A stretch of 64,000 bases of DNA from Sipunculus nudus (lineage: Eukaryota; Annelida; Sipuncula; Golfingiida; Sipunculidae). The notes under the pieces are model-generated. The model made no database searches. It was not told the DNA's origin and saw nothing but the letters and a program-made list of their open reading frames with translations. The translations under genes and the position numbers were made by a program. Below are positions 1 through 64,000 of the stretch, one piece after another (within the stretch, counting starts at the first letter, position 1; the number at the start of each line of letters is the position of its first letter). Location of the stretch: assembly GCA_026874595.1 (NCBI GenBank), contig CM049308.1, positions 23,338,367 through 23,402,366 on the forward strand, written 5' to 3'.

Positions 1-2350
1 AAATTCTGAAGTAAATCTCAGGGAGCTGGATACTTTTCATCTTTTGTTGAATATGGATCCCTGTCTGCAAGTGTACACAATTTGTAAAAATGTGAAATGC
101 AAAATAAAACTGTTATGTGCTTAATGCTTTCTATTTTTAAAGTTCATGTAGAAAAAACTATGATAGGCTCTCTTAGTGCTGTGCAGTAGCAAAACTGTGA
201 TGCTCTCTCAACATTGTTAAGTTTTAAATGGAAATGCAAGACAGAACTATGATTTGGACTGAGCGTGCTATATATGTGCATCTGAAACACTAATAAAAAA
301 AGATAATTAAAACTGTGTGATAAACTGCTGAAACCAGATAACCTCCATTTAAATGAGATATTATACCACAGTTACTTTTTGTTCTTCATATATGTTTAAA
401 TGGTAGCTGTAGATAGGAACACTCCCTGTGGGGAAAATGCTTTTTGTGGCTCTTTATATTTTGCACCATGCTGGCATACTAAGTAAAAACCCAGACTTGG
501 ACAGATTTATGGCAGACTATACCGAGTAAAGGAGACATCTCATGCCTGGCAAAGTTGTGACATTCCAGTGTCTTTTGCCATCAAAGAAATGTATGTAGCA
601 AAGAGCGTGCATGGCACCCAAACAAGGGTAACAATTAATAGCCACAGATCCCAAGAAAATTGGTCTATGATTGTAACCAGTCAAGTAGCACCACATTAGA
701 ATGGCTGCCGGCCCATAATCCGTCAATTATTCCTGCTAGACATGCCCTACAGGCCATTATCTGGTAATTGTCACCCGGCTTATCTTTTTGTCTGTCCATA
801 CAGCACATAAGGTTTTTGCTGAGTATAAGAAATGTATATTCTCCCCAGTACTCAATGCAAGAGGATTTGCTACCGAGGTAGCCATTGTCAGTGGCATCCT
901 GACTGGTCGAGTGGATTATCATTGCATGTCTTCAAGTTTCTTGGCATCTTGACTGTCAAGGTTGAGAAGTTTTTATATGAACTTTTCGTTTCAAGCTTCT
1001 AATTAGCCTCTTGGACATTTGAGAGAACATCTTATTTAAAGACTTAATTTAGACCATCAGATCAGCACCTCTGTTAGGAGGATATGAATTCATCCCCATT
1101 ACATATGTGTTTGTGTGTGTTTGTTCACAACATAACTCATGCGATAATGAGCCAAAACTCATGGAATTATCAGGGCATTTCATGTATTGACCAAGGAAGA
1201 ATCAGTTAGATTTTGGTGTTGATCTGATTCAGGGTCCCGAAAAGAGCTCCCAGGAGTATTCACTAATGTAAAGTCACTTATGAATGAATGAACCTGGGAA
1301 TATGGGTGAAATAAATGAATGCATATATGGGTTGGGGGAACTTCTACACAAATTAACCTTGGAATATGGGTCACATAAGAGAATGCAAAAATGTTTTTAG
1401 AGCATACCACAATTAGGACCGCCTACTGGGCAGAGGCCTGCATTCTAGAGAATGCATATTTCTTGTTTAAAATGTTAATATTCTGAAACAAGGCTCTGTG
1501 GCATCTATCCTGGCAAGGTTTATACATGTTCAGACTTACATTCTTCCAATGACCCACTTACGTCTACTTATATATATACAAAAAAGGTTAAAATAATTAT
1601 TCTGGAATGTTCCATATCTTTCAGGGAAAAATCAGGCAAAAGTCAGGGAATTTTTTTTTTTCATGAAATGCTGGTAACCCTGTACATTTATGAAGCAGGC
1701 ATTGAAATATCCCAAATTTGTTTTCTTTCCTTGTGAGGTCTTAAATATTATAGGGCTGGAAAATTGAATTCTATAAGTGTGACATAAAAATCTGAAAACT
1801 CATTTTCATTACTGAAAAACATGGTTTAAAATAATAATTTTGAGCCATTCATTTTTAAATACAAATTCAAATGATACTGAAATAATCATTAGTAAACTAA
1901 AAACATTCTATAAATGTTTGAAAAAAAGTTTATTGTCACTTTATGGACACTGATATATACCCAACAAAAATTAAGAACAAGATTGCACCTTTGGTTTCTT
2001 CAAATTGATTGTTATGTTTTACTCAGATGGACCAAAGAGCATTGTGTTTCTCGATATACCTCTGAGTAGTCTATATACATTGCAAACAGCATTTTTGAGT
2101 CATATTCAAACTACCCTTGGTGTATTTGGGTGATATATGGTTAATTTTCTGGTAACAAAATGGAGTTTGACCAACCTTTTTACATATATTATGACTTGTA
2201 ACCCTTTGCAGCTGGGGTTTTACCATTTTATGGTAAATAAATCCAATAAATTTTTAGTCATGTTTGAGGTTTTGATGTTCTTGCATGTCATTTGAGCATA
2301 ATGACAGCACACTGATGTAAGGGAACACAGAAAAATTAATCATAAGAACA
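1..2350. other. Unique AT-rich non-coding sequence
   Basis: No convincing exon, RNA gene or dispersed repeat is seen here. AATAAA occurs near 111 and 291, so the left edge could be the 3' untranslated end of a gene lying outside the window, but no coding sequence is attached. A short TA run lies at 1569-1578. Probably intergenic or intronic. Confidence 0.5.
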
Positions 2351-2374
2351 AATATATATATATATATATATATA
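2351..2374. repeat. (AT)n microsatellite
   Basis: About 12 uninterrupted AT dinucleotides, just outside the inverted-repeat element that starts at 2435. Confidence 0.9.
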
Positions 2375-2434
2375 GAAGGTAGTGTTACCCTCCGATGTAA
2401 AGTGCTCTATGGTCTACAGGCTAGGCCAGAGCGG

Positions 2435-2595
2435 TATAACTCTGGAGAAAAACAACACTGTTAATTCACAACAGTCTGTTTCACGGGATGCGACCCGATC
2501 ATCAGGTGAACCATGCTGTTAGCTTCATTCTGATGATCGGGTCGCATCCCGTGAAACAGACTGTTGTGAATTAACAGTGTTGTTTTTCTTCAGAG

Positions 2596-2600
<5 letters not shown>
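2435..2600. repeat. Long hairpin, about 71-bp arms
   Basis: Positions 2435-2505 and 2530-2600 are reverse complements with about one mismatch, separated by a 24-bp spacer. The arm core reads CACGGGATGCGACCCGATCA. A diverged single copy of the same arm is at 4751-4820, so this is a dispersed module. Here it forms the outermost part of the larger inverted repeat at 2510-4853, present twice in opposite orientation at this end. Confidence 0.9.

Positions 2601-2641
<41 letters not shown>
2597..2641. repeat. (AT)n microsatellite inside the left arm
   Basis: TA repeat broken by one CA. The equivalent position in the right arm (4705-4750) holds a CA/TA microsatellite, so the microsatellite belongs to the element. 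Confidence 0.85.
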
Positions 2642-3035
2642 GTTGAGGCCCAGATTAGAATCTGGTCCAATTTAAAACTGGGCCAGCCAAGATCAAAATT
2701 TTGATTTGGACCGGTCCAGATCAAAATTCTAATCTGGGCCAGACCAGTTTTAAACTGGGCCAGCCCAGATTAAAATTTTGATCTGGGCTGGTCCAGATTA
2801 CAATCCTATGGTGATGACTTCAGGATTTAAATCTGGTCTGGACTGATTTTAAACTGGGCTGGCCCAGATTAGAATTTTGATCTGGGCCAGTTAAGTTTAC
2901 AATCCTGTGATGGACTGATTTAAAACTTGGCTGGCCCAGACTGGAATTTTGATCTTGGCTAGTCAAGATTACAATCCTGTAGTGGACTGATTTTTACTGG
3001 GCCTACCCAGATCAGAATCCTAATCTTATCTTAGG
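2641..3035. repeat. Left arm: array of short interlocking palindromes
   Basis: Repeated words such as GATCTGGGC, GCCCAGATTA and AAACTGGGCCAG alternate in both orientations, so nearly every stretch can pair with a neighbour as well as with the distant right arm. Two or three blocks separated by ACAATCCT-type spacers can be made out. Mirror copy at 4360-4705. Confidence 0.8.
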
Positions 3036-4359
3036 CTAGCTTGATTTTTTTATCATCTTAATCAGATAGCACAGTTAACATTTATTCAAGATTCACCATT
3101 TTGTAGGGCACAAAAAACATAATGAACAAGATCATTTAAAATATTTTAGTGAGGAAAAAGCTAACAAGCAAATGTAATGTGCTTCTTTGGTTTCATCTAT
3201 TCTTAAAGCATGCAAGTTCACATCAACTTCATCTAAACTAGCTACCATAATTAATCACAGTTTAGAATATGTGTCAGTTCTGAGACATCTATTTGACTAA
3301 ATTGATCAAAATTTTCAACTTAACTGAGACAATTATATGTTCTGAATATCAAAATTACATGTGTAATATTAAATATATACATGCACAATTAAATACTAGC
3401 TTTACTGGGCTAGGGAGAGGTTTGTGTTAGCATTACTGTAATTTTCAATAGCCGAAAATCCACAGCTGAGAAAATGATATGATTACTGACATTTGGCAGT
3501 CTCAAAAAAAGAGGTGAACATGCGTGAATATTGAATTTAGAATTTAATTCAGAGGGTAACAAACATGGTGGAGGTTTCACTTTGGAGTTAATAACTAAAA
3601 AAAAATCTTATCTATTAACTGATAACTAATCTAAATTGAAGATAGTTAAATGCTGCAATACAAATATTCTCTACCTTCATTTGTTAAAATGCTGAGTTGG
3701 TGAATATTGTTCCCACTGTTCTATCTAAATCCATTATGATCTTGTTAATAATTCACACAAATTAGCCAATATCAACCTAATTTATGTACACTAGATACAC
3801 ATTTTTCTATTTGCTAAATTTCAGTCACCTAATTGCAATGACTTAATTTCAGGTATCTTATTAGATGTTTCAGGGCCTTCTTTCCTTAATAATAATAATA
3901 TATAGTATGTTATAAGTTCTAGATCCCATGTTACAATATGTGCACATTTTTTAAGGGGTGACTGGGGGGGGGGAATTACTGACCAAAACCCCAAACTTAT
4001 GATAAATAACTTATATAACAAATGAAAATTTGAATTTACAGGTCTTGGATCACAAGTCAATACTGAGTAACATGTACATTAATAATTATTTATTAATTTT
4101 GTTTTAGTTTGTTGAATTAATTTACATGCTCAGCAATCTATATTTGTAGTTTTTAGCTGTAAAATACCAATGTTTAACATGAATATTTTATTATTATATT
4201 TTAGACATTCACATAAGATGTAAATTTACAAAATTAATATGACATGAGTCTAGCCAATGATATTTTCATAGAATATGAAATAAATTCATTAAATATTAAT
4301 TATTATGGACTTACAATATTTTACAAATTCATTGAATTGATTAAAAGCCAGCTAGGTAA

Positions 4360-4705
4360 ATAGAGTGTAACTGGAGCTAGCCTAGGAATAGATAAGGATT
4401 CTGATCTGGGCTGGTCTAGTTAAAAAATCAGTCCACCACAGAATTGTAAACTTGACCGGCCCAGATCAAAATTCTAATCTGGGCTGGGCCAGTTTCAAAT
4501 CAGGCCAGACCAGATTTAAATCCTGAAGTTTTCACCAAAGGATTGTAATCTGGACCGGCCCAGATCAAAATTTTAATCTGGGCTGGCCAATTTTAAAACT
4601 GGTCTGGCCCAGATTAGAATTTTGATCTGGGCCAGTCTAATTAAATCAAAATTTTTATCTGGGCTGGCCCAGTTTTAAATAGGGCCAAATTCTCATCTGG
4701 GCCTC
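4360..4705. repeat. Right arm: inverted copy of 2641-3035
   Basis: The reverse complement follows the left arm in the same order, including the CTTCAGGATTTAAATCTGGT block and the GTTTACAAT spacer. Identity looks about 80-85 per cent by eye, so the arms are old or were not homogenised recently. Confidence 0.8.
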
Positions 4706-4883
4706 CACACATACACACACACACATATATATATATTAAATATATATAAAACGATGAAGAAAAACAACGCTGTAATTTCACTACAGACTGTTTCACGGGA
4801 TGTGACCCCATCCTCAGGTGAATGTTGTTAGAATGCAGAAGCTAACAGCATGGTTTTTCCAATTTTTAAGGATTTGATAAATC

Positions 4884-4887
<4 letters not shown>

Positions 4888-4917
<30 letters not shown>

Positions 4918-4941
4918 TTATATATATATATATAAAATATA
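4888..4941. repeat. (AT)n microsatellites
   Basis: Two TA runs separated by AAATT, directly right of the inverted-repeat element. Confidence 0.85.
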
Positions 4942-5030
4942 TTTTTTAAAACCTTAAAATATAAAGAGTATAGTTGTAATTTTCTTTCATACTACTTAAT
5001 TACCAGTATTAAGGTTCTTTATCATTATTT

Positions 5031-6240
5031 AGCTCAGCTGACTGTAAGTCATCTGAGCTTTAGCAGTCACTCTTTGTCCGTCGTCCGTCCGTCTAGCTGT
5101 CTGTCCGTCTGTCCGTCTGTCTGTCCGTCCGTTAACCAGGCACAAATCGTAACCACTGGACCTGGAATCTTCTAACTTTACATCCAGAGAGGTAAATGAA
5201 AAATCTCCTTGGAAACCTGGAATTAGGTCTCTGTTACCCATATTCTCAATGCTATGAGGCTCTGAAGTACCCCCCAGAATAATGAAAAATTTGATACAAA
5301 AGCTCAAGTATCTGAACAACTAATGCATTGATCACCATGATTCTGTGCACAAATATTGATCATGGAGTGTTTCATCAGTTTCTGCAGACTGGTGGCGCCA
5401 CCTGTATTTTTTTAATTTTTTACAAGTTATTTCTCTATTGTTGAGACCTTTAAAGATGCGGTCATTTGTTAACAGGGCACAAATCGTAACTGCTTGACCT
5501 GGATTCTTCTTACTTTACATCCAGTGAGGTCTAAGAAAAGTCTCCATGGAAACCGGGAATAAGGTCTCTGTTACCCATATTCTTCAAACTATGTGGCTCT
5601 GAAGTACCCCCCTCCCCCTGAGTAAAATGAAAAATTTGACACAAAAGCTGAAGTATCTGAACAACTAATGCATTGATCACTATGATTCTGTGCACAAATA
5701 TTGATCATGGAGTGTTTCATCAGTTTCTGCAGACGGGTGGCGCCACCTGTATATTTTTTTTATTTTTTACTATTTTTCTCTGTTTTTGAGCCAAAGCAGG
5801 GCACAAATCATAACCATGGGACCTGGAATCTCCTTACTTTAATTTCAGGGAGGTCCATTAGAAGTCTCCTTGGAAACGTGAAATTAGGTCTCTGTTACCC
5901 ATATTTTTTTAGCTATGGTGCTTCTAAGCACCACTCAGAATGATTGAAAATTTGATACCAAAGTAGGGCAAAAATCATAACCATTTGGCCCAGAAACTTC
6001 TTACTTGACATCCTGAGAGTCCCTCAAAATTTCTCCCCAGAAACTGAACTTCGGTCACTGTGACCTATATTCCCAGAGTTTAGGGGTATATTTTAGCACC
6101 CCAGAAATAATGCAAATTACACACAAATTGCCAGATTATACTCAGGAAAGGCTGGACATTATCTTAATTAGTTGCCTGTGCAAGGACATATTGTAAACAT
6201 GTTAGTCGGCTGAGCGTCATGACCCATGGGTTACTTGTTT
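5031..6240 (+). mobile_element. Family A element, copy 1 (HINE/pearl-like)
   Basis: It begins with the hairpin AGCTCAGCTGACT / AGTCATCTGAGCT (3-nt loop, one mismatch), followed by GTCACTCTTTGTCCGTC and a GTCC/GTCT microsatellite at 5076-5132. Internal units of about 335 bp start at the GCACAAATC(G/A)TAAC motif (about 5138, 5474, 5805, 5971, the last shortened). The first two contain CTGGTGGCGCCACCTGTA-type palindromes. The tail echoes the 5' hairpin (GTCGGCTGAGC) and ends GACCCATGGGTTACTTGTTT. No protein is encoded. The build matches non-autonomous Helentron-associated elements; the family name is unknown to me. Confidence 0.75.
5076..5132 (+). repeat. (GTCC/GTCT)n microsatellite
   Basis: Tetranucleotide GTCY run just after the 5' hairpin of family A copy 1. 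The same position carries a GTCY run in A3, C, D, E and F. Confidence 0.9.
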
Positions 6241-6269
6241 TTTTTTTGTTCCACAGTATGCACAGAGAC

Positions 6270-6746
6270 TTAAAAGCCAAACTTTTTAATATCCCCATTT
6301 TGGTCTTGAGCATTCTCCAAAGCACACATTTCATACAGTTGTGTAATTTTTGCAAATGGCTTTTCAAACCTCACTGGTACTGAGAAGACACGTATGTAGC
6401 TTCCTTTGGTGACTAATATGACACTGCTTTGTGATGAAATATTCCTTTCGGCCATTAAGGGTGCTGTTCACAGCTGGTTAAACAGTGTTTTGGCCATGGA
6501 CATGTCAGAAATAGATTTCCAGAATACACAGGTGGCACTGAGGGTGAAATCTGTAGTCAAACAGTCTGGCTGTTTGCAGTAAAGTGGCCATGCAGTAATG
6601 TCCCAGAGGTCAAATTTATTAAGTGCAGCCATTCTGCCTAAACAAACCATGGGTTTTCTGTATATAAATGGCACCATTGGTATATGGATGACACCTTTTG
6701 ACTGTGTTAATGACATGGTTCCTAACTTATACAGCTGTTTTAGCAT
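6270..6746 (-). pseudogene. Decayed coding fragment of unknown family
   Basis: On the minus strand one frame stays open from 6746 to 6270 except for a TGA at 6468-6470, giving about 92 plus 65 codons read collinearly. The translation has protein-like composition, with stretches such as KPMVCLGRMAALNKFDLWD and GSYIRVFSVPVRFEKPF. A TAA lies just upstream (near 6760), and no splice donor is evident at the end. It sits 30 bp from the tail of family A copy 1. I do not recognise the family. It could be a dead gene fragment, a retrocopy or an old transposon remnant; chance openness is not excluded. Confidence 0.35.
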
Positions 6747-6779
6747 ACATTCTTATAGATGAACTAAAAACAAAAGCTA

Positions 6780-8585
6780 AATAAAGGAGGTGAAAAAAAG
6801 TAAAAATAAGATTGCAAAGCAAGAAAATGGAATGTTGAATGTTGGCAATCTATACGCAAGATGCTAATTATTATTAATTAACTTTTTGAAAAATCAGTGT
6901 TGTGACTGTACATTACTGAACTTTTTTGTATTAAAAAGATAACTGATTTACTTATTAATATTTATTCTTGTTTAGATTAATTGTATTTTGAGATTCATTG
7001 TTTTGCTATAAAATAAAAAAAGTAATTGAATTGAAGCTTAATTTCTAACAAATTAGCAGATCTAGATATAAGTGTATTTGAGCAAGATTGAAGATTTGTA
7101 AACCTAAAAGGCATTATTTCTCATTCATTAAGAGAGTGCTAATTAACCCAGTTAGATGTGAAACAATGTAAATGTTACTTTCTCAGTTGAAAGTACTCAT
7201 TAGCAATTTTGAGTTTTTCTTTAATTTAATATTTCTTGATTTAAAAACATTTCCTCAGGATATATATAAATATGATTTTATTTGAAAACCATATACATTC
7301 TCTGAAAGTTCAATTGAAACCAACAATGTGAAAAAAATGCAAGTAAAAAATAAGTATTCATGATATTTTTCATAAACATTATTAATTTTTTTAATTAAAG
7401 GACAGGAAACTGTTTCCAGAATTGAAATTTAGAGGATCCATTTTATTTTCAATTTAATCCACCAAAAACATTCAAATTCATGAATGACAGCTGTCTGGTA
7501 TATATTGATTGTAAAAATACTTAAGGCCAGGTTTTCTTTAAAAAAAGGTAGTTATTTGATTGATGTTTCTCTTTTTTACTCAGCATTGAAGGTATTTAGG
7601 TCTAAAAAGGTTCAGCAAAAGAGGTACAGAAATTGGCCCAGGAAAATGAAATTTTCCTGGTTCCTCAAAAAAGTCAGTGATCTTGACAGGATTTTCGCTA
7701 CCTGAAATCCACTCAGTATTTGCTAGAGACTTTGTGTCTGAAACAAAATATTGTTTATGTTCATGTCAGTGTTGGTTCAGGGTCTCTTCATCATTTAAAT
7801 CCCTCAAAAGCACACCCTTTGATGGTCTACCATTATGCTAAGTTTTCTCTTTTGCCTGTGTCTGTATAAGTAAGCTCCACTGATTCTTGCAGAGCTGTTC
7901 AGATACTTATCACATAATGTTTTATACCAGTAGGAAACCTGCCATATTCTTTATTGATTATACTTTTTTTTAGTAGAACAGTATATCAATTGATACATAT
8001 TTTGGAGTGTTGGTAACAGTTCATATATCAGTCTTTAATTAAAACACTAATTAAAAGAATCACAATTGTGGATGCAAGGGGCTTGTAAAGAATTTTTTGA
8101 TAGTATATATTAGGTACTTTTTTAAAAATATGTTAATTTTCATTTTCAAAGTTCCGTTTTGGTTTATGCCTACATATCAGGGATGGTAACACGGGCCCAA
8201 GGTGCTTAATCATCTTAGTCACACCACTGAGTCTCCCCTAAAGGGGCACTCATTTCTGAGTGAAGGACATGTAGCTGGTAGGAACAATCTTAGATAGGGA
8301 TATGGTAGACCATCATTCATTTAAACATGATTTATGTGAATTTCCTTTGTCCTAATTATAAGTCAAAAATAAATTGTCTGTGTCCATGTACATTATTATT
8401 CCTAACTATAAGGAAAAGGAATATTCCTGGAACAGTTCCAGTAATGGAGGTTCTAAGATTTATTACCTTCCATTTATTGTAAGTACTTGTAAGAAACAAC
8501 ATATAATCATCTAAGAGGACAACCTTAAAATGTATACCCAAAGATTAACTCATCATTATGTATCCCTTCCCATGGGGGGAAACAT
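6780..8585. other. Unique AT-rich non-coding sequence
   Basis: Many T and A runs and frequent stops in all frames. The frame at 7484-7705 (+) has no recognisable domain and no splice context. Nothing else is supported. Confidence 0.5.
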
Positions 8586-8589
8586 ATAG

Positions 8590-9160
8590 TGTTTAGTCTG
8601 TCGAGGGCAGCCTGGTCGTCTGTAGTAGATGGCAGCATTTTGTGTCATTTCTTGTGAACGCTAGAACTTTTTAACAACTCAACAATCTATCATGAAATTT
8701 GAAATTTAAATTGTTTCTCCCAGTATCTAAGACAAGTTTGCTAACTGGTGACCTTGACCTTCAATATCAAGGTCAAATAGGTCAAAATAGAACCTTTTTT
8801 GTGAACCCCATAACTTTTGAAGTATCTCATATTTTTTCCTCAAATATGAAACACTAATTGATTCAGCCAATTTCTTTGAAGAGTTTTAAATCTGGTGACC
8901 TTGATCTGGAAATTCAAGGTCAAATCAGCCAGAATAAAAATTACCTTTAAACTCTTGTACCACACAGTATATTTTCATGATATTTGATATGTGTGAATTG
9001 TTTCCTTAAAAAAGTTAGAAGTGTTTAGAACCTGCTGACATTGACAGTCATCTTCAAGGTCAAATCACTAGGAAGTGGTCCATATTTTTTCCCTAAAATT
9101 TGGGGATGGGTTGGCCATCATGGGGAGAGACATGTATCTGTTTTTGCATTGCAAAAACAT
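8590..9160 (+). mobile_element. Element G: three ~145-bp units
   Basis: Starts near CTGTCGAGGGCAGCCTGGTC. Units recur at about 8749, 8895 and 9034, each with TGACCTTGA (or a variant) followed by TCAAGGTCAAAT about 18 bp on. The tail includes GGCCATCATGGGGAGAGACATG and the hairpin GTTTTTGCATTGCAAAAAC. No 5' hairpin or GTCY microsatellite is left, so the copy looks old or truncated. No protein is encoded. Confidence 0.55.
8749..8775. repeat. Inverted TGACCTTGA / TCAAGGTCA motif
   Basis: TGACCTTGA at 8749-8757 and its exact reverse complement TCAAGGTCA at 8767-8775. TCAAGGTCA is the known extended half-site of ERR/SF-1-type nuclear receptors. The match is visible; binding is not shown. Confidence 0.45.
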
Positions 9161-9344
9161 CCTCATTTTAGTGTCAGCCTTTAACAATTCTTTTCTTTTT
9201 TTAAAAAAAAAAGGTGGGCAAAGAAATCCTTTTCGTAGTCAAAATATCATAGGAGCCAAAGTTCAGTGGAAATACTTAACAGGTGGTGGTTCTGGTCATT
9301 TGAAACTTCAACATGGATTCATTGTCAAGTGAATGTCTCCTCAG

Positions 9345-11990
9345 CACTTCCATGTAAACATCCAGACAGAAGGCTACAGCAATGCATTTTAAAACAGGTG
9401 TGTCAGACATTAGATGATCTCTTATTTAAATCAACTTTCCCGTGAAACAAGTTTGTCATATATATTACAATTTGCATGCAATAAAAATGGCAAGCAGCAG
9501 ACAGTAAGATTTCAAAGTGGCCAGATAAAGGTCCTTTGACACCAGTTGATGTGACCATAATGTCTTATTTTACTGACTAAGCATGCAGTCAGCACCCTGA
9601 GGGATCAACCAGTGGACTTTTTACCATGCCATAAGAACATTTCATATTTATATGATAAGACCCTGCAAAGAACTGTTGTTTTAGGCCCTGTCAGGTTTAC
9701 TGACATTCTTTATCTTCAGTATATCAGTACAGATAGGAATTTATAGTTCGCTTTCTTGCTTCCAGTGGTCCTATCTGGAGTTACATATAAATTTCAGACA
9801 ATTGAACTCTATTAAAGTGATATATAGGTAATAAAAGTTTATGGTAGCAGTAAAAATAGCAGTTTCTGTTTATATCTGGTTATAAAGATTTCTTTCTTTA
9901 TGCTCAGTATTCAGTTGCTTTTAAATGATTGAAATCCCTGCTTCAGCAACTAAATAATGATGTAAGTGCCCAAGTATATGTCATTTGATCATGTTGTCTG
10001 CACCTGTAATAGGGGCTTATTGATATTCAGTACAATATTATGTTTAGTGATGACATATTTGTGTGATAACAATGGCAAAAATATGGCTTTAGAAGTCATA
10101 AATTCCAAGAGATTAGTACTTCATGTTATTTATGTAATGTTTTCTTTTAAGTTCGGTTCCACATCATGAAGTCATATGTAACTTTATCTTTTCTTGGGTT
10201 TAGTAACTCAGATATATTACACATTAAAGGTGAATAAAATCAATACAGATAAAGGAAATAAAAAAAATATTAAAGAAAATATAGGATCAAAGGTATATTT
10301 ATACTGTATATCATTTAAAAAAAAAGGTAAATAGTTATTACATCAAGTTATCTAAGGTAAGGTGGCTGTGATCTGACTTCATGACCACTATGTCTCTTTT
10401 TTTGTCCATTTCTTTTACAAATCAAGCGTTCAGGATTAATTTATGATCTCTTGAAGCATAGCAACCTCTATTCCTGCTGGAATGTATACCCTTTCATAAT
10501 GTGAGTCATTATTTCCATCTTATCTATATCAGGAACTTGACTTGCATATTTGGCATTAACAAGTTTCAAATTGATGTTTGCAAAAACTGGATATTTATTA
10601 TACACTTAAATATTCAATGAAGATCTCTTGTATACTCCAGTAGTACTGTTATGAAGTAGGAGATTGAATATTGTTGATTAAGAATGTTTCAATATTTCAT
10701 TATTTTTAATCTAAAATTACTTCAGGAACAAATGAAGATCAATTCTGGTTTCAATCAGTTAACCTCTGATATTCAGACAGAGCTCGGAATAATATTTAAT
10801 GGATTTTATAATTGATAGACTCAAATGTCTTTACTGAGAGATAGCTAGAGGATTACAAGGAACTTGGTCATCAATCTGCCCACCTTCCAGTGATAATTCA
10901 GATATGTTGATACAGCCTTATTTCAGCTTTCATAATGGGCAATAAATTGCTTGATATGATGAGTTGGTCTGACCATGTTAATAATTGTCTGGAAATAGGA
11001 CTTGCAGGTTGTCTATAACTGGATTTATATCAAGTCAGACTTTGGATTTTCCAGAGAACTTTAGTTCAATCAGATCACTGAAAAGTTGGAAAGTACACTT
11101 CCAACTCTGACATAATATTGACCTACTTTGGGTCATCCAATAAGGTTTAGCTTTTATGATAAAATGCAGAAATATAGATATGTATGCCTCATGTGTCACA
11201 TGACAGCTCTGTATCAAAACTATCTGTAATTCGTACTTTTGGAGACTGTGGGCGGTTCTCTCGGCAGAAAGACTCCCCCCATCCCACCATTGTATCAGTA
11301 TTTAGAATTTCATATTTTTTCCTCATTGGATAAAGAACTTTGCTTTCAACTTTACTTCTTTATTTGAACTTAACTGATTATCACTTATACACAGTTTATT
11401 TAGAGCGCTGGTTCTGGAATTTGATTATTCAGTTCTGAAATATTAATGAGAGAAATTAGTTTTTAAGATAGATATATGGGCTAAAGTTTCCAGGCCAACC
11501 CTGTAGATTTGATTCATTTTTTTATCTTAAATGCTCTTCACAAACATTGGTGTACATTTTTGTTCAAAATATATGGACTCTTGATATGCAGATGTGCTCA
11601 GTTTGGAATCCATAGATGACCAGTACATTAACACAGTATAAAAAATTAATAAATAAAGTAACAATAAAAATTGTTTCCTCGAGATAAACTCAAAGTATAT
11701 GAATAGACAGAACAGATTATTTGAACTTGATGAATGACTAAATATGTTAACCTTTTATTCTACATTCAGCAACCTGGAGGTAAAAATACAGAAGACGCAT
11801 TGGCCTGATCTAATATATTCTGTACATGCCTAAGGGTAGGCTATATATGTACACTTTTCTAGAAAGTTAAAATACAGACCAACCTTTCTGAATGACCACC
11901 TGTTAAATGCAGGCAACTGGCTATTATGACCACTAGATATCAGTCCCTTTCATATTCTGTTATATAATTTATGCTTTATAACTTTGGAAA
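9345..11990. other. Unique AT-rich non-coding sequence
   Basis: No repeat family, RNA gene or spliced coding signal was recognised. Short frames (9966-10169 +, 11035-11217 -) lack protein-like character. Confidence 0.5.
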
Positions 11991-12200
11991 AACAAGCAGA
12001 TTTACATGGATCAGAGGGCCATACACCTTTAAATGAGGCCATTCACACATTATCAAAAAACAAGCAGATTCACATTGATCAGAGGGCAATACACCTTTAA
12101 ATGAGGCCATTCACACATTATCAAAAACGAGCAGATTCACATGGATCAGAGGGCTATATATACGCCTTTAAATGCTTGGGGACATTCACACATTATGACA
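11991..12200 (+). repeat. Tandem repeat, 3 x ~68 bp
   Basis: Copies begin at 11991, 12059 and 12126 with AAC(A/G)AGCAGATT and contain ACATGGATCAGAGGG, CACCTTTAAATG and CATTCACACATTATCA. The third copy has small insertions and ends in GACATTCACACATTATGAC. Non-coding. Confidence 0.9.
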
Positions 12201-12204
12201 TGGT

Positions 12205-13495
12205 CTTGTCCCTGAAAATGGTGGCACAAGCTGTTATCCTTTTCTTGTTTTGCACCTTTTATAACCCCTGTGATTTGCCCTTGATAGTTCTGTGAGCATT
12301 ATAAGTCAAGAACAAATGGACAGCTTTCTTTCATATAATGGATATACATAGACATTGGTGATGGGATGATGTATATTTAAATTGGGGATATGACCTTTTC
12401 TAGGATAGTGGCCATGACCATGAAAATTCAATATTTGGTAAAAAATATTGATTCTTAAGTTGAGAGATGTATGTGTACCTGAAAATAAAAAAAAAATGCT
12501 AGATGTCAGATGATAAATTGTTGTAAGAGACTAGTGACCTTTACCTTGGTTTTGAAGGTCACACCTCAAGAAACCCCTGTGGTATGCATAGTGTCAATAT
12601 TTGCTTCTGAAGATGGGGTGCCTATTTTTGAAGGGGGAGGGATTAATTGTGATGGGATATACTATGGCATCTGTGATGCCAAGAATGTCCATTTGGTGTA
12701 AATGTATGTACTGACTACTGAACATTAAGGATTACTCAGGTAGGAAGTGGCCTTGTTGTTTAATACAGGAGTGTCCATAGTTCAAACTAGCCAGTGCCTG
12801 AAAGAACCAGTCAAATCTTGATAGAACCACAAAAATTTGCACCATTTTTGCAATGACAAATTATGAATTTTGGATAACTCCTGGCCTTTTGCACATTAAA
12901 CATGAAATCCAGCAGGCATACTCATAACATACATCATACTGACCATATTGTTACTCAGCTTCATCCTGAATCATTTAATAGTGCCGCCAACAGGCCAGAT
13001 ATCTGTTCTTTGAAAAAAAAAATTACCATTGAAAGGAAGGTCTTGAGTTTCAATACTTCATAGTGAATAAGTCAAAAACTTTTTAAGTGTATATCTTTTG
13101 CTGTGAAACTTGAAATAATTGTTACATGAGAACTGTTTCTAAAACTTTCTTTTCAAAGGCATCAATTTGCATTATAATACAAGGAACTTGATGAATGGGC
13201 TGGCAACATTACAGGTAAGACAGACATAGAAGTCTGATGGGCTGGTGACATTTCAGATTAAACAGACATAGAAACCTAAAGAATGCATTACAATTGGCAG
13301 CTACCAAAATACATGAAAACAAGAATTCTAATTAAAATAGCTCTGCCATGGCTGTAAAAGCTTTATATATATATATAAATACATAGAAGTGTGGACTTTA
13401 AAGGTCAGCTTGTTTTCTTTGGTGTGCCAGCAACTCTGCTTCAGCAGATAACTCTTATCCCATTTGAGGTGATGGGGCTCCAGAGGTGTTTTATT
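12205..13495. other. Mostly unique sequence with a short imperfect duplication
   Basis: A two-copy imperfect tandem repeat of about 48 bp lies at 13191-13275, sharing GATG(A/-)GGGCTGG and AACAGACATAGAA-type words. A TA run lies at 13362-13376. No gene is supported. Confidence 0.5.
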
Positions 13496-14658
13496 GTATC
13501 CGCCAAAACAGAGTTTTGCGGATACTATGTTTTCAGCTGCACGCCGCCACCGCCGCGTAGGTGTCCGGAGAACTCCTCCGTAACCGCTGGGCGGAATTTT
13601 ACGAAACCCGGGATTATGTTGGGGTCACATGTGAACTGCTGCGCCCCGATTTTGTTGTGACCTCTGACCTTTCCTCTGCGCTCTGCGTCCGTTTGTGCGT
13701 CTGTTTCCACACATAAATCCACATATCTCAGGAACCGTTTGACAGTTCAGGAAAATTTTTTTGCACAAATGTAGCCCTTGGATAGCTTTATAACATACAC
13801 AAAAAATGGTGGCGCCACCTGCAACCATGTTTGCACAGTGTCCATCTGTTCGTCTGCCTTGGGTTAAAATCACTCATATCTCTGCAGTGATTTGACTAAT
13901 TCACCTGAAATTTAGCATGCGCTAAATCCTGGATAGCTTTTCTGATTTTATGACAGGTGGCGCCACCTACATTCACGTTTACGCTGCAGACATCCAAGCT
14001 CATATCTCGGGAACTGTTTGACCGATTGGGCCAAAATTTTGCATGTGTATAGATCTCCCATAGCTCTTTATCATACGCAAAACTGATGGCGCCACCTGCA
14101 GCCATTTTTGCACAGCTCCCGTCTGTTTGTCTGCCATGGGATAAAATCACTCATATCTCGGCAGTGGTTTGACATATCTGCCTAAAATTTTGCAGGTTTA
14201 TACATCCCCGACAGCTCTCTTGATTTTATGACAGGTGGCGCCACCTGCATTCTAGTTTATGCAGCAGACATCCAAGCTTGTATCTTGGGAACCGATTGGG
14301 CCAAAGTTTTGCATGTGTATAGTTCTCACATAGCTCTTTATCATACGCAAAACTGGTGGCGCCACCTTCAACCATTTTTGCACAGCGTCCATCTGTTTGT
14401 CTGCCACGGGCTAAAATCACTCATAAACATATAGTGGTTTGACTTATCTGCCTCAAATTTTGCATATGTATACAACTTGGACGGCTTTCTGGATTTTGTG
14501 GTAGGTGGCGCAACCTACATACACCATTTGGCTGCAGACATCCATGCTAATATGCAACACTTCACTCTATTTCCCCTTGCCACTCAATCCATGCCTCACT
14601 TCACCCGTTCCACTCTGATTTAGGCGGATACACGCTTGTCGACTACCCGTATTCTAGT
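13496..14658 (+). mobile_element. Family B element, copy 1 (HINE-like)
   Basis: It starts with the perfect-stem hairpin GTATCCGCCAAAAC / GTTTTGCGGATAC, then a GC-rich CCGCC stretch and TGCGTCCGTTTGTGCGTC. Two alternating unit types (together about 275 bp) follow. Each is centred on (G)GTGGCGCCACCT at about 13809, 13957, 14085, 14234 and 14356, with a decayed one at 14504. Shared words include ATATCTCGGGAACCGTTTGA and TTTGCACAGCGTCC. The tail repeats GCGGATAC and ends GTATTCTAG. The GTAGTC half of the 3' hairpin seen in copies 2 and 3 is missing here. Open frames inside are by-products of the repeat. Confidence 0.8.
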
Positions 14659-15035
14659 TTTATTCTGTAGTCACCATAAAAAGGGTAATCCTACACAAAG
14701 TTCATGTTTACACGATATTTTTTTCCATCAAGCATGATAAAATTAGTATAAGCAGTATTTTTGCTTGATTTTGTTTATTTGTTTTGAAGTTAACAAAATT
14801 ACTTGATACATTATTAGGCAACTTTCCTTTTTTTCACCAATCTCTTTAGAACACTGCCTTTCATACCAGTAAAGAAATCCAAATATAGAAAGGTAAACTT
14901 GTTATTTTATTCAACTCCCTAAAATTTCTATAAAATTTTAAAAAAAGAAACAATATAACCAATAAAAATCCCAAGTTTTTTATGTCACAGTGATAAGTTC
15001 TTGACAGGAACATCATTCACAGGAACAAGTTTTTT
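14659..15035. other. Unique AT-rich non-coding sequence
   Basis: Short spacer between family B copy 1 and family A copy 2. Nothing else recognised. Confidence 0.5.
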
Positions 15036-15600
15036 AGCTCTTCTGACTGAAAGTAACCTGAGCTATAGTGATCACTTTTTGTCTGTCTTCCATCTGTCTG
15101 TCCTGCTCTCTGTCTATCCATTAACCAGGCATAAATTGTAACTGGACTTGGAAACTTCTTACTTGACCTCCAGGGAGGTCCGTTAAAAATCTCTTTGCAA
15201 ACCTGAAATTAGGTCTCTGTCACCAATATCCTTTGAGCTATAGTGCTAGTAAGTAACAAAAAATTGATAACAACTATAATGCATTGATCACCATGATCTT
15301 TGCATGCATATTCATCAAGGAGTATTTCATCTGTGCCTGCAGACTGGTGGCACCACCTGCATTATTTCAAATGTTTACAATTTTTATGCCTCGTCCACTT
15401 TGTTGTTGCCGGGGCATATAGTTTTACCCATGTGCGTCACTCCGTCCTTTCATCCTTCCATCCTTCTGTCCTTCCGTCATTCCGAAATCAAACAGTTGTA
15501 CAGACTTTTTTTTTCACAAAATTTGGCATTCAGATGATAAAATTCCTTTTGTGAATGTCTTCCTAGTCAGCTGAGCTTCATGACCGATGGGTCACCTTTC
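15036..15600 (+). mobile_element. Family A element, copy 2, with nested C fragment
   Basis: A T-run precedes a decayed 5' hairpin (AGCTCTTCTGACTGAAAG / AACCTGAGCT), followed by a GTCY-rich stretch near 15080-15119 and one internal unit (TTAACCAGGCATAAATTG) with CTGGTGGCACCACCTG. A family C fragment interrupts it at about 15386-15529. Family A sequence then resumes (ATGATAAAATTCCTTTTG) and ends GTCAGCTGAGCTTCATGACC. Confidence 0.7.
15386..15529 (+). mobile_element. Family C fragment nested in family A copy 2
   Basis: Begins with the family C head (TTTTTATGCC, then GCCGGGGCATATAGTTTTAC) and the (TCCTTCCGTC)-type microsatellite, then AAATCAAACAGTTGTACAGAC as in 29126 onwards. It breaks off in the first internal unit, so the 3' end is missing. 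Confidence 0.65.
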
Positions 15601-16559
15601 CTTTATAAAGTGTGTTTATCTATAGTACATATAGTACATAGATGTAGATTTTCCAAAGGAAATTAATTATAAGGAGTTGTTTCTTCAAAGACAAGTTCTT
15701 CAGAGGATTTTTTTGTCTTCTGATCAATTGCTGACAGAAAGCCAGCCAAAATAAAACACTATCTTTGTACATCTTAAAGTTAATTAAAACTGAGAAGAAA
15801 TACTATGACTGTATAAAAAGAAGGTATTTATTAAGGGTATAAAAGCGCATGCATATTGAGATGTATCAACTGATTTTTACAAGGTCTGTTTTTTCTGAAG
15901 TTTGTTTGTCTGCAAAACATAAGAGTCAGTTGGCATCTATGAACCAGAACAGAGACTGCATGTATTCAAAGGAATTCCATTACAGATACAACTATGGTTG
16001 ACAAAGATTTCATCATCTGGGATGGACCAGAATTCCTAGCTGTCACATCCTGATGGGATGACACAGATGGCACCTCGTTGATCCAATAAAGCTTGCTTAT
16101 AACCCCTTACATGTCTACCCCCTGGGGTTGTCTTTGAAGATTACAGCCTACCCAAAAAGTGATCTTTCAGAATGATTATCAGAAATCCATCAAATGTTCT
16201 ATGTTTCAGCATCTTTGGAAAATAGTTATTTTGTAATTTAGGCAAAGAGGTGACAGATTCAGGATTTTTTTTTATATGCTTGAAACTACAGAGTAGGATG
16301 CATTGAAATGTAATTAATTCTCTGTTTATTAAATAATCATCAGTGTAAAGCTATTATCACAGGGACAAGGCTATTGCATGCATTGGATAACCAAAGTTCA
16401 TACAACCAGTCTGAGCAAAAAAAAAGGTAATTTAAGATATTATATCTTGAACAAAACACTTATTTGATTTTTTTGGGCTTGTTTATGCTGGTGGTAATTA
16501 CCCTAAATTTTGATAGCTACGAAAGACAACAGCATGTGAACCATTTTTTATACACGTGT
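15601..16559. other. Unique AT-rich non-coding sequence
   Basis: No recognisable gene or repeat family. Confidence 0.5.
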
Positions 16560-17090
16560 CTATGACTGCATGTATGTATGTATTATGGTTTACCCATGGT
16601 CCATCTGTCTGTAAACTTTTAGTGTTGCCTCAATAATTATCCAGGGCTTTGATGGTTTTTCACAAAACCTCAACACAACTACTTACCAATAGAGTACCTT
16701 AGCCGAGTTTGATTATGGGCAAAATTCATGCATATCAATAAGGTCAGAGGTCACTAGGCTACATTGTGATGTGGCCGAAGGAATATCATGGAATTTGATA
16801 AAACTAAAAAAAATATTAATCAATAAAATGTCTTGCCTAAGTACGATTTCCAGCAAAATCCATGCATATATAATGAGGTCAGAAGTCACCAGACCTTGGT
16901 GGCACCATGATGACTTGCTAAAAATCTTATGGAACTCGATCATCATTATGAATATTAACCAGTAGAGTTTCTCACAGGAATTTCATTCTCAGCAAAATTC
17001 ACGTATATTTAATGAGATCAGAGGTCACAAGCTATGTGACGCACATATATATATAATTATGCACCATTTATGATGCTCTTGTTTAAACAC
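16560..17090 (+). repeat. Element I: three diverged ~137-bp units
   Basis: The word AAAATTCATGCATAT followed by AAT(A/G)AGGTCAGAGGTCAC recurs at about 16721, 16855 and 16994 (spacing 134 and 139 bp). A weak CCATCTGTCTGTAAAC head at 16600 resembles the GTCY region of the other families. The second unit carries GGTGGCACCATGATG. No termini could be defined; probably an old relative of the same element class. Confidence 0.5.
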
Positions 17091-20000
17091 TTGTGAAGAG
17101 TGAATCTGTAAGGGTTAGATAAGGGCAAGGAAGTATGATATGAAAAAAATATTGTATGAAATAATAAGTTTGCTTTTCATGATATGACTTAACTCACTCT
17201 ACAGACTGTATTTTCATGTATCTATGTAATGATCTCTTAGCAAAATATACAAGGACAAATAATATATTTTCAAACTTGACTAAATTAAAAATTAGATCAC
17301 TGTAGGTCTAATGGTAGTCTTGTAATGTGTACATATATGAGTTTACAAATGTAATAAACTAGAATAAAATAGATGTTTGTTCATCATGATTCAAGAGCCA
17401 GGCACTGTTAGTTTCAGTATCATTCTTGCAGTTATTAATTTTACTTTTGTTTCTCAGTTTTTCACTGTAGAAACTTATGCTTTTCTTTTCTGTTTTCACT
17501 CTTATCTCCTTTAGTTTGAATATTATGTCACATATGGTACTCTTATCTCCTTAAATTTGAATATTTTATCACATCTGGTACCCAGTTTTGGGTATCCTGA
17601 TATAGTCCATATTAACAGATACAGAGTTGTTCAGTCTGGCCTAGATATAGGCCAACTCTGCTGATTTTATTGTGACTTCGCATTAATTTTCTTTGCAAAC
17701 ATATTTAATGAATTTTCTATTTTTAGCCCATGCAACTGAAAATATCAATGTTTGCAGTGGTAATATGTCAAATCAGGACATACATTCCAATTATAAGTGA
17801 AGTGTTTCTGTGCAAAATATGCAAATTAAACTCTAGCTGTATATACAAGAACATTTAACCCATACAAGAACATTTAACTGGTGTAACCTAAAAAATTCAA
17901 AAATTTGCTTTAGTTTCAAAACTTTTGTATGCAAAACACCAGTGATTTTGATGTACTTTGTCAGCTTAAATGTTTCACCTATAATTTTCAATAAAACTAA
18001 TAAAATTGAGACTGTTTTACTAAAAATTTTTCAAAATTTTGGTTTGAACCATGAACACATGTTTGTTCCATAGTCAAAGGAAAATATAAAAGATGTCCCA
18101 GTGTATTCATTTGAAAGTGTATTCATTATCTCATAATGATAGTTATGCTGCAACCTTGAGCCCCAAAGAAATGTAAATTGCTTGGAATCCTAAACTAATT
18201 AGCTAGCTATAATCTGGATTTTGTCTAGTTCTGTATAGATTTTATAGAAATGATTAATTTGCATGTGATTTAAACATTAACATTACAAATCTGCAATGTC
18301 CTATAATCTTTATAATATCTTATGTCTGCAATTAAGTAAACAATGGATAGCTCTTGGTGAAATCAACTGAAAATGTACCAATTGATGTCAGTCTGTGCTT
18401 CCAGTAAAGTTGTTGTGCATATCAGGTTATAAATATATGATCTTACATGAGTTACAGCACATGTCTTAAATATGTTGAAATATAATGTTTGAATTACAGT
18501 CTGTTAAAGGGGCCTATTCTTATTTGTGACATATTTGAACTAAAGATAATCCAGTGAAACTTTTATAAAAATAGACCAGCTAGCTTTAAGAGCTAACATT
18601 CACAATTTGTTCCAAGTACTATGAGCCAGGCAGTCTATGACTGGTTGTAGTTGGATATTTAAAAAATCTGAAGTATGAATTGACATAGTTAATGGATGTT
18701 AGAGAGAGTTAAATATTTGTCAGATTTGAAAGGCTGAAATGAGAGAAATTGACTGTTTACTGAAGATAAACAAGAGGTGTATCAATAAACAGTTTTCCCC
18801 AATTATAAGTCATATTGTAGAATTTAATTCTCTTTTTGATAAAATAAAAAAAAAACCCAGCAAATTAATTATTAATTCATCAAATGATGGAATGATCTGT
18901 CTGGATTTGGAATGGTTATTATTACTAAGCCAAAACATAATACACTGCCAGTCCATGGTGGTATTCATTTTACTAAAGATATGGAGACATATGGCTTAAA
19001 TTCAACCATTTCCTTATTACGTGGAGACATTGGTTGCTAGCTAACTGACCTGCCTGAAAGCCATACTTTGGGGACTATACCCTAAGTCCACTACCCTAGG
19101 CCACTCCCTCCCCGAGGCCCACTACCCCAACACCCACCCCTCTTCCATTGCTACCTACTTTATCTTACAGACATTTATGGGTAAGTCCACTTATTAATGG
19201 TATATGGAATATCCTACAATATAAAATGGATCCACCAATAGCAGTCAGGTTCTTTGTTAATTTATAATGTGATAAATGTGTCAAACTTCAAATGTAATGA
19301 ACAGTACATATATATGAGAGTCTTTATAGTGAGGCTGAAAGTGCATAATTGTTACTGAGTGATAACAAGATCTCTTTATAGTGGTAGAGTGTCAGAGCTG
19401 TCAGCATCCCAGCTGTGGTTTATGAAGTTACAGGCAGGAGGCTAACATCTGTATAGAGAAAGCTTTTTATGACCATAAAACCTATATGGTGTTTATTGAG
19501 ATCCAAAGTGGTATGTTCTGTGGTAATGGAATGTTTGTCTATACTACCCTGGCTGTTTAGATGTTGCCCTTGTCATTGTTCTTAATTAACCTCCATATGT
19601 CTTCAATTCAGGACATCCCTGTTGGCCTGCGTAGGGGATACCCAAGATTTTTTTTTTGCCTTAGAAAGTGGGAAATTGATCAAACCTTACAGGTTAAACT
19701 TCTGTTAAAAGAAATATTCAACATGAGACATTAGTTGTACTATTAGCTTTCATATAAAATCACTCCCTTTCAGGTGCTTCACTTCAAAATGAGAATGTGC
19801 ATCATAAGTTTCTGCTTCTATACAAATGCAGGCCTGCTTGGCACTAAAATTTACATACACCAGATAACCACATCATTAAAATCAGTTAACATTAACAAAA
19901 TTACCCACCAGATAATGGGGTCAGACATGACAGAAAATTTACCACACCTCCAAGAATTTACCTTGCCCTTTAGTTTTTATTAAAAATTCCGATTTAAAAA

Positions 20001-20527
20001 ATTTTTTAAGATATGCAGTTTTTTTTTATTGAATTAAAATTTAAATTTTAAAATTTTTAGTTACCTTTCTTATGAGATTTAATGTGCCTGATAAATTGTT
20101 ATTTAGATTCTGTATTTATAAATGAATAGGCTCTTCAAACTCTTTTTTTATCAATTAAGATGTCAAATAGTCTACTTTCTTTTATCAAATGTCCAAATAT
20201 ATATTTTTTTATATATTTAATATCAATGAGCTGTAAAAATTTAATTTGAATACCTATGGGCATGTGATTCTTTTAGTTTCATTGTTTAATATATTTTCAT
20301 TCAGTAATCATCCCCACCTGTATTTGTCCCTTCCTCTCATGCTCGTTATGTTAATGCAGACCAATGGGGACTAATGGGGGCTAATTTGGGGTCCTGATAA
20401 TGACTTGTTTTTGGCCAAAGGCTGAGTATTTAATCACTGTCATAAGTATTTCAGCCACTACTGTGGTCCTATATGTTTGCAATGGATGCAGCATGGGTTC
20501 CCTTTTATATAAATCACGTTTCCTTAA
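17091..20527. other. Unique AT-rich non-coding sequence
   Basis: Longest repeat-poor stretch on the left side. A C-rich patch lies at 19080-19142. No exon with good splice sites on both sides and a usable length was found. Confidence 0.5.
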
Positions 20528-21117
20528 AGCCTGCCGCCCACTGGCGATTTTGTGGCAACACTATTTGATGCAACTTAAATTGCAAGTGATCTGCGACTGG
20601 TCCCGATTATAATCGCTTGTGAATTGAAAGTGAGCAGGTCTTATGACGTGACCACCAGTCACAGATGATTGCAAGGTTTCTGACTTGTCAGAAACCTTGC
20701 AATTCAATGGATTCCTTGCAACTGAACTTGTAGGTGTGATATGTGGCGTCACTCCAAGTTAGCTTTGTTAGGCCCCCTGAAAAGGAAGATGAATTTATGT
20801 TGATGTTGAATCAAACACTTTATCTGTAAAATCAGACTTGGCCCAATTCCCATACCAAAACCATAAACTAAGGGCATGTGAAGAGATAGGTGTGGTATTT
20901 TGCTGTTTTAGTGAATTGTGTCTGATATTGTGATAGTTTTCATAAATGATATTTGTATTTACACAAATTTATCATCTCCAAATTAAATAAACAACACAGG
21001 AAACCCATGATCTCGAGTCTGTGACTGGTCACCGATTGTCAGTCACAAGCAGTCGCGCAGTCCACCACCAACATGTTTAACTGGTCTCAGATAAAAATGG
21101 CCAGTGGGTGGCAGGCT
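20528..21117. mobile_element. 590-bp MITE-like DNA transposon
   Basis: Left end AGCCTGCCGCCCACTGGCGA and right end (minus strand) AGCCTGCCACCCACTGGCCA form roughly 24-bp terminal inverted repeats with two mismatches. No open frame is present. Inside are a perfect 17-bp-arm palindrome (20668-20703) and several GTGACTGGTC / GACCAGTCAC-type words. Superfamily not assigned; flanks (AA left, AT right) give no clear target duplication. Confidence 0.65.
20668..20703. repeat. Perfect palindrome, 17-bp arms, 2-nt loop
   Basis: ATTGCAAGGTTTCTGAC, then TT, then the exact reverse complement. It lies inside the MITE at 20528-21117. Confidence 0.95.
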
Positions 21118-21196
21118 ATAGTAGCCTTTTCAGTCCTTTGGTTTCCTTTTATTACCCTATGAGATTTGTACTGTTCTGGCTGTCAATTTCTCCCCT

Positions 21197-21223
21197 CCCT
21201 CTCTCTCTCTCTCTCTTTCTCTC
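21197..21223 (+). repeat. (CT)n microsatellite
   Basis: CT-rich run CCCTCTCTCTCTCTCTCTC with one TTT interruption. Confidence 0.8.
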
Positions 21224-21384
21224 TGTTTTCCCATACTCATATGTGAATGAGTTTTCAAACAAATAAATGCATGTTTGCTCAAACATCATGTAGCCTTGTT
21301 ACAGACCTCTAATGAAATAACATATTTTACCTCAGCCCCAATTAATCACAGAACAATTGATGTTAGTGAAGGGGTAAAGACAAC

Positions 21385-21635
21385 CAGGGGTGGATCCAGG
21401 ATTTAGCAAATGGAGGGATCCAACCTAGGCGGACTAATAACAAATCCTAAAAAAAAGATATGCCAGTCCAGGAAAGGTCAGGGAGGGGGTCTAGGGTGGA
21501 AAAATGGCCTGATTCGAAACCCTAAAAAAAGGTTGCTGTGGCTGAAAAAGGGGGAGACCCCCTCAGAGGGGTCTAGACACTTACCCCCCCCCCCCCCCCC
21601 CCACCCCAGGTTGCCTTCTGACAACACTGCCCCTG
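21385..21635. mobile_element. Small element with CAGGGG ... CCCCTG ends
   Basis: It starts CAGGGGTGGATCCAGGATTT and ends CTGCCCCTG, with repeated AAATCCTAAAAAAA / AAACCCTAAAAAAAGG words inside and a 19-C run at 21584-21602. The CAGGGG(T/C)GGATCCAGGA start is a common non-autonomous transposon end in invertebrates. A related CTGGATCCGCTACTG end lies at 42626-42640. Low confidence on boundaries. Confidence 0.4.
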
Positions 21636-22431
21636 ACCACACATCTGTACTTTGGTTTATATGTTAAAGAACCAGGGCTGCAGATAAAGAGCCACTCTTG
21701 TGGTTTTACAGTTCACAAATTGTAACATGTTGACAGAGTGTGTACAGACCCACCAGGTGACAGGTGTCAGGGCTCAGACTGTCAGACCGGCCAGCTCATC
21801 TGTATATATTTATTTATGTAATATCAAGGTGTACACCCAGTACAAAGGAAGTAGGCTCAGTAAATACCAACTTAGTTATTTTTATACATATATAACTACC
21901 ACTTAGTGCACGTTTATATGCATCCAGTGAAATTCAGAATGCAATTTTTAAAAGAATGCTGTGGCTAATTTCTTAGAACAATGATCCACCTGCCTTGATG
22001 TTTATCTATTAACCGGGCATACATTATAACCTTTAGATTTGAAATATTCAAGTTTGATATCCAGACATGTCTTGAGAAGATCTTGGAAACTAGGTCACTG
22101 TAACATACCCTCAATGAGCTGCCTTCAAATCTGTCTCAAAATCTATAGTGCTTTAAAATCTAACTCTTGTTACATTTAATGTCTCATTCAAGCTGATACT
22201 TAAATCTATGAAACAGTTAATTTTGGCGCTTCCTGAATAGAAAAAAAATGGTGTTAAAACAGAACTGGAAAGTGGCAATTAAGGCAGATATTAATATACC
22301 AGACTTTAAAGGAATGTTGAACGCACAATTATCTTTCATGGAGATCTCAACCTCTGTTTTCAGGAGTTAGTTTGAACAAATTAATGGATAACACAATTTT
22401 GTACACAATTTGCTAATTTATAACTGTATAA
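21636..22431. other. Mostly unique, with a decayed family A unit at 22010-22135
   Basis: TTAACCGGGCATACATTATAA, GATATCCAGACATGTCT and GGAAACTAGGTCACTGTAAC are in the order seen in family A units (5132 onwards and 52552 onwards), so this is an old A fragment. The rest is unique. Confidence 0.5.
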
Positions 22432-23419
22432 TTGGATACTACGTTTATGACCGGGTTCTGCTGCCACCACTGTGCTGCTGCTGCATTCGTTTCCAGAATA
22501 GAATCCTTAGACCACTGGACGGATTTTTCCAAAACTTTACACGATTATAGGGTCACATGTGAACTGAAGCCAAAATATTTTGCCTTGACCTCTGACCTTT
22601 CCTCTCTCCAGTGCGTCCATCTGTGCTTCTGTTTTGACACATTAACTCACATAACTTCAGACTCGTTTGACCAATCAGGAAAAAACTTTGCACAAATGCT
22701 TTATAACATACATGGAAATGGTGACTCCACCTGCCACCATTTTTGCAGTGTCTATCTGTTCATCTGCTTTGGGATGAAATCACTTATATCTCTGCAGTGA
22801 AAGGACTTATCCACCTGAAGTTTTGCGTAGGTAATCATACTGGATAGCTTTCTTGATTTTATGACAGGTGGCGCCACCTACATTTACGTTCAGGCTGCAG
22901 ACATCCAGGCTTATATCTCAGGACTGGTTTGATGTATCCTCCTGAAATTTTGCATGTGTATAGATCTCACATAGCTCTTTATCATACACAAATCCTGCAA
23001 CCATTTTTGCACAGCGTCCGTCTTTTTGTCTGCCGTGGGATAAAATCACTAATATCTCGGCAGTGGTTTGACTCATCTGCCCAAAATTTTGCATGTATAT
23101 ACATCCTGGATAGCTTTCCTGATTTTATGAGAGGTGGCGCCACTTACGTTCATGTTCAGGCTGCAGACATCCAGGCTTATATCTCAGGACTGGTTTGACT
23201 TATCTGCCTCAAATTTTGCAATTGTATACACCTTGGATAACTTTCTGGATTTTGTGGCAGGTGGCACCACCTACATACACATTTCAGCTGCAGACATCCA
23301 TGCTAATATGCAATACACCTCTTTATTTCCCCTTGCCACTCAATCCATGCCTCACTTCACCCGTCCCATTCTGATTTCGGCGGATACACGTAGTCTCTTC
23401 TCGACTACCCGTATTCTAG
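22432..23419 (+). mobile_element. Family B element, copy 2, 5'-truncated
   Basis: The left stem of the family B hairpin is missing; sequence starts at GGATACTACG, the right stem. Internal units with GGTGGCGCCACCTACATT-type palindromes lie at about 22867 and 23132, with decayed ones elsewhere. The tail is intact: GGCGGATACACG, hairpin GTAGTC TCTTCTC GACTAC, then CCGTATTCTAG. More diverged than copies 1 and 3. Confidence 0.75.
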
Positions 23420-23468
23420 TTAGGGGTTGCTTTCACTGGATTGAACCAGATGAAGCAAGCATTCTATT

Positions 23469-23792
23469 ATTGTGTCTGTTTCCATGTGCGCGTATGTGCG
23501 TACATGCGTGAAAAAATAGGTGTGCTTCCATGTGGGCATATATGAGTGAACTGGCTGACATATTTATTTGTACAGTGGATCAAGCAGGCCTTCCACAAAA
23601 AGATGGTGAAATGACATAATTTTACCATGAATCCCTGAGTTCAAGCAGACCCCATGAGGAAACACGCTCCTGTTGCAATTTTCACGCATATACACATATA
23701 TGCTGATGGACAAAGAGAAACACCCCAGTTAAAAAATCATATGAGTGATTTTCATACATATAAGCATATATGCGCTCATGGAAACGCTGCTT
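23469..23792. mobile_element. ~320-bp inverted-repeat element K
   Basis: Left GTTTCCATGTGCGCGTATGT and the minus-strand right end GTTTCCATGAGCGCATATAT continue as matching inverted repeats for about 40 bp, with further internal ATATACACATATATGC and CATATAAGCATATATGCG. A fragment of the same family (CTGAGTTCAAACAGAC, TTGCTCCTGT) lies at 42650-42730. No open frame. DNA-transposon type, unclassified. Confidence 0.5.
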
Positions 23793-26288
23793 AAAGCTTC
23801 AATGTACCTGATATAAAAATATCTGGACCCAGAAGTAGTTTTTTTGCTTGTGTGTATATCTGTCTCCTATGAAAGTACCACAATTGGTACTGGCATCTGT
23901 AGAATAATTTATACTCTAGCAGGTCTTTAGTTAAAAGCAGATGGAATATTGAAGCTGAACTAGATAAAATGTCCAGCAATGGCACATCAAGGCATGTAAT
24001 GTCTGGATGGTTGCAAATGTTGGATTTACCATACCCTTTTGTAGGCACAGACCCAACCAAACTGAAAATATGTTATGGGTAATCCATAATATGGATAATA
24101 TTAAAAGGACAAAAAACATACAATTTATAAAGTAAATGTAAAGCTAAATTTGAGTACATAAATTAAGGCCAAAAGACTGATCCCTGGTTTCCAATTTCTG
24201 TGGAAAATCAGTTATTAAGTCTGTGTAATATCAGGAAGGCATGCCTTTCATAGATATTTCTTATTCTGTGGCTCCTGTGGAATGGTTGTATCAGTTATTT
24301 GATGAAAAGGTTTAATTAAATTTAAACAGTAATTGACCCTTAAACCAGCAAAAGGTGTAGCATGGTTGACACATTCCCTGAAATTATAATCACATCAAAG
24401 CATTAGATGAGAGAAATTCCTTAAAATGTTTTGCTCAATAAAATGTAACCTTTGCAATTTAGGAAAATTGAAAGGAGTAGAAATGTATGGTTTTACAGCA
24501 GAACATTATTTTCTTGGAATTATCAAAGCTCATATTGTAGATATTGCTCCTCTTTAAGAGCAGATTGCATCTTGTGGTTATTATAAGTGTATCTCTTCTT
24601 GACTGTGTGAAAATCTCCCAGTTGCATTTGTTTGATTAGGGCCTTGAAATTAATAAAGCTTATAATGACCTTGTATAGATTGCCCTTTTAACCATTATTG
24701 TTAAGAGGACTATTAAGAGCAGTCAAGACTGACACCTAAAGTTCTTCATTTCCTAGGTGAAGTTTCTGATATCAAAGATATTGCTTATTTGAAATCAGTT
24801 CTAAAGATATACATTTACCTAAAATGAACCACTTCTGTTGTAACTTTGGTTTCAGAAAATATGGTGAAGATACAAATTTGGACTTGAGTCTTACATCACT
24901 GCTATCCTAACATGAAACTAAAAACAGACAGATAAAATTTTTCATAAAAAAACACAGACATGCAGGACAGTATTAAACTGCTTAAATAATTACACCTGTA
25001 CCTCAAAATGTCACATCCAAGAAACTTAGCAGATATTATTATTGATGAAAATATTGTTACTCTTGAAGATCCCATGTGATGTAGTTTTCTCTAATCCTCA
25101 TGTTTGTCATGCTTTTTGTTCACAAGGTGTCCCTTAATTGCCACATCACCTCACTCAACCTACATGAATACATGAAAGTAATTTTATTTTATAATTTATT
25201 TAATAAATTTGTTTAATTTAACTCAAATTCTTAGCAAAGACACAATTGGCTTCTATGATACTTGCTGAAGAATTTTTAGGAAATCTTTCAATTTATACTG
25301 ACTATGTTAAAAAAATCTAAAAAAAAAATTAGGTACTCTTTCATGGAGTATGAATGGTATTAACCTGTCTGAGATTAGTGTTTTTCAAATCAAATATAGA
25401 TTCTTTATGGTCATATGGCCATTTATAAAAAAAAAAAAAAAGAATTTAACCAATATAGAAAGGTTTTGTTATTTGAAATCTTTAGCAGCAAATATAAATA
25501 TTATGGTATATGTTACAGGTCACATTGTCTGAACTAAAGCCTGCCAAACAGTTTTACACATTCTGTGTAGTATATACCACAAATACAATAGAACAAGAAA
25601 AACATAATTTTTACTTGCTCTGAGGTGGGAATAAACAGATAAATCAAAGAATTTATGGTGACAGAAGGACTAAAGGTGGGTTTTCAATCATGAACTAAAC
25701 TTTGTGAGTAAAGAATGGATTGACATAACTGCTTCAATATACGAAAGCAGGCAGCTGTGTTTTTTAAACTTGTTGGTCTCCTGAAGAATAAATCCTGTAT
25801 TTTAGAGCTTCTTATTGACTGGTCTCAGCTGTTATAAGGATTTGATTTAATTTTCTTTGCACCTTAGTCTAATAGTGATATTTCTTTTTTTTATGCCTTA
25901 GCTTAATGGATTCTAGAAGCAATATATCCACCAGGCTATGTAGTAGTGTGTGGATCATTTGACAGTGCAAACTGTTAACATTGATCCACATTCTTAGTAA
26001 ATGGAGGCAGTTGTGTATTTCTGATATAATTGATATGATTATATTAATTATCTGTAGGTGTTATTAGATTTTTGTGTGAATTCAAGCATAAGCCAGTTGA
26101 ATGATGGTCAACATAATAAGTGGTCATGCAAGGACACCAGCCTGATAATGACCATGTGATATTGTACAGCTACCTACAGTGTAAGTCCCTAAGTTGAGAA
26201 TTTTAATAACCTTTAACCTAATTACTATTTTAGGACATGCAAGATTGGCTTATATACCTTTTCACACATCTTTATGCATGTAATTGTC
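23793..26288. other. Unique AT-rich non-coding sequence
   Basis: Long A runs (25318-25330, 25429-25441). The minus-strand frames at 23791-24119 and other short frames have no recognisable domain. Confidence 0.5.
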
Positions 26289-26876
26289 TCTGCCATTGCC
26301 CAAGGTGCTGTTGGTGGTAGGCATAGAAATGGTGAGCCTCCGATCGTCTTTCTGTCGTGGTGCCTGTCCGTCTGTCTGTCCATCCCTCTTAGATATATTA
26401 ACGCAATAACTCGATCAAAAATAATTTTAGGTACAGTCATCAAACTTGCACCATTGATGCACCTTATCAGGAGCTAGGTCAAGTTTGAACATGGATGACC
26501 TTGACACAGTTTTTAAAGTCACAGTGGCAATAATGCAAAAATGATGTTAAAGCAATCACTCGAAAAGAATTTCAGGTACAGTCACCAAATTTTTAGCATT
26601 GATGCATCTTTTCAAGAGCTATGTCAGGTTTGAACATGGATGACATTGACACAGTTTTCAAGTTTACATAGGCAATAATGCTAAAATGATGTTATTGCAA
26701 TACCTCAAAATAAATTTAAGGCTCAGTCACCATACTTGTAACTTTGACATACCTCTTGATGCAGTTTTCAAGGTCATAGAGGTAATTTTGGTGGGTGACA
26801 TTGACCTATTTCAGATTTCATACAAGTTTTTACAACTTTTTTCCAGCTATTTTCACAAAAGGCGGGGGCATACTAG
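26289..26876 (+). mobile_element. Element D (shares its tail with family C)
   Basis: A weak 5' hairpin (TTGCCCAAGG ... GGTAGGCAT) is followed by a GTCY-rich run at 26345-26386 and three units of about 147 bp, each with GCAAT(A/C)ACTCG-type starts and GTTTGAACATGGATGACATTG-type middles. The tail AGGCGGGGGCATACTAG is the same as the end of family C (30269 onwards), including the final CTAG. No protein encoded. Confidence 0.6.
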
Positions 26877-28128
26877 ATCTGTTCCATAGATCAACTTTTC
26901 CCTTGTTCATTTACAGAAGGTCAGAGAGGTCAAATTGGTGGTTGGCTAATAGATGTTCATACCTCATCATGAAAATCAAACAGGTATTCAGATTGATTAG
27001 ATCATTAGATGTTGAAGAAATTGATGAATGACCATACATTTATATAGAGACAAAATTCAAATTAAGGTACACACATAGAGGGAGAGTTGGATGGATACCT
27101 GGTGCCTTAGTTTATTCCAATAAGTAGCACAAAGCTGGGGTTTGGAATACAAAATTAAGGATGGTACTGTGGCTGTTATTAGATGTTTATCTAAATAACC
27201 TGTAACAGTGTTGTACAAAATTCAGCTGGAAGATGTAACTTTGTTGCCTACCAATAATGTGTGAGTACTATAAAGTCCATTTGGAATCAGTATCTTTCTT
27301 ACTGAACTGTACAGCTGTTAATGTGACGTTTGATATAAACTGTATAAATTTGTTTAAAGGACTGCAATTAAGGCCTCTTGCTTTAGTGGTCAGGGAATGT
27401 GTGAAAGATCTGCATTTCTTTGCAATTCATTATGGAGGCAGCTGCATCTAGATCTGAATTATATTAAAAAATTTTAAATATATAACACCAAATATAGTTT
27501 TAATTTAAATCAGCTATTTAATGCAATAGGTTGAGAAAGAGCGTCAGTTATTATCATCCTTTAAGTGCTGCGAGATATGGTTATTTAAATAAAAATATCA
27601 ATATTAATCAATAATAAAAAATATATACTAACCTTTCTCCTGAAAATCATTATTTTATTGAGGATACCTGTATAATTTCACTCAACCACAATTCACCATG
27701 AGAATATATATACAAAAGCAGGCATTAGACCCATAGTTTTCTACAATTGCTAATAGCATTTTTTAAGTTACTCTCTTTATAATAGACTTTGCCAGGGGCT
27801 CAAGGATTTAAAGTGATGAAACTTAATTGTCACCAGCAGCTTTTACTAACTGCCCAGGAGGTTGCTTTGGGAGCATTATAGTAACAGGTTTTTTCCAATG
27901 CCAAATGATTTTGGAAGGGGTACATTTAAAAGCAATTTTTGTGATATACTGAATCAGTCTTTATGAAAGTATAACTAAATTTATGCTGTAGGCTATCTTT
28001 ATAAAGGAGATCTTGAAGATGGGAAAAATTTTGCTTGCGAGGAAAAGCTTTTATATAATACTGATAATGTTTTTTTGTTGCCTACAAAAATAACATGTGA
28101 TACACTGATAGAAGCATCTATAATTTTT
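26877..28128. other. Unique AT-rich non-coding sequence
   Basis: No gene or repeat family recognised. Confidence 0.5.
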
Positions 28129-28580
28129 GTCCCCTGCTTCCTTGGAATTAATGGGGGACATTGATTTGGGTTTATCTGTTTGTCCCTCTGTCTGCCTGCC
28201 TGCTTGTTCGTCCATCAGGTTTTTGTTTCCGTGTGATAACCTTACTGAATTTTTATCCAATTTCATTCAAATTTGGCTCAGTGATTGCTCTCATGCTTAC
28301 CTTGGTTAAGATCCATTTTGAAGTGTCTGTCTCACAAGATAATAATACAATATGATATTCCATTTTTCATATGATGAATCAGCATATTTAGTTCCACTAA
28401 TCACCAACAGGTGTCACTAGCAGTGGACATAAATTACTTGAATTTTTTGCAGTAACTGCCAGGTGCTGCCATCATTTGATTGTGGTTAAAACTAATTGTA
28501 CTTAGTCACCAAATACTTTAAAATCATCCTGGAATTGAAGGAGGAAGCAGGGGACATATATTTCTTGAATTTGCTTGTTT
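28129..28580 (+). mobile_element. Family E element, copy 1
   Basis: The head TGTCCCCTGCTTCC folds with AATGGGGGACA to form a 5' hairpin and also matches, inverted, GGAAGCAGGGGACA near 28542-28555, giving about 16-bp subterminal inverted repeats. A GTCY-rich stretch follows (28175-28215), then one internal unit (GTGATAACCTTACTGAAT, CAGTGATTGCTCTCATGC). It ends GAATTTGCTTGTTT, like copy 2. A T-run precedes it. Confidence 0.7.
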
Positions 28581-28606
28581 ATCTTATTTTTAACTTCATT
28601 TGCAAT

Positions 28607-28621
28607 GGGGGGGGGGGGGGG
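28607..28621 (+). repeat. Poly-G run (15 G)
   Basis: Fifteen consecutive G 27 bp downstream of family E copy 1. Long G or C runs also lie at 21584, 32853, 46650 and 54043; lengths may be unreliable in the assembly. Confidence 0.9.
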
Positions 28622-29125
28622 TCAATCAAATTGAGAATTAGAATTTAGCTGTTGATCCAGAAATTCAATTTGTTCAGTTTACTAATTGTCATTTATTTAT
28701 TCTGATGGCAATTTTTTGATCCATTGAAACTGACTAATTTAACTTGTCAGTGTAAAAATTTTAAAATTTAGTGGGGTCAATAAAAAGGTCATCATTGTGG
28801 CTTGAAGTGTCAGAAATTTGTAACAGATAAGTAAACAGAGTCACAGATGCTTAAACTAACAAATTGAGGCCATCAAGTGTGCTTCTTTATGGACTTATAG
28901 AATTAAAATTTAGTGGAAAGCCCCATTTGATATTTCATCAATATTGGCTATTCCTTAAAAATGTGAATAATTAACTTTATATCAGAACTAAAAATAATAC
29001 AGAAAGTGAATACGAAAACTCTTCAGTTTTGTCCACTCTATCAATTTGCTCTCTCAAAAAGAAGTCTATACTGACTCATTAGTTTAATCATGAGTGTTGA
29101 AAAATGTTTTTAAAGCAAAATTTTT
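28622..29125. other. Unique AT-rich non-coding sequence
   Basis: Spacer between elements E and C. Nothing recognised. Confidence 0.5.
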
Positions 29126-30302
29126 ATGCCCCCGCCACAAAGTGGCCGGGGCATATAGTTTTACCCATGTCCGTCATTCCGTCCTTCCGTCCTTCCGAAA
29201 TCAAACAGTTGTACGGACTTTTTTTCGCAATGCCTGCAGATATTGGCCTGATTTTTGGTGTGTGGGCAGATATAGACCAGTTACAGATCAAGTTCGCGTT
29301 TCGTCCCGGTTGACCTACTTTTGACCGTTTTACGGCTCCTAAACTTAGAAAATTTCATGAAAAATAGAAATTTCATGACAAATACACATGTACGGACTTT
29401 TTTTTCGCAATGCCTGCAGATATTGGCCTGATTTTTGGTGTGTGGGCAGATATAGACCAGTTACAGATCGAGTTTATGTTTCGTCCTGGTTGACCTTCTT
29501 TTGACCGTTTTACGGCTCCTGATCATAGAAAATTTCATGAAAAATATGAAATTTCATGACAAATACACATGTACGGACTTTTTTTCGCAATGCCTGCAGA
29601 TATTGGCCTGATTTTTGGTGAGTTGGCAGATATTGACCAGTTACAGATCGAGTTCGCGTTTTGTCCCAGTTGATCTACTTTTGACCATTTGACGGTGCTC
29701 TAACATAGAAAATTTCATAAAAAAGTGAACATGCATAGACTTTTTTTCGCAGTGCCTGCAGATACAGGCCTGATTTTTGGTGTGTAGGCAGATATTGACC
29801 AGTTACAGATCGAGTTCTTGTTTTGTCCCAGTTGACCTACTTTTGACCATTTGACTGTTCCTGAACATAGAAAGTTTCATGAAAAATAGAAATTTTCATA
29901 ACAAATGCCTATGTACTGATTTTTTTCCTCAATGCCTGCAGATACCCCCCTGATTTTTTATGTGTGGCCAGATAATGACAGTTACAGATCAAGTTTGCGT
30001 TTTGTCCCTGTTGACCTACTTTTCATTGTTTTTCGGCTCCTAAACTTAGAAAATTTCATGAAAGACGGAATTTTTATGGAAAATGCACATGTATGGACTT
30101 TTTTTCACAATGCCTGCATATACTGGCATGATTTTTGGTGTGTTGCTTGATAATGACCCGTTACAGATCGAGTTTGCATTTTGCCCTTGTTGACTTACTT
30201 TTGACCATATGACACCTCCTGAACTTAAACAATTTTTCAAAATTTTCAAATGTTTCTAATTTGCCCCAGGCGGGGGCATTCGTGTCATTCCAACACATCT
30301 AG
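29126..30302 (+). mobile_element. Family C element, full length (HINE/pearl-like)
   Basis: After TTTTT it starts with the hairpin ATGCCCCCGCCAC / GTGGCCGGGGCAT (3-nt loop), then ATAGTTTTACCCATGTCC and a TCCGTCCTTCCGTCC run. Six units of about 178 bp follow, starting near 29212, 29391, 29571, 29735, 29911 and 30091. Each has GACTTTTTTTCGCAATGCC, GCCTGATTTTTGGTGTG, CCAGTTACAGATC and TTGACCTACTTTTGACC. The tail echoes the head (GGCGGGGGCATT), has a GTGT/ACAC hairpin and ends CTAG. Units 1-3 are most alike. No protein encoded. Confidence 0.8.
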
Positions 30303-31552
30303 TTTATTATATTTTAATTCATTAACAACAAAATACAAAAATCTAAAAAGGACATATTTTTTTTATCAGTTTTCTAACCATTTTCACAATAAAATGTGAA
30401 TTTAACTTAATAAATAAATGTTAAACTGATATGGAAAAAATTCAGATGATGACACATTATTTTGCTTGATGCTACTGTAAATGGTAAAATATGGAGCAAG
30501 AAAAAATATATGATGCAGCTGTACAAACAACATGAAAGGTCAGTGTTCCAGGAACGTTGGAGGGTATGGAAATTTACTGGTTTGATCAAGAGACAGAATG
30601 GTCTCTCAGTGTTGTTCTAAAGATTGTGAGGGTTTCACGAGGACTCTGAGTTGAGCCTGATCAGCCATGTTGAGTTTCCTCTGGGCTTATTACGACTGTT
30701 CCCCAAGCAGTTAATGACCATGTATGTTAACGGCAGTAGCTCCCTTTCTTGGCATTATCAAAACCGAACTAAATGTCAGAGTTGTAACGACAGGACAGGT
30801 GAACACAGACGTGTCAATGGAAGCCTGATCTTCCTGTGGGAAATAGCTCACAAACTTCACATTAGCATGGAGTTTGTCAGGGAAATGTTACTTTGTACCT
30901 TGTTACTTCCACAACAGTCAGACTCTTATATTTGGCTGTGTTTCTCAGAGATAAAGAACACTTAAAAATGTTTTTTTTTTCACATTTCTTTTGCTGAAGT
31001 TTTGCCAAATGATTATTTCTTTTTATGATTATAGTAATATCATAAGATATGACATATCACCTTTATGGAGATAATATAGCAAGAATAATATCAATACCAG
31101 AATTTCTATATCCCTGTTTTATGGTAGGTCTAATTTTAAGGACTTATTTTTCCTGAGATCTTGTGCTCTTACCCTGAGTCACAGGTGGTCCAAAATGGTT
31201 ACCTCTCAGTCACTGGCATAAATTAAAATAAGGACACTCAGCTTCGCAGCCCAACATCAGAATCACTAAAGGCTGTCCCTCCAATGGGGCACCTTAATTT
31301 TGGCTTTAGGAGATTTAATTCTCTTGAATAAGTAAAAATATCTAATAGTGCCACATTCATGCATGTTGTGGAAGCATGCTATTTCCAGCAACTAATGGTA
31401 TATTGATTATGTTTGAAATAAAAAATAGTTCATATCTTATATAATGTTTTCTCCTCTCAGCTTGTCATGGTATCTGTGCATAGAAGCCATGCATGTTGAT
31501 GGATCTTGCATGATGTTTCAGGCACTAACATAGACTACCTTCTGATATAATT
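30303..31552. other. Mostly unique sequence
   Basis: 30615-30965 is less AT-rich than its surroundings and open for 104 codons on the plus strand, but no domain, splice acceptor or donor supports it. Nothing else recognised. Confidence 0.4.
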
Positions 31553-33027
31553 GTATCCGCCAAAACAGAGTTTTGCGGATACTATGTTTTCAGCTGCACG
31601 CCGCCGCCGCCGCCGCGTAGGTTTCCGGAGAACTCCTCCGTAACCGCTGGGCAGAATTTTACAAAACCCGGGATTATGTTCGGGTCACATGTGAACTGCT
31701 GCGCCCCGATTTTGTTTTGACCTCTGACCTTTCCTCTGCGCTCTGCGTCCGTTTGTGCGTCTGTTTCCACACATAAACCCACATATCTCGGGAACCGTTT
31801 GACGGATCAGGAAAATTTTTTTGCACAAATGTAGCCCTTGGAGAGCTTTATAACATACACAAAAAATGGTGGCGCCACCTGCAACCATGTTTGCACAGTG
31901 TCCATCTGTTCGTCTGCCTTAGGTTAAAATCACTCATATCTCTGCAGTGACTTGACAAATTCATCTGAAATTTGGCATGCGTATACATCCTGGATAGCTT
32001 TTCTGATTTTGTGACAGGTGGCGCCACCTACATTCTCGTTTACGCTGCAGACATCCAAGCTCATATCTCGGGAACCGTTTGACAGATCAGGAAAATTTTT
32101 TTGCACAAATGTAGCCCTTGGAGAGCTTTATAACATACACAAAAAATGGTGGCACCACCTGCAACCATGTTTGCACAGTGTCCATCTGTTCGTCTGCCTT
32201 GGGTTAAAATCACTCATATCTCTGCAGTGACTTGACTAACTCAGCTGAAATTTGGCATGCGTATACATCCTGGATAGCTTTTCTGATTTTGTGACAGGTG
32301 GCGCCACCTACATTCTCGTTTACGCTGCAGACATCCAAGCTCATATCTCGGGAACCGTTTGACAGATCAGGAAAATTTTTTTGCACAAATGTAGCCCTTG
32401 GAGAGCTTTATAACATACGCAAAACTGGTGGCGCCACCTGCAGCCATGTTTGCACAGCTCCCATCTGTTTGTCTGCCATGGGATAAAATCACTCATATCT
32501 CGGCAGTGGTTTGACATATCTGCCTAAAATTTTGCAAGTTTATACATCCCCGACAGCTCTCTTGATTTTATGACAGGTGGAGCCACCTGCATTCTAGTTT
32601 ATGCAGCAGACTTCCAAGCTCATATCTTGGGAACCGTTTGACCGATTAGGCCAAAGTTTTGCATGTCTATAGTTCTCACATAGCTCTTTATCATATGCAA
32701 AACTGGTGCCGTCACCTGCAACCATTTTTGCTCAGCGTCCATCTGATTGTCTGCCACGGGCTAAAAATCACTCATGTACATGTAGTGGTTTGAATTATCT
32801 GCCTTAAATTTTGCATATGTATACAACTGGGACGGCCCTCTGGATTTTGTGATGGGGGGGGGGGGGTGGGGTGGCAACCTTCATACACAATTTGGCTGCA
32901 GACATCCATGCTAATATGCAACACTTCACTCTATTTCCCCTTGCCACTTAATCCATGCCTCACTTCACCCGTTCCACTCTGATTTAGGCGGATACACGTA
33001 GTCGCTTGTCGACTACCCGTATTCTAG
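31553..33027 (+). mobile_element. Family B element, copy 3 (most complete)
   Basis: An intact 5' hairpin at 31553-31582 is followed by the CCGCCGCCG stretch and GTCCGTTTGTGCGTC. GGTGGC(G/A)CCACC palindromes lie at about 31869, 32018, 32149, 32297 and 32427, with decayed ones after. Segment 32018-32230 recurs nearly unchanged at 32298-32486, so one two-unit module was duplicated recently. A 14-G run at 32853-32866 replaces part of a unit. The tail has GGCGGATACACG, hairpin GTAGTC GCTTGTC GACTAC (32998-33016), CCGTATT and CTAG (33024-33027). It is very similar to copy 1 over the first 250 bp. Confidence 0.85.
32015..32560 (+). repeat. Recent ~280-bp tandem duplication within B copy 3
   Basis: The two copies, offset by 280 bp, share long identical stretches including ACATTCTCGTTTACGCTGCA and GTAGCCCTTGGAGAGCTTTA. 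They diverge at the second palindrome. Confidence 0.8.
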
Positions 33028-36000
33028 TTGAAGATATGATAACTTATCAAAGATAGTTAATTGTCGATGCAGCAGCATATAAAGGTGTGACATGTTGGAA
33101 CAAATGATAAGTTCATAATTAAAAAAAAAAAACGATCGGTGCCCCTTGGTGGGACAGATTGAAGGAAAATACCAAACAGTAAAGCACTGAACTTCCAACC
33201 TGTGAGCTCTGATGTTAATTTCTGGGAGCTTTAGAATTGCTTGGGCCCCTTAAGCCTTGCAGCCAAAAGCTTTTTTCTGCCCAGTGATGTTCCACCCCGG
33301 CATATAAGTCTTTAACTCCCCAAGTGGTTTTGGTTGTTTTAGATCAGGAACTCCAGAATGGCACAGATATACTGATGGGTCTAGTGTTAATTTCTAGATG
33401 GAATATGGACTGAGAGATTTCCCAAGTGTGACAGGGTAAATGGATATAGTGATAAACTCCATGGCATTTTCCTTGAAAAAGGTCACTAAATGTCAATGGA
33501 CACAAGCATCAGTTCAAGCCTCTGAAGTTTGAGAAGCCTCAGCATTAGTGCTTTGTATTGTCCGGTCTCTTGTCCAATTGCCTTACTCTTCTCTCTTCAT
33601 TTAATAAAATAAAATTTATGTTAAAAATCTAACTATTTTTCTATAAAGAAATTTTATTCTTTTTTATTTGTAAGAGATACACATTATATTTTTGTACATA
33701 TATGCATTTGTTTTAACTAATTTCACAATTTAGGAAAATTTAATTAATCATAGCATTTGCAAGGTCAAATTAGTTCACATAAAAAAAAATAATGAAAGAG
33801 CAGGATTGAGTTAAGGATGAAGTAAATAATTGATGAAAATCTCCTTTGAAACATTTACACTTCTCATATTAGAAGAACATATACCATAATGGCAAAGGAG
33901 GCTTCAAATACACTAATGCCAGGGGTAGAAATACATAACTTGGACTTTTCTTTCTACTTTTTGACTATTCTTTGCTGAGTTTATTGCAACATAGACTTTT
34001 ATAGAGCCATCTTCTTTGCTGCACTTAAATGTTCGTGTACTTTGGGAAAAAACTGTACCTGCAGAAGGATTCAGCTGTCAAAGATGGGAGTACAAAAAGA
34101 AAGACAGTATCTTTAACTTCCTTCTTTTACAGCAAGAGTGACTTCCTTTGTAGGAGGTTTCATATATAGTATGGATTTTTATGCAGACAATTTTCTTGCT
34201 GGTTCGTTAGTCCTCAGTAGAAAAAAAAATTTACCTTATTACCCACAAAGGAAGCAGAAAAAGGCCGAAACCATCTGTAACCTCCTTATAGTAAGCAAAT
34301 TTAATACCTGACTCCCCTGAGATGTAGAGTACTGTGGGATGTCCTCATCGGTTTATTTTTAGTTCTTCCCTCAAGGTGTTTGGAAACAAGTTTCAGCTGC
34401 AGTTCCATTTTTATATGGTGAAAGCCATTTTCCTTCATAATGGGATTATTACCCATGAAAGTCCTTTTCAGTAAACATGTTTTTTTTTCTTACCGGTACG
34501 TGTATGTAAGATGAGAGGAGGGTGCGCTTCTCGTTAGCATCTCTTTCATGCTGTGATGGTGATAATTGATAGCCTTATAGACATTAATTTGACAGTTGGT
34601 TGAGCGTGACCTACTTCTGTCACACACACACACACACGTTATGAGACCATCATACTAATTAAATGACAGTTAAATCACATTTCACATGAACTCTTAATGT
34701 CATGTCGGTACTTCAAATTTATTGAAAGTTTCTCCTCATGGGAATTTCTTGTAATATGTCTTAACTACAATATGGCATGAGAGAATCTTTAAGAATGCAA
34801 AGAAATCATCTTTGAATTGGTTAAAAATATAAGTTTTATTTTAAATTCATCAAAGGAATATTTATGGAGTATAATTTAATTCAGATTTTGCAAATAAGCT
34901 CACTTGTCAACATGATGACAAATTGTACAAAATATTAAGAATTTTGTGATTTAATATCAGATAATAAACTTAAAAAAAAATCAGTTGTGAGTTCCAGTTA
35001 CAGTTCTGTTCGGACAGGAGTATATATGCATATTCAGTTGCTGGACTATATTTGGTATTTTATGGTTCTGAAGAACAATGTTCTATTATATGAGTACATG
35101 TATTTTATTTACAGCTATTACTGAAAGTCTTAAGGAAATTCAGACAATTGGGAGAATGCCACATTTTAGTTAAATGTAGTGTCATGAAACCTCAAGCACT
35201 CTTGTTACAATTTAAATGCCATGAAATTATTGGTCTATAAAATCATTAAAGGAAAAGGTTCACCTTTCACACACAAAAAGGAAAGACTGAACTTTTGACT
35301 CTGGAGATTATTTATGAATATAAGAAATGATGGCACCAAAAGACATAAATATGCACCAGTGCCTGGATATTGGATAAAGCTGTCTACCTCTGTGACATAA
35401 TTCTCCTCTGGCTTATATATATAAATTGCCCCACATTAACCTCAATTGTCTTGTATCAGTGAAACCACATTAAGAACAGTTCATCCAGCCAAAGTTATGG
35501 CACAATTGATTCATTTTGTCAATGCCAGTCTGTGTATGATCACAAAAATGATTTTAAATTGGTGCCTCAAAGGACTTTATATAAAAGTATGCCTATAAAG
35601 CACTTAGAAAGATAAGCCTCAAGATCTAGTTAAGGTTGATCATAGCCCAAAGCTGACACCAGTTCCAAAGGCCCTTCATAGTAAATTTTGGCCCTGGCTG
35701 TATGTTAAAGATGTAGTGAAAGAATATATATAAAAATAATAAGTCCTCCCATATGAGACTTATTTTGTTTGTGTGAGTTTTAAAAATTGTCTTAAAATTC
35801 TGTTATCGTTATATTTGGTTAAACAATGGAAATTTGTAGGGCATAGTCAAAAGTAGGAGCTTTATATCCTCCTGAAAATTCTGTAAAGCCATGGTCTTTG
35901 AAATATATCATTTTAAGTACTGAACAGCATATGATATTTCAGAAAATGTTTAGTAAATCATGAACCTGTCATGATATCTGATTGACTGACAGTGACTTTT

Positions 36001-37045
36001 ACAGCAGTTTACATATATAACTGTAAAATGCAATTTAATCCAACATAATGCAATTATCAATCTGGACATCTATAAATTTGGCTATAAATAAGAAGAGTGT
36101 ACAGGGTAGTATGTTCTAGGAACAGATGTGTAAGCTTCATGTACCAGTCTATAGTCCGTTTCATCCCCTCATGTCCACCTGTATTTTGCTATGAAAATTT
36201 TTATTAGGTACATTTCAAGGGAAACAATTATAGTGTAGAGGAGAGGATTACAGAACCTAATTTTCAACTAGGTAAATAAATTCCAACCTTATGCCATATT
36301 TGAGTAACAGAATTTTCTGAAAATATGAGAAATCAGTCTACATTTTACAACATATCAGACCCACTTATGGCAGTCAAGGTCACTTGTCACATGCAAAAAC
36401 AGCCTCAAATGACAGCTGCTGATTGGATAATCTCATGTAAACACTCTAAAAAATATAACCAGCTAAAACAAAGATGGCTACTTATGGAGGGACACACAAT
36501 ATCTGCCAGATCATGATAAAGAGACTAAAATGTTGTGAAACATGAACGGGGGATTTATTGTAAGATTCTAAACTGCCATATTAGGTTGTCACTTCCATTT
36601 GTTGTTTACTTGGAAAATATTGGAAAATATATACTCTTAAGTAAATCATCTACAAAAAACAGGTGGACAGCAGGTGGTGAAATGGACTATAGATATCTCG
36701 AGAGACAAATTTTAGCTTGTCTACATGTGAACATGGATTTCAGTTGCCGAATGTATATAAAATACAACTTGCATGGATGACTTAAATCTGGTTCAGTACT
36801 GCCATTTTGGACTCAGATGCATAGGTAACAATAAATAATACAGTGCCCTTTACCATTTTTAAAGGTCATAAAAAAGTCATGAAACTCTGCATAATCTTTT
36901 GGAAGTGAATGAGTGCTCAATGGGAGGAACATTTTTCACGGAAGGTTGATCACTAGTTCAAACAAACTGGAAAATTGATATCAGCTAGGGTCTTTGACAT
37001 TTATATTTGTGTTAGTATGACAGGCTATATTATAACTCAAACTAT
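33028..37045. other. Unique AT-rich non-coding sequence
   Basis: Four kilobases without a recognised repeat family. A (CA)n run lies at 34622-34638. Candidate acceptors (for example near 35113) have no matching donor. Likely intergenic or intronic. Confidence 0.5.
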
Positions 37046-37379
37046 TTTCTGTGGTCTAAGTGTAGAGCACAGGACTCAAAGCTGAGAGATCATGAGTTCA
37101 AAACTCAGCCAAGTAGCAGGAAATTTTTTCATGGTTGGCCATGGCCATAATCAAGGGTGAGTGCTCTGCAGGCTCAAGAGAAGGTTGTGCCCTACTAACT
37201 CAAAACCAAGTGCAAATTTAGCTGGTTCCTCTGCTTTGACCTAGCAGTGTTGATTACAGGACCTACAGGTGAGGTGCAATAGTTACCAGGCCTGGGTGAC
37301 ACCAGGACATAAATAAAATGAAGTTGCACTTAATTCTGGCCTCACATGCAGCCATAACTAAAGTTGCACATAATAAAAC
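37046..37379 (+). mobile_element. tRNA-derived SINE (second type)
   Basis: A tRNA-like head has an A-box-like TGGTCTAAGTGTAGAGCA (37052 onwards) and a B-box-like GAGTTCAAAACTC (37094-37106) at the right spacing. About 250 bp of unrelated body follows (GGTGAGTGCTCTGCAGGCTC, CCAGGCCTGGGTGACACCAG), with an A-rich end TAATAAAACT. The head cannot fold as a complete tRNA. Its body differs from that of the SINE at 43350. Target duplications not identified. Confidence 0.55.
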
Positions 37380-38221
37380 TTCTCAAATTAAGCCTGTAGC
37401 CCTATGTATGTGTAGCACCCCCATGTATGTATATCCTGAGATCCAGGAACCTTTATTGTAACATGTTGGATATAAAATGATATAATAATTTACAATATAT
37501 ATGTGGGGATCTTCTTTCCCATTCAATTTACAGCTCCATTGACAAGGCACAAACTTAAATTTTTTTTAATTTCCTTTTTTATCTTAAGTTTGTAAAATTT
37601 TATTTTTTTTCTTTTCCTTTTTAATTTTAATTTCTTATAAATAACCTGTTCTTTCTTTTTTCAACAAACCTTAATTTCCAATGATAAAAATGGCTGTCTT
37701 TTGCTTAGTGTTCGCTTACAGTGTATATGTCACCACAAGGGATAAAAAGACAAAGTTAGCTGAGCAAAACCTTCACAAACTAAAGGTCTGATCTGGGACC
37801 GACACTCTTGGGAATTTCAACCCCAAGTCTCTCTTTGGCCCTTAGACATTTGGCCCAGAATCACCTATAGAGTTAAGGATCCTGAATATTTTAAACACTT
37901 CAGGGATGTCATTTGTCTGAGTAACACTATAACTTGTTATTCCAGCAGTTTGGTGTGAACCCTTGACCTTTTGGCTATGAATATTCAGTGACTTGCCTGA
38001 TCTTGGAAATGACCCTGTAGTTATTGTCACTGTTTTGGCCAACAATTATAGATGAACTAATGTTTTATGTAAAAAAGAAGGAATTGATATGGAATGAAAA
38101 AGAACTGTTGACCCAAACACCTGATGGAATACTGTTTGGTAGAAAAGGCATGAGTTTCTTTTAACAATTACCTATTGTTAATCAGAAGTCACCATGCACT
38201 GTGAAAAATCCAACCGACGTA
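37380..38221. other. Unique non-coding sequence
   Basis: T-rich patch at 37558-37640. No gene recognised. Confidence 0.5.
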
Positions 38222-40947
38222 AATCTGGTAGTTGTCCATATTAGAGAGCTAGCAAGGTTACTTAGGTGAATCTGGTATGTTAGAGTTTCCCATATTTGAG
38301 CGGTTGCTGAGGTGAATCTGGGATGTTAGTGTTGCTCATATTAGAGGGGTTATTTAGGTGAATCTGGTATGTGTCAGAGTTGTCCATATTAGAGGGGTTA
38401 TTTAGGTGAATCTGGTATGTTAGTGTTGCTCAAATGAGAGGGGTTATTTATTAGAGGGGTTATTTAGGTGAATCTGGGATGTTAGTGTTGCTCATATTAG
38501 AGGGGTTATTTAGGTGAATCCAGTATTTTAATGTTGCTCATATTAAAGGGGTTATTTAGGTGAATCTGGTATGTTAGTATTGCTCATATTAGAGGGGTTA
38601 TTTAGGTGAATCTGGTATCTTAGTATTGCTCATATTAAAGGGGTTATTTAGGTGAATCTGGTATATGTTAGTGTTGCTCATATTAGAGGGGTTATTTAGG
38701 TGAATCTGGCATGTTAGTGTTGCTCATATTAAAGGGGTTATTTAGGTGAATCTGGTATGTTAGTGTTGCTCATATTAGAGGGGTTATTTAGGTGAATCTG
38801 GTATGTTAGTGTTGCTCATATAAGAGGGGTATTTTAGGTGAATCTGTTATGTTAGTGTTGCTCATATTAGAGGGGTTATTTAGGTGAATCTAGTATGTTA
38901 GTGTTGCTGACATTAGAGGGTTTACTTAGGTGAATCTGGTATATGTTAGAGTTGTCCATATTAGAGGGGTTGTTTAGGTGAATCTCGGATGTAAGTGTTG
39001 CTCATATAAGAGGGGTTATTTAGGTGAATCTCGTATGTTAGTGTTGCTCATATTAGAGGGATTATTTAGGTGAATCTGGTTTATGTTAGTGTTGCTCATA
39101 TTAGAGGGGTTATTTAGGTGAATCTGGTATGTTAGTGTTGCTCATATTAGAGGGGTTATTTAGGTGAATCTGGAATGTTAGTATTGCTCATATTAGAGGG
39201 GTTATTTAGGTGATTCTGGTATGTTAGTGTTGCTCATATTAAAGGGGTTATTTAGGTGAATCTGGTATGTTAGTGTTGCTCATATTAGAGGCGTTATTTA
39301 GCTGAATCTGGTATGTTAGTGTTGCTCATATTAGAGGGGTTATTTAGGTGAATCTGGTATTTAGTGTTGCTCATATTAAAGGGTTATTTAGGTGAATCTG
39401 GTATGTTAGTGTTGCTCATATTAGAGGGGTTATTTAAGTGAATCTGGTATGTTAGTGTTGCTCATATAAGAGGGGTATTTTAGGTGAATCTGTTATGTTA
39501 GTGTTGCTCATATTAGAGGGGTTATTTAGGTGAATCTAGTATGTTAGTGTTGCTGACATTAGAGGGTTTACTAAGGTGAATCTGGTATATGTTAGAGTTG
39601 TCCATATTAGAGGGGTTGTTTAGGTGAATCTGGGATGTTATTGTTGCTTATATAAGAGGGGTTATTTAGGTGAATCTGGCATGTTAGTGTTGCTCATATT
39701 AGAGGGATTATTTAGGTGAATCTGGTATATGTAAGTGTTGCTAATATTAGAGGGGTTATTTAGGTGAATCGGGTATGTTAGTGTTGCTCATATTAGAGGG
39801 GTTATTTAGGTGAATCTGGAATTTTAGTATTGCTCATATTAGAGGGGTTATTTAGGTGATTCTGGTATGTTAGTGTTGCTCATATATAAGGGGTTATTTA
39901 GGTGAATCTGGTATGTTAGTGTTGCTCATATTAGAGGGGTTATTTAGCTGAATCTGGTATGTTAGTGTTGCTCATTATAGAGGGGTTATTTAGGTGAATC
40001 TGGTATGTTAGTGTTGCTCATATTAAAGGGTTATTTAGGTGAATCTGGTATGTAAGTGTTGCTCATATTAGAGGGGTTATTCAGGTGAATCTGGTATATG
40101 TTAATGTTGCTCATATTAGTGGGGTTATTTAGGTGAATTTGGTGTGTAAGTGTTGCTCATATTAGAGGGGTTGTTTAGGTGAATCTAGTATGCTAGTGTT
40201 GCTCATATTAGAGGGGTTATTTAGGCGAATCTGGTATGTTTGTGTTGCTCATATTAGAGGGGTTATTTAGGTAAATCTAGTATGTTAGTGTTGCTCATAT
40301 TAGAGAGGTTACTTTGGTGAATCTGGTATGTTAGTGTTGCTAATATTAGAGGGGTTATTTAGGTGAATCTGGTATGTTAGTGTTGCTCATATTAGAGGGG
40401 TTATTTAGGTGAATCTAGTATGTTAGTGTTGCTCATATTAGAGAGGTTACTTTGGTGAATCTGGTATGTTAGTGTTGTTCATATTAGAGGGGTTATTTAG
40501 GTAAATCTAGTATGTTAGTGTTGCTCATATTAGAGGGGTTATTTAGGTAAATCTAGTATGTTAGTGTTGCTCATATTAGAGGGGTTATTTAGGCGAATCT
40601 GGTATGTCTGTGTTGCTCATATTAGAGGGGTTATTTAGGTAAATCTAGTATGTTAGTGTTGCTCATATTAGAGAGGTTACTTTGGTGAATCTGGTATGTT
40701 AGTGTTGCTAATATTAGAGGGGTTATTTAGGTGAATCTGGTATGTTAGTGTTGCTCATATTAGAGGGATTATTTAGGTGAATCTAGTATGTTAGTGTTGC
40801 TTATATTAGAGGGGTTATTTAGGTGAATCTGGTATGTTAGTGTTGCTCATATTAGAGGGGTTATTTAGGTGAATCTAGTATGTTAGTGTTGCTCATATTA
40901 GAGAGGTTACTTTGGTGAATCTAGTATGTTAGTGTTGTTCATATTAC
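38222..40947 (+). repeat. 46-bp minisatellite, ~59 copies, with higher-order repeats
   Basis: The unit is 46 bp and includes GTTAGTGTTGCTCATATTAG and GGGTTATTTAGGTGAATCTG. Edge units are the most diverged and central units nearly identical, as expected from unequal crossing over. A block starting at 38821 (TAAGAGGGGTATTTTAGGTG) recurs at 39467, an offset of 646 bp (14 units plus 2 bp), with the same run of variant units. Near 40280-40920 a variant unit (GAGAGGTTACTTTGGTG) recurs several times. The unit length is not a multiple of 3, so it is not coding. There are no unique spacers, so it is not a CRISPR array. Confidence 0.95.
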
Positions 40948-43340
40948 AAAGATAACTAAAATGGGAATTTACATTGATTTCTTTTAAACAGATTTGTTTC
41001 CCTTGATCTATATACAAATGACTTCATAACAATTTAAAGAAGAACTTACAATCTCACCAAATGTACTAAATCTGATGTGTTACTGTAAGATCTAGTTAAA
41101 TAAAGAAACACTGTTCCTCCACAGCTTCTAATGATTTTCTCACAGTATTTTCCCACGTAACACAGAAGATCTTGACAGTTTACTGGAGCAGTAGAAATGT
41201 TATTCTCTTGTGTATACAGTAATATAGCACAGAGTACACTGAGTGTTTTTCAGAACTATTTCCCTGGGCACAAGCACTTGTCTGGTGCTTTTGGATTGAT
41301 CAGGCAGCTGTATCATATGTCTGAAGCAGTATTTTTTTTCATGGTTTGCGGTCTTGGAAAGAAAAGGCAGTGTGCAATCAATTTATTTGTATGTATATCT
41401 TTATGGATGTCCCACTATTATGTTTTAATGAATGTTTGTTTGAAACTAGTCAAAAGATCATTAGATTCAAGTTGAAAAGTTGTGATTTTCATCTTTGTGT
41501 GAAAAAAAGAAATATATAACATATTTACAAAATAATTATTTATATTTTCAAAATTGATACTAATTGGGGTAAATATCATCCTTACTAGCATTTCATTCAT
41601 GTACACAGAATTCTGAAGAGCTCATTCTTTTTAAAGAACCTTATACACAGAGACATGAGTAACCTAAGCTAATAATTGTAACAAGCAGCTCACACAGCTA
41701 ATCTGAGGTGACACCCTTATCATGTCAGGGGCGGGTGGAAGGCAAGCGGAAAACTTTAGTTTGTGCAGTCTTAGACAATACAGTACATGTCTTCTTGGTG
41801 CCATTAAAGAAATTACCTACTTTCTTCCCCTTCGTACATGTTTGTTACCCAGATCTGTCACCTCAGCAGTGACAAGTTGGTCCAATTATCAATCGTACTT
41901 GTCGCTATTTTTTTCAGTTGTATAAGATGTAACTAAGCTGGGAATCATGCTGACCTTTCTGTAGTTTTCAGTGAGCAGAACCCTTTGTACATGCCCTTTA
42001 GTGCAGATCAAATGTGTGTCTTTTTATGTTTTCACAAACAATTACTGTTTTTTTAACCTGAATCTTTACAAACTGTCAGATCGTTAATTTGCAAAGAACC
42101 TGAAGGGTGGACACAATCAAGTAGTTCACCATTTGTCTTGGAAATTGATTAGGATTATCAGGTCATTTGGGGATAATGTGAGAGCAATGATGGTTAGGCA
42201 CTGGCTAACTGCTTGGATTCAATTGGTGAACCTTAAATTGGTTGGGTCACCAGTATCTTCAACCTCTAGATAATTTTCTAAATATATTTAAGATATTTCC
42301 ATATTTGTTTATCATACCTTGAATTAGGATCTGCACAATACTTTGTTTTTCAAGCAAATTGATATTCCACTTTTCCTGATACATTTTACTTAAAAAAGTC
42401 AATGGTCAATTCTCATGACTTTGTTAAGAATTCAAATCATACAGGTCTTCTTTCTTTGCATGACCATAAAAGATAGCACAGTGACCTGGTGACTCACAGC
42501 ACTTGGCTGCATGTTCAAGCATTGACAATGAAGGTAATGTTAGGTTCTGGAGGGGGAGAGGGCTTAAACATTGGTTTAAAACCCTCAAAAAAGGGTCATG
42601 GTGGCTCAGAGACCTGGGTCCCACTCTGGATCCGCTACTGGATTCTAGAGTGATGACATTTAACTGGGAATACCTGAGTTCAAACAGACTGTTTGCTCCT
42701 GTGTTGATTCTCACACATACACATGGAGATTTAGCACAGTTTTATTTTGTTTAATCTCACAAAAACAATCCAGTCTTTAGAAATATAAATATCAAAACAA
42801 CAAAGCACAATTAAGTCTCAGGTGTGGCATCAGTGGCTGTTTTTTAGTGATCAGTGATATGGTAGTTACAGCTGAGACTAGGTGAAGTAATACTGATATG
42901 CCAAAAATGAGTGGAAAACTTAACATATAGACTGGAAACTAGAGAATGCCTCCGTCATGTCTGTTTCATTTTCTTAAGAAATGACAATCTTGGTTTAAGC
43001 TGGAACATACATAGTTTTGACATTAATGATTAACATTCAAGTTTTTTTTATCCTTTCCAGTAAAATTTATGGATTAAATATTTTGTAATTTTTTTATGTC
43101 ATATTTTTTTTAGGCCTGTTTATCAGTTTGCACTTCATGTCAACACAGCTGCAGTACATGTCAGATTAATGAGAAGAAACAAAAACCTTGTTCTTATATA
43201 TATATAATGTCAGTCTTAATAGTTATCTGTCAGAATTGAACTTGTAGAAAGCAAAATATTTGTGATTTAATTTACTCATATCTCCTCATGGGGTCTGCAT
43301 ACATTTTGCTGTCAGTGACCTGACTGTCACTGGTTCAGGT
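40948..43340. other. Mostly unique sequence with old transposon fragments
   Basis: 42545-42640 ends in a CTGGATCCGCTACTG transposon-like terminus, and 42650-42730 matches element K. The frames at 41197-41475 and 41722-41925 have no recognisable domains. Confidence 0.45.
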
Positions 43341-43349
43341 CGAAATAGG

Positions 43350-43598
43350 GGACCTGGACAGCTGAGTGGTAAAACACTCCGCTTTCTCTGCTGGTGACCA
43401 GGGTTCAATTCCTGGCATGGCTATGAGAGTGGGTTGTAGTTGCCCGTCCAAGGTTGGTGGTTTTCTCTGGGTATTCGGGTTTCCTCCACCCTTAAGTACC
43501 GAGCGCAAACATCCGAGCCATGGAGTGTGCCTTGTATTAGTTTTTATAACTAGTTGTACAATCCATGTAAAATAAATAAAGTTTATAAAAAAAATAAA
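43350..43598 (+). mobile_element. tRNA-derived SINE with conserved central domain
   Basis: The RNA polymerase III A box (TGGACAGCTGAGTGG, 43355-43369) and B box (GGTTCAATTCC, 43402-43412) are well spaced. The central segment GGTTTTCTCTGGGTATTCGG followed by GTTTCCTCCACCC resembles a conserved domain found in several metazoan SINE superfamilies; which one I cannot say. The tail is A-rich (AATAAATAAAG, then AAAAAAATAAA). Flanks GAAATAGGGG (43342-43351) and GAAATATGGG (43599-43608) look like a 10-bp target duplication with one change. Not a functional tRNA gene. Confidence 0.8.
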
Positions 43599-43608
43599 GA
43601 AATATGGG

Positions 43609-45048
43609 TATACTGCTAGTATATGGACATTCAGTTTGTGTGATCACCTGATGACAGTATATGTTATGTTGCATATTCATAGATATCAAGTTTTAAGTTG
43701 TTCTAGCTGTGGACTGGTTTAAGTAAGTCTAGGTATTACAGGAAGTCCAGGTTTGTCTGTGGACCACAAGACCAGACATGTATTGTCAGGATTCACTCAT
43801 TAATTAAGCTTACAGGTACACAATCTGTATTCCTTTAAAAGATGAAGCCCCTGATGGTATGCACATGGTTATGAAACTAATTGATTCTCTGGACATTACA
43901 GGCAATACTCTCCTTTCTTATTACAAATTGACACTTAGTCTTATTCACAGTATCTTTATAAAATAGTTTGATATATCCACATCTGCTGGGATTATAATTA
44001 TACTGGATCATTGATATGGAGATCAGTCTCCAAGATCTACCATGGTATGAACTCTTTAATTAAAGCTCATGGTTTCGCCTACCCTGACCAGCCCATCTAA
44101 GGTTTCTTTTATAGTTGGCAATTCTCTTGTGAGCTGCCTATAAGTTCATTCACCAGCTATCACCTGATTACCTCAGTACATTGGCAGTGACATTTAGGGG
44201 TCATTTAGTGAAACTCAGAGAGAGATACTCTTACTAAAAATCCTTAAAATATGTTAAAAATTTGTAAACAAATGACAAAAATGAAATGATAGTTATACAT
44301 TGCACTGCAAGGAAGAGCAGTATATGCCAGTTTAATCTTGAAGAATTCTTTCAAACACAAACACTAGATGGCGCTGAGGGGCAATGATGGTATTACTTAT
44401 ATTGATAGTCAGGTATGATACTGAATACCAATTTCAGCATGCAGGGAAAACATACAGCAAGCCTTGGATCTACTGGTACATTTGTGTTCTTATCTAAGTC
44501 TGTATGTAGAAACATCAGCACAAATCAAAAAGGAATTATATTGGACCTCTTCACAGTAACCTTAAGTATATATAGTTAAACAAAAAAGATTAAATACCAC
44601 TCTACTGGTTCATTGATAAAGCTACTGGATTTACTTGAATTTTTTTTTCTTTTTATTATCCTGAGGAAACCATCCTCATATTTATATACAAAATGAAGCA
44701 AAAGTTTCTCAAATTTCTGTGGGGTTTCTTTTGGGATGTATCTGAGTTTGTATCCCCGGTGTTATCCTGAGCCAGCAATACCATAAATTCTCTATTATAA
44801 GCCAAACCAAAACTTTTCATTTTCTGTCCTCGATGTACAGAGTAAAAGAAGCCCTGGTTTTAACCCACTGGTGTATCACTGTTTCCTCCTGAACAAATTA
44901 ACTGTGCTTATTGCACAATCTGTCATCTTCAGTCTAGTAGATACCTATGTCCCTGATTAGGCTGGAGTGCATTTGATATCAGAAAGCTTCATTCTGTGAA
45001 AATCATACACATTTATTTTACAACTTTTGGAGAAAAACTTCCTTTATA
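43609..45048. other. Unique AT-rich non-coding sequence
   Basis: No gene or repeat family recognised. Confidence 0.5.
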
Positions 45049-45643
45049 GCGAACCTGTGAGCTAATGCGATGGTGTGGCGTTGTCCGGCATCTGTCATCC
45101 GTACGTTAACACATTCCATCTAAAAAACGACAGGCACTAGCATCATAAAATTTTATGCAAAAAATTAGCAATCTGGAAAACTATATTGGATTTTGCTTAT
45201 TTTTGGCTAACTGCATTTTCTTAGATTTTAAAGAGAAAAAGCTAAAAAAAACTTAAAAAATCTTCTCCTCCAAAACAGTCCAGCCAAATTGTTCAATATT
45301 TCACAGAAATAATCTCTGTACCATCTTTCTCAAGTTTGTTTGAATGGTTTCAGTTCGATGATATTTGGTTGAGTTACAGGAAGCTGAACTTAGTCATCTG
45401 TCATCTGCATCGGCCTTTTTTTGTACAAGGGTCATCAGTGCATGTATCGATCATACTGAGGGCTACAAAGAATTTCTTCTCTAAAACCATTTAGCCAAAT
45501 TGTTTCATATCACACAGAAGTTTGTTCAATTGGTCTCAGTTCAGTGACTTTTGGCTGAGTTATGGGAAGCTGAATTTAGTCATATGCTATAACAGCCCAT
45601 TTTAGCTCAGTGGCTACAAAGATCTTCTGCTTAAAAACCACTG
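45049..45643 (+). mobile_element. Element H, left part (interrupted)
   Basis: Starts GCGAACCTGTGAGCTAATGC, then GTGTGGCGTTGTCCGGCATC, then degenerate units with CCA(A)ATTGTT(C/T)(A)ATAT and TTTGGTTGAGTTA(C/T)-type words (about 45290, 45490, 45640). The last unit breaks at AAAAACCACTG, and its continuation GGCCAAATTC is found at 49841 after the DNA transposon. Confidence 0.65.
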
Positions 45644-45663
45644 CCCTTACCAAAATGGAAAGT

Positions 45664-45965
45664 ACTCACATATATGTGCCTTATATGTCCCTTATAAGGG
45701 CCTTATATGTCCCTTATAAGGGACATATATTTCCCATATAAATGCTATGTATGTGAGTTATATGTATATTGCAGCTATATGTTTAGTCAGGCATTGTTAT
45801 ATGTGAGTTATGAGGGAGTTGTATGTTTGTTATAAGGGAGTTGCACATGAGGCCATTCTGTACAGTTCATTTATATGTGACTTGTATGGGAGATATAAGG
45901 GAGTTGAATGTGAAGGGGTTCTGTATATGTCAGTTATATGTCAGTTATATGTCAGTTATAAGTTT
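45664..45965. repeat. Left subterminal repeat array
   Basis: Degenerate repeats of about 20-25 bp built from CTTATAAGG, ACATATATG, GTTATATGTG and GGGAGTTG words. Confidence 0.8.
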
Positions 45966-46649
45966 ATATACTGTGAGCTTACTGTTCTATAAGATAGGAC
46001 TTAGACATTTTCCAAGGGAACACAAATGCTGCAGAAACTTCTAAGTCCCAGCTCCATTATGGTTTTAAGAAAATAAATTATAATTGAATAATAAATACTG
46101 AAGAAGTATGTTAAAATGGGTATCAAAATAACCAGCTTCCTCAGAACTTTATGTATATTAGAAAAATAATACTATAAGTAATTTTTTTTTCATCTGATTT
46201 ATACATTAAGAGGTGTAAACTATAGTAGTCATGCATGCAGTAAAACATCATTTACTCAAAACACAATACAAAAAAATAATTTGACTATATTTCACATTGG
46301 TTATAATTTGTGCCCTTGATAATTATAAGAAAAAATAATTCTTTTGGAATGTAGTGTATAAACAAACACTACAGCATCTAATTGCAATTGATAACTACTT
46401 CATAAATACAGAACAAAGGGTATTGATGTAGTGTGCCACTGACCAATCATGGGAATACATAGGCATTAACCTAATATCATATTGGTTTTAGAAACAGCTA
46501 AACACCCACACATTCCAGCTGTAAAAGATTGCCATTGAAAATCAACAGCATTGATAAAAGCATAGGTACTTAAAAAAATAAGTATCTGCATTTTTATTGT
46601 GACAATAACCAGCATTCTAATCAGTAAATTTCACAAGTATATGTAACTT
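45966..46649. other. AT-rich interior of the transposon, no gene
   Basis: No open frame or repeat recognised between the left array and the C run. Confidence 0.45.
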
Positions 46650-46664
46650 CCCCCCCCCCCCCCC
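46650..46664 (+). repeat. Poly-C run (15 C)
   Basis: Fifteen C just upstream of the possible first exon inside the transposon. Confidence 0.9.
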
Positions 46665-46669
46665 AGCAG

Positions 46670-46918
46670 ACAAGCTTGCTGTACAAGCTCTCTCTACAAT
46701 GGACCTTTGACCTTACTGTACCCTGCCCTGGAATAGTGGTGACGTCACATGAATACTGTACAAGCTGTGCAAGCTGTGCACAACAAAGGCATGCAGAGTC
46801 AGTTTACATCTGAATGATAACATCCGGTAACCGTTAAGGGAGTACACACTTTGAAGAGAAGTTCTTTGTCAAGCTGCTCAAGCAGAAGGGGAATGTATAG
46901 CTAAAAAATGTCTCATTG
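46670..46918 (+). other. Possible promoter and non-coding first exon
   Basis: This 250-bp stretch is clearly less AT-rich than its surroundings, contains a full CRE palindrome (TGACGTCA, 46740-46747) and short repeats around TGTACAAGCTGTGCAAGCTG, and ends in a consensus splice donor CATTG|GTGAGT (GT at 46919-46920). Its ATGs (46894 and 46908) do not give a long frame into the next exon, so it would be mostly 5' untranslated. The transcription start is unknown. Confidence 0.4.
46740..46747. promoter_or_regulatory. CRE-like palindrome TGACGTCA
   Basis: Exact match to the CREB/ATF consensus octamer, about 180 bp upstream of a good splice donor. Function not shown. Confidence 0.3.
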
Positions 46919-48337
46919 GTGAGTAATCTTGCATTATTTAAGTTATTTTTGCATAGTAAACCAGTGATTGCATAAAGATGTCTTCACCTATCTTGGTTTG
47001 CCCTGAAAAAAACAGAATTTGTGTGTTTCAAGATAACATTTCCTATTTGGTGGCCCATATTTACATAATAACACATTTTTGACAAAAAGCTGATGCTGTT
47101 GCCCCTATATAGTGACAATGTGCATGTTCAATGCACCAACAGGAAGTTAAGAACATATCCTTTTCAGTGATGCTATTTGCAATTTGGTGTGGAAAAATCA
47201 AGAGTCAGCAGCAGGCCCCAAAGTTTACATATTGATGTAATTTCTTAATGTCCCCTACCTGTGAAGGGATGATCAGTTAACCTACATAAAGCTTAATCAG
47301 CACACAAATACTATGAGTACCACATACTACCATTTTATTTGTTGAACCTATGGCTATTGACCATGTTATTATTTAGCCGAACTCTGGGTCATGAAAAAAA
47401 AAAACTGCTACAAGGTAAAGATGTTCCTTTTCATTTTCCAAATTGATTTGAATTTTTTGTCTTGCTAGAGTGCCCAAAAGTTATAATATGGTTAAAAATT
47501 GTTAATTATACAATGTTCATAAGTTTTTCTTTCAGGCAAAGTAAACATTAAACACTGTTGATTATTGCTGAATTTACAGCCACTGTCTCAATTTTGGTGA
47601 ATGCTTTTTTTTTATAAAATTGAAGAGAGGTTTGCTGTACTCACCAAAACATTTCAACTAATCTAAAAAATTAATCAAATATTTTTTACTATTGGAGTCT
47701 ATAACACAAAAACTCCTAAATTAAGCTTTAATTTCATAATATGCCCTTCTACATGTCATTTACATATACTGTAAACACCAATTTATTAACAATTTGATAC
47801 ATAACACAGTATGTTTCATAACAATCCACAAACCATTCATAATCATATGTATGAATTTAATCTGAATTTGACATCAGAAGGTCAAGAACACCATTTTAAA
47901 GGTCATGAGCACTTTAACTTACATGGGCTTGGTCCTCTGACTTTTTTTTTTCATTTGAGGTTTCTTCTGACATATTCACTTTCATTACAAAAGAAAAAGC
48001 ATAATAATTTGGGAATTTGTTTCACTAAGGATCAGATGATTTCATTAGGTACTATTTTGATTCCCAAAGAGAAATCAAATCTGGTTCAATTTACAGGTGC
48101 ATTTTTAGTCTACCTTGAATGATTTCTTTTCATATGTACATGTAGTATTGCCATTTCACCATAAAAGATCAAGAAGTCATTTTGAACATCACTGATGTAC
48201 TGTTTTAGTAATATTATTGATGTGAGGCCCTTTTTTAGTCCATTTGTCTACTTAAATGTCAAGACTCCATGTTCTTAATTATTTATTTCCAACAACCTTT
48301 GTTTCTATGATTTGTAATGGTTTCTTTACTTTTCCAG

Positions 48338-48404
48338 TATGAAGAAATGGTGCAGAAAGTAAAAGGAGAGCCCAGATATCTCCAGCCCTTGCAAGAATTG
48401 TCTG
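48338..48404 (+). CDS. Putative internal coding exon within the transposon
   Basis: A strong acceptor (TGGTTTCTTTACTTTTCCAG, ending 48337) and donor (TCTG|GTAAGC, GT at 48405) bound a 67-bp segment, open in phase 0 and encoding YEEMVQKVKGEPRYLQPLQE then LS plus one base. The translation is charged and protein-like. It joins in frame to 49016: the split codon GGT gives Gly, followed by QTGGD and a stop. The first in-frame ATG is codon 4 of this exon, so either the protein starts here (about 25 residues) or an upstream coding exon was missed. I do not recognise the product. It may be a fragment captured by the transposon. Confidence 0.45.
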
Positions 48405-49015
48405 GTAAGCATATTCAGTTAATCATATAAAGTAACATTTAAATCTTTTAGCAAATAGGAAATGTTATGAATTGTAAGTTTTTTTTATCACATAGCTGAA
48501 ACTTACCATATTTGAAGTGCAAATTTGGTGGTTAACATTTATTGTGCATATGGGATATTAATATATTATTATAAACTGTTTACATGTTAAAATTGTTTCA
48601 ACTAACCTACTTTCTGAACCTATGAGCATCTTGGGGCCACAGTGTCTGTCCTGTGACCAGTATATGTGATAATCTGTAATGTTTGTATATACTCTGTATA
48701 ACTGGAAAACTCTTCCTGTGTTAGTAATTGAGAAGTCCAACTGTATTTACTTATAATCCTAAATGTTAAACAGGCATATTTTCAGAACATTGAAAACCCC
48801 TATATAGAGAGCAGATGTACTTTCAGTGAAATAAATTCTTTTCTTGTTTTGACTTGTGTGTTCCTCCAGATAAGGTAAATTACTATAAATGTTAAGAAAA
48901 GCAATACTAAGCATCAATGTCAAAAGATATTCTTTAAACTTATTTAATAAAATAATTAATGTTAGCAATAATGACTATATGTGAATACTTAGACTGGTAA
49001 CATTTGTTTTTGCAG

Positions 49016-49195
49016 GTCAAACAGGAGGGGACTGAAAAGGATTTAGAGTGTGGCAAGGGTGTATATTTCCTTCCAGCCTTCATTCTCTAAAAGGACAACA
49101 CTCTCAAATCTGACTGAACCAGGGAGTTTTAAAAATCTTATGAAAATATTATTTTCAGTTTACAAATGTGTAAATAAACATTAATTTTGGCTCTT
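49016..49195 (+). CDS. Putative terminal exon with stop and poly(A) signal
   Basis: The acceptor CATTTGTTTTTGCAG ends at 49015. In the frame carried from 48404 the exon encodes GQTGGD and stops at TGA 49033-49035. About 140 bp of 3' untranslated sequence follows, with AATAAA at 49173-49178. The intron to the previous exon would be 611 bp. The stop, the poly(A) signal and frame continuity across the splice support a real transcript end, but the coding part is tiny and no homology is known to me. Confidence 0.4.
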
Positions 49196-49442
49196 GTATT
49201 TTCTTACTTTTATGTTTCATGTGTTTCCGTCCATATGACTGTGTGATTTGATGACCCCCAGTGTGACTGCAGGCCAGCATTGATTTCAAGGAATTGCACA
49301 GTGCAGGAAGCTCACCACACACACACAACCTTAATTTCTATCATCTACCGTAATTCCTTGTGGAATAAAGAAAAGAGTAAACAGAACATACAACAGACAG
49401 TAACTGAGCTATTGACAAACAGTACAGAAGGTGCATACACTT

Positions 49443-49828
49443 ACTTATATGTGAGTTATATGTCACTTATAAGGGACATATATGGCACTTATAAGGCTCA
49501 TATATGTCACATATATGGGAGTTATAAGGCACATATATGTGAGTTATAAGGCACATATATGGGACATATATGGGAGTTATAAGGGACATATATGGGACAT
49601 ATATTGGAGTTATAGGGGACCTATATGTGGAAGCCTTATAAGTGACATATAAGGCCAATATATGTGACATATAAGGCTCCTACCTAATTTGCATATAAAA
49701 TCCATATACCAGACATATATGTGACATATATGGGAGTTATAAGGTTGGCTATAAGGGACATATATGGCACATATATGTGCCTTATATGTGCCATATAACT
49801 TTCACATATATGGCACTTATAAAAATTT
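49443..49828. repeat. Right subterminal repeat array
   Basis: About 16 degenerate copies of a 20-25 bp motif of the type GTTATAAGG(G/C)ACATATATGG. Frames that run through it are by-products of the repeat. Confidence 0.85.
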
Positions 49829-49838
49829 TTGGTAAGGG

Positions 49839-50130
49839 TGGGCCAAATTCTTAAATCTCACACATTAATTATCTTTAGATGTTGATAATTCAAGTTTGTT
49901 CAAATGGTTTTGGTTCAGTGATTTTGGCTGAGTTATGGTGAGTGATAAACCTGCAAAACATTTTTGACTGACGCCACTGAAGCCAATTTGTTTAATATTT
50001 TACAAGAATAATCCCCTCAATATATTCTTATAATAATTGTCTTTAATGGTTCCACATGAATGATTTTTGGCTGAATTATGGAGATTGAATTGAGTCATTT
50101 TACCATATATGTTAGCTGTGTGCAGCAGTT
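49839..50130 (+). mobile_element. Element H, right part (continuation)
   Basis: Resumes GGCCAAATTCTTAAATCTCA, then CAAGTTTGTTCAAATGGTTT and GATTTTGGCTGAGTTATGG, collinear with the units at 45290-45600. No defined 3' terminus. Confidence 0.6.
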
Positions 50131-50284
50131 ACATCTAGCCTGGCACAAGTTTATCGATCAGCATCTATAACATCATGCCACTAGATTTCAGGTTAAATTG
50201 CTTGACAGACTGCCAACTATTTTAAAGTTTGCAATAGGCCAGAGGTCAGCCTGGATCAATTTATAGCTTGTATCTGATTAGGCA

Positions 50285-50500
50285 ACAGGTCAAGAGTTCA
50301 CTCAGGGCAGCCAGTTGTAGGTCAAGATTTCACTCAGTGCAGTAGCTGGATTCTATTTTTAGCTTTGGCAGACTGCCAACTGTGTCAAATTATGCAACAG
50401 GTCAAGAGTTCATTCAGTGCAGCCAGGTACAGTTCAAAAGTTCACTCAGTCTAGCTAGGTGCAGGTCAAGAGTGCACTCAGTGCAGTAGCTTGAGCCAGC
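50285..50500 (+). repeat. Degenerate minisatellite, ~30-bp unit
   Basis: The word CAGGTCAAGAGTTCACTCAG followed by (T/G)GCAG(C/T) recurs at about 50287, 50317, 50400, 50430 and 50462, with one unit partly replaced by other sequence. Confidence 0.75.
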
Positions 50501-50599
50501 AATTTGTCACAGTTTACTCAGGGGCAACTGCCTTTCTCACCTAAGCCTGGTCAGCCCAGTGCATCAAATCAAGAAGTTTGATGTATTGGCCTAATGTTT

Positions 50600-50890
50600 T
50601 GACCTGTCTATGCGTCTTTGATGGCTTTCTTGTTCACAAGACAGGTGTCACCACCTACAATGACTTTTGCACAGTGTATGTGCCTGTGAATTTTATATAT
50701 CAGCCTGAAATTGGGCAGATTTATACATATCATAAAGCTTTGTCATAAACAAGACTGGTGGCACCACCTACATTAATTTTTGCACAGTGTATGTCCCTGC
50801 TTATTTCTCAGGAGGGGATATAAGCCTGGAATTGGGCATATGTATACATCTCTGATACCTTTGTCGTTTACAAGACATGTAGGCCTACTT
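50600..50890 (+). mobile_element. Old family B fragment
   Basis: Words in family B order: CACAAGACAGGTGTCACCACCT, GACTTTTGCACAGTGTATGT, CCTGAAATTGGGCAG, ACTGGTGGCACCACCTACAT. Both ends are lost and divergence is high. Confidence 0.6.
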
Positions 50891-51123
50891 GAAAAGTAAT
50901 GGCCCAGCGTTGAAGCATTATACCTGGTGTATAAACCATTGCACAGGTTTGCATTAGGCCTGGTAATCAAGTCCCAGTAGTTTGACACTGTCAAGATGTG
51001 ACCATAAGGACTGGTGAATACCTAGGACTTGCACACCATTCCTGTTTTGTTGTTAACAGCAGTGAAGGCTCAGATGGAAACAGTGTAAAATATAAATTAG
51101 TTCTCCTAACAGTACAGATAATA

Positions 51124-51216
<93 letters not shown>

Positions 51217-52468
51217 TTTCCCCTGACAAAATTACTGGAGTCTGTTATTAGTGGTCCCTCCAAAGAAAGAATAATATAAAACAACTGGGATCATGATTAT
51301 TAGAAACAACACGTTTCTATTGCATTTTTCCAAATTTATTAAGACCTGTGGTTTCTAAAATACCTGTGGTTTCAAAATGTAGCAGAACAAGACAACCTAT
51401 GAATAAATGAAGGAATGAATGAATATTTAATTAAGAAAATATTAGGCCTCAGGCCTATAATTCCGATAGTCCATGCATTCTTTAATATTGACTTAAACTT
51501 GATCATTTCTTCTTTTAAAAGCATAATGAACAAAAGCTGCTAGATTATTAATAACATCAGGATTTTCATTTGACATAAGTGATACAAAAGAACATTTACC
51601 TAATTTGAAAAAAAAAATGGTCTCTCAGATTATTATATAATGGACACTTGAATTCATTATGAAATGATATTCAGTTTCAACTTGCCTTTCACCATATTTT
51701 AAACAGTAAGCACAATTTATCTCAGTCCAGTGTGTCTTATCATGTCTTCTTTTTTAATAATTTACAAATTATGTGATGAAAATCTTAATCTAGCTAAACT
51801 GTTTTTTTTATTTTTTTTTTATCAACATTCAGATACATTTCCATGGTGTGATTTGAACACTGAGTATGTTTGTAAACCTTTGTTATTTGATATGTTATTC
51901 GATCATTCTTGCAAATAAATATCCTTTAGTCTTTTCAAATGTACTGGTAACTCTAAAATCCTGCAACAACTAAGTGTAACCTAAACCCAATGAAAATAAT
52001 AAATGTTTAACTTTTGTTGCCCAAGTTTTCCTTCCCAGTTCATCAAGCTTACATATAGTTGTTTCGGATACCTATTTGGTGTCATTCTTTATATTTTTGT
52101 CCAATACCTAACACATATGAATACATAATGAATTATCAAAGCTAGGTCATTGTCCACATTCACGTAGTGCAGCAGCAGTTGGTGATGAAGAATTTATCTT
52201 AAGAATGTAAGGTTTCCCAGGTAATGACTATTTGTCTGATGACTTACCTGAACTTGTAGTGAGTTTCATGCTATGTGAAGACACAAGAGGAGTCATGTTC
52301 TACCTGTTTAGTGATATTATATACATTGTTGATTTTTCATCTTTGTGATCTTTAATATATGTTATATATAACTATATAACATGAGTCTTTTGGAAAATCT
52401 GGAAAAAGAATGAGGTCCTGAGAAGAATTCTCTTCCTTTATAGGAAATAGGAGAAAACTGGAGTTTTT
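50891..52468. other. Unique AT-rich sequence
   Basis: Apart from the long AT microsatellite at 51126-51214, nothing recognised. Confidence 0.5.
51126..51214. repeat. (AT)n microsatellite, ~44 copies
   Basis: Uninterrupted TA run of 89 bp. It creates false isoleucine-tyrosine frames on both strands. Confidence 0.95.
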
Positions 52469-52513
52469 AGCTCAGCTGACTGAAAGTCAGCTGAGCTATA
52501 GCGATCACTCTTT

Positions 52514-52556
52514 GTCCGTCGTCCGTCTGTCCGTCTGTCCGTCTGTCTGTCCGTTA
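52514..52556 (+). repeat. (GTCC/GTCT)n microsatellite
   Basis: GTCY run at the fixed position just downstream of the family A 5' hairpin. Confidence 0.9.
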
Positions 52557-54530
52557 ACCAGGCACAAATCGTAACCGCTTGACCTGGAACCTTGTAACTT
52601 GGGATTCTGAGAGGTCCATAAAAAATCTCCTTGGAAACCAGAAATTAGGTCTCTGTTACCCATATCCTTCGAGCTATGTGGCCCCAAAGTACCCCCAAGA
52701 AAAGTCAAAAATTTCATACAAAAACTTCAATATCTCATTAACTACTTGACTGATGGTCATGATTTTTGGCATACATATTGATCATGAGATGTTACATCAC
52801 TTCCTGCAGACTGGTGGCGCCACCTCTATTTTTCGATTTTTTTACTAATTTTTTTCTCTATTTTTGAGACCTTTAAAAATGTGAACATCTGTTAACAAGG
52901 CACAAATCATAAAGACTGGACTTAGAATCTTAATTCTTGACACACTGAGAGGTCCATGAAAAATCTCCTTGGAAACCAGAAATTAGGTCTCTGTTACCCA
53001 TATCCTTTGAGCTATGGGGCCCCAAAGTACCCCCCAGAATAGTAAAAAAATTCATACAAAAACTTCAATATCTCAATAACTACATCACTGATGGTCTTCA
53101 TTTTTGGCATACACATTGATCATGAGATGTTCGATCAGTTCCTGCAGACTGGTGGCGCCACCTGTACTGTTTGATTTTTTACGATTTTTTCCTCTATTTT
53201 TGAGACCTTTGAGGATGCTGTCATCTGTTAGCGTGGCACAAATCGTAACGACTGGACCTAGAATCTTCATTTTCGACACACTGAGAGACCTATGAAAAGT
53301 CTCCATGGAAACCAGAAATTAGGTCTCTGTTACCCATATCCTTCGAGCTATGGGGCCCAAAATTACCCCCCAGAATAGTCAAAAATTTCATACAAAAACT
53401 TCAATATCTCATTAACTACATCACTGATGGTCATGATTTTCGACATACATATTGATCATGAGATGTTTCATCAGTTTGTGCAGACTGGTGGCGCCACCTG
53501 TATTTTTCAATGTTCACGAATTGTTTTCTCCATTTTTGAGACCTTTAAGGATGTAGTTATCTGTCAACAGGGTACAAATCGTAACGACTGGACCTAGAAT
53601 CTTCGTTCTTGACACACAGGGAGACCCATGATAAGTCTCCATGGAAACCTGAAATTTGGTCTCTGTTACCCATATCCTTTGAGCTATGGCACTCCAAAGT
53701 ACAGCTCAGAATAATGGAAAATTTGATACAAAAGCTAAAGTATCTGAACAACTAATGCAGAGATAACCATAATTGTTTGCATGGATATTGATCATGGAGT
53801 GTTTCATAAGTTTCTGCAGACTGGTGGCACCACCTGTATTTGTTCGTTTTTTTTTACGAAATTTTTCTGTATTTTTGAGACCTTTAAAGATATGAACATC
53901 TGTTAACAGGGCACAAATCATAAAAACTGGACCAAGAATCTTCATTCTTGACACACAGGGAGACCCATGAAAAGTCTCCATGGAAACTTGAAATTAGGTC
54001 TCTGTTACCCATATTCTTTAAGCTGTATGGGTCCAAAATACCCCCCCCCCCCCAGAATAATGGAAAATTTGATACAAAAACTGCAGTATTTCAATAACTA
54101 CAACACTGATGGTCATGATTTTCGGCATACATATTGATCATGAGCTGTTCCATCAGTTTTTGCAGACTGGGTGTGCCACCTCTATTTTTTTTTCAAATTT
54201 TTACGAATTTTTTTCTTTTTTTTGAGACCTTTAAAGATGTGGTTATCTGTCAACAGGGTACAAATCGCAACAACTGGACCTAGAATCTTCATTCTTGTCA
54301 TGCAAGGAGGCCCATGAAAGGTGCCTGTGGAAACTTGAAATTAGGTCTCTGTTACCCATATCCTTCAAGCTATAGGACTTCGAAGTATCCCTCAGAATAA
54401 TGGACAATTTGATACAAAAACTGAAGTATCTGAACAACTAATGCAGAGATCACCATGATTTTTTGCATGGATATTGACCATTAAGTGTTTTTATTAGTTT
54501 CTGCAGACTGGTGGAGCCACCTGTATTTTT

Positions 54531-55701
54531 GTATCCGCCAAAACGAAGTTTTGCGGATGCTATGTTTTTGACCAATTTCCTCCGCCGCCGCGGCGTTCGT
54601 TTCCAGAGAGCTCCTCGGAGACTAATGGACCGATTTTTCCCAAACTTACACCTATTATCGGGTCACATGTGAACTGGTGCCTAACCAATTTGCATTGACC
54701 TCTGACCTTTCCTCTCTATCCAGTGTCCATTTGTGGGTCTGTTTCCACTCATAAAACCTTATATCTAGGGAACTGTTTGACCGATCAGGAAATAAAATTG
54801 ATACAAATGTAGCCCTTGGATTGCTTTATAACATGCACAAAAAATGGTGGCGCCACCTGTAACCATGTTTGCACAGTGTCCATCTGTTCATCTGCCTTGG
54901 GTTAAAATCACTCATATCTCTGCAGTGAATTGACTAATTCACCTGAAATTGGTCATGTGTATACATCCAGGATAGCTTTCTTGATTTTATGACAGGTGGC
55001 GCCACCTACATTCACGTTCACGCTGATGACATCCAAGCTTATATCTCGGGAACCGTTTGACCGATCAGGAAATAAAATTTATACAAATGTAGCCCTTTGA
55101 TAGCTCTGTAACATACACAAAAAATGGTGGCGCCACCTGTAACAATGTTTGCACAGCGTCTGTCTGTTAGTCTGCCATGGCCTAAAATTACTCATTTCTC
55201 TGTAGTGGTTCGACATAACTGCCTAAAATTTTGCAGGTTTAAACATCGTGGACAGCTTTCTTGATTTTATGACAGGTGGCGCCACCTACATTCTAGTTAA
55301 CGCTGGACACATCCAAGCTCATATCTCAGGAACCATTTGACCGATTGGGCCAAAATTGTGCATGTGTTTAGATCTCACATAGGTCTTTATCATACACAAA
55401 ACTGGAGGGGTTACCTGCAAAGATTTTTGCACAGTGTTTGTCTGTTTGTCTGCCATGGGCAAAAATCGCTCATATACATGTAGTGGTTTGACTTTTCTGC
55501 CTAAAATTTTGCAGGTGTATACAACTTGGACAGCTTTCTGGATTTGTGGTAGGTGGCACAACCTACATACACATTTAGGCTGCAGACATCCATGCTAATA
55601 TGCAACATACCTCACTCTATTTCCCCTTGCCACTCAATCCATGCCTCACTATCCGATTTTGGCAGATACATGTAGTCACTTGTCGGTTACCCGTATTCTA
55701 G
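54531..55701 (+). mobile_element. Family B element, copy 4, nested in family A copy 3
   Basis: 5' hairpin GTATCCGCCAAAAC / GTTTTGCGGATGC, then CCGCCGCCG. GTGGCGCCACCT palindromes lie at about 54848, 54997, 55127 and 55278. The tail has a decayed GTAGTCACTTGTCGGTTAC hairpin and ends CCGTATTCTAG. T-runs lie on both sides, and family A unit sequence continues across the insertion. Confidence 0.85.
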
Positions 55702-55886
55702 TTTTAAAAGTTTACACATTTTTCTCTATTTTTGAGATATATAAATACAGACTAAATCTTGGCCTGTTGGTTAATCTGTTTGATGCTTCAGTTGAATGGG
55801 TATATACTACCATTCTGATGATAAAATTTCCTTTTGCGAATCTCTTCCCAGTCAGCTGAGCGTCATGACCCATGGGTCACTTGTTT

Positions 55887-56372
55887 AAAAGAAAAGAATG
55901 GGAATTCTGAATAGTTATATTGATAGCAAATTTGCTATTAGCTGGTTTATGTTAATTAGAGACAGAAATGTCGACTAAAAAACAGCATATATGACAAACA
56001 GTGCCAGCCTAAGGTATGGGATTAACTTTTAAACTTTAACTCTGGATTCATTACCATTTGTCGGTTTTTAATTGTGTGTGTTTCTTGTATTATCTGTTTC
56101 CGTGAAGTTCATTACATAACCAATTTTTGTAGGTTAAATATTAATAGGTCTTAAGATGAATAACCTGGCTTTATATCAACTCATTGTGTAAATGAATTTC
56201 ATATGACCTTATTATGATTCTCAGGAACTGTTGTGCTTTAGAAATAATTTTAATTTAATTACACTTAGCTATTTATTCAGTCTCCTGTTTACATAACGGA
56301 ACTAGAAATCTGCATTTGAAGGAATGCAAGCCTCAATCATTTTGGGGGTCCCTGTTGTTGGATGCTCCTAAA
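55887..56372. other. Unique AT-rich non-coding sequence
   Basis: No gene or repeat recognised. Confidence 0.5.
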
Positions 56373-57292
56373 TAGGGGTGTAACAATGCATCAAAGAACT
56401 GATGCATTAGATTGCAAGCCTTTAATTGAATTGTAATGGATTACTAACCTATGAATCAATTCATTTTTATCATTATATTTTTTGCATGTGCCATCCTAAG
56501 GTCCTCCTCCAGCTCTCAAATCTAACAGAGCAGTTCTTTACCATATGTGCCCTTAATCTTCTTTAAATGTTCCCTGGTGGACCACTCCACTTGCATAGAA
56601 AAATATATGGCAGCAGTAAACAAAGGGAGAGCTGGTTATGATTGCATGAGTTTTGTTGGGAACAAAAACACACACACACACACTGCTTCACAGTGCGCTT
56701 CTATTGTAGCATTCAGTGACACTGATGGCTCAGTATTACATCCTACCTGGCAATACAGAATTTCAGAGTAAGCTTTTCTGTTAGTCGGCCTTGATTTGAC
56801 TTAAACAAATCATGCGAATAGTTAACCTGCAAGCTTCCTTTGGAAGCAAAAGCTTAAAATTTTATGTGTGTGAAATTATATCTACAACCACAGGTTATTT
56901 TGCAAGGTTATTTGCATCCATGAACATAGAGACCCATCCTTCTAGGAGGCTTTGAAATTAGATTCAATCCATTAATAAATCATTAATGGTTAAATGCATC
57001 CTCATTCATTAAAACAATAAAATATTTAAAATGTGGTTGGCATCATATTCATGCAGGATTAAGGTTTTCACTTTTTCAGTGTTTCTCGAAGGTTCTTGTT
57101 TCACCATTTCACCATATAAGAGACCTACTAGAGAATAAGTATTATTATAGGAATTTTTTTCAAATAGTATGTGTGCAATTGCATTAGGAACTAAGGAAAA
57201 GTCAATTAAAAAAAAAGCTGTTGTTCATTTATAATAGCATTTTCTGAACATACAAGATCTATTATTATTCATAATATAAATCTTTTACAAAT

Positions 57293-58599
57293 TTGGGTTT
57301 GTCTAGCTGTCTGTCCGTCTGTCTGTCTCTGTCCGTCAGGGTTTTTCTTTCTGTGTGATAACTTTCCTTAATATTATCTGATTTCATTCAAATTTTGGTC
57401 AGTGATTGCTCTCATGCTTATGTTGGTTGGGATTGGTATTGACGTGTCTGGCTTCTGTGTGTCTGTCTGTCACTTTTCTGTCTGTCAGGTTTTCGTTTCC
57501 ATTTGATAACTTTCCTAAATATTATCCAATTTCTTTCAAATTTTGATCAGTAGATAACTCTGTGAAAGTCTTTGTCTCAGAATTCAAGGGCTTTATTTCA
57601 TCAACAATACAGAATCAGGCTTGACGTAGGTACCTGTAAACACATAACATATAACATAGATCAGTTGAATATCCTCTATTCAGTGATTGCTCTCTTGCAT
57701 ACGTTGGTTGGGATTGGTTTCGGAGTATCTGGCTTCTGTCTGTCACATTGTCTCTCTGTCTGTCAGGTTTTCATTTCCGTGCGATAATTTTCCTGAATAT
57801 ATCCGATTTCATTCAAATTTTTGTCAGTGATAAAATTAAATTCTCATGGTTTCCTTGGTTGGGATTGGTTTTGGAGTGTCTGGCTTCTGTCTGTCACATT
57901 GTCTGTCTGTCTGTCAGGTTTTCATTTCCGTGCGATAATTTTCCTGAATATATCCGATTTCATTCAAATTTTTGTCAGTGATAAAATTAAATTCTCATAG
58001 TTTCCTTGGTTGGGATTGGTTTCGGAGTGTCTGGCTTCTGTCTGTCACATTGTCTGTCTGTCTGGTTTTCATTTCCGTGCGATAATTTTCCTGAATATAT
58101 CCGATTTCATTCAAATTTTTGTCAATGATAAAATTAAATTCTCATGGTTTCCTTGGTTGGGATTGGTTTTGGAGTGTCTGGCTTAATTATGTCTGTCTGT
58201 CTGTCACTCTGCCTGTCAGTTTGTCTGTTTTTTGTTTCTGTGGGATAACTTTCCTAAATATTATCTTAGGTCATTAATATTTTGGTCAGACATTGCTCCC
58301 ATGCAAACCTTGATTGGGATTTGTTTTGAAGTGTCTGGCTTTTGTCTGTCTGTCACTTTGTCTGTCTGTCTGTCAGGTTTTTGTTTCCCTGCGATAACTT
58401 TTCTAAATATTATCTGATGTCATTCAGATGTTGTTCAGTGATTGCTCTCATGCTTACCTTGGTTGGGATTTGTTTTGAAGTGTCTGGCTTATGTCTGTCT
58501 GTCTATCTGTCTGTCACTCTGCCTGTCTGTCCGTTATCAAGCATGAAAAACAACAAGATCCCAAAGCGGAGGACATTAAATCCATGAATTTGCTTGTTT
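57293..58599 (+). mobile_element. Family E element, copy 2, 5'-truncated, ~8 units
   Basis: The hairpin head is missing; it begins TTTGTCTAGCTGTCTGTCCG with a GTCY microsatellite. About eight units of roughly 148 bp follow (near 57330, 57440, 57728, 57877, 58025, 58172, 58330, 58480). Each has a GTCTGTCTGTCAC run, GATAA(C/T)TTTCCT(A/G)AATAT and TTGGTTGGGATTGGTTT. It ends AGCGGAGGACAT and then GAATTTGCTTGTTT, as in copy 1. A 128-bp insertion interrupts one unit at 57552-57679. Confidence 0.75.
57552..57679. mobile_element. 128-bp insertion in family E copy 2
   Basis: The repeat word GATCAGTGATTGCTCTC is split: GATCAGT ends at 57551 and TCAGTGATTGCTCTC resumes at 57680, a TCAGT 5-bp duplication. 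The inserted piece has no recognised ends. Confidence 0.5.
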
Positions 58600-59279
58600 A
58601 ACTTTCAACTTGCCATCAATGATGGCACTTCTTATCCATCAAGGTTATATTTTCACTGTCATTCCCATTTCTCTAATTTGGTGAATTTGAAACCCTTGCA
58701 AGATAAAAGGCAACACAATAGTCAATGGTCCTTTAAAAAAAGAAGCTGTTTGTATAACAAATGTAGTGGAAAGTTTATTTATATACTGAGTTAGATGCAA
58801 CCTTGCATAAAGACAACTGGACTTTGTAATAAGATTACATGCATTATCAAATGATTAATGTTTAACTGCATGCATCCTTGTTTAGTGAAATAATATGACA
58901 TACAGTAAAGGGTATATTGACCATAGGAAGTATTTGTTGTGATAGAAATATAATTTATGGAAAGTGTGTGAAATGTTCATTGATGTTTATGCAGCATTTT
59001 ATGTCCTAAAAAATATTAAACTTCTTATTAATTATGAAAATTGATATAAGTAGGTGGTAATCATGGGGTCCAAACCATAAACTGTGATACATATGGCAGA
59101 AAGTTATCAGCTTTTTCAAATATAAAGCAAGCTTCAGCAGCAAGGTCAATGGGAATCGGTATATTTGTGGGCACATTTACATTTTTTCCCCTTCTAACAG
59201 GATTATTCTGTCCTCATGCACATTCCAGAAAATTGTTCAAGGTCACACAAGTAAAGTTGTTGAAGGCATCATGCCACAA
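58600..59279. other. Unique AT-rich non-coding sequence
   Basis: Nothing recognised. Confidence 0.45.
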
Positions 59280-59695
59280 CAGGGCTTGACATTATGGTCA
59301 ACCCTGTGCTTTGGGGCAAGTAAAAGTTCCTGAAAGTGGTACATGGAAGGGCAAACAAAATTTAGTCTTAATTCTCCTACTTGCCTGACTTATTAATGGG
59401 TCCAACATAAACCTTAAAACAATCATAAGTCAACCATTTTCCTTCTTGGAGTAAAGTAAAAAAATATTTAAATATCTTAAACTACATTAACATTTACCTG
59501 TACAAATACTGAAGAGAAATATTATTTTTAACATTCAATAAGATATATAATACAATCAGGTTGAACTAACTTTGTGTTTGTAGGGCCAGTAAAAAATCAT
59601 GTAGGACAACTAAAATTTAGACTTTACTTGCCCAGCTGGTCAAGTACATATAAAAATTAATATGAAGTAGTTTCAGATGATAATGTCAAGCCCTG
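59280..59695. mobile_element. 416-bp hAT-like MITE
   Basis: CAGGGCTTGACATTAT at 59280-59295 and its exact reverse complement at 59680-59695 form 16-bp perfect terminal inverted repeats. A second inverted pair, GGGCAAGTAAA and TTTACTTGCCC, lies further in. CAGGG starts are typical of hAT. Flanking 8-mers (TGCCACAA, CTGAAGAT) do not match, so the duplication is lost or the boundaries differ. No coding capacity. Confidence 0.7.
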
Positions 59696-61144
59696 CTGAA
59701 GATTAATTGATTCTGCCAACTGTGTCAGAAAAAAGGATAAAAGTGAGAAATGGCTTATCATGGGATCAATTTAACCTTTAAAGGGGCTTATAAGTCTGAC
59801 ATCCAACTTGTTAATTAACTAAAGATAATCCCTGAAAACTTTATAGAAATAGGCCAGAACCGGCTGACCCAACCACAAACAGGCTGAACATTTTGTCTTA
59901 TCCATGTGTTTATAACAAGTGGGGGGCCCATAAAAATAACCCAAACACATTCAACAGAACATCTGGTGGCAAGCCATATAAAACAGATATTTGCAAAAGG
60001 CATTTTGCAGCTAGTGACTGTTTAACTTCTGCATATATGCACCAACAACATTTTGTTGTGAGGTTTTTCCACTTTCCAATATTGCTTTTAGATACATCAT
60101 AGAAGCATTATTAGAACTTTTTATGACAGGAGTTACCTTTAGTTTATTAATATGAACTGAAATTAATCCAGAAATCACATAAATTCTAGGCCTGTGAATT
60201 GCTAAGGGGTCTTCAATTCAATTTGATTTTCGATTATTGGCTTTCAGTTCAATTCTCGAATTACTTATTGTATACATGCAGTCACAGTATTCTGTCAGAG
60301 ACATATATCTACTAAAATTTTTAATCCCATATGATGCTATGAAATACAGATTATTAAATACCTGATTATTATATACCTTAATGCAGACCAAGTAATATTT
60401 AAATCTTCTCATCTTTTATTGTGCTACCATCTAATGAAGGATTCAAGGTCACTTTCTTTGTTAAATAACAGTGCTGCTTCATGTTCACTGTTTATCTGTT
60501 CATAGTTAAGAGCTAGAGAGTGATAAAGGTATGAGAATAAATGAAATGCAAGAAATAAAATTAACCTACCTAGGTATTATTTCATGCCTGGCTTGATTAA
60601 AGACTGGCTTAATGACTGGCTTTGATTCAATGCATTGATTATTCAGTGCATTGTTACAGCCTTAATAAACTCTATAGAAAATGCTGGTGAATATATAGCT
60701 TCCTTTAAGCTGCCAGGAGTTCTGCTACATTGAAACAAAGCAAGCTCCACTGGCAGTCCCAGCAGGAACACTTCTTAGTTCACGGTTACACATTAATCAT
60801 ACCATGCATTAGAAGCTGTTTCATGTCTGGAAGACCAGCAACCAGATTCAAGGACCAATACAGAAAGTTCTTATGTCAACGTGTGATCTCACAAGTGGAG
60901 TCTTGGAGAACCCCTTTCATCAGTGTTGATGACATGTCTAGCCATGTGGGAGGAGGAACAATAGCGGAGAGTGCCAGGTTAATCCCCTCCTAAAACAAAC
61001 AGCAGCTGTTAAAACACCTGGATATAGGTCTTATAAAAGGCAACAATTGAAGCAGAATTTAGTTTTCAAAGGTGTTTTGAACTGCTTTTGAATGGTATCT
61101 GTTATCTTCCATTCTGTAAATCAAAACCTTTGATATATTTTTTT
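59696..61144. other. Mostly unique sequence
   Basis: The frame at 60730-60993 is less AT-rich but has no recognisable domain or splice sites. TTCAATTCAATTTGATTTTC near 60213 resembles a hAT-type subterminus. Nothing else. Confidence 0.4.
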
Positions 61145-62172
61145 AGCCCTCAGCCCTTAGGCTGATGGGCTATTGTCGTCACCCAAGCTGTCCGTCTGTC
61201 CGTCGGGCGTCCGTTAACTTTTACCTTGTGAGCGGGATATCTTGAAAAGGATTCTCCGTCAGAATTTTATTTCCTTGGTAAAGATGTATATCGACAAAAT
61301 CTCGGTCAAGTTTGAAGATGGGTGACCTTGACCTATTTTTCTACATTTTAGAGCTGATTATAGAAAAACTCTTATATGCTTATTACTCAGTAATCATTTG
61401 GTGGATTTTCACAAAAATTACTATGATTATTGGGACTGATAGTCTGTACCTGCTACACAAGTTTGGTGGCGCCACCTACAATTTCTGATTTTTAATTAAT
61501 TTTTATCGGATTTTTCAACTTTGGGCTTGTGAGCGGGATATCTCTAAAAGGATTCACCGTAGGAATATTATTTTTTCGGTGAAGATGTATATTGACCAAA
61601 TATCGGTCAAGTTCGAAGATGGGTGACCTTGACCTATTTCTCTACGTTTTAGAGCTAATTATAGAAAAAACATTTAGAAGCTTATTTCTCAGGAACCATT
61701 TGGTGGATTTTCACAATACTTACTATGATCATAGGGACTGATGGTCTGTAACTGCTGCACGAGTTTGGGGTCGCCACCTACAATTTCTGATTTTTAATGA
61801 ATTTTTCTTGGATTTTTCAACTTTGTCCTTGTGAGCGGGATATCTCTTAAATGATTCACAATAGGAATTTTATTTCTTTGGTGAAGATGTATATGGACAA
61901 AATCTCGGTCAAGTTCGAAGATGGGTGACCTTGACCTACTTTTCAAGGTCACAGAGCTTATAATAGAATAAAACTTAGAAGCTTATATTTCAGGAAGCAT
62001 TTGGTGGATTGTTATGAATCATGGTACATACCTCTCCATTTTAAATTCATAACTGAGACATGTACAGATATACATCCATGGGAGAACAGATATTTAGTAC
62101 TTGTTACTGTTACCACCCCTAAACACTGTTCTTTTGGCTGAGGGCTTTTGTCAGCTTCTGCTGATATTCTAG
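61145..62172 (+). mobile_element. Family F element (HINE-like), three ~300-bp units
   Basis: After TTTTTT it starts with the hairpin AGCCCTCAGCC CTTA GGCTGATGGGCT, then GTCGTCACCC and a GTCCGTCTGTCCGTCGGGCG run (61188-61213). Units begin at TTGTGAGCGGGATATC near 61228, 61526 and 61829. Each has AAGATGTATAT, TCGGTCAAGTT(C/T)GAAGA and TGACCTTGACCT; the first two have GGTGGCGCCACC or GGGGTCGCCACC. The tail echoes the head (GGCTGAGGGCT), then TCAGC TTCT GCTGA and TATT, ending in CTAG (62169-62172). No protein encoded. Confidence 0.8.
61323..61937 (-). repeat. TGACCTTGACCT motif in each family F unit
   Basis: Exact copies at 61323-61334, 61624-61635 and 61926-61937. On the minus strand the motif reads AGGTCAAGGTCA, two AGGTCA half-sites in direct contact and a perfect ERR/SF-1-type monomer site. 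Confidence 0.6.
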
Positions 62173-63664
62173 TTATGGATTTGACTTGAATTATCACCGT
62201 AATTGATGGCTTTGACAAGAACTGGTATGATTATTGATGGCTCTGATAAGAATTGATCTATAAAAGATAAATAATTTTTTTAAAACTGATACAAACAGCA
62301 AATCAAACACAATATTATAATATTTATAATTAATTTCTATCACAGTGAACACATTTGAACAAAGATTGCTAAAGTCTGTCAAGATATTTGAAAGCAAAAC
62401 AAGTGCAGTATCTCTAAAACTGTGTAGTGTTTAGGTTTGCTTGATTAGACCAAGGGAGTAATTCTTCTAGAAATAGTGAAAGACAAATTTGTTTTACTTC
62501 TATAATTGGTCAGGGGCCAAGTTGATACCAGCCAGTTGTTTACACTATATATTATACAGACTATCATGGAAAAAATATCAATATTTTATAATTAACAATA
62601 ATCTCATATCAGTATTCCTTTTTTTCTGGTTTTATATTTAATCTAGTAGTTTTGATCAGCATGGGTAGATTTGTTAAGCAGTCATCAGTCACCTAGTGGT
62701 TTTAGTGTATTTGGACACCATCTCAAATGGCATTGAAGTCTCGATGTTTTTTCTGTTGATGGCTCTATGTATCATCATCAAAACAAGGATTTCCTTCCAT
62801 AAAGAATTGTTGTAGAAAATCTGGAGACATTCAGAATGATTAGCAGTAGTTCCTGTTATGGTTCCCAGGTGGCCTAATCCCCCTCCTCCTTGTTAACTGA
62901 AGTTCCTTTCGAAATAGAGCCAAGCCTGATTTAGGATAGTAAGCTGAGCTAGCTAATTTTATCAGGAGGCGCCGCCAATATTTCATTATAACAAAGTGAG
63001 CCGACAGAGTGAGCTGATTTTGTGCACATCAGTTTGGCTAGAGAAATGAATAGCCTTTCAGGTCAGTTTAAGCCTGCCAACATTTTTCAAGCCGAGTTGA
63101 GCCACAAAACTCTACTTACTACTTATGTCAGCCGTCATTTTGTCCAAGTCAGTCGCATTTGTGTGGCTGACTCGGCTCTAGGCTCTACTTTGAAACATGA
63201 AATCCTGGCGTGTTAGGCTTGTTTGGGTAATAGTTTGCTGAAAAGGTTGTTCTTCCTTGTGATAAAAATATTGTGGCTTCATTAAGAAACAGTGATTATA
63301 TTTAATGACAATGTTAAATATAGTGAGACACCAGTGCAGTTTTAAAACTATTTCCTGAATAAAGCTCAGTTTTCTGTCACACCCATGAGGGATATATACT
63401 AGTTGTAGATAAAACATTTGAAACAGTGGAACCCTGCCACATAAGCACAGCTAATATGATCACCTTGCTGATTTGGCTACTAATCATGGTCTTGAATGCG
63501 CACTTAATTTACAAATTTTGTAAACATATGCAGCACCACCACCCCTTTGATATGCCCATGCACTCTTTTGGGTTCAAGTGATGGACATGTGAAGCAGGTT
63601 TGTTGTTTTTGCATTATGCAAGGTATTCTACAGAAGTCAGAAGATGCTGTTATTGTTGTTTCAG
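62173..63664. other. Unique sequence upstream of the putative exons
   Basis: GGAGGCGCCGCCAAT lies at 62964-62978. 63000-63180 has several GTCAGCCG / GGCTGACTCGGCT words. No upstream exon with a matching donor was identified. Confidence 0.4.
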
Positions 63665-63784
63665 AACTTTCATTGAGACTGGAATTAAGAAGTTGATAAG
63701 CTTCACAAAGATGATCACCATTGGAGTAAACAAGACCAAATACAAATATGGAGCATTCGTCAGCTACACTCATCTCAAAGAGCT
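63665..63784 (+). CDS. Putative internal coding exon, unknown gene
   Basis: The acceptor (GTTATTGTTGTTTCAG, ending 63664) and consensus donor (AGCT|GTAAGT, GT at 63785) bound exactly 120 bp. One frame is open throughout, entering with one base of a split codon and leaving with two, and reads TFIETGIKKLISFTKM then continues to YGAFVSYTHLKE. The composition (lysine, aromatic and hydrophobic mix) is protein-like. Across a 139-bp intron the frame continues into 63924. I do not recognise the family. Upstream exons are missing from view, so this may be a gene running off the window, a short isolated exon pair or a decayed gene. Confidence 0.45.
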
Positions 63785-63923
63785 GTAAGTTAATAATTAG
63801 TTCTGTCAGTAACAATATAGTATTATACCTACATATAACTTAGAAATCTCTCGCTTCACCTATAATTAGCATTTATTAACAAGACAATTAATTACACTAC
63901 ATCAAAACACATTTGTCTTCCAG

Positions 63924-63969
63924 AGATGTTGTATATGATGTCATAATTGTCATATTTGTGAATATTTGA
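63924..63969 (+). CDS. Putative terminal coding exon, unknown gene
   Basis: The acceptor CACATTTGTCTTCCAG ends at 63923. In the frame carried from 63784 the split codon CTA gives Leu, followed by DVVYDVIIVIFVNI and TGA at 63967-63969, a short hydrophobic C-terminus. The acceptor is good, but an open frame of 14 codons is weak evidence, and an alternative acceptor beyond the window edge is possible. Confidence 0.3.
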
Positions 63970-64000
63970 ATATTTAATGTCAGAGCAATTAACCCACTCT

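What the first reader, a model, noticed from the sequence alone, without database searches (positions are those of the whole stretch)
5031..62172. At least five unrelated families share one modular build: HINE/pearl-like elements dominate the window
Seen: families A (5031, 15036, 52469), B (13496, 22432, 31553, 54531), C (29126; fragment 15386), D (26289), E (28129, 57293) and F (61145). Intact copies show a T-run, a 5' hairpin with an 11-14 bp stem, a GTCY-rich microsatellite, then 1-8 tandem units of 130-340 bp, then a tail that repeats the 5' hairpin sequence and a short terminal motif. Known: Helentron-associated elements (HINE, DINE-1) and the bivalve pearl family have subterminal inverted repeats, GTCY microsatellites and tandem cores. 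Inferred: these are such elements, all mobilised by a machinery encoded elsewhere. That several sequence-unrelated families keep the same order suggests strong selection on the termini or exchange of modules.
Basis: partly seen in the sequence, partly recalled or inferred. Interest (0 to 1): 0.75.

Follow-up and report, generated by a model that had tools for sequence, protein, structure and literature searches.

The report
Helentron passengers and their autonomous partner
These repeats look like small non-coding passengers of rolling-circle jumping genes; for one family a large, protein-coding element with the same two ends was found elsewhere in the genome, and three of the families share an odd 12-letter palindrome present more than 100,000 times in that genome.

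Summary
The modular build is real in A, B, C, E and F, but the elements cover about a fifth of the window, and D's stated hairpin is absent. The build is that of published Helentron-associated elements (HINE; Cg_HINE of oyster). Two 3' classes exist: CTTGTT (A, D, E) and CTAG (B, C, F). For A an autonomous partner was found: Helentron copies of 15-16 kb on four contigs start with A's 5' end (up to 54/55 identical to window copy A3), end with A's 3' end (up to 34/35), and one carries a 2342-aa frame with Rep, PIF1 helicase and a weak endonuclease match. Insertion sites show no consistent target duplication. 'Unrelated' is partly wrong: A, B and F share the perfect palindrome GGTGGCGCCACC (19 in the window, 0 in 50 shuffles; 111,729 in the genome against 14 for the reversed word). 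No partner was found for the CTAG class, and C's ends could not be checked in other copies. Best reading: new members of a known kind, with a partner identified for A, which the oyster papers whose passages I read did not report for theirs; the palindrome is the open, novel part.

The parts
5026..6240 (+). family A copy 1 (CTTGTT class), tandem units 5131-5790
13496..14657 (+). family B copy 1 (CTAG class); no GTCY array by eye
15030..15601 (+). family A copy 2, holding a fragment of C (about 15386-15530)
22432..23419 (+). family B copy 2, degenerate 5' end
26273..26907 (+). family D, old; no hairpin at 26289; copies end at CTTGTT (26902-26907); 5' limit uncertain
28123..28580 (+). family E copy 1 (CTTGTT class), ends confirmed in other copies
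29121..30302 (+). family C (CTAG class), ~180-bp units; ends not tested in other copies
31553..33027 (+). family B copy 3, intact
52464..55886 (+). family A copy 3, 6 units; its ends match the autonomous Helentron (up to 54/55 and 34/35)
54531..55701 (+). family B copy 4, nested in A copy 3
57293..58599 (+). family E copy 2, 5' end degenerate, ends GCTTGTTT
61140..62173 (+). family F (CTAG class); 39 other scored copies 95-97% identical
5391..61476 (.). 19 perfect GGTGGCGCCACC palindromes, all inside A, B and F copies

Best explanation
The elements are non-autonomous Helentron-associated rolling-circle elements. Family A is mobilised in trans by a 15-16 kb Helentron with the same two ends. Shown: shared termini, Rep and helicase (and a weak endonuclease match) in one frame at the C17 copy, exact ends at four loci, no consistent target duplication. 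Inferred: Rep nicks at the 5' T-run and hairpin, the helicase peels off one strand through tandem units of any sequence, the 3' inverted arm plus CTTGTT acts as terminator, and the endonuclease opens T-rich DNA. Many short A elements are probably internal-deletion relatives of the Helentron, because 33 of 40 scored places share only the first part of its 5' region (their 3' ends were not examined). The CTAG-ended families (B, C, F) are inferred to work the same way, probably with another Helentron-type enzyme that was not found here.
For: PF14214 gave 143 matching rows, one in a 2342-aa frame at C17:35630192; the last 666 aa of that frame match PIF1 (1.2e-15) and, under the cut-off, Exo_endo_phos (22.7 bits against 24.5). 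Its 3' flank carries the A 3' end about 1 kb after the stop; six other copies stop at query 1121-1128 there, four of them about 4.7 kb from a PF14214 match. The 5' ends of four copies begin TTTTTAGCTCAGCTGACTG with GTCY and A-type units after unrelated flanks. Identity to window A3: 5' 54/55 for three copies and 52/55 for C17; 3' 34/35 for two and 33/35 for two; unit 278/342. A similar 3' end lies 4.5 kb beyond the Rep match at C7:71189229 (1658-aa frame), not checked in other copies. 33 of 40 scored places match the Helentron 5' region at 90-94% and stop at 1320-1421 of 3000. B in A and F in A: no target duplication. F and B copies are 94-97% alike, so they moved recently.
Against: No transposition assay. 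Window A copies share only about 35 bp with the Helentron at the 3' side; the 100 bp before do not align (57/118), so they are not its direct derivatives. Copy A1 does not show better conserved ends than interior (49/57 and 31/36 against 301/339). The C17 frame departs from a relative's (L072) just before the last endonuclease stretch, so full function is open. One of four Helentron copies (C5) has AGTGCG on both sides. A's 3' palindrome folds no better than shuffles (A3 43 of 200, A1 83 of 200 as good). Which Rep clan the C17 element belongs to was not tested.
Confidence: 0.85

Rival explanations
1. The A ends beside the Helentron are separate A insertions on either side, not the Helentron's own ends.
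For: Helentron 5' parts hold a second, inner A 5' end and a B-type passenger, so nesting is common.
Against: Four copies with unrelated flanks start and stop at the same motifs; six other 3' flanks stop within query 1121-1128; what precedes the 3' end resembles the A body no better than shuffles do (55.5 against a maximum of 59).
Confidence: 0.07
2. One machinery moves all six families; CTAG and CTTGTT are variants accepted by the same enzyme.
For: Similar order of parts, T-rich joins, B and F insert into A; a B-type element rides inside the A-type Helentron family.
Against: 3' ends and inverted arms differ by class; the two coding elements whose 3' end I could recognise both have the CTTGTT type.
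Confidence: 0.25
3. The shared palindrome is only an inherited remnant of a common ancestral tandem unit, without function.
For: 100-bp neighbourhoods are weakly similar in global alignment: A-B1 2 of 500 and A-B2 3 of 500 shuffles as good (but 47 and 14 of 500 in local alignment), B1-F 0 of 500 global and 2 of 500 local; the two B sub-units are clearly homologous.
Against: A-F and B2-F neighbourhoods show no similarity (global 168 and 410 of 500 as good) yet keep the perfect 12-mer; it lies among the better conserved windows of its unit (rank 25 of 323, 12 of 139, 9 of 139).
Confidence: 0.5
4. They are MITEs, cut-and-paste elements with terminal inverted repeats.
For: Inverted arms near both ends; PMC4067079 (passages) says such elements had been annotated as MITEs.
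Against: Arms are subterminal, no consistent duplication, the partner of A encodes Rep and helicase.
Confidence: 0.02

Closest known systems
HINE / DINE-1 and Helentrons of mites, mosquitoes and flies (PMC4067079, passages read)
   Same: subterminal inverted repeats, 5' inverted repeat, microsatellite, tandem repeats, T-run ends, TT targets, no duplication, Rep/Helicase/Endonuclease partner sharing ends
   Different: a CTAG-ended class with the same 5' build; a nested second 5' end; the shared palindrome
Cg_HINE elements of Crassostrea gigas (PMC7492417, passages and Discussion part 1 of 2 read)
   Same: same order: subTIR, IR, GTCY-like microsatellite, tandem units, 3' subTIR and palindrome; several sequence-unrelated elements; oligo-T targets
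   Different: that paper could not relate any autonomous element to its HINEs, here A has a partner; monomers there average 140-180 bp, here units reach about 336 bp
CTAG-ended Helitron-like elements with subTIRs in C. gigas (PMC7992393, passages read)
   Same: CTAG 3' end together with subTIRs, as in B, C, F
   Different: those insert between A and T in 86% of cases and only one of those with subTIR and IR had a microsatellite; F here is followed by T in 30 of 30 and TT in 26 of 30
proto-Helentron of Phytophthora infestans (PMC4067079, passages read)
   Same: 5' TT and 3' CTAG
   Different: lacks the endonuclease and inserts between A and T; no sequence comparison made here
pearl family, MgE, DTC84 (named in PMC7492417)
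   Same: architecture as described there
   Different: sequences not held; no comparison made

Membership tests
HINE (family A) | subterminal inverted repeats of 11 bp or more, shared with a Helentron | tested here: met
   A3 against Helentron copies: 5' up to 54/55, 3' up to 34/35
HINE (family A) | subfamily rule: 80% or more over the last 60 bp of the partner (PMC4067079) | tested here: not met
   window A3: 34/35 over the last 35 bp, the preceding 100 bp do not align (57/118). Eleven other free-standing places share the last 120-165 bp at 82-91%. So same family, other subfamily
HINE (A, B, C, F) | 5' inverted repeat forming a hairpin with the subTIR | tested here: met
   A3, B3, C, F: 0 of 200 shuffles as good
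HINE (E) | 5' inverted repeat forming a hairpin with the subTIR | tested here: inconclusive
   E1: 17 of 200 shuffles as good
HINE (D) | 5' inverted repeat forming a hairpin with the subTIR | tested here: not met
   139 of 200 shuffles as good
HINE (all) | 3' stem-loop | tested here: inconclusive
   B3 and F: 0 of 200 shuffles as good; C 15 of 200; E1 no fold (200 of 200); A3 43 and A1 83 of 200; D not folded
HINE (B, F) | no target duplication, T-rich target | tested here: met
   B in A (L007) and F in A (L030); window B4 fits but its T-run blurs the join; F 28 of 30 with five or more T. Not tested for C, D, E
HINE (all) | no coding capacity | tested here: met
   no frame of 130 aa or more from ATG, GTG or TTG in the window
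Helentron (C17 element) | Rep, helicase and endonuclease in one frame | tested here: met
   PF14214 in a 2342-aa frame; PIF1 in its last 666 aa; Exo_endo_phos there at 22.7 bits, under the cut-off of 24.5, so the endonuclease is the weakest part
HINE (B, C, F) | a Helentron with the same ends | tested here: inconclusive
   3' flanks of five coding elements examined: L070-L073 by alignment to the ends of A-F, L075 by motif listing only; no B, C or F end
pearl family | sequence relation to the published pearl elements | not tested
   those sequences are not held

The most novel reading that the evidence does not exclude
GGTGGCGCCACC is a functional module carried by different HINE families: a binding or cruciform site, kept by selection while the units around it diverge, that serves transposition or host interaction and has been spread about 112,000 times (one per 12.8 kb) by rolling-circle elements.
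Probability: 0.35. Interest if true: 0.75.

Novelty: new member of a known kind. Interest (0 to 1): 0.5.

Why it matters
The autonomous partner of tandem-repeat HINEs was unresolved in the oyster papers whose passages I read (PMC7492417; PMC7992393); here family A is tied to a coding Helentron by both ends, so the trans-mobilisation model becomes testable with a defined donor and helper. The palindrome, present 111,729 times against 14 for its reversed control, is a very large set of identical candidate sites, many at spacings typical of these elements.

Tried and rejected
MITE reading: rejected (no consistent duplication, Rep-helicase partner). Clan-1 Helentron (L045, 2250 aa, OTU-Rep-PIF1-endonuclease) as partner of A-F: no end of theirs in L069 and L070 above shuffles, no exact end motif pair in the 15 kb held; it lies near another HINE-type 5' end on the opposite strand. 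L072 and L073 flanks: no A-F end. Similarity of the 100 bp before the palindrome between A and F, and B2 and F: not supported. B as passenger of one Helentron copy only: rejected, other copies match across it too. Fold of A's 3' palindrome: not better than shuffles; one search folded a wrongly placed stretch for it, and the L071 stretch was cut off-centre. The palindrome as a published motif: one unrelated paper holds the 12 letters.
Full report
What is there. The window lies in an unnamed 1.43-Gb genome. Families A, B, C, E and F have T-run, 5' hairpin (weak in E1), tandem units and a tail that repeats the 5' arm in their better copies; A1, B2, B4, D and E2 keep only 5-7 nt of it. No frame of 130 aa or more starts in the window, and no tRNA or Rfam match was found. 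D has no hairpin. The named elements make up about 13.5 of 64 kb by my sum.

Ends in other copies. F: 39 other scored copies are 95-97% alike; 30 of 30 fetched loci have CTAG then T, 26 of 30 TT, and 28 of 30 five or more T before the hairpin. B: 39 other scored copies at 94-96%; the five of eight loci that my pattern caught run from GTATCCGC to GTATTCTAG. E: 39 other copies, 81-86%, with ends at the T-run (32 of 39) and CTTGTTT (31 of 39). D: 70-81% in the first 40 rows, 21 of which end at query 640-653, around CTTGTT. First-look candidates were 6414 (B), 3345 (F), 3123 (E), 2156 (D); these are not copy counts. C did not complete. So there are two 3' classes: CTTGTT (A, D, E) and CTAG (B, C, F), C by the window copy alone.

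Insertion. B inside A (L007) and F inside A (L030) rejoin A without duplicated target; in L007 the join lies in a run of T, in L030 some bases are uncertain because the element's own T-run is counted in the flank; window B4 in A3 is compatible but blurred. Of 34 B and F insertions examined, five have a flank inside an A-, B- or F-like core (L007, L013, L015, L020, L030). One F copy is followed 12 bp later by a partial F copy in the same orientation, a head-to-tail arrangement.

The partner. PF14214 gave 143 rows (150 of 195 candidates scored; some elements give two rows). Thirty loci fall into several clans; the C17 element was not among them, so its clan is untested. It has a frame of 2342 aa and, about 1 kb after its stop, the A 3' end. 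A letter-free search with that flank shows six more copies stopping at query 1121-1128 (five at 98-99%, one at 89%), other related pieces that stop earlier or pick up again at 989-1124 or 890-1124, and eleven free-standing short matches to the last 120-165 bp at 82-91%. The 5' side was followed through a B-type passenger that other copies also carry and an inner A 5' end with units to the outer end: copies at C17, C10, C5 and C1 begin TTTTTAGCTCAGCTGACTG after unrelated flanks; C15:45213903 begins at the inner A end instead. From these ends the elements span about 14.9 (C17), 15.7 (C10), 16.1 (C5) and 15.9 kb (C1) (arithmetic). Identity to window A3 is 54/55 at the 5' end for three copies and 52/55 for C17; 34/35 at the 3' end for two and 33/35 for two; 278/342 and 275/344 in units. 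A1 gives 47-49/57, 30-31/36 and 301/339, so in A1 the ends are not better kept than the unit; A2 gives 46-48/55 and 29-30/37. The last 666 aa of the C17 frame match PIF1 and, below its cut-off, Exo_endo_phos. A similar 3' end lies 4.5 kb beyond the Rep match at C7:71189229, and the C10 copy sits beside such an end. Thirty-three of 40 scored places match the Helentron 5' part at 90-94% and stop at 1320-1421, as expected of internal-deletion relatives; their 3' ends were not examined.

How it works. Shown: shared ends, coding domains, recurrent boundaries, no consistent duplication (one of four Helentron copies has AGTGCG on both sides). Inferred from the published Helentron model (PMC4067079, passages): Rep nicks at the 5' end, strand displacement, termination at the 3' arm, insertion in T-rich DNA. 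The double 5' end suggests that a Helentron landed in an A element and was then moved from the outer 5' end; this would be a direct route for exchange of 5' modules. That is an inference.

The palindrome. GGTGGCGCCACC occurs 19 times in the window, all in A, B and F, and in none of 50 dinucleotide shuffles. Genome-wide it occurs 111,729 times, the reversed word 14 times. Of the 99 gaps between the first 100 places, 39 have B-like, 7 A-like and 1 F-like spacing, 44 exceed 1 kb and 8 are other. In global alignment its neighbourhood is weakly similar between A and B and between B1 and F, not between A and F or B2 and F; locally A-B is not clear (47 and 14 of 500 shuffles as good). It is better conserved than most of its unit but not the most conserved part. 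No perfect copy lies in C, D or E of the window. Whether it is functional is open.

Known work. The architecture, the oligo-T target and several unrelated families in one genome are published for oyster (PMC7492417, passages and Discussion part 1), and CTAG-ended elements with subTIRs too (PMC7992393, passages). The first could not relate an autonomous element to its HINEs, the second detected no autonomous sequences. My searches bearing on an autonomous partner in molluscs (seen as listings; passages of PMC8268682 and PMC11136912) showed none, within an open-access library only.

Noticed in passing
window 50560-50880: B-like core units with a near-perfect palindrome (GGTGGCACCACC at 50757), outside the listed families.
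   Followed up: partly
window 22000-22120: Fragment resembling the A tandem unit (65% over 131 bp), some 300 bp upstream of B copy 2.
   Followed up: no
window 38256-40946: 46-bp satellite, about 54 copies, with strong GC skew.
   Followed up: no
window 8665-9100 and 16658-17020: Stretches similar to the Helentron's 5' non-A region (59-76%): possibly further old Helentron or HINE remains.
   Followed up: no
L070 (C8:80149625-80149705, minus strand): Another HINE-type 5' end (TTGCTTGCCGGAAATC hairpin, GTCTGTTT microsatellite, ~330-bp units), doubled within 76 bp, beyond a 2250-aa OTU-Rep-helicase-endonuclease frame on the other strand.
   Followed up: partly
L074 (reverse strand, positions 1963-2822): B-type element carried as passenger in the A-type Helentron family; other copies match across it, with extra unit matches.
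   Followed up: partly
L079 (C10 3' flank): Helentron 3' end followed after about 11 bp by a second 3' end like that of L075: insertion beside an older terminus.
   Followed up: no
L015 / G000:C3:29299623-29301217: F copy followed 12 bp later by a 5'-truncated F copy in the same orientation.
   Followed up: partly
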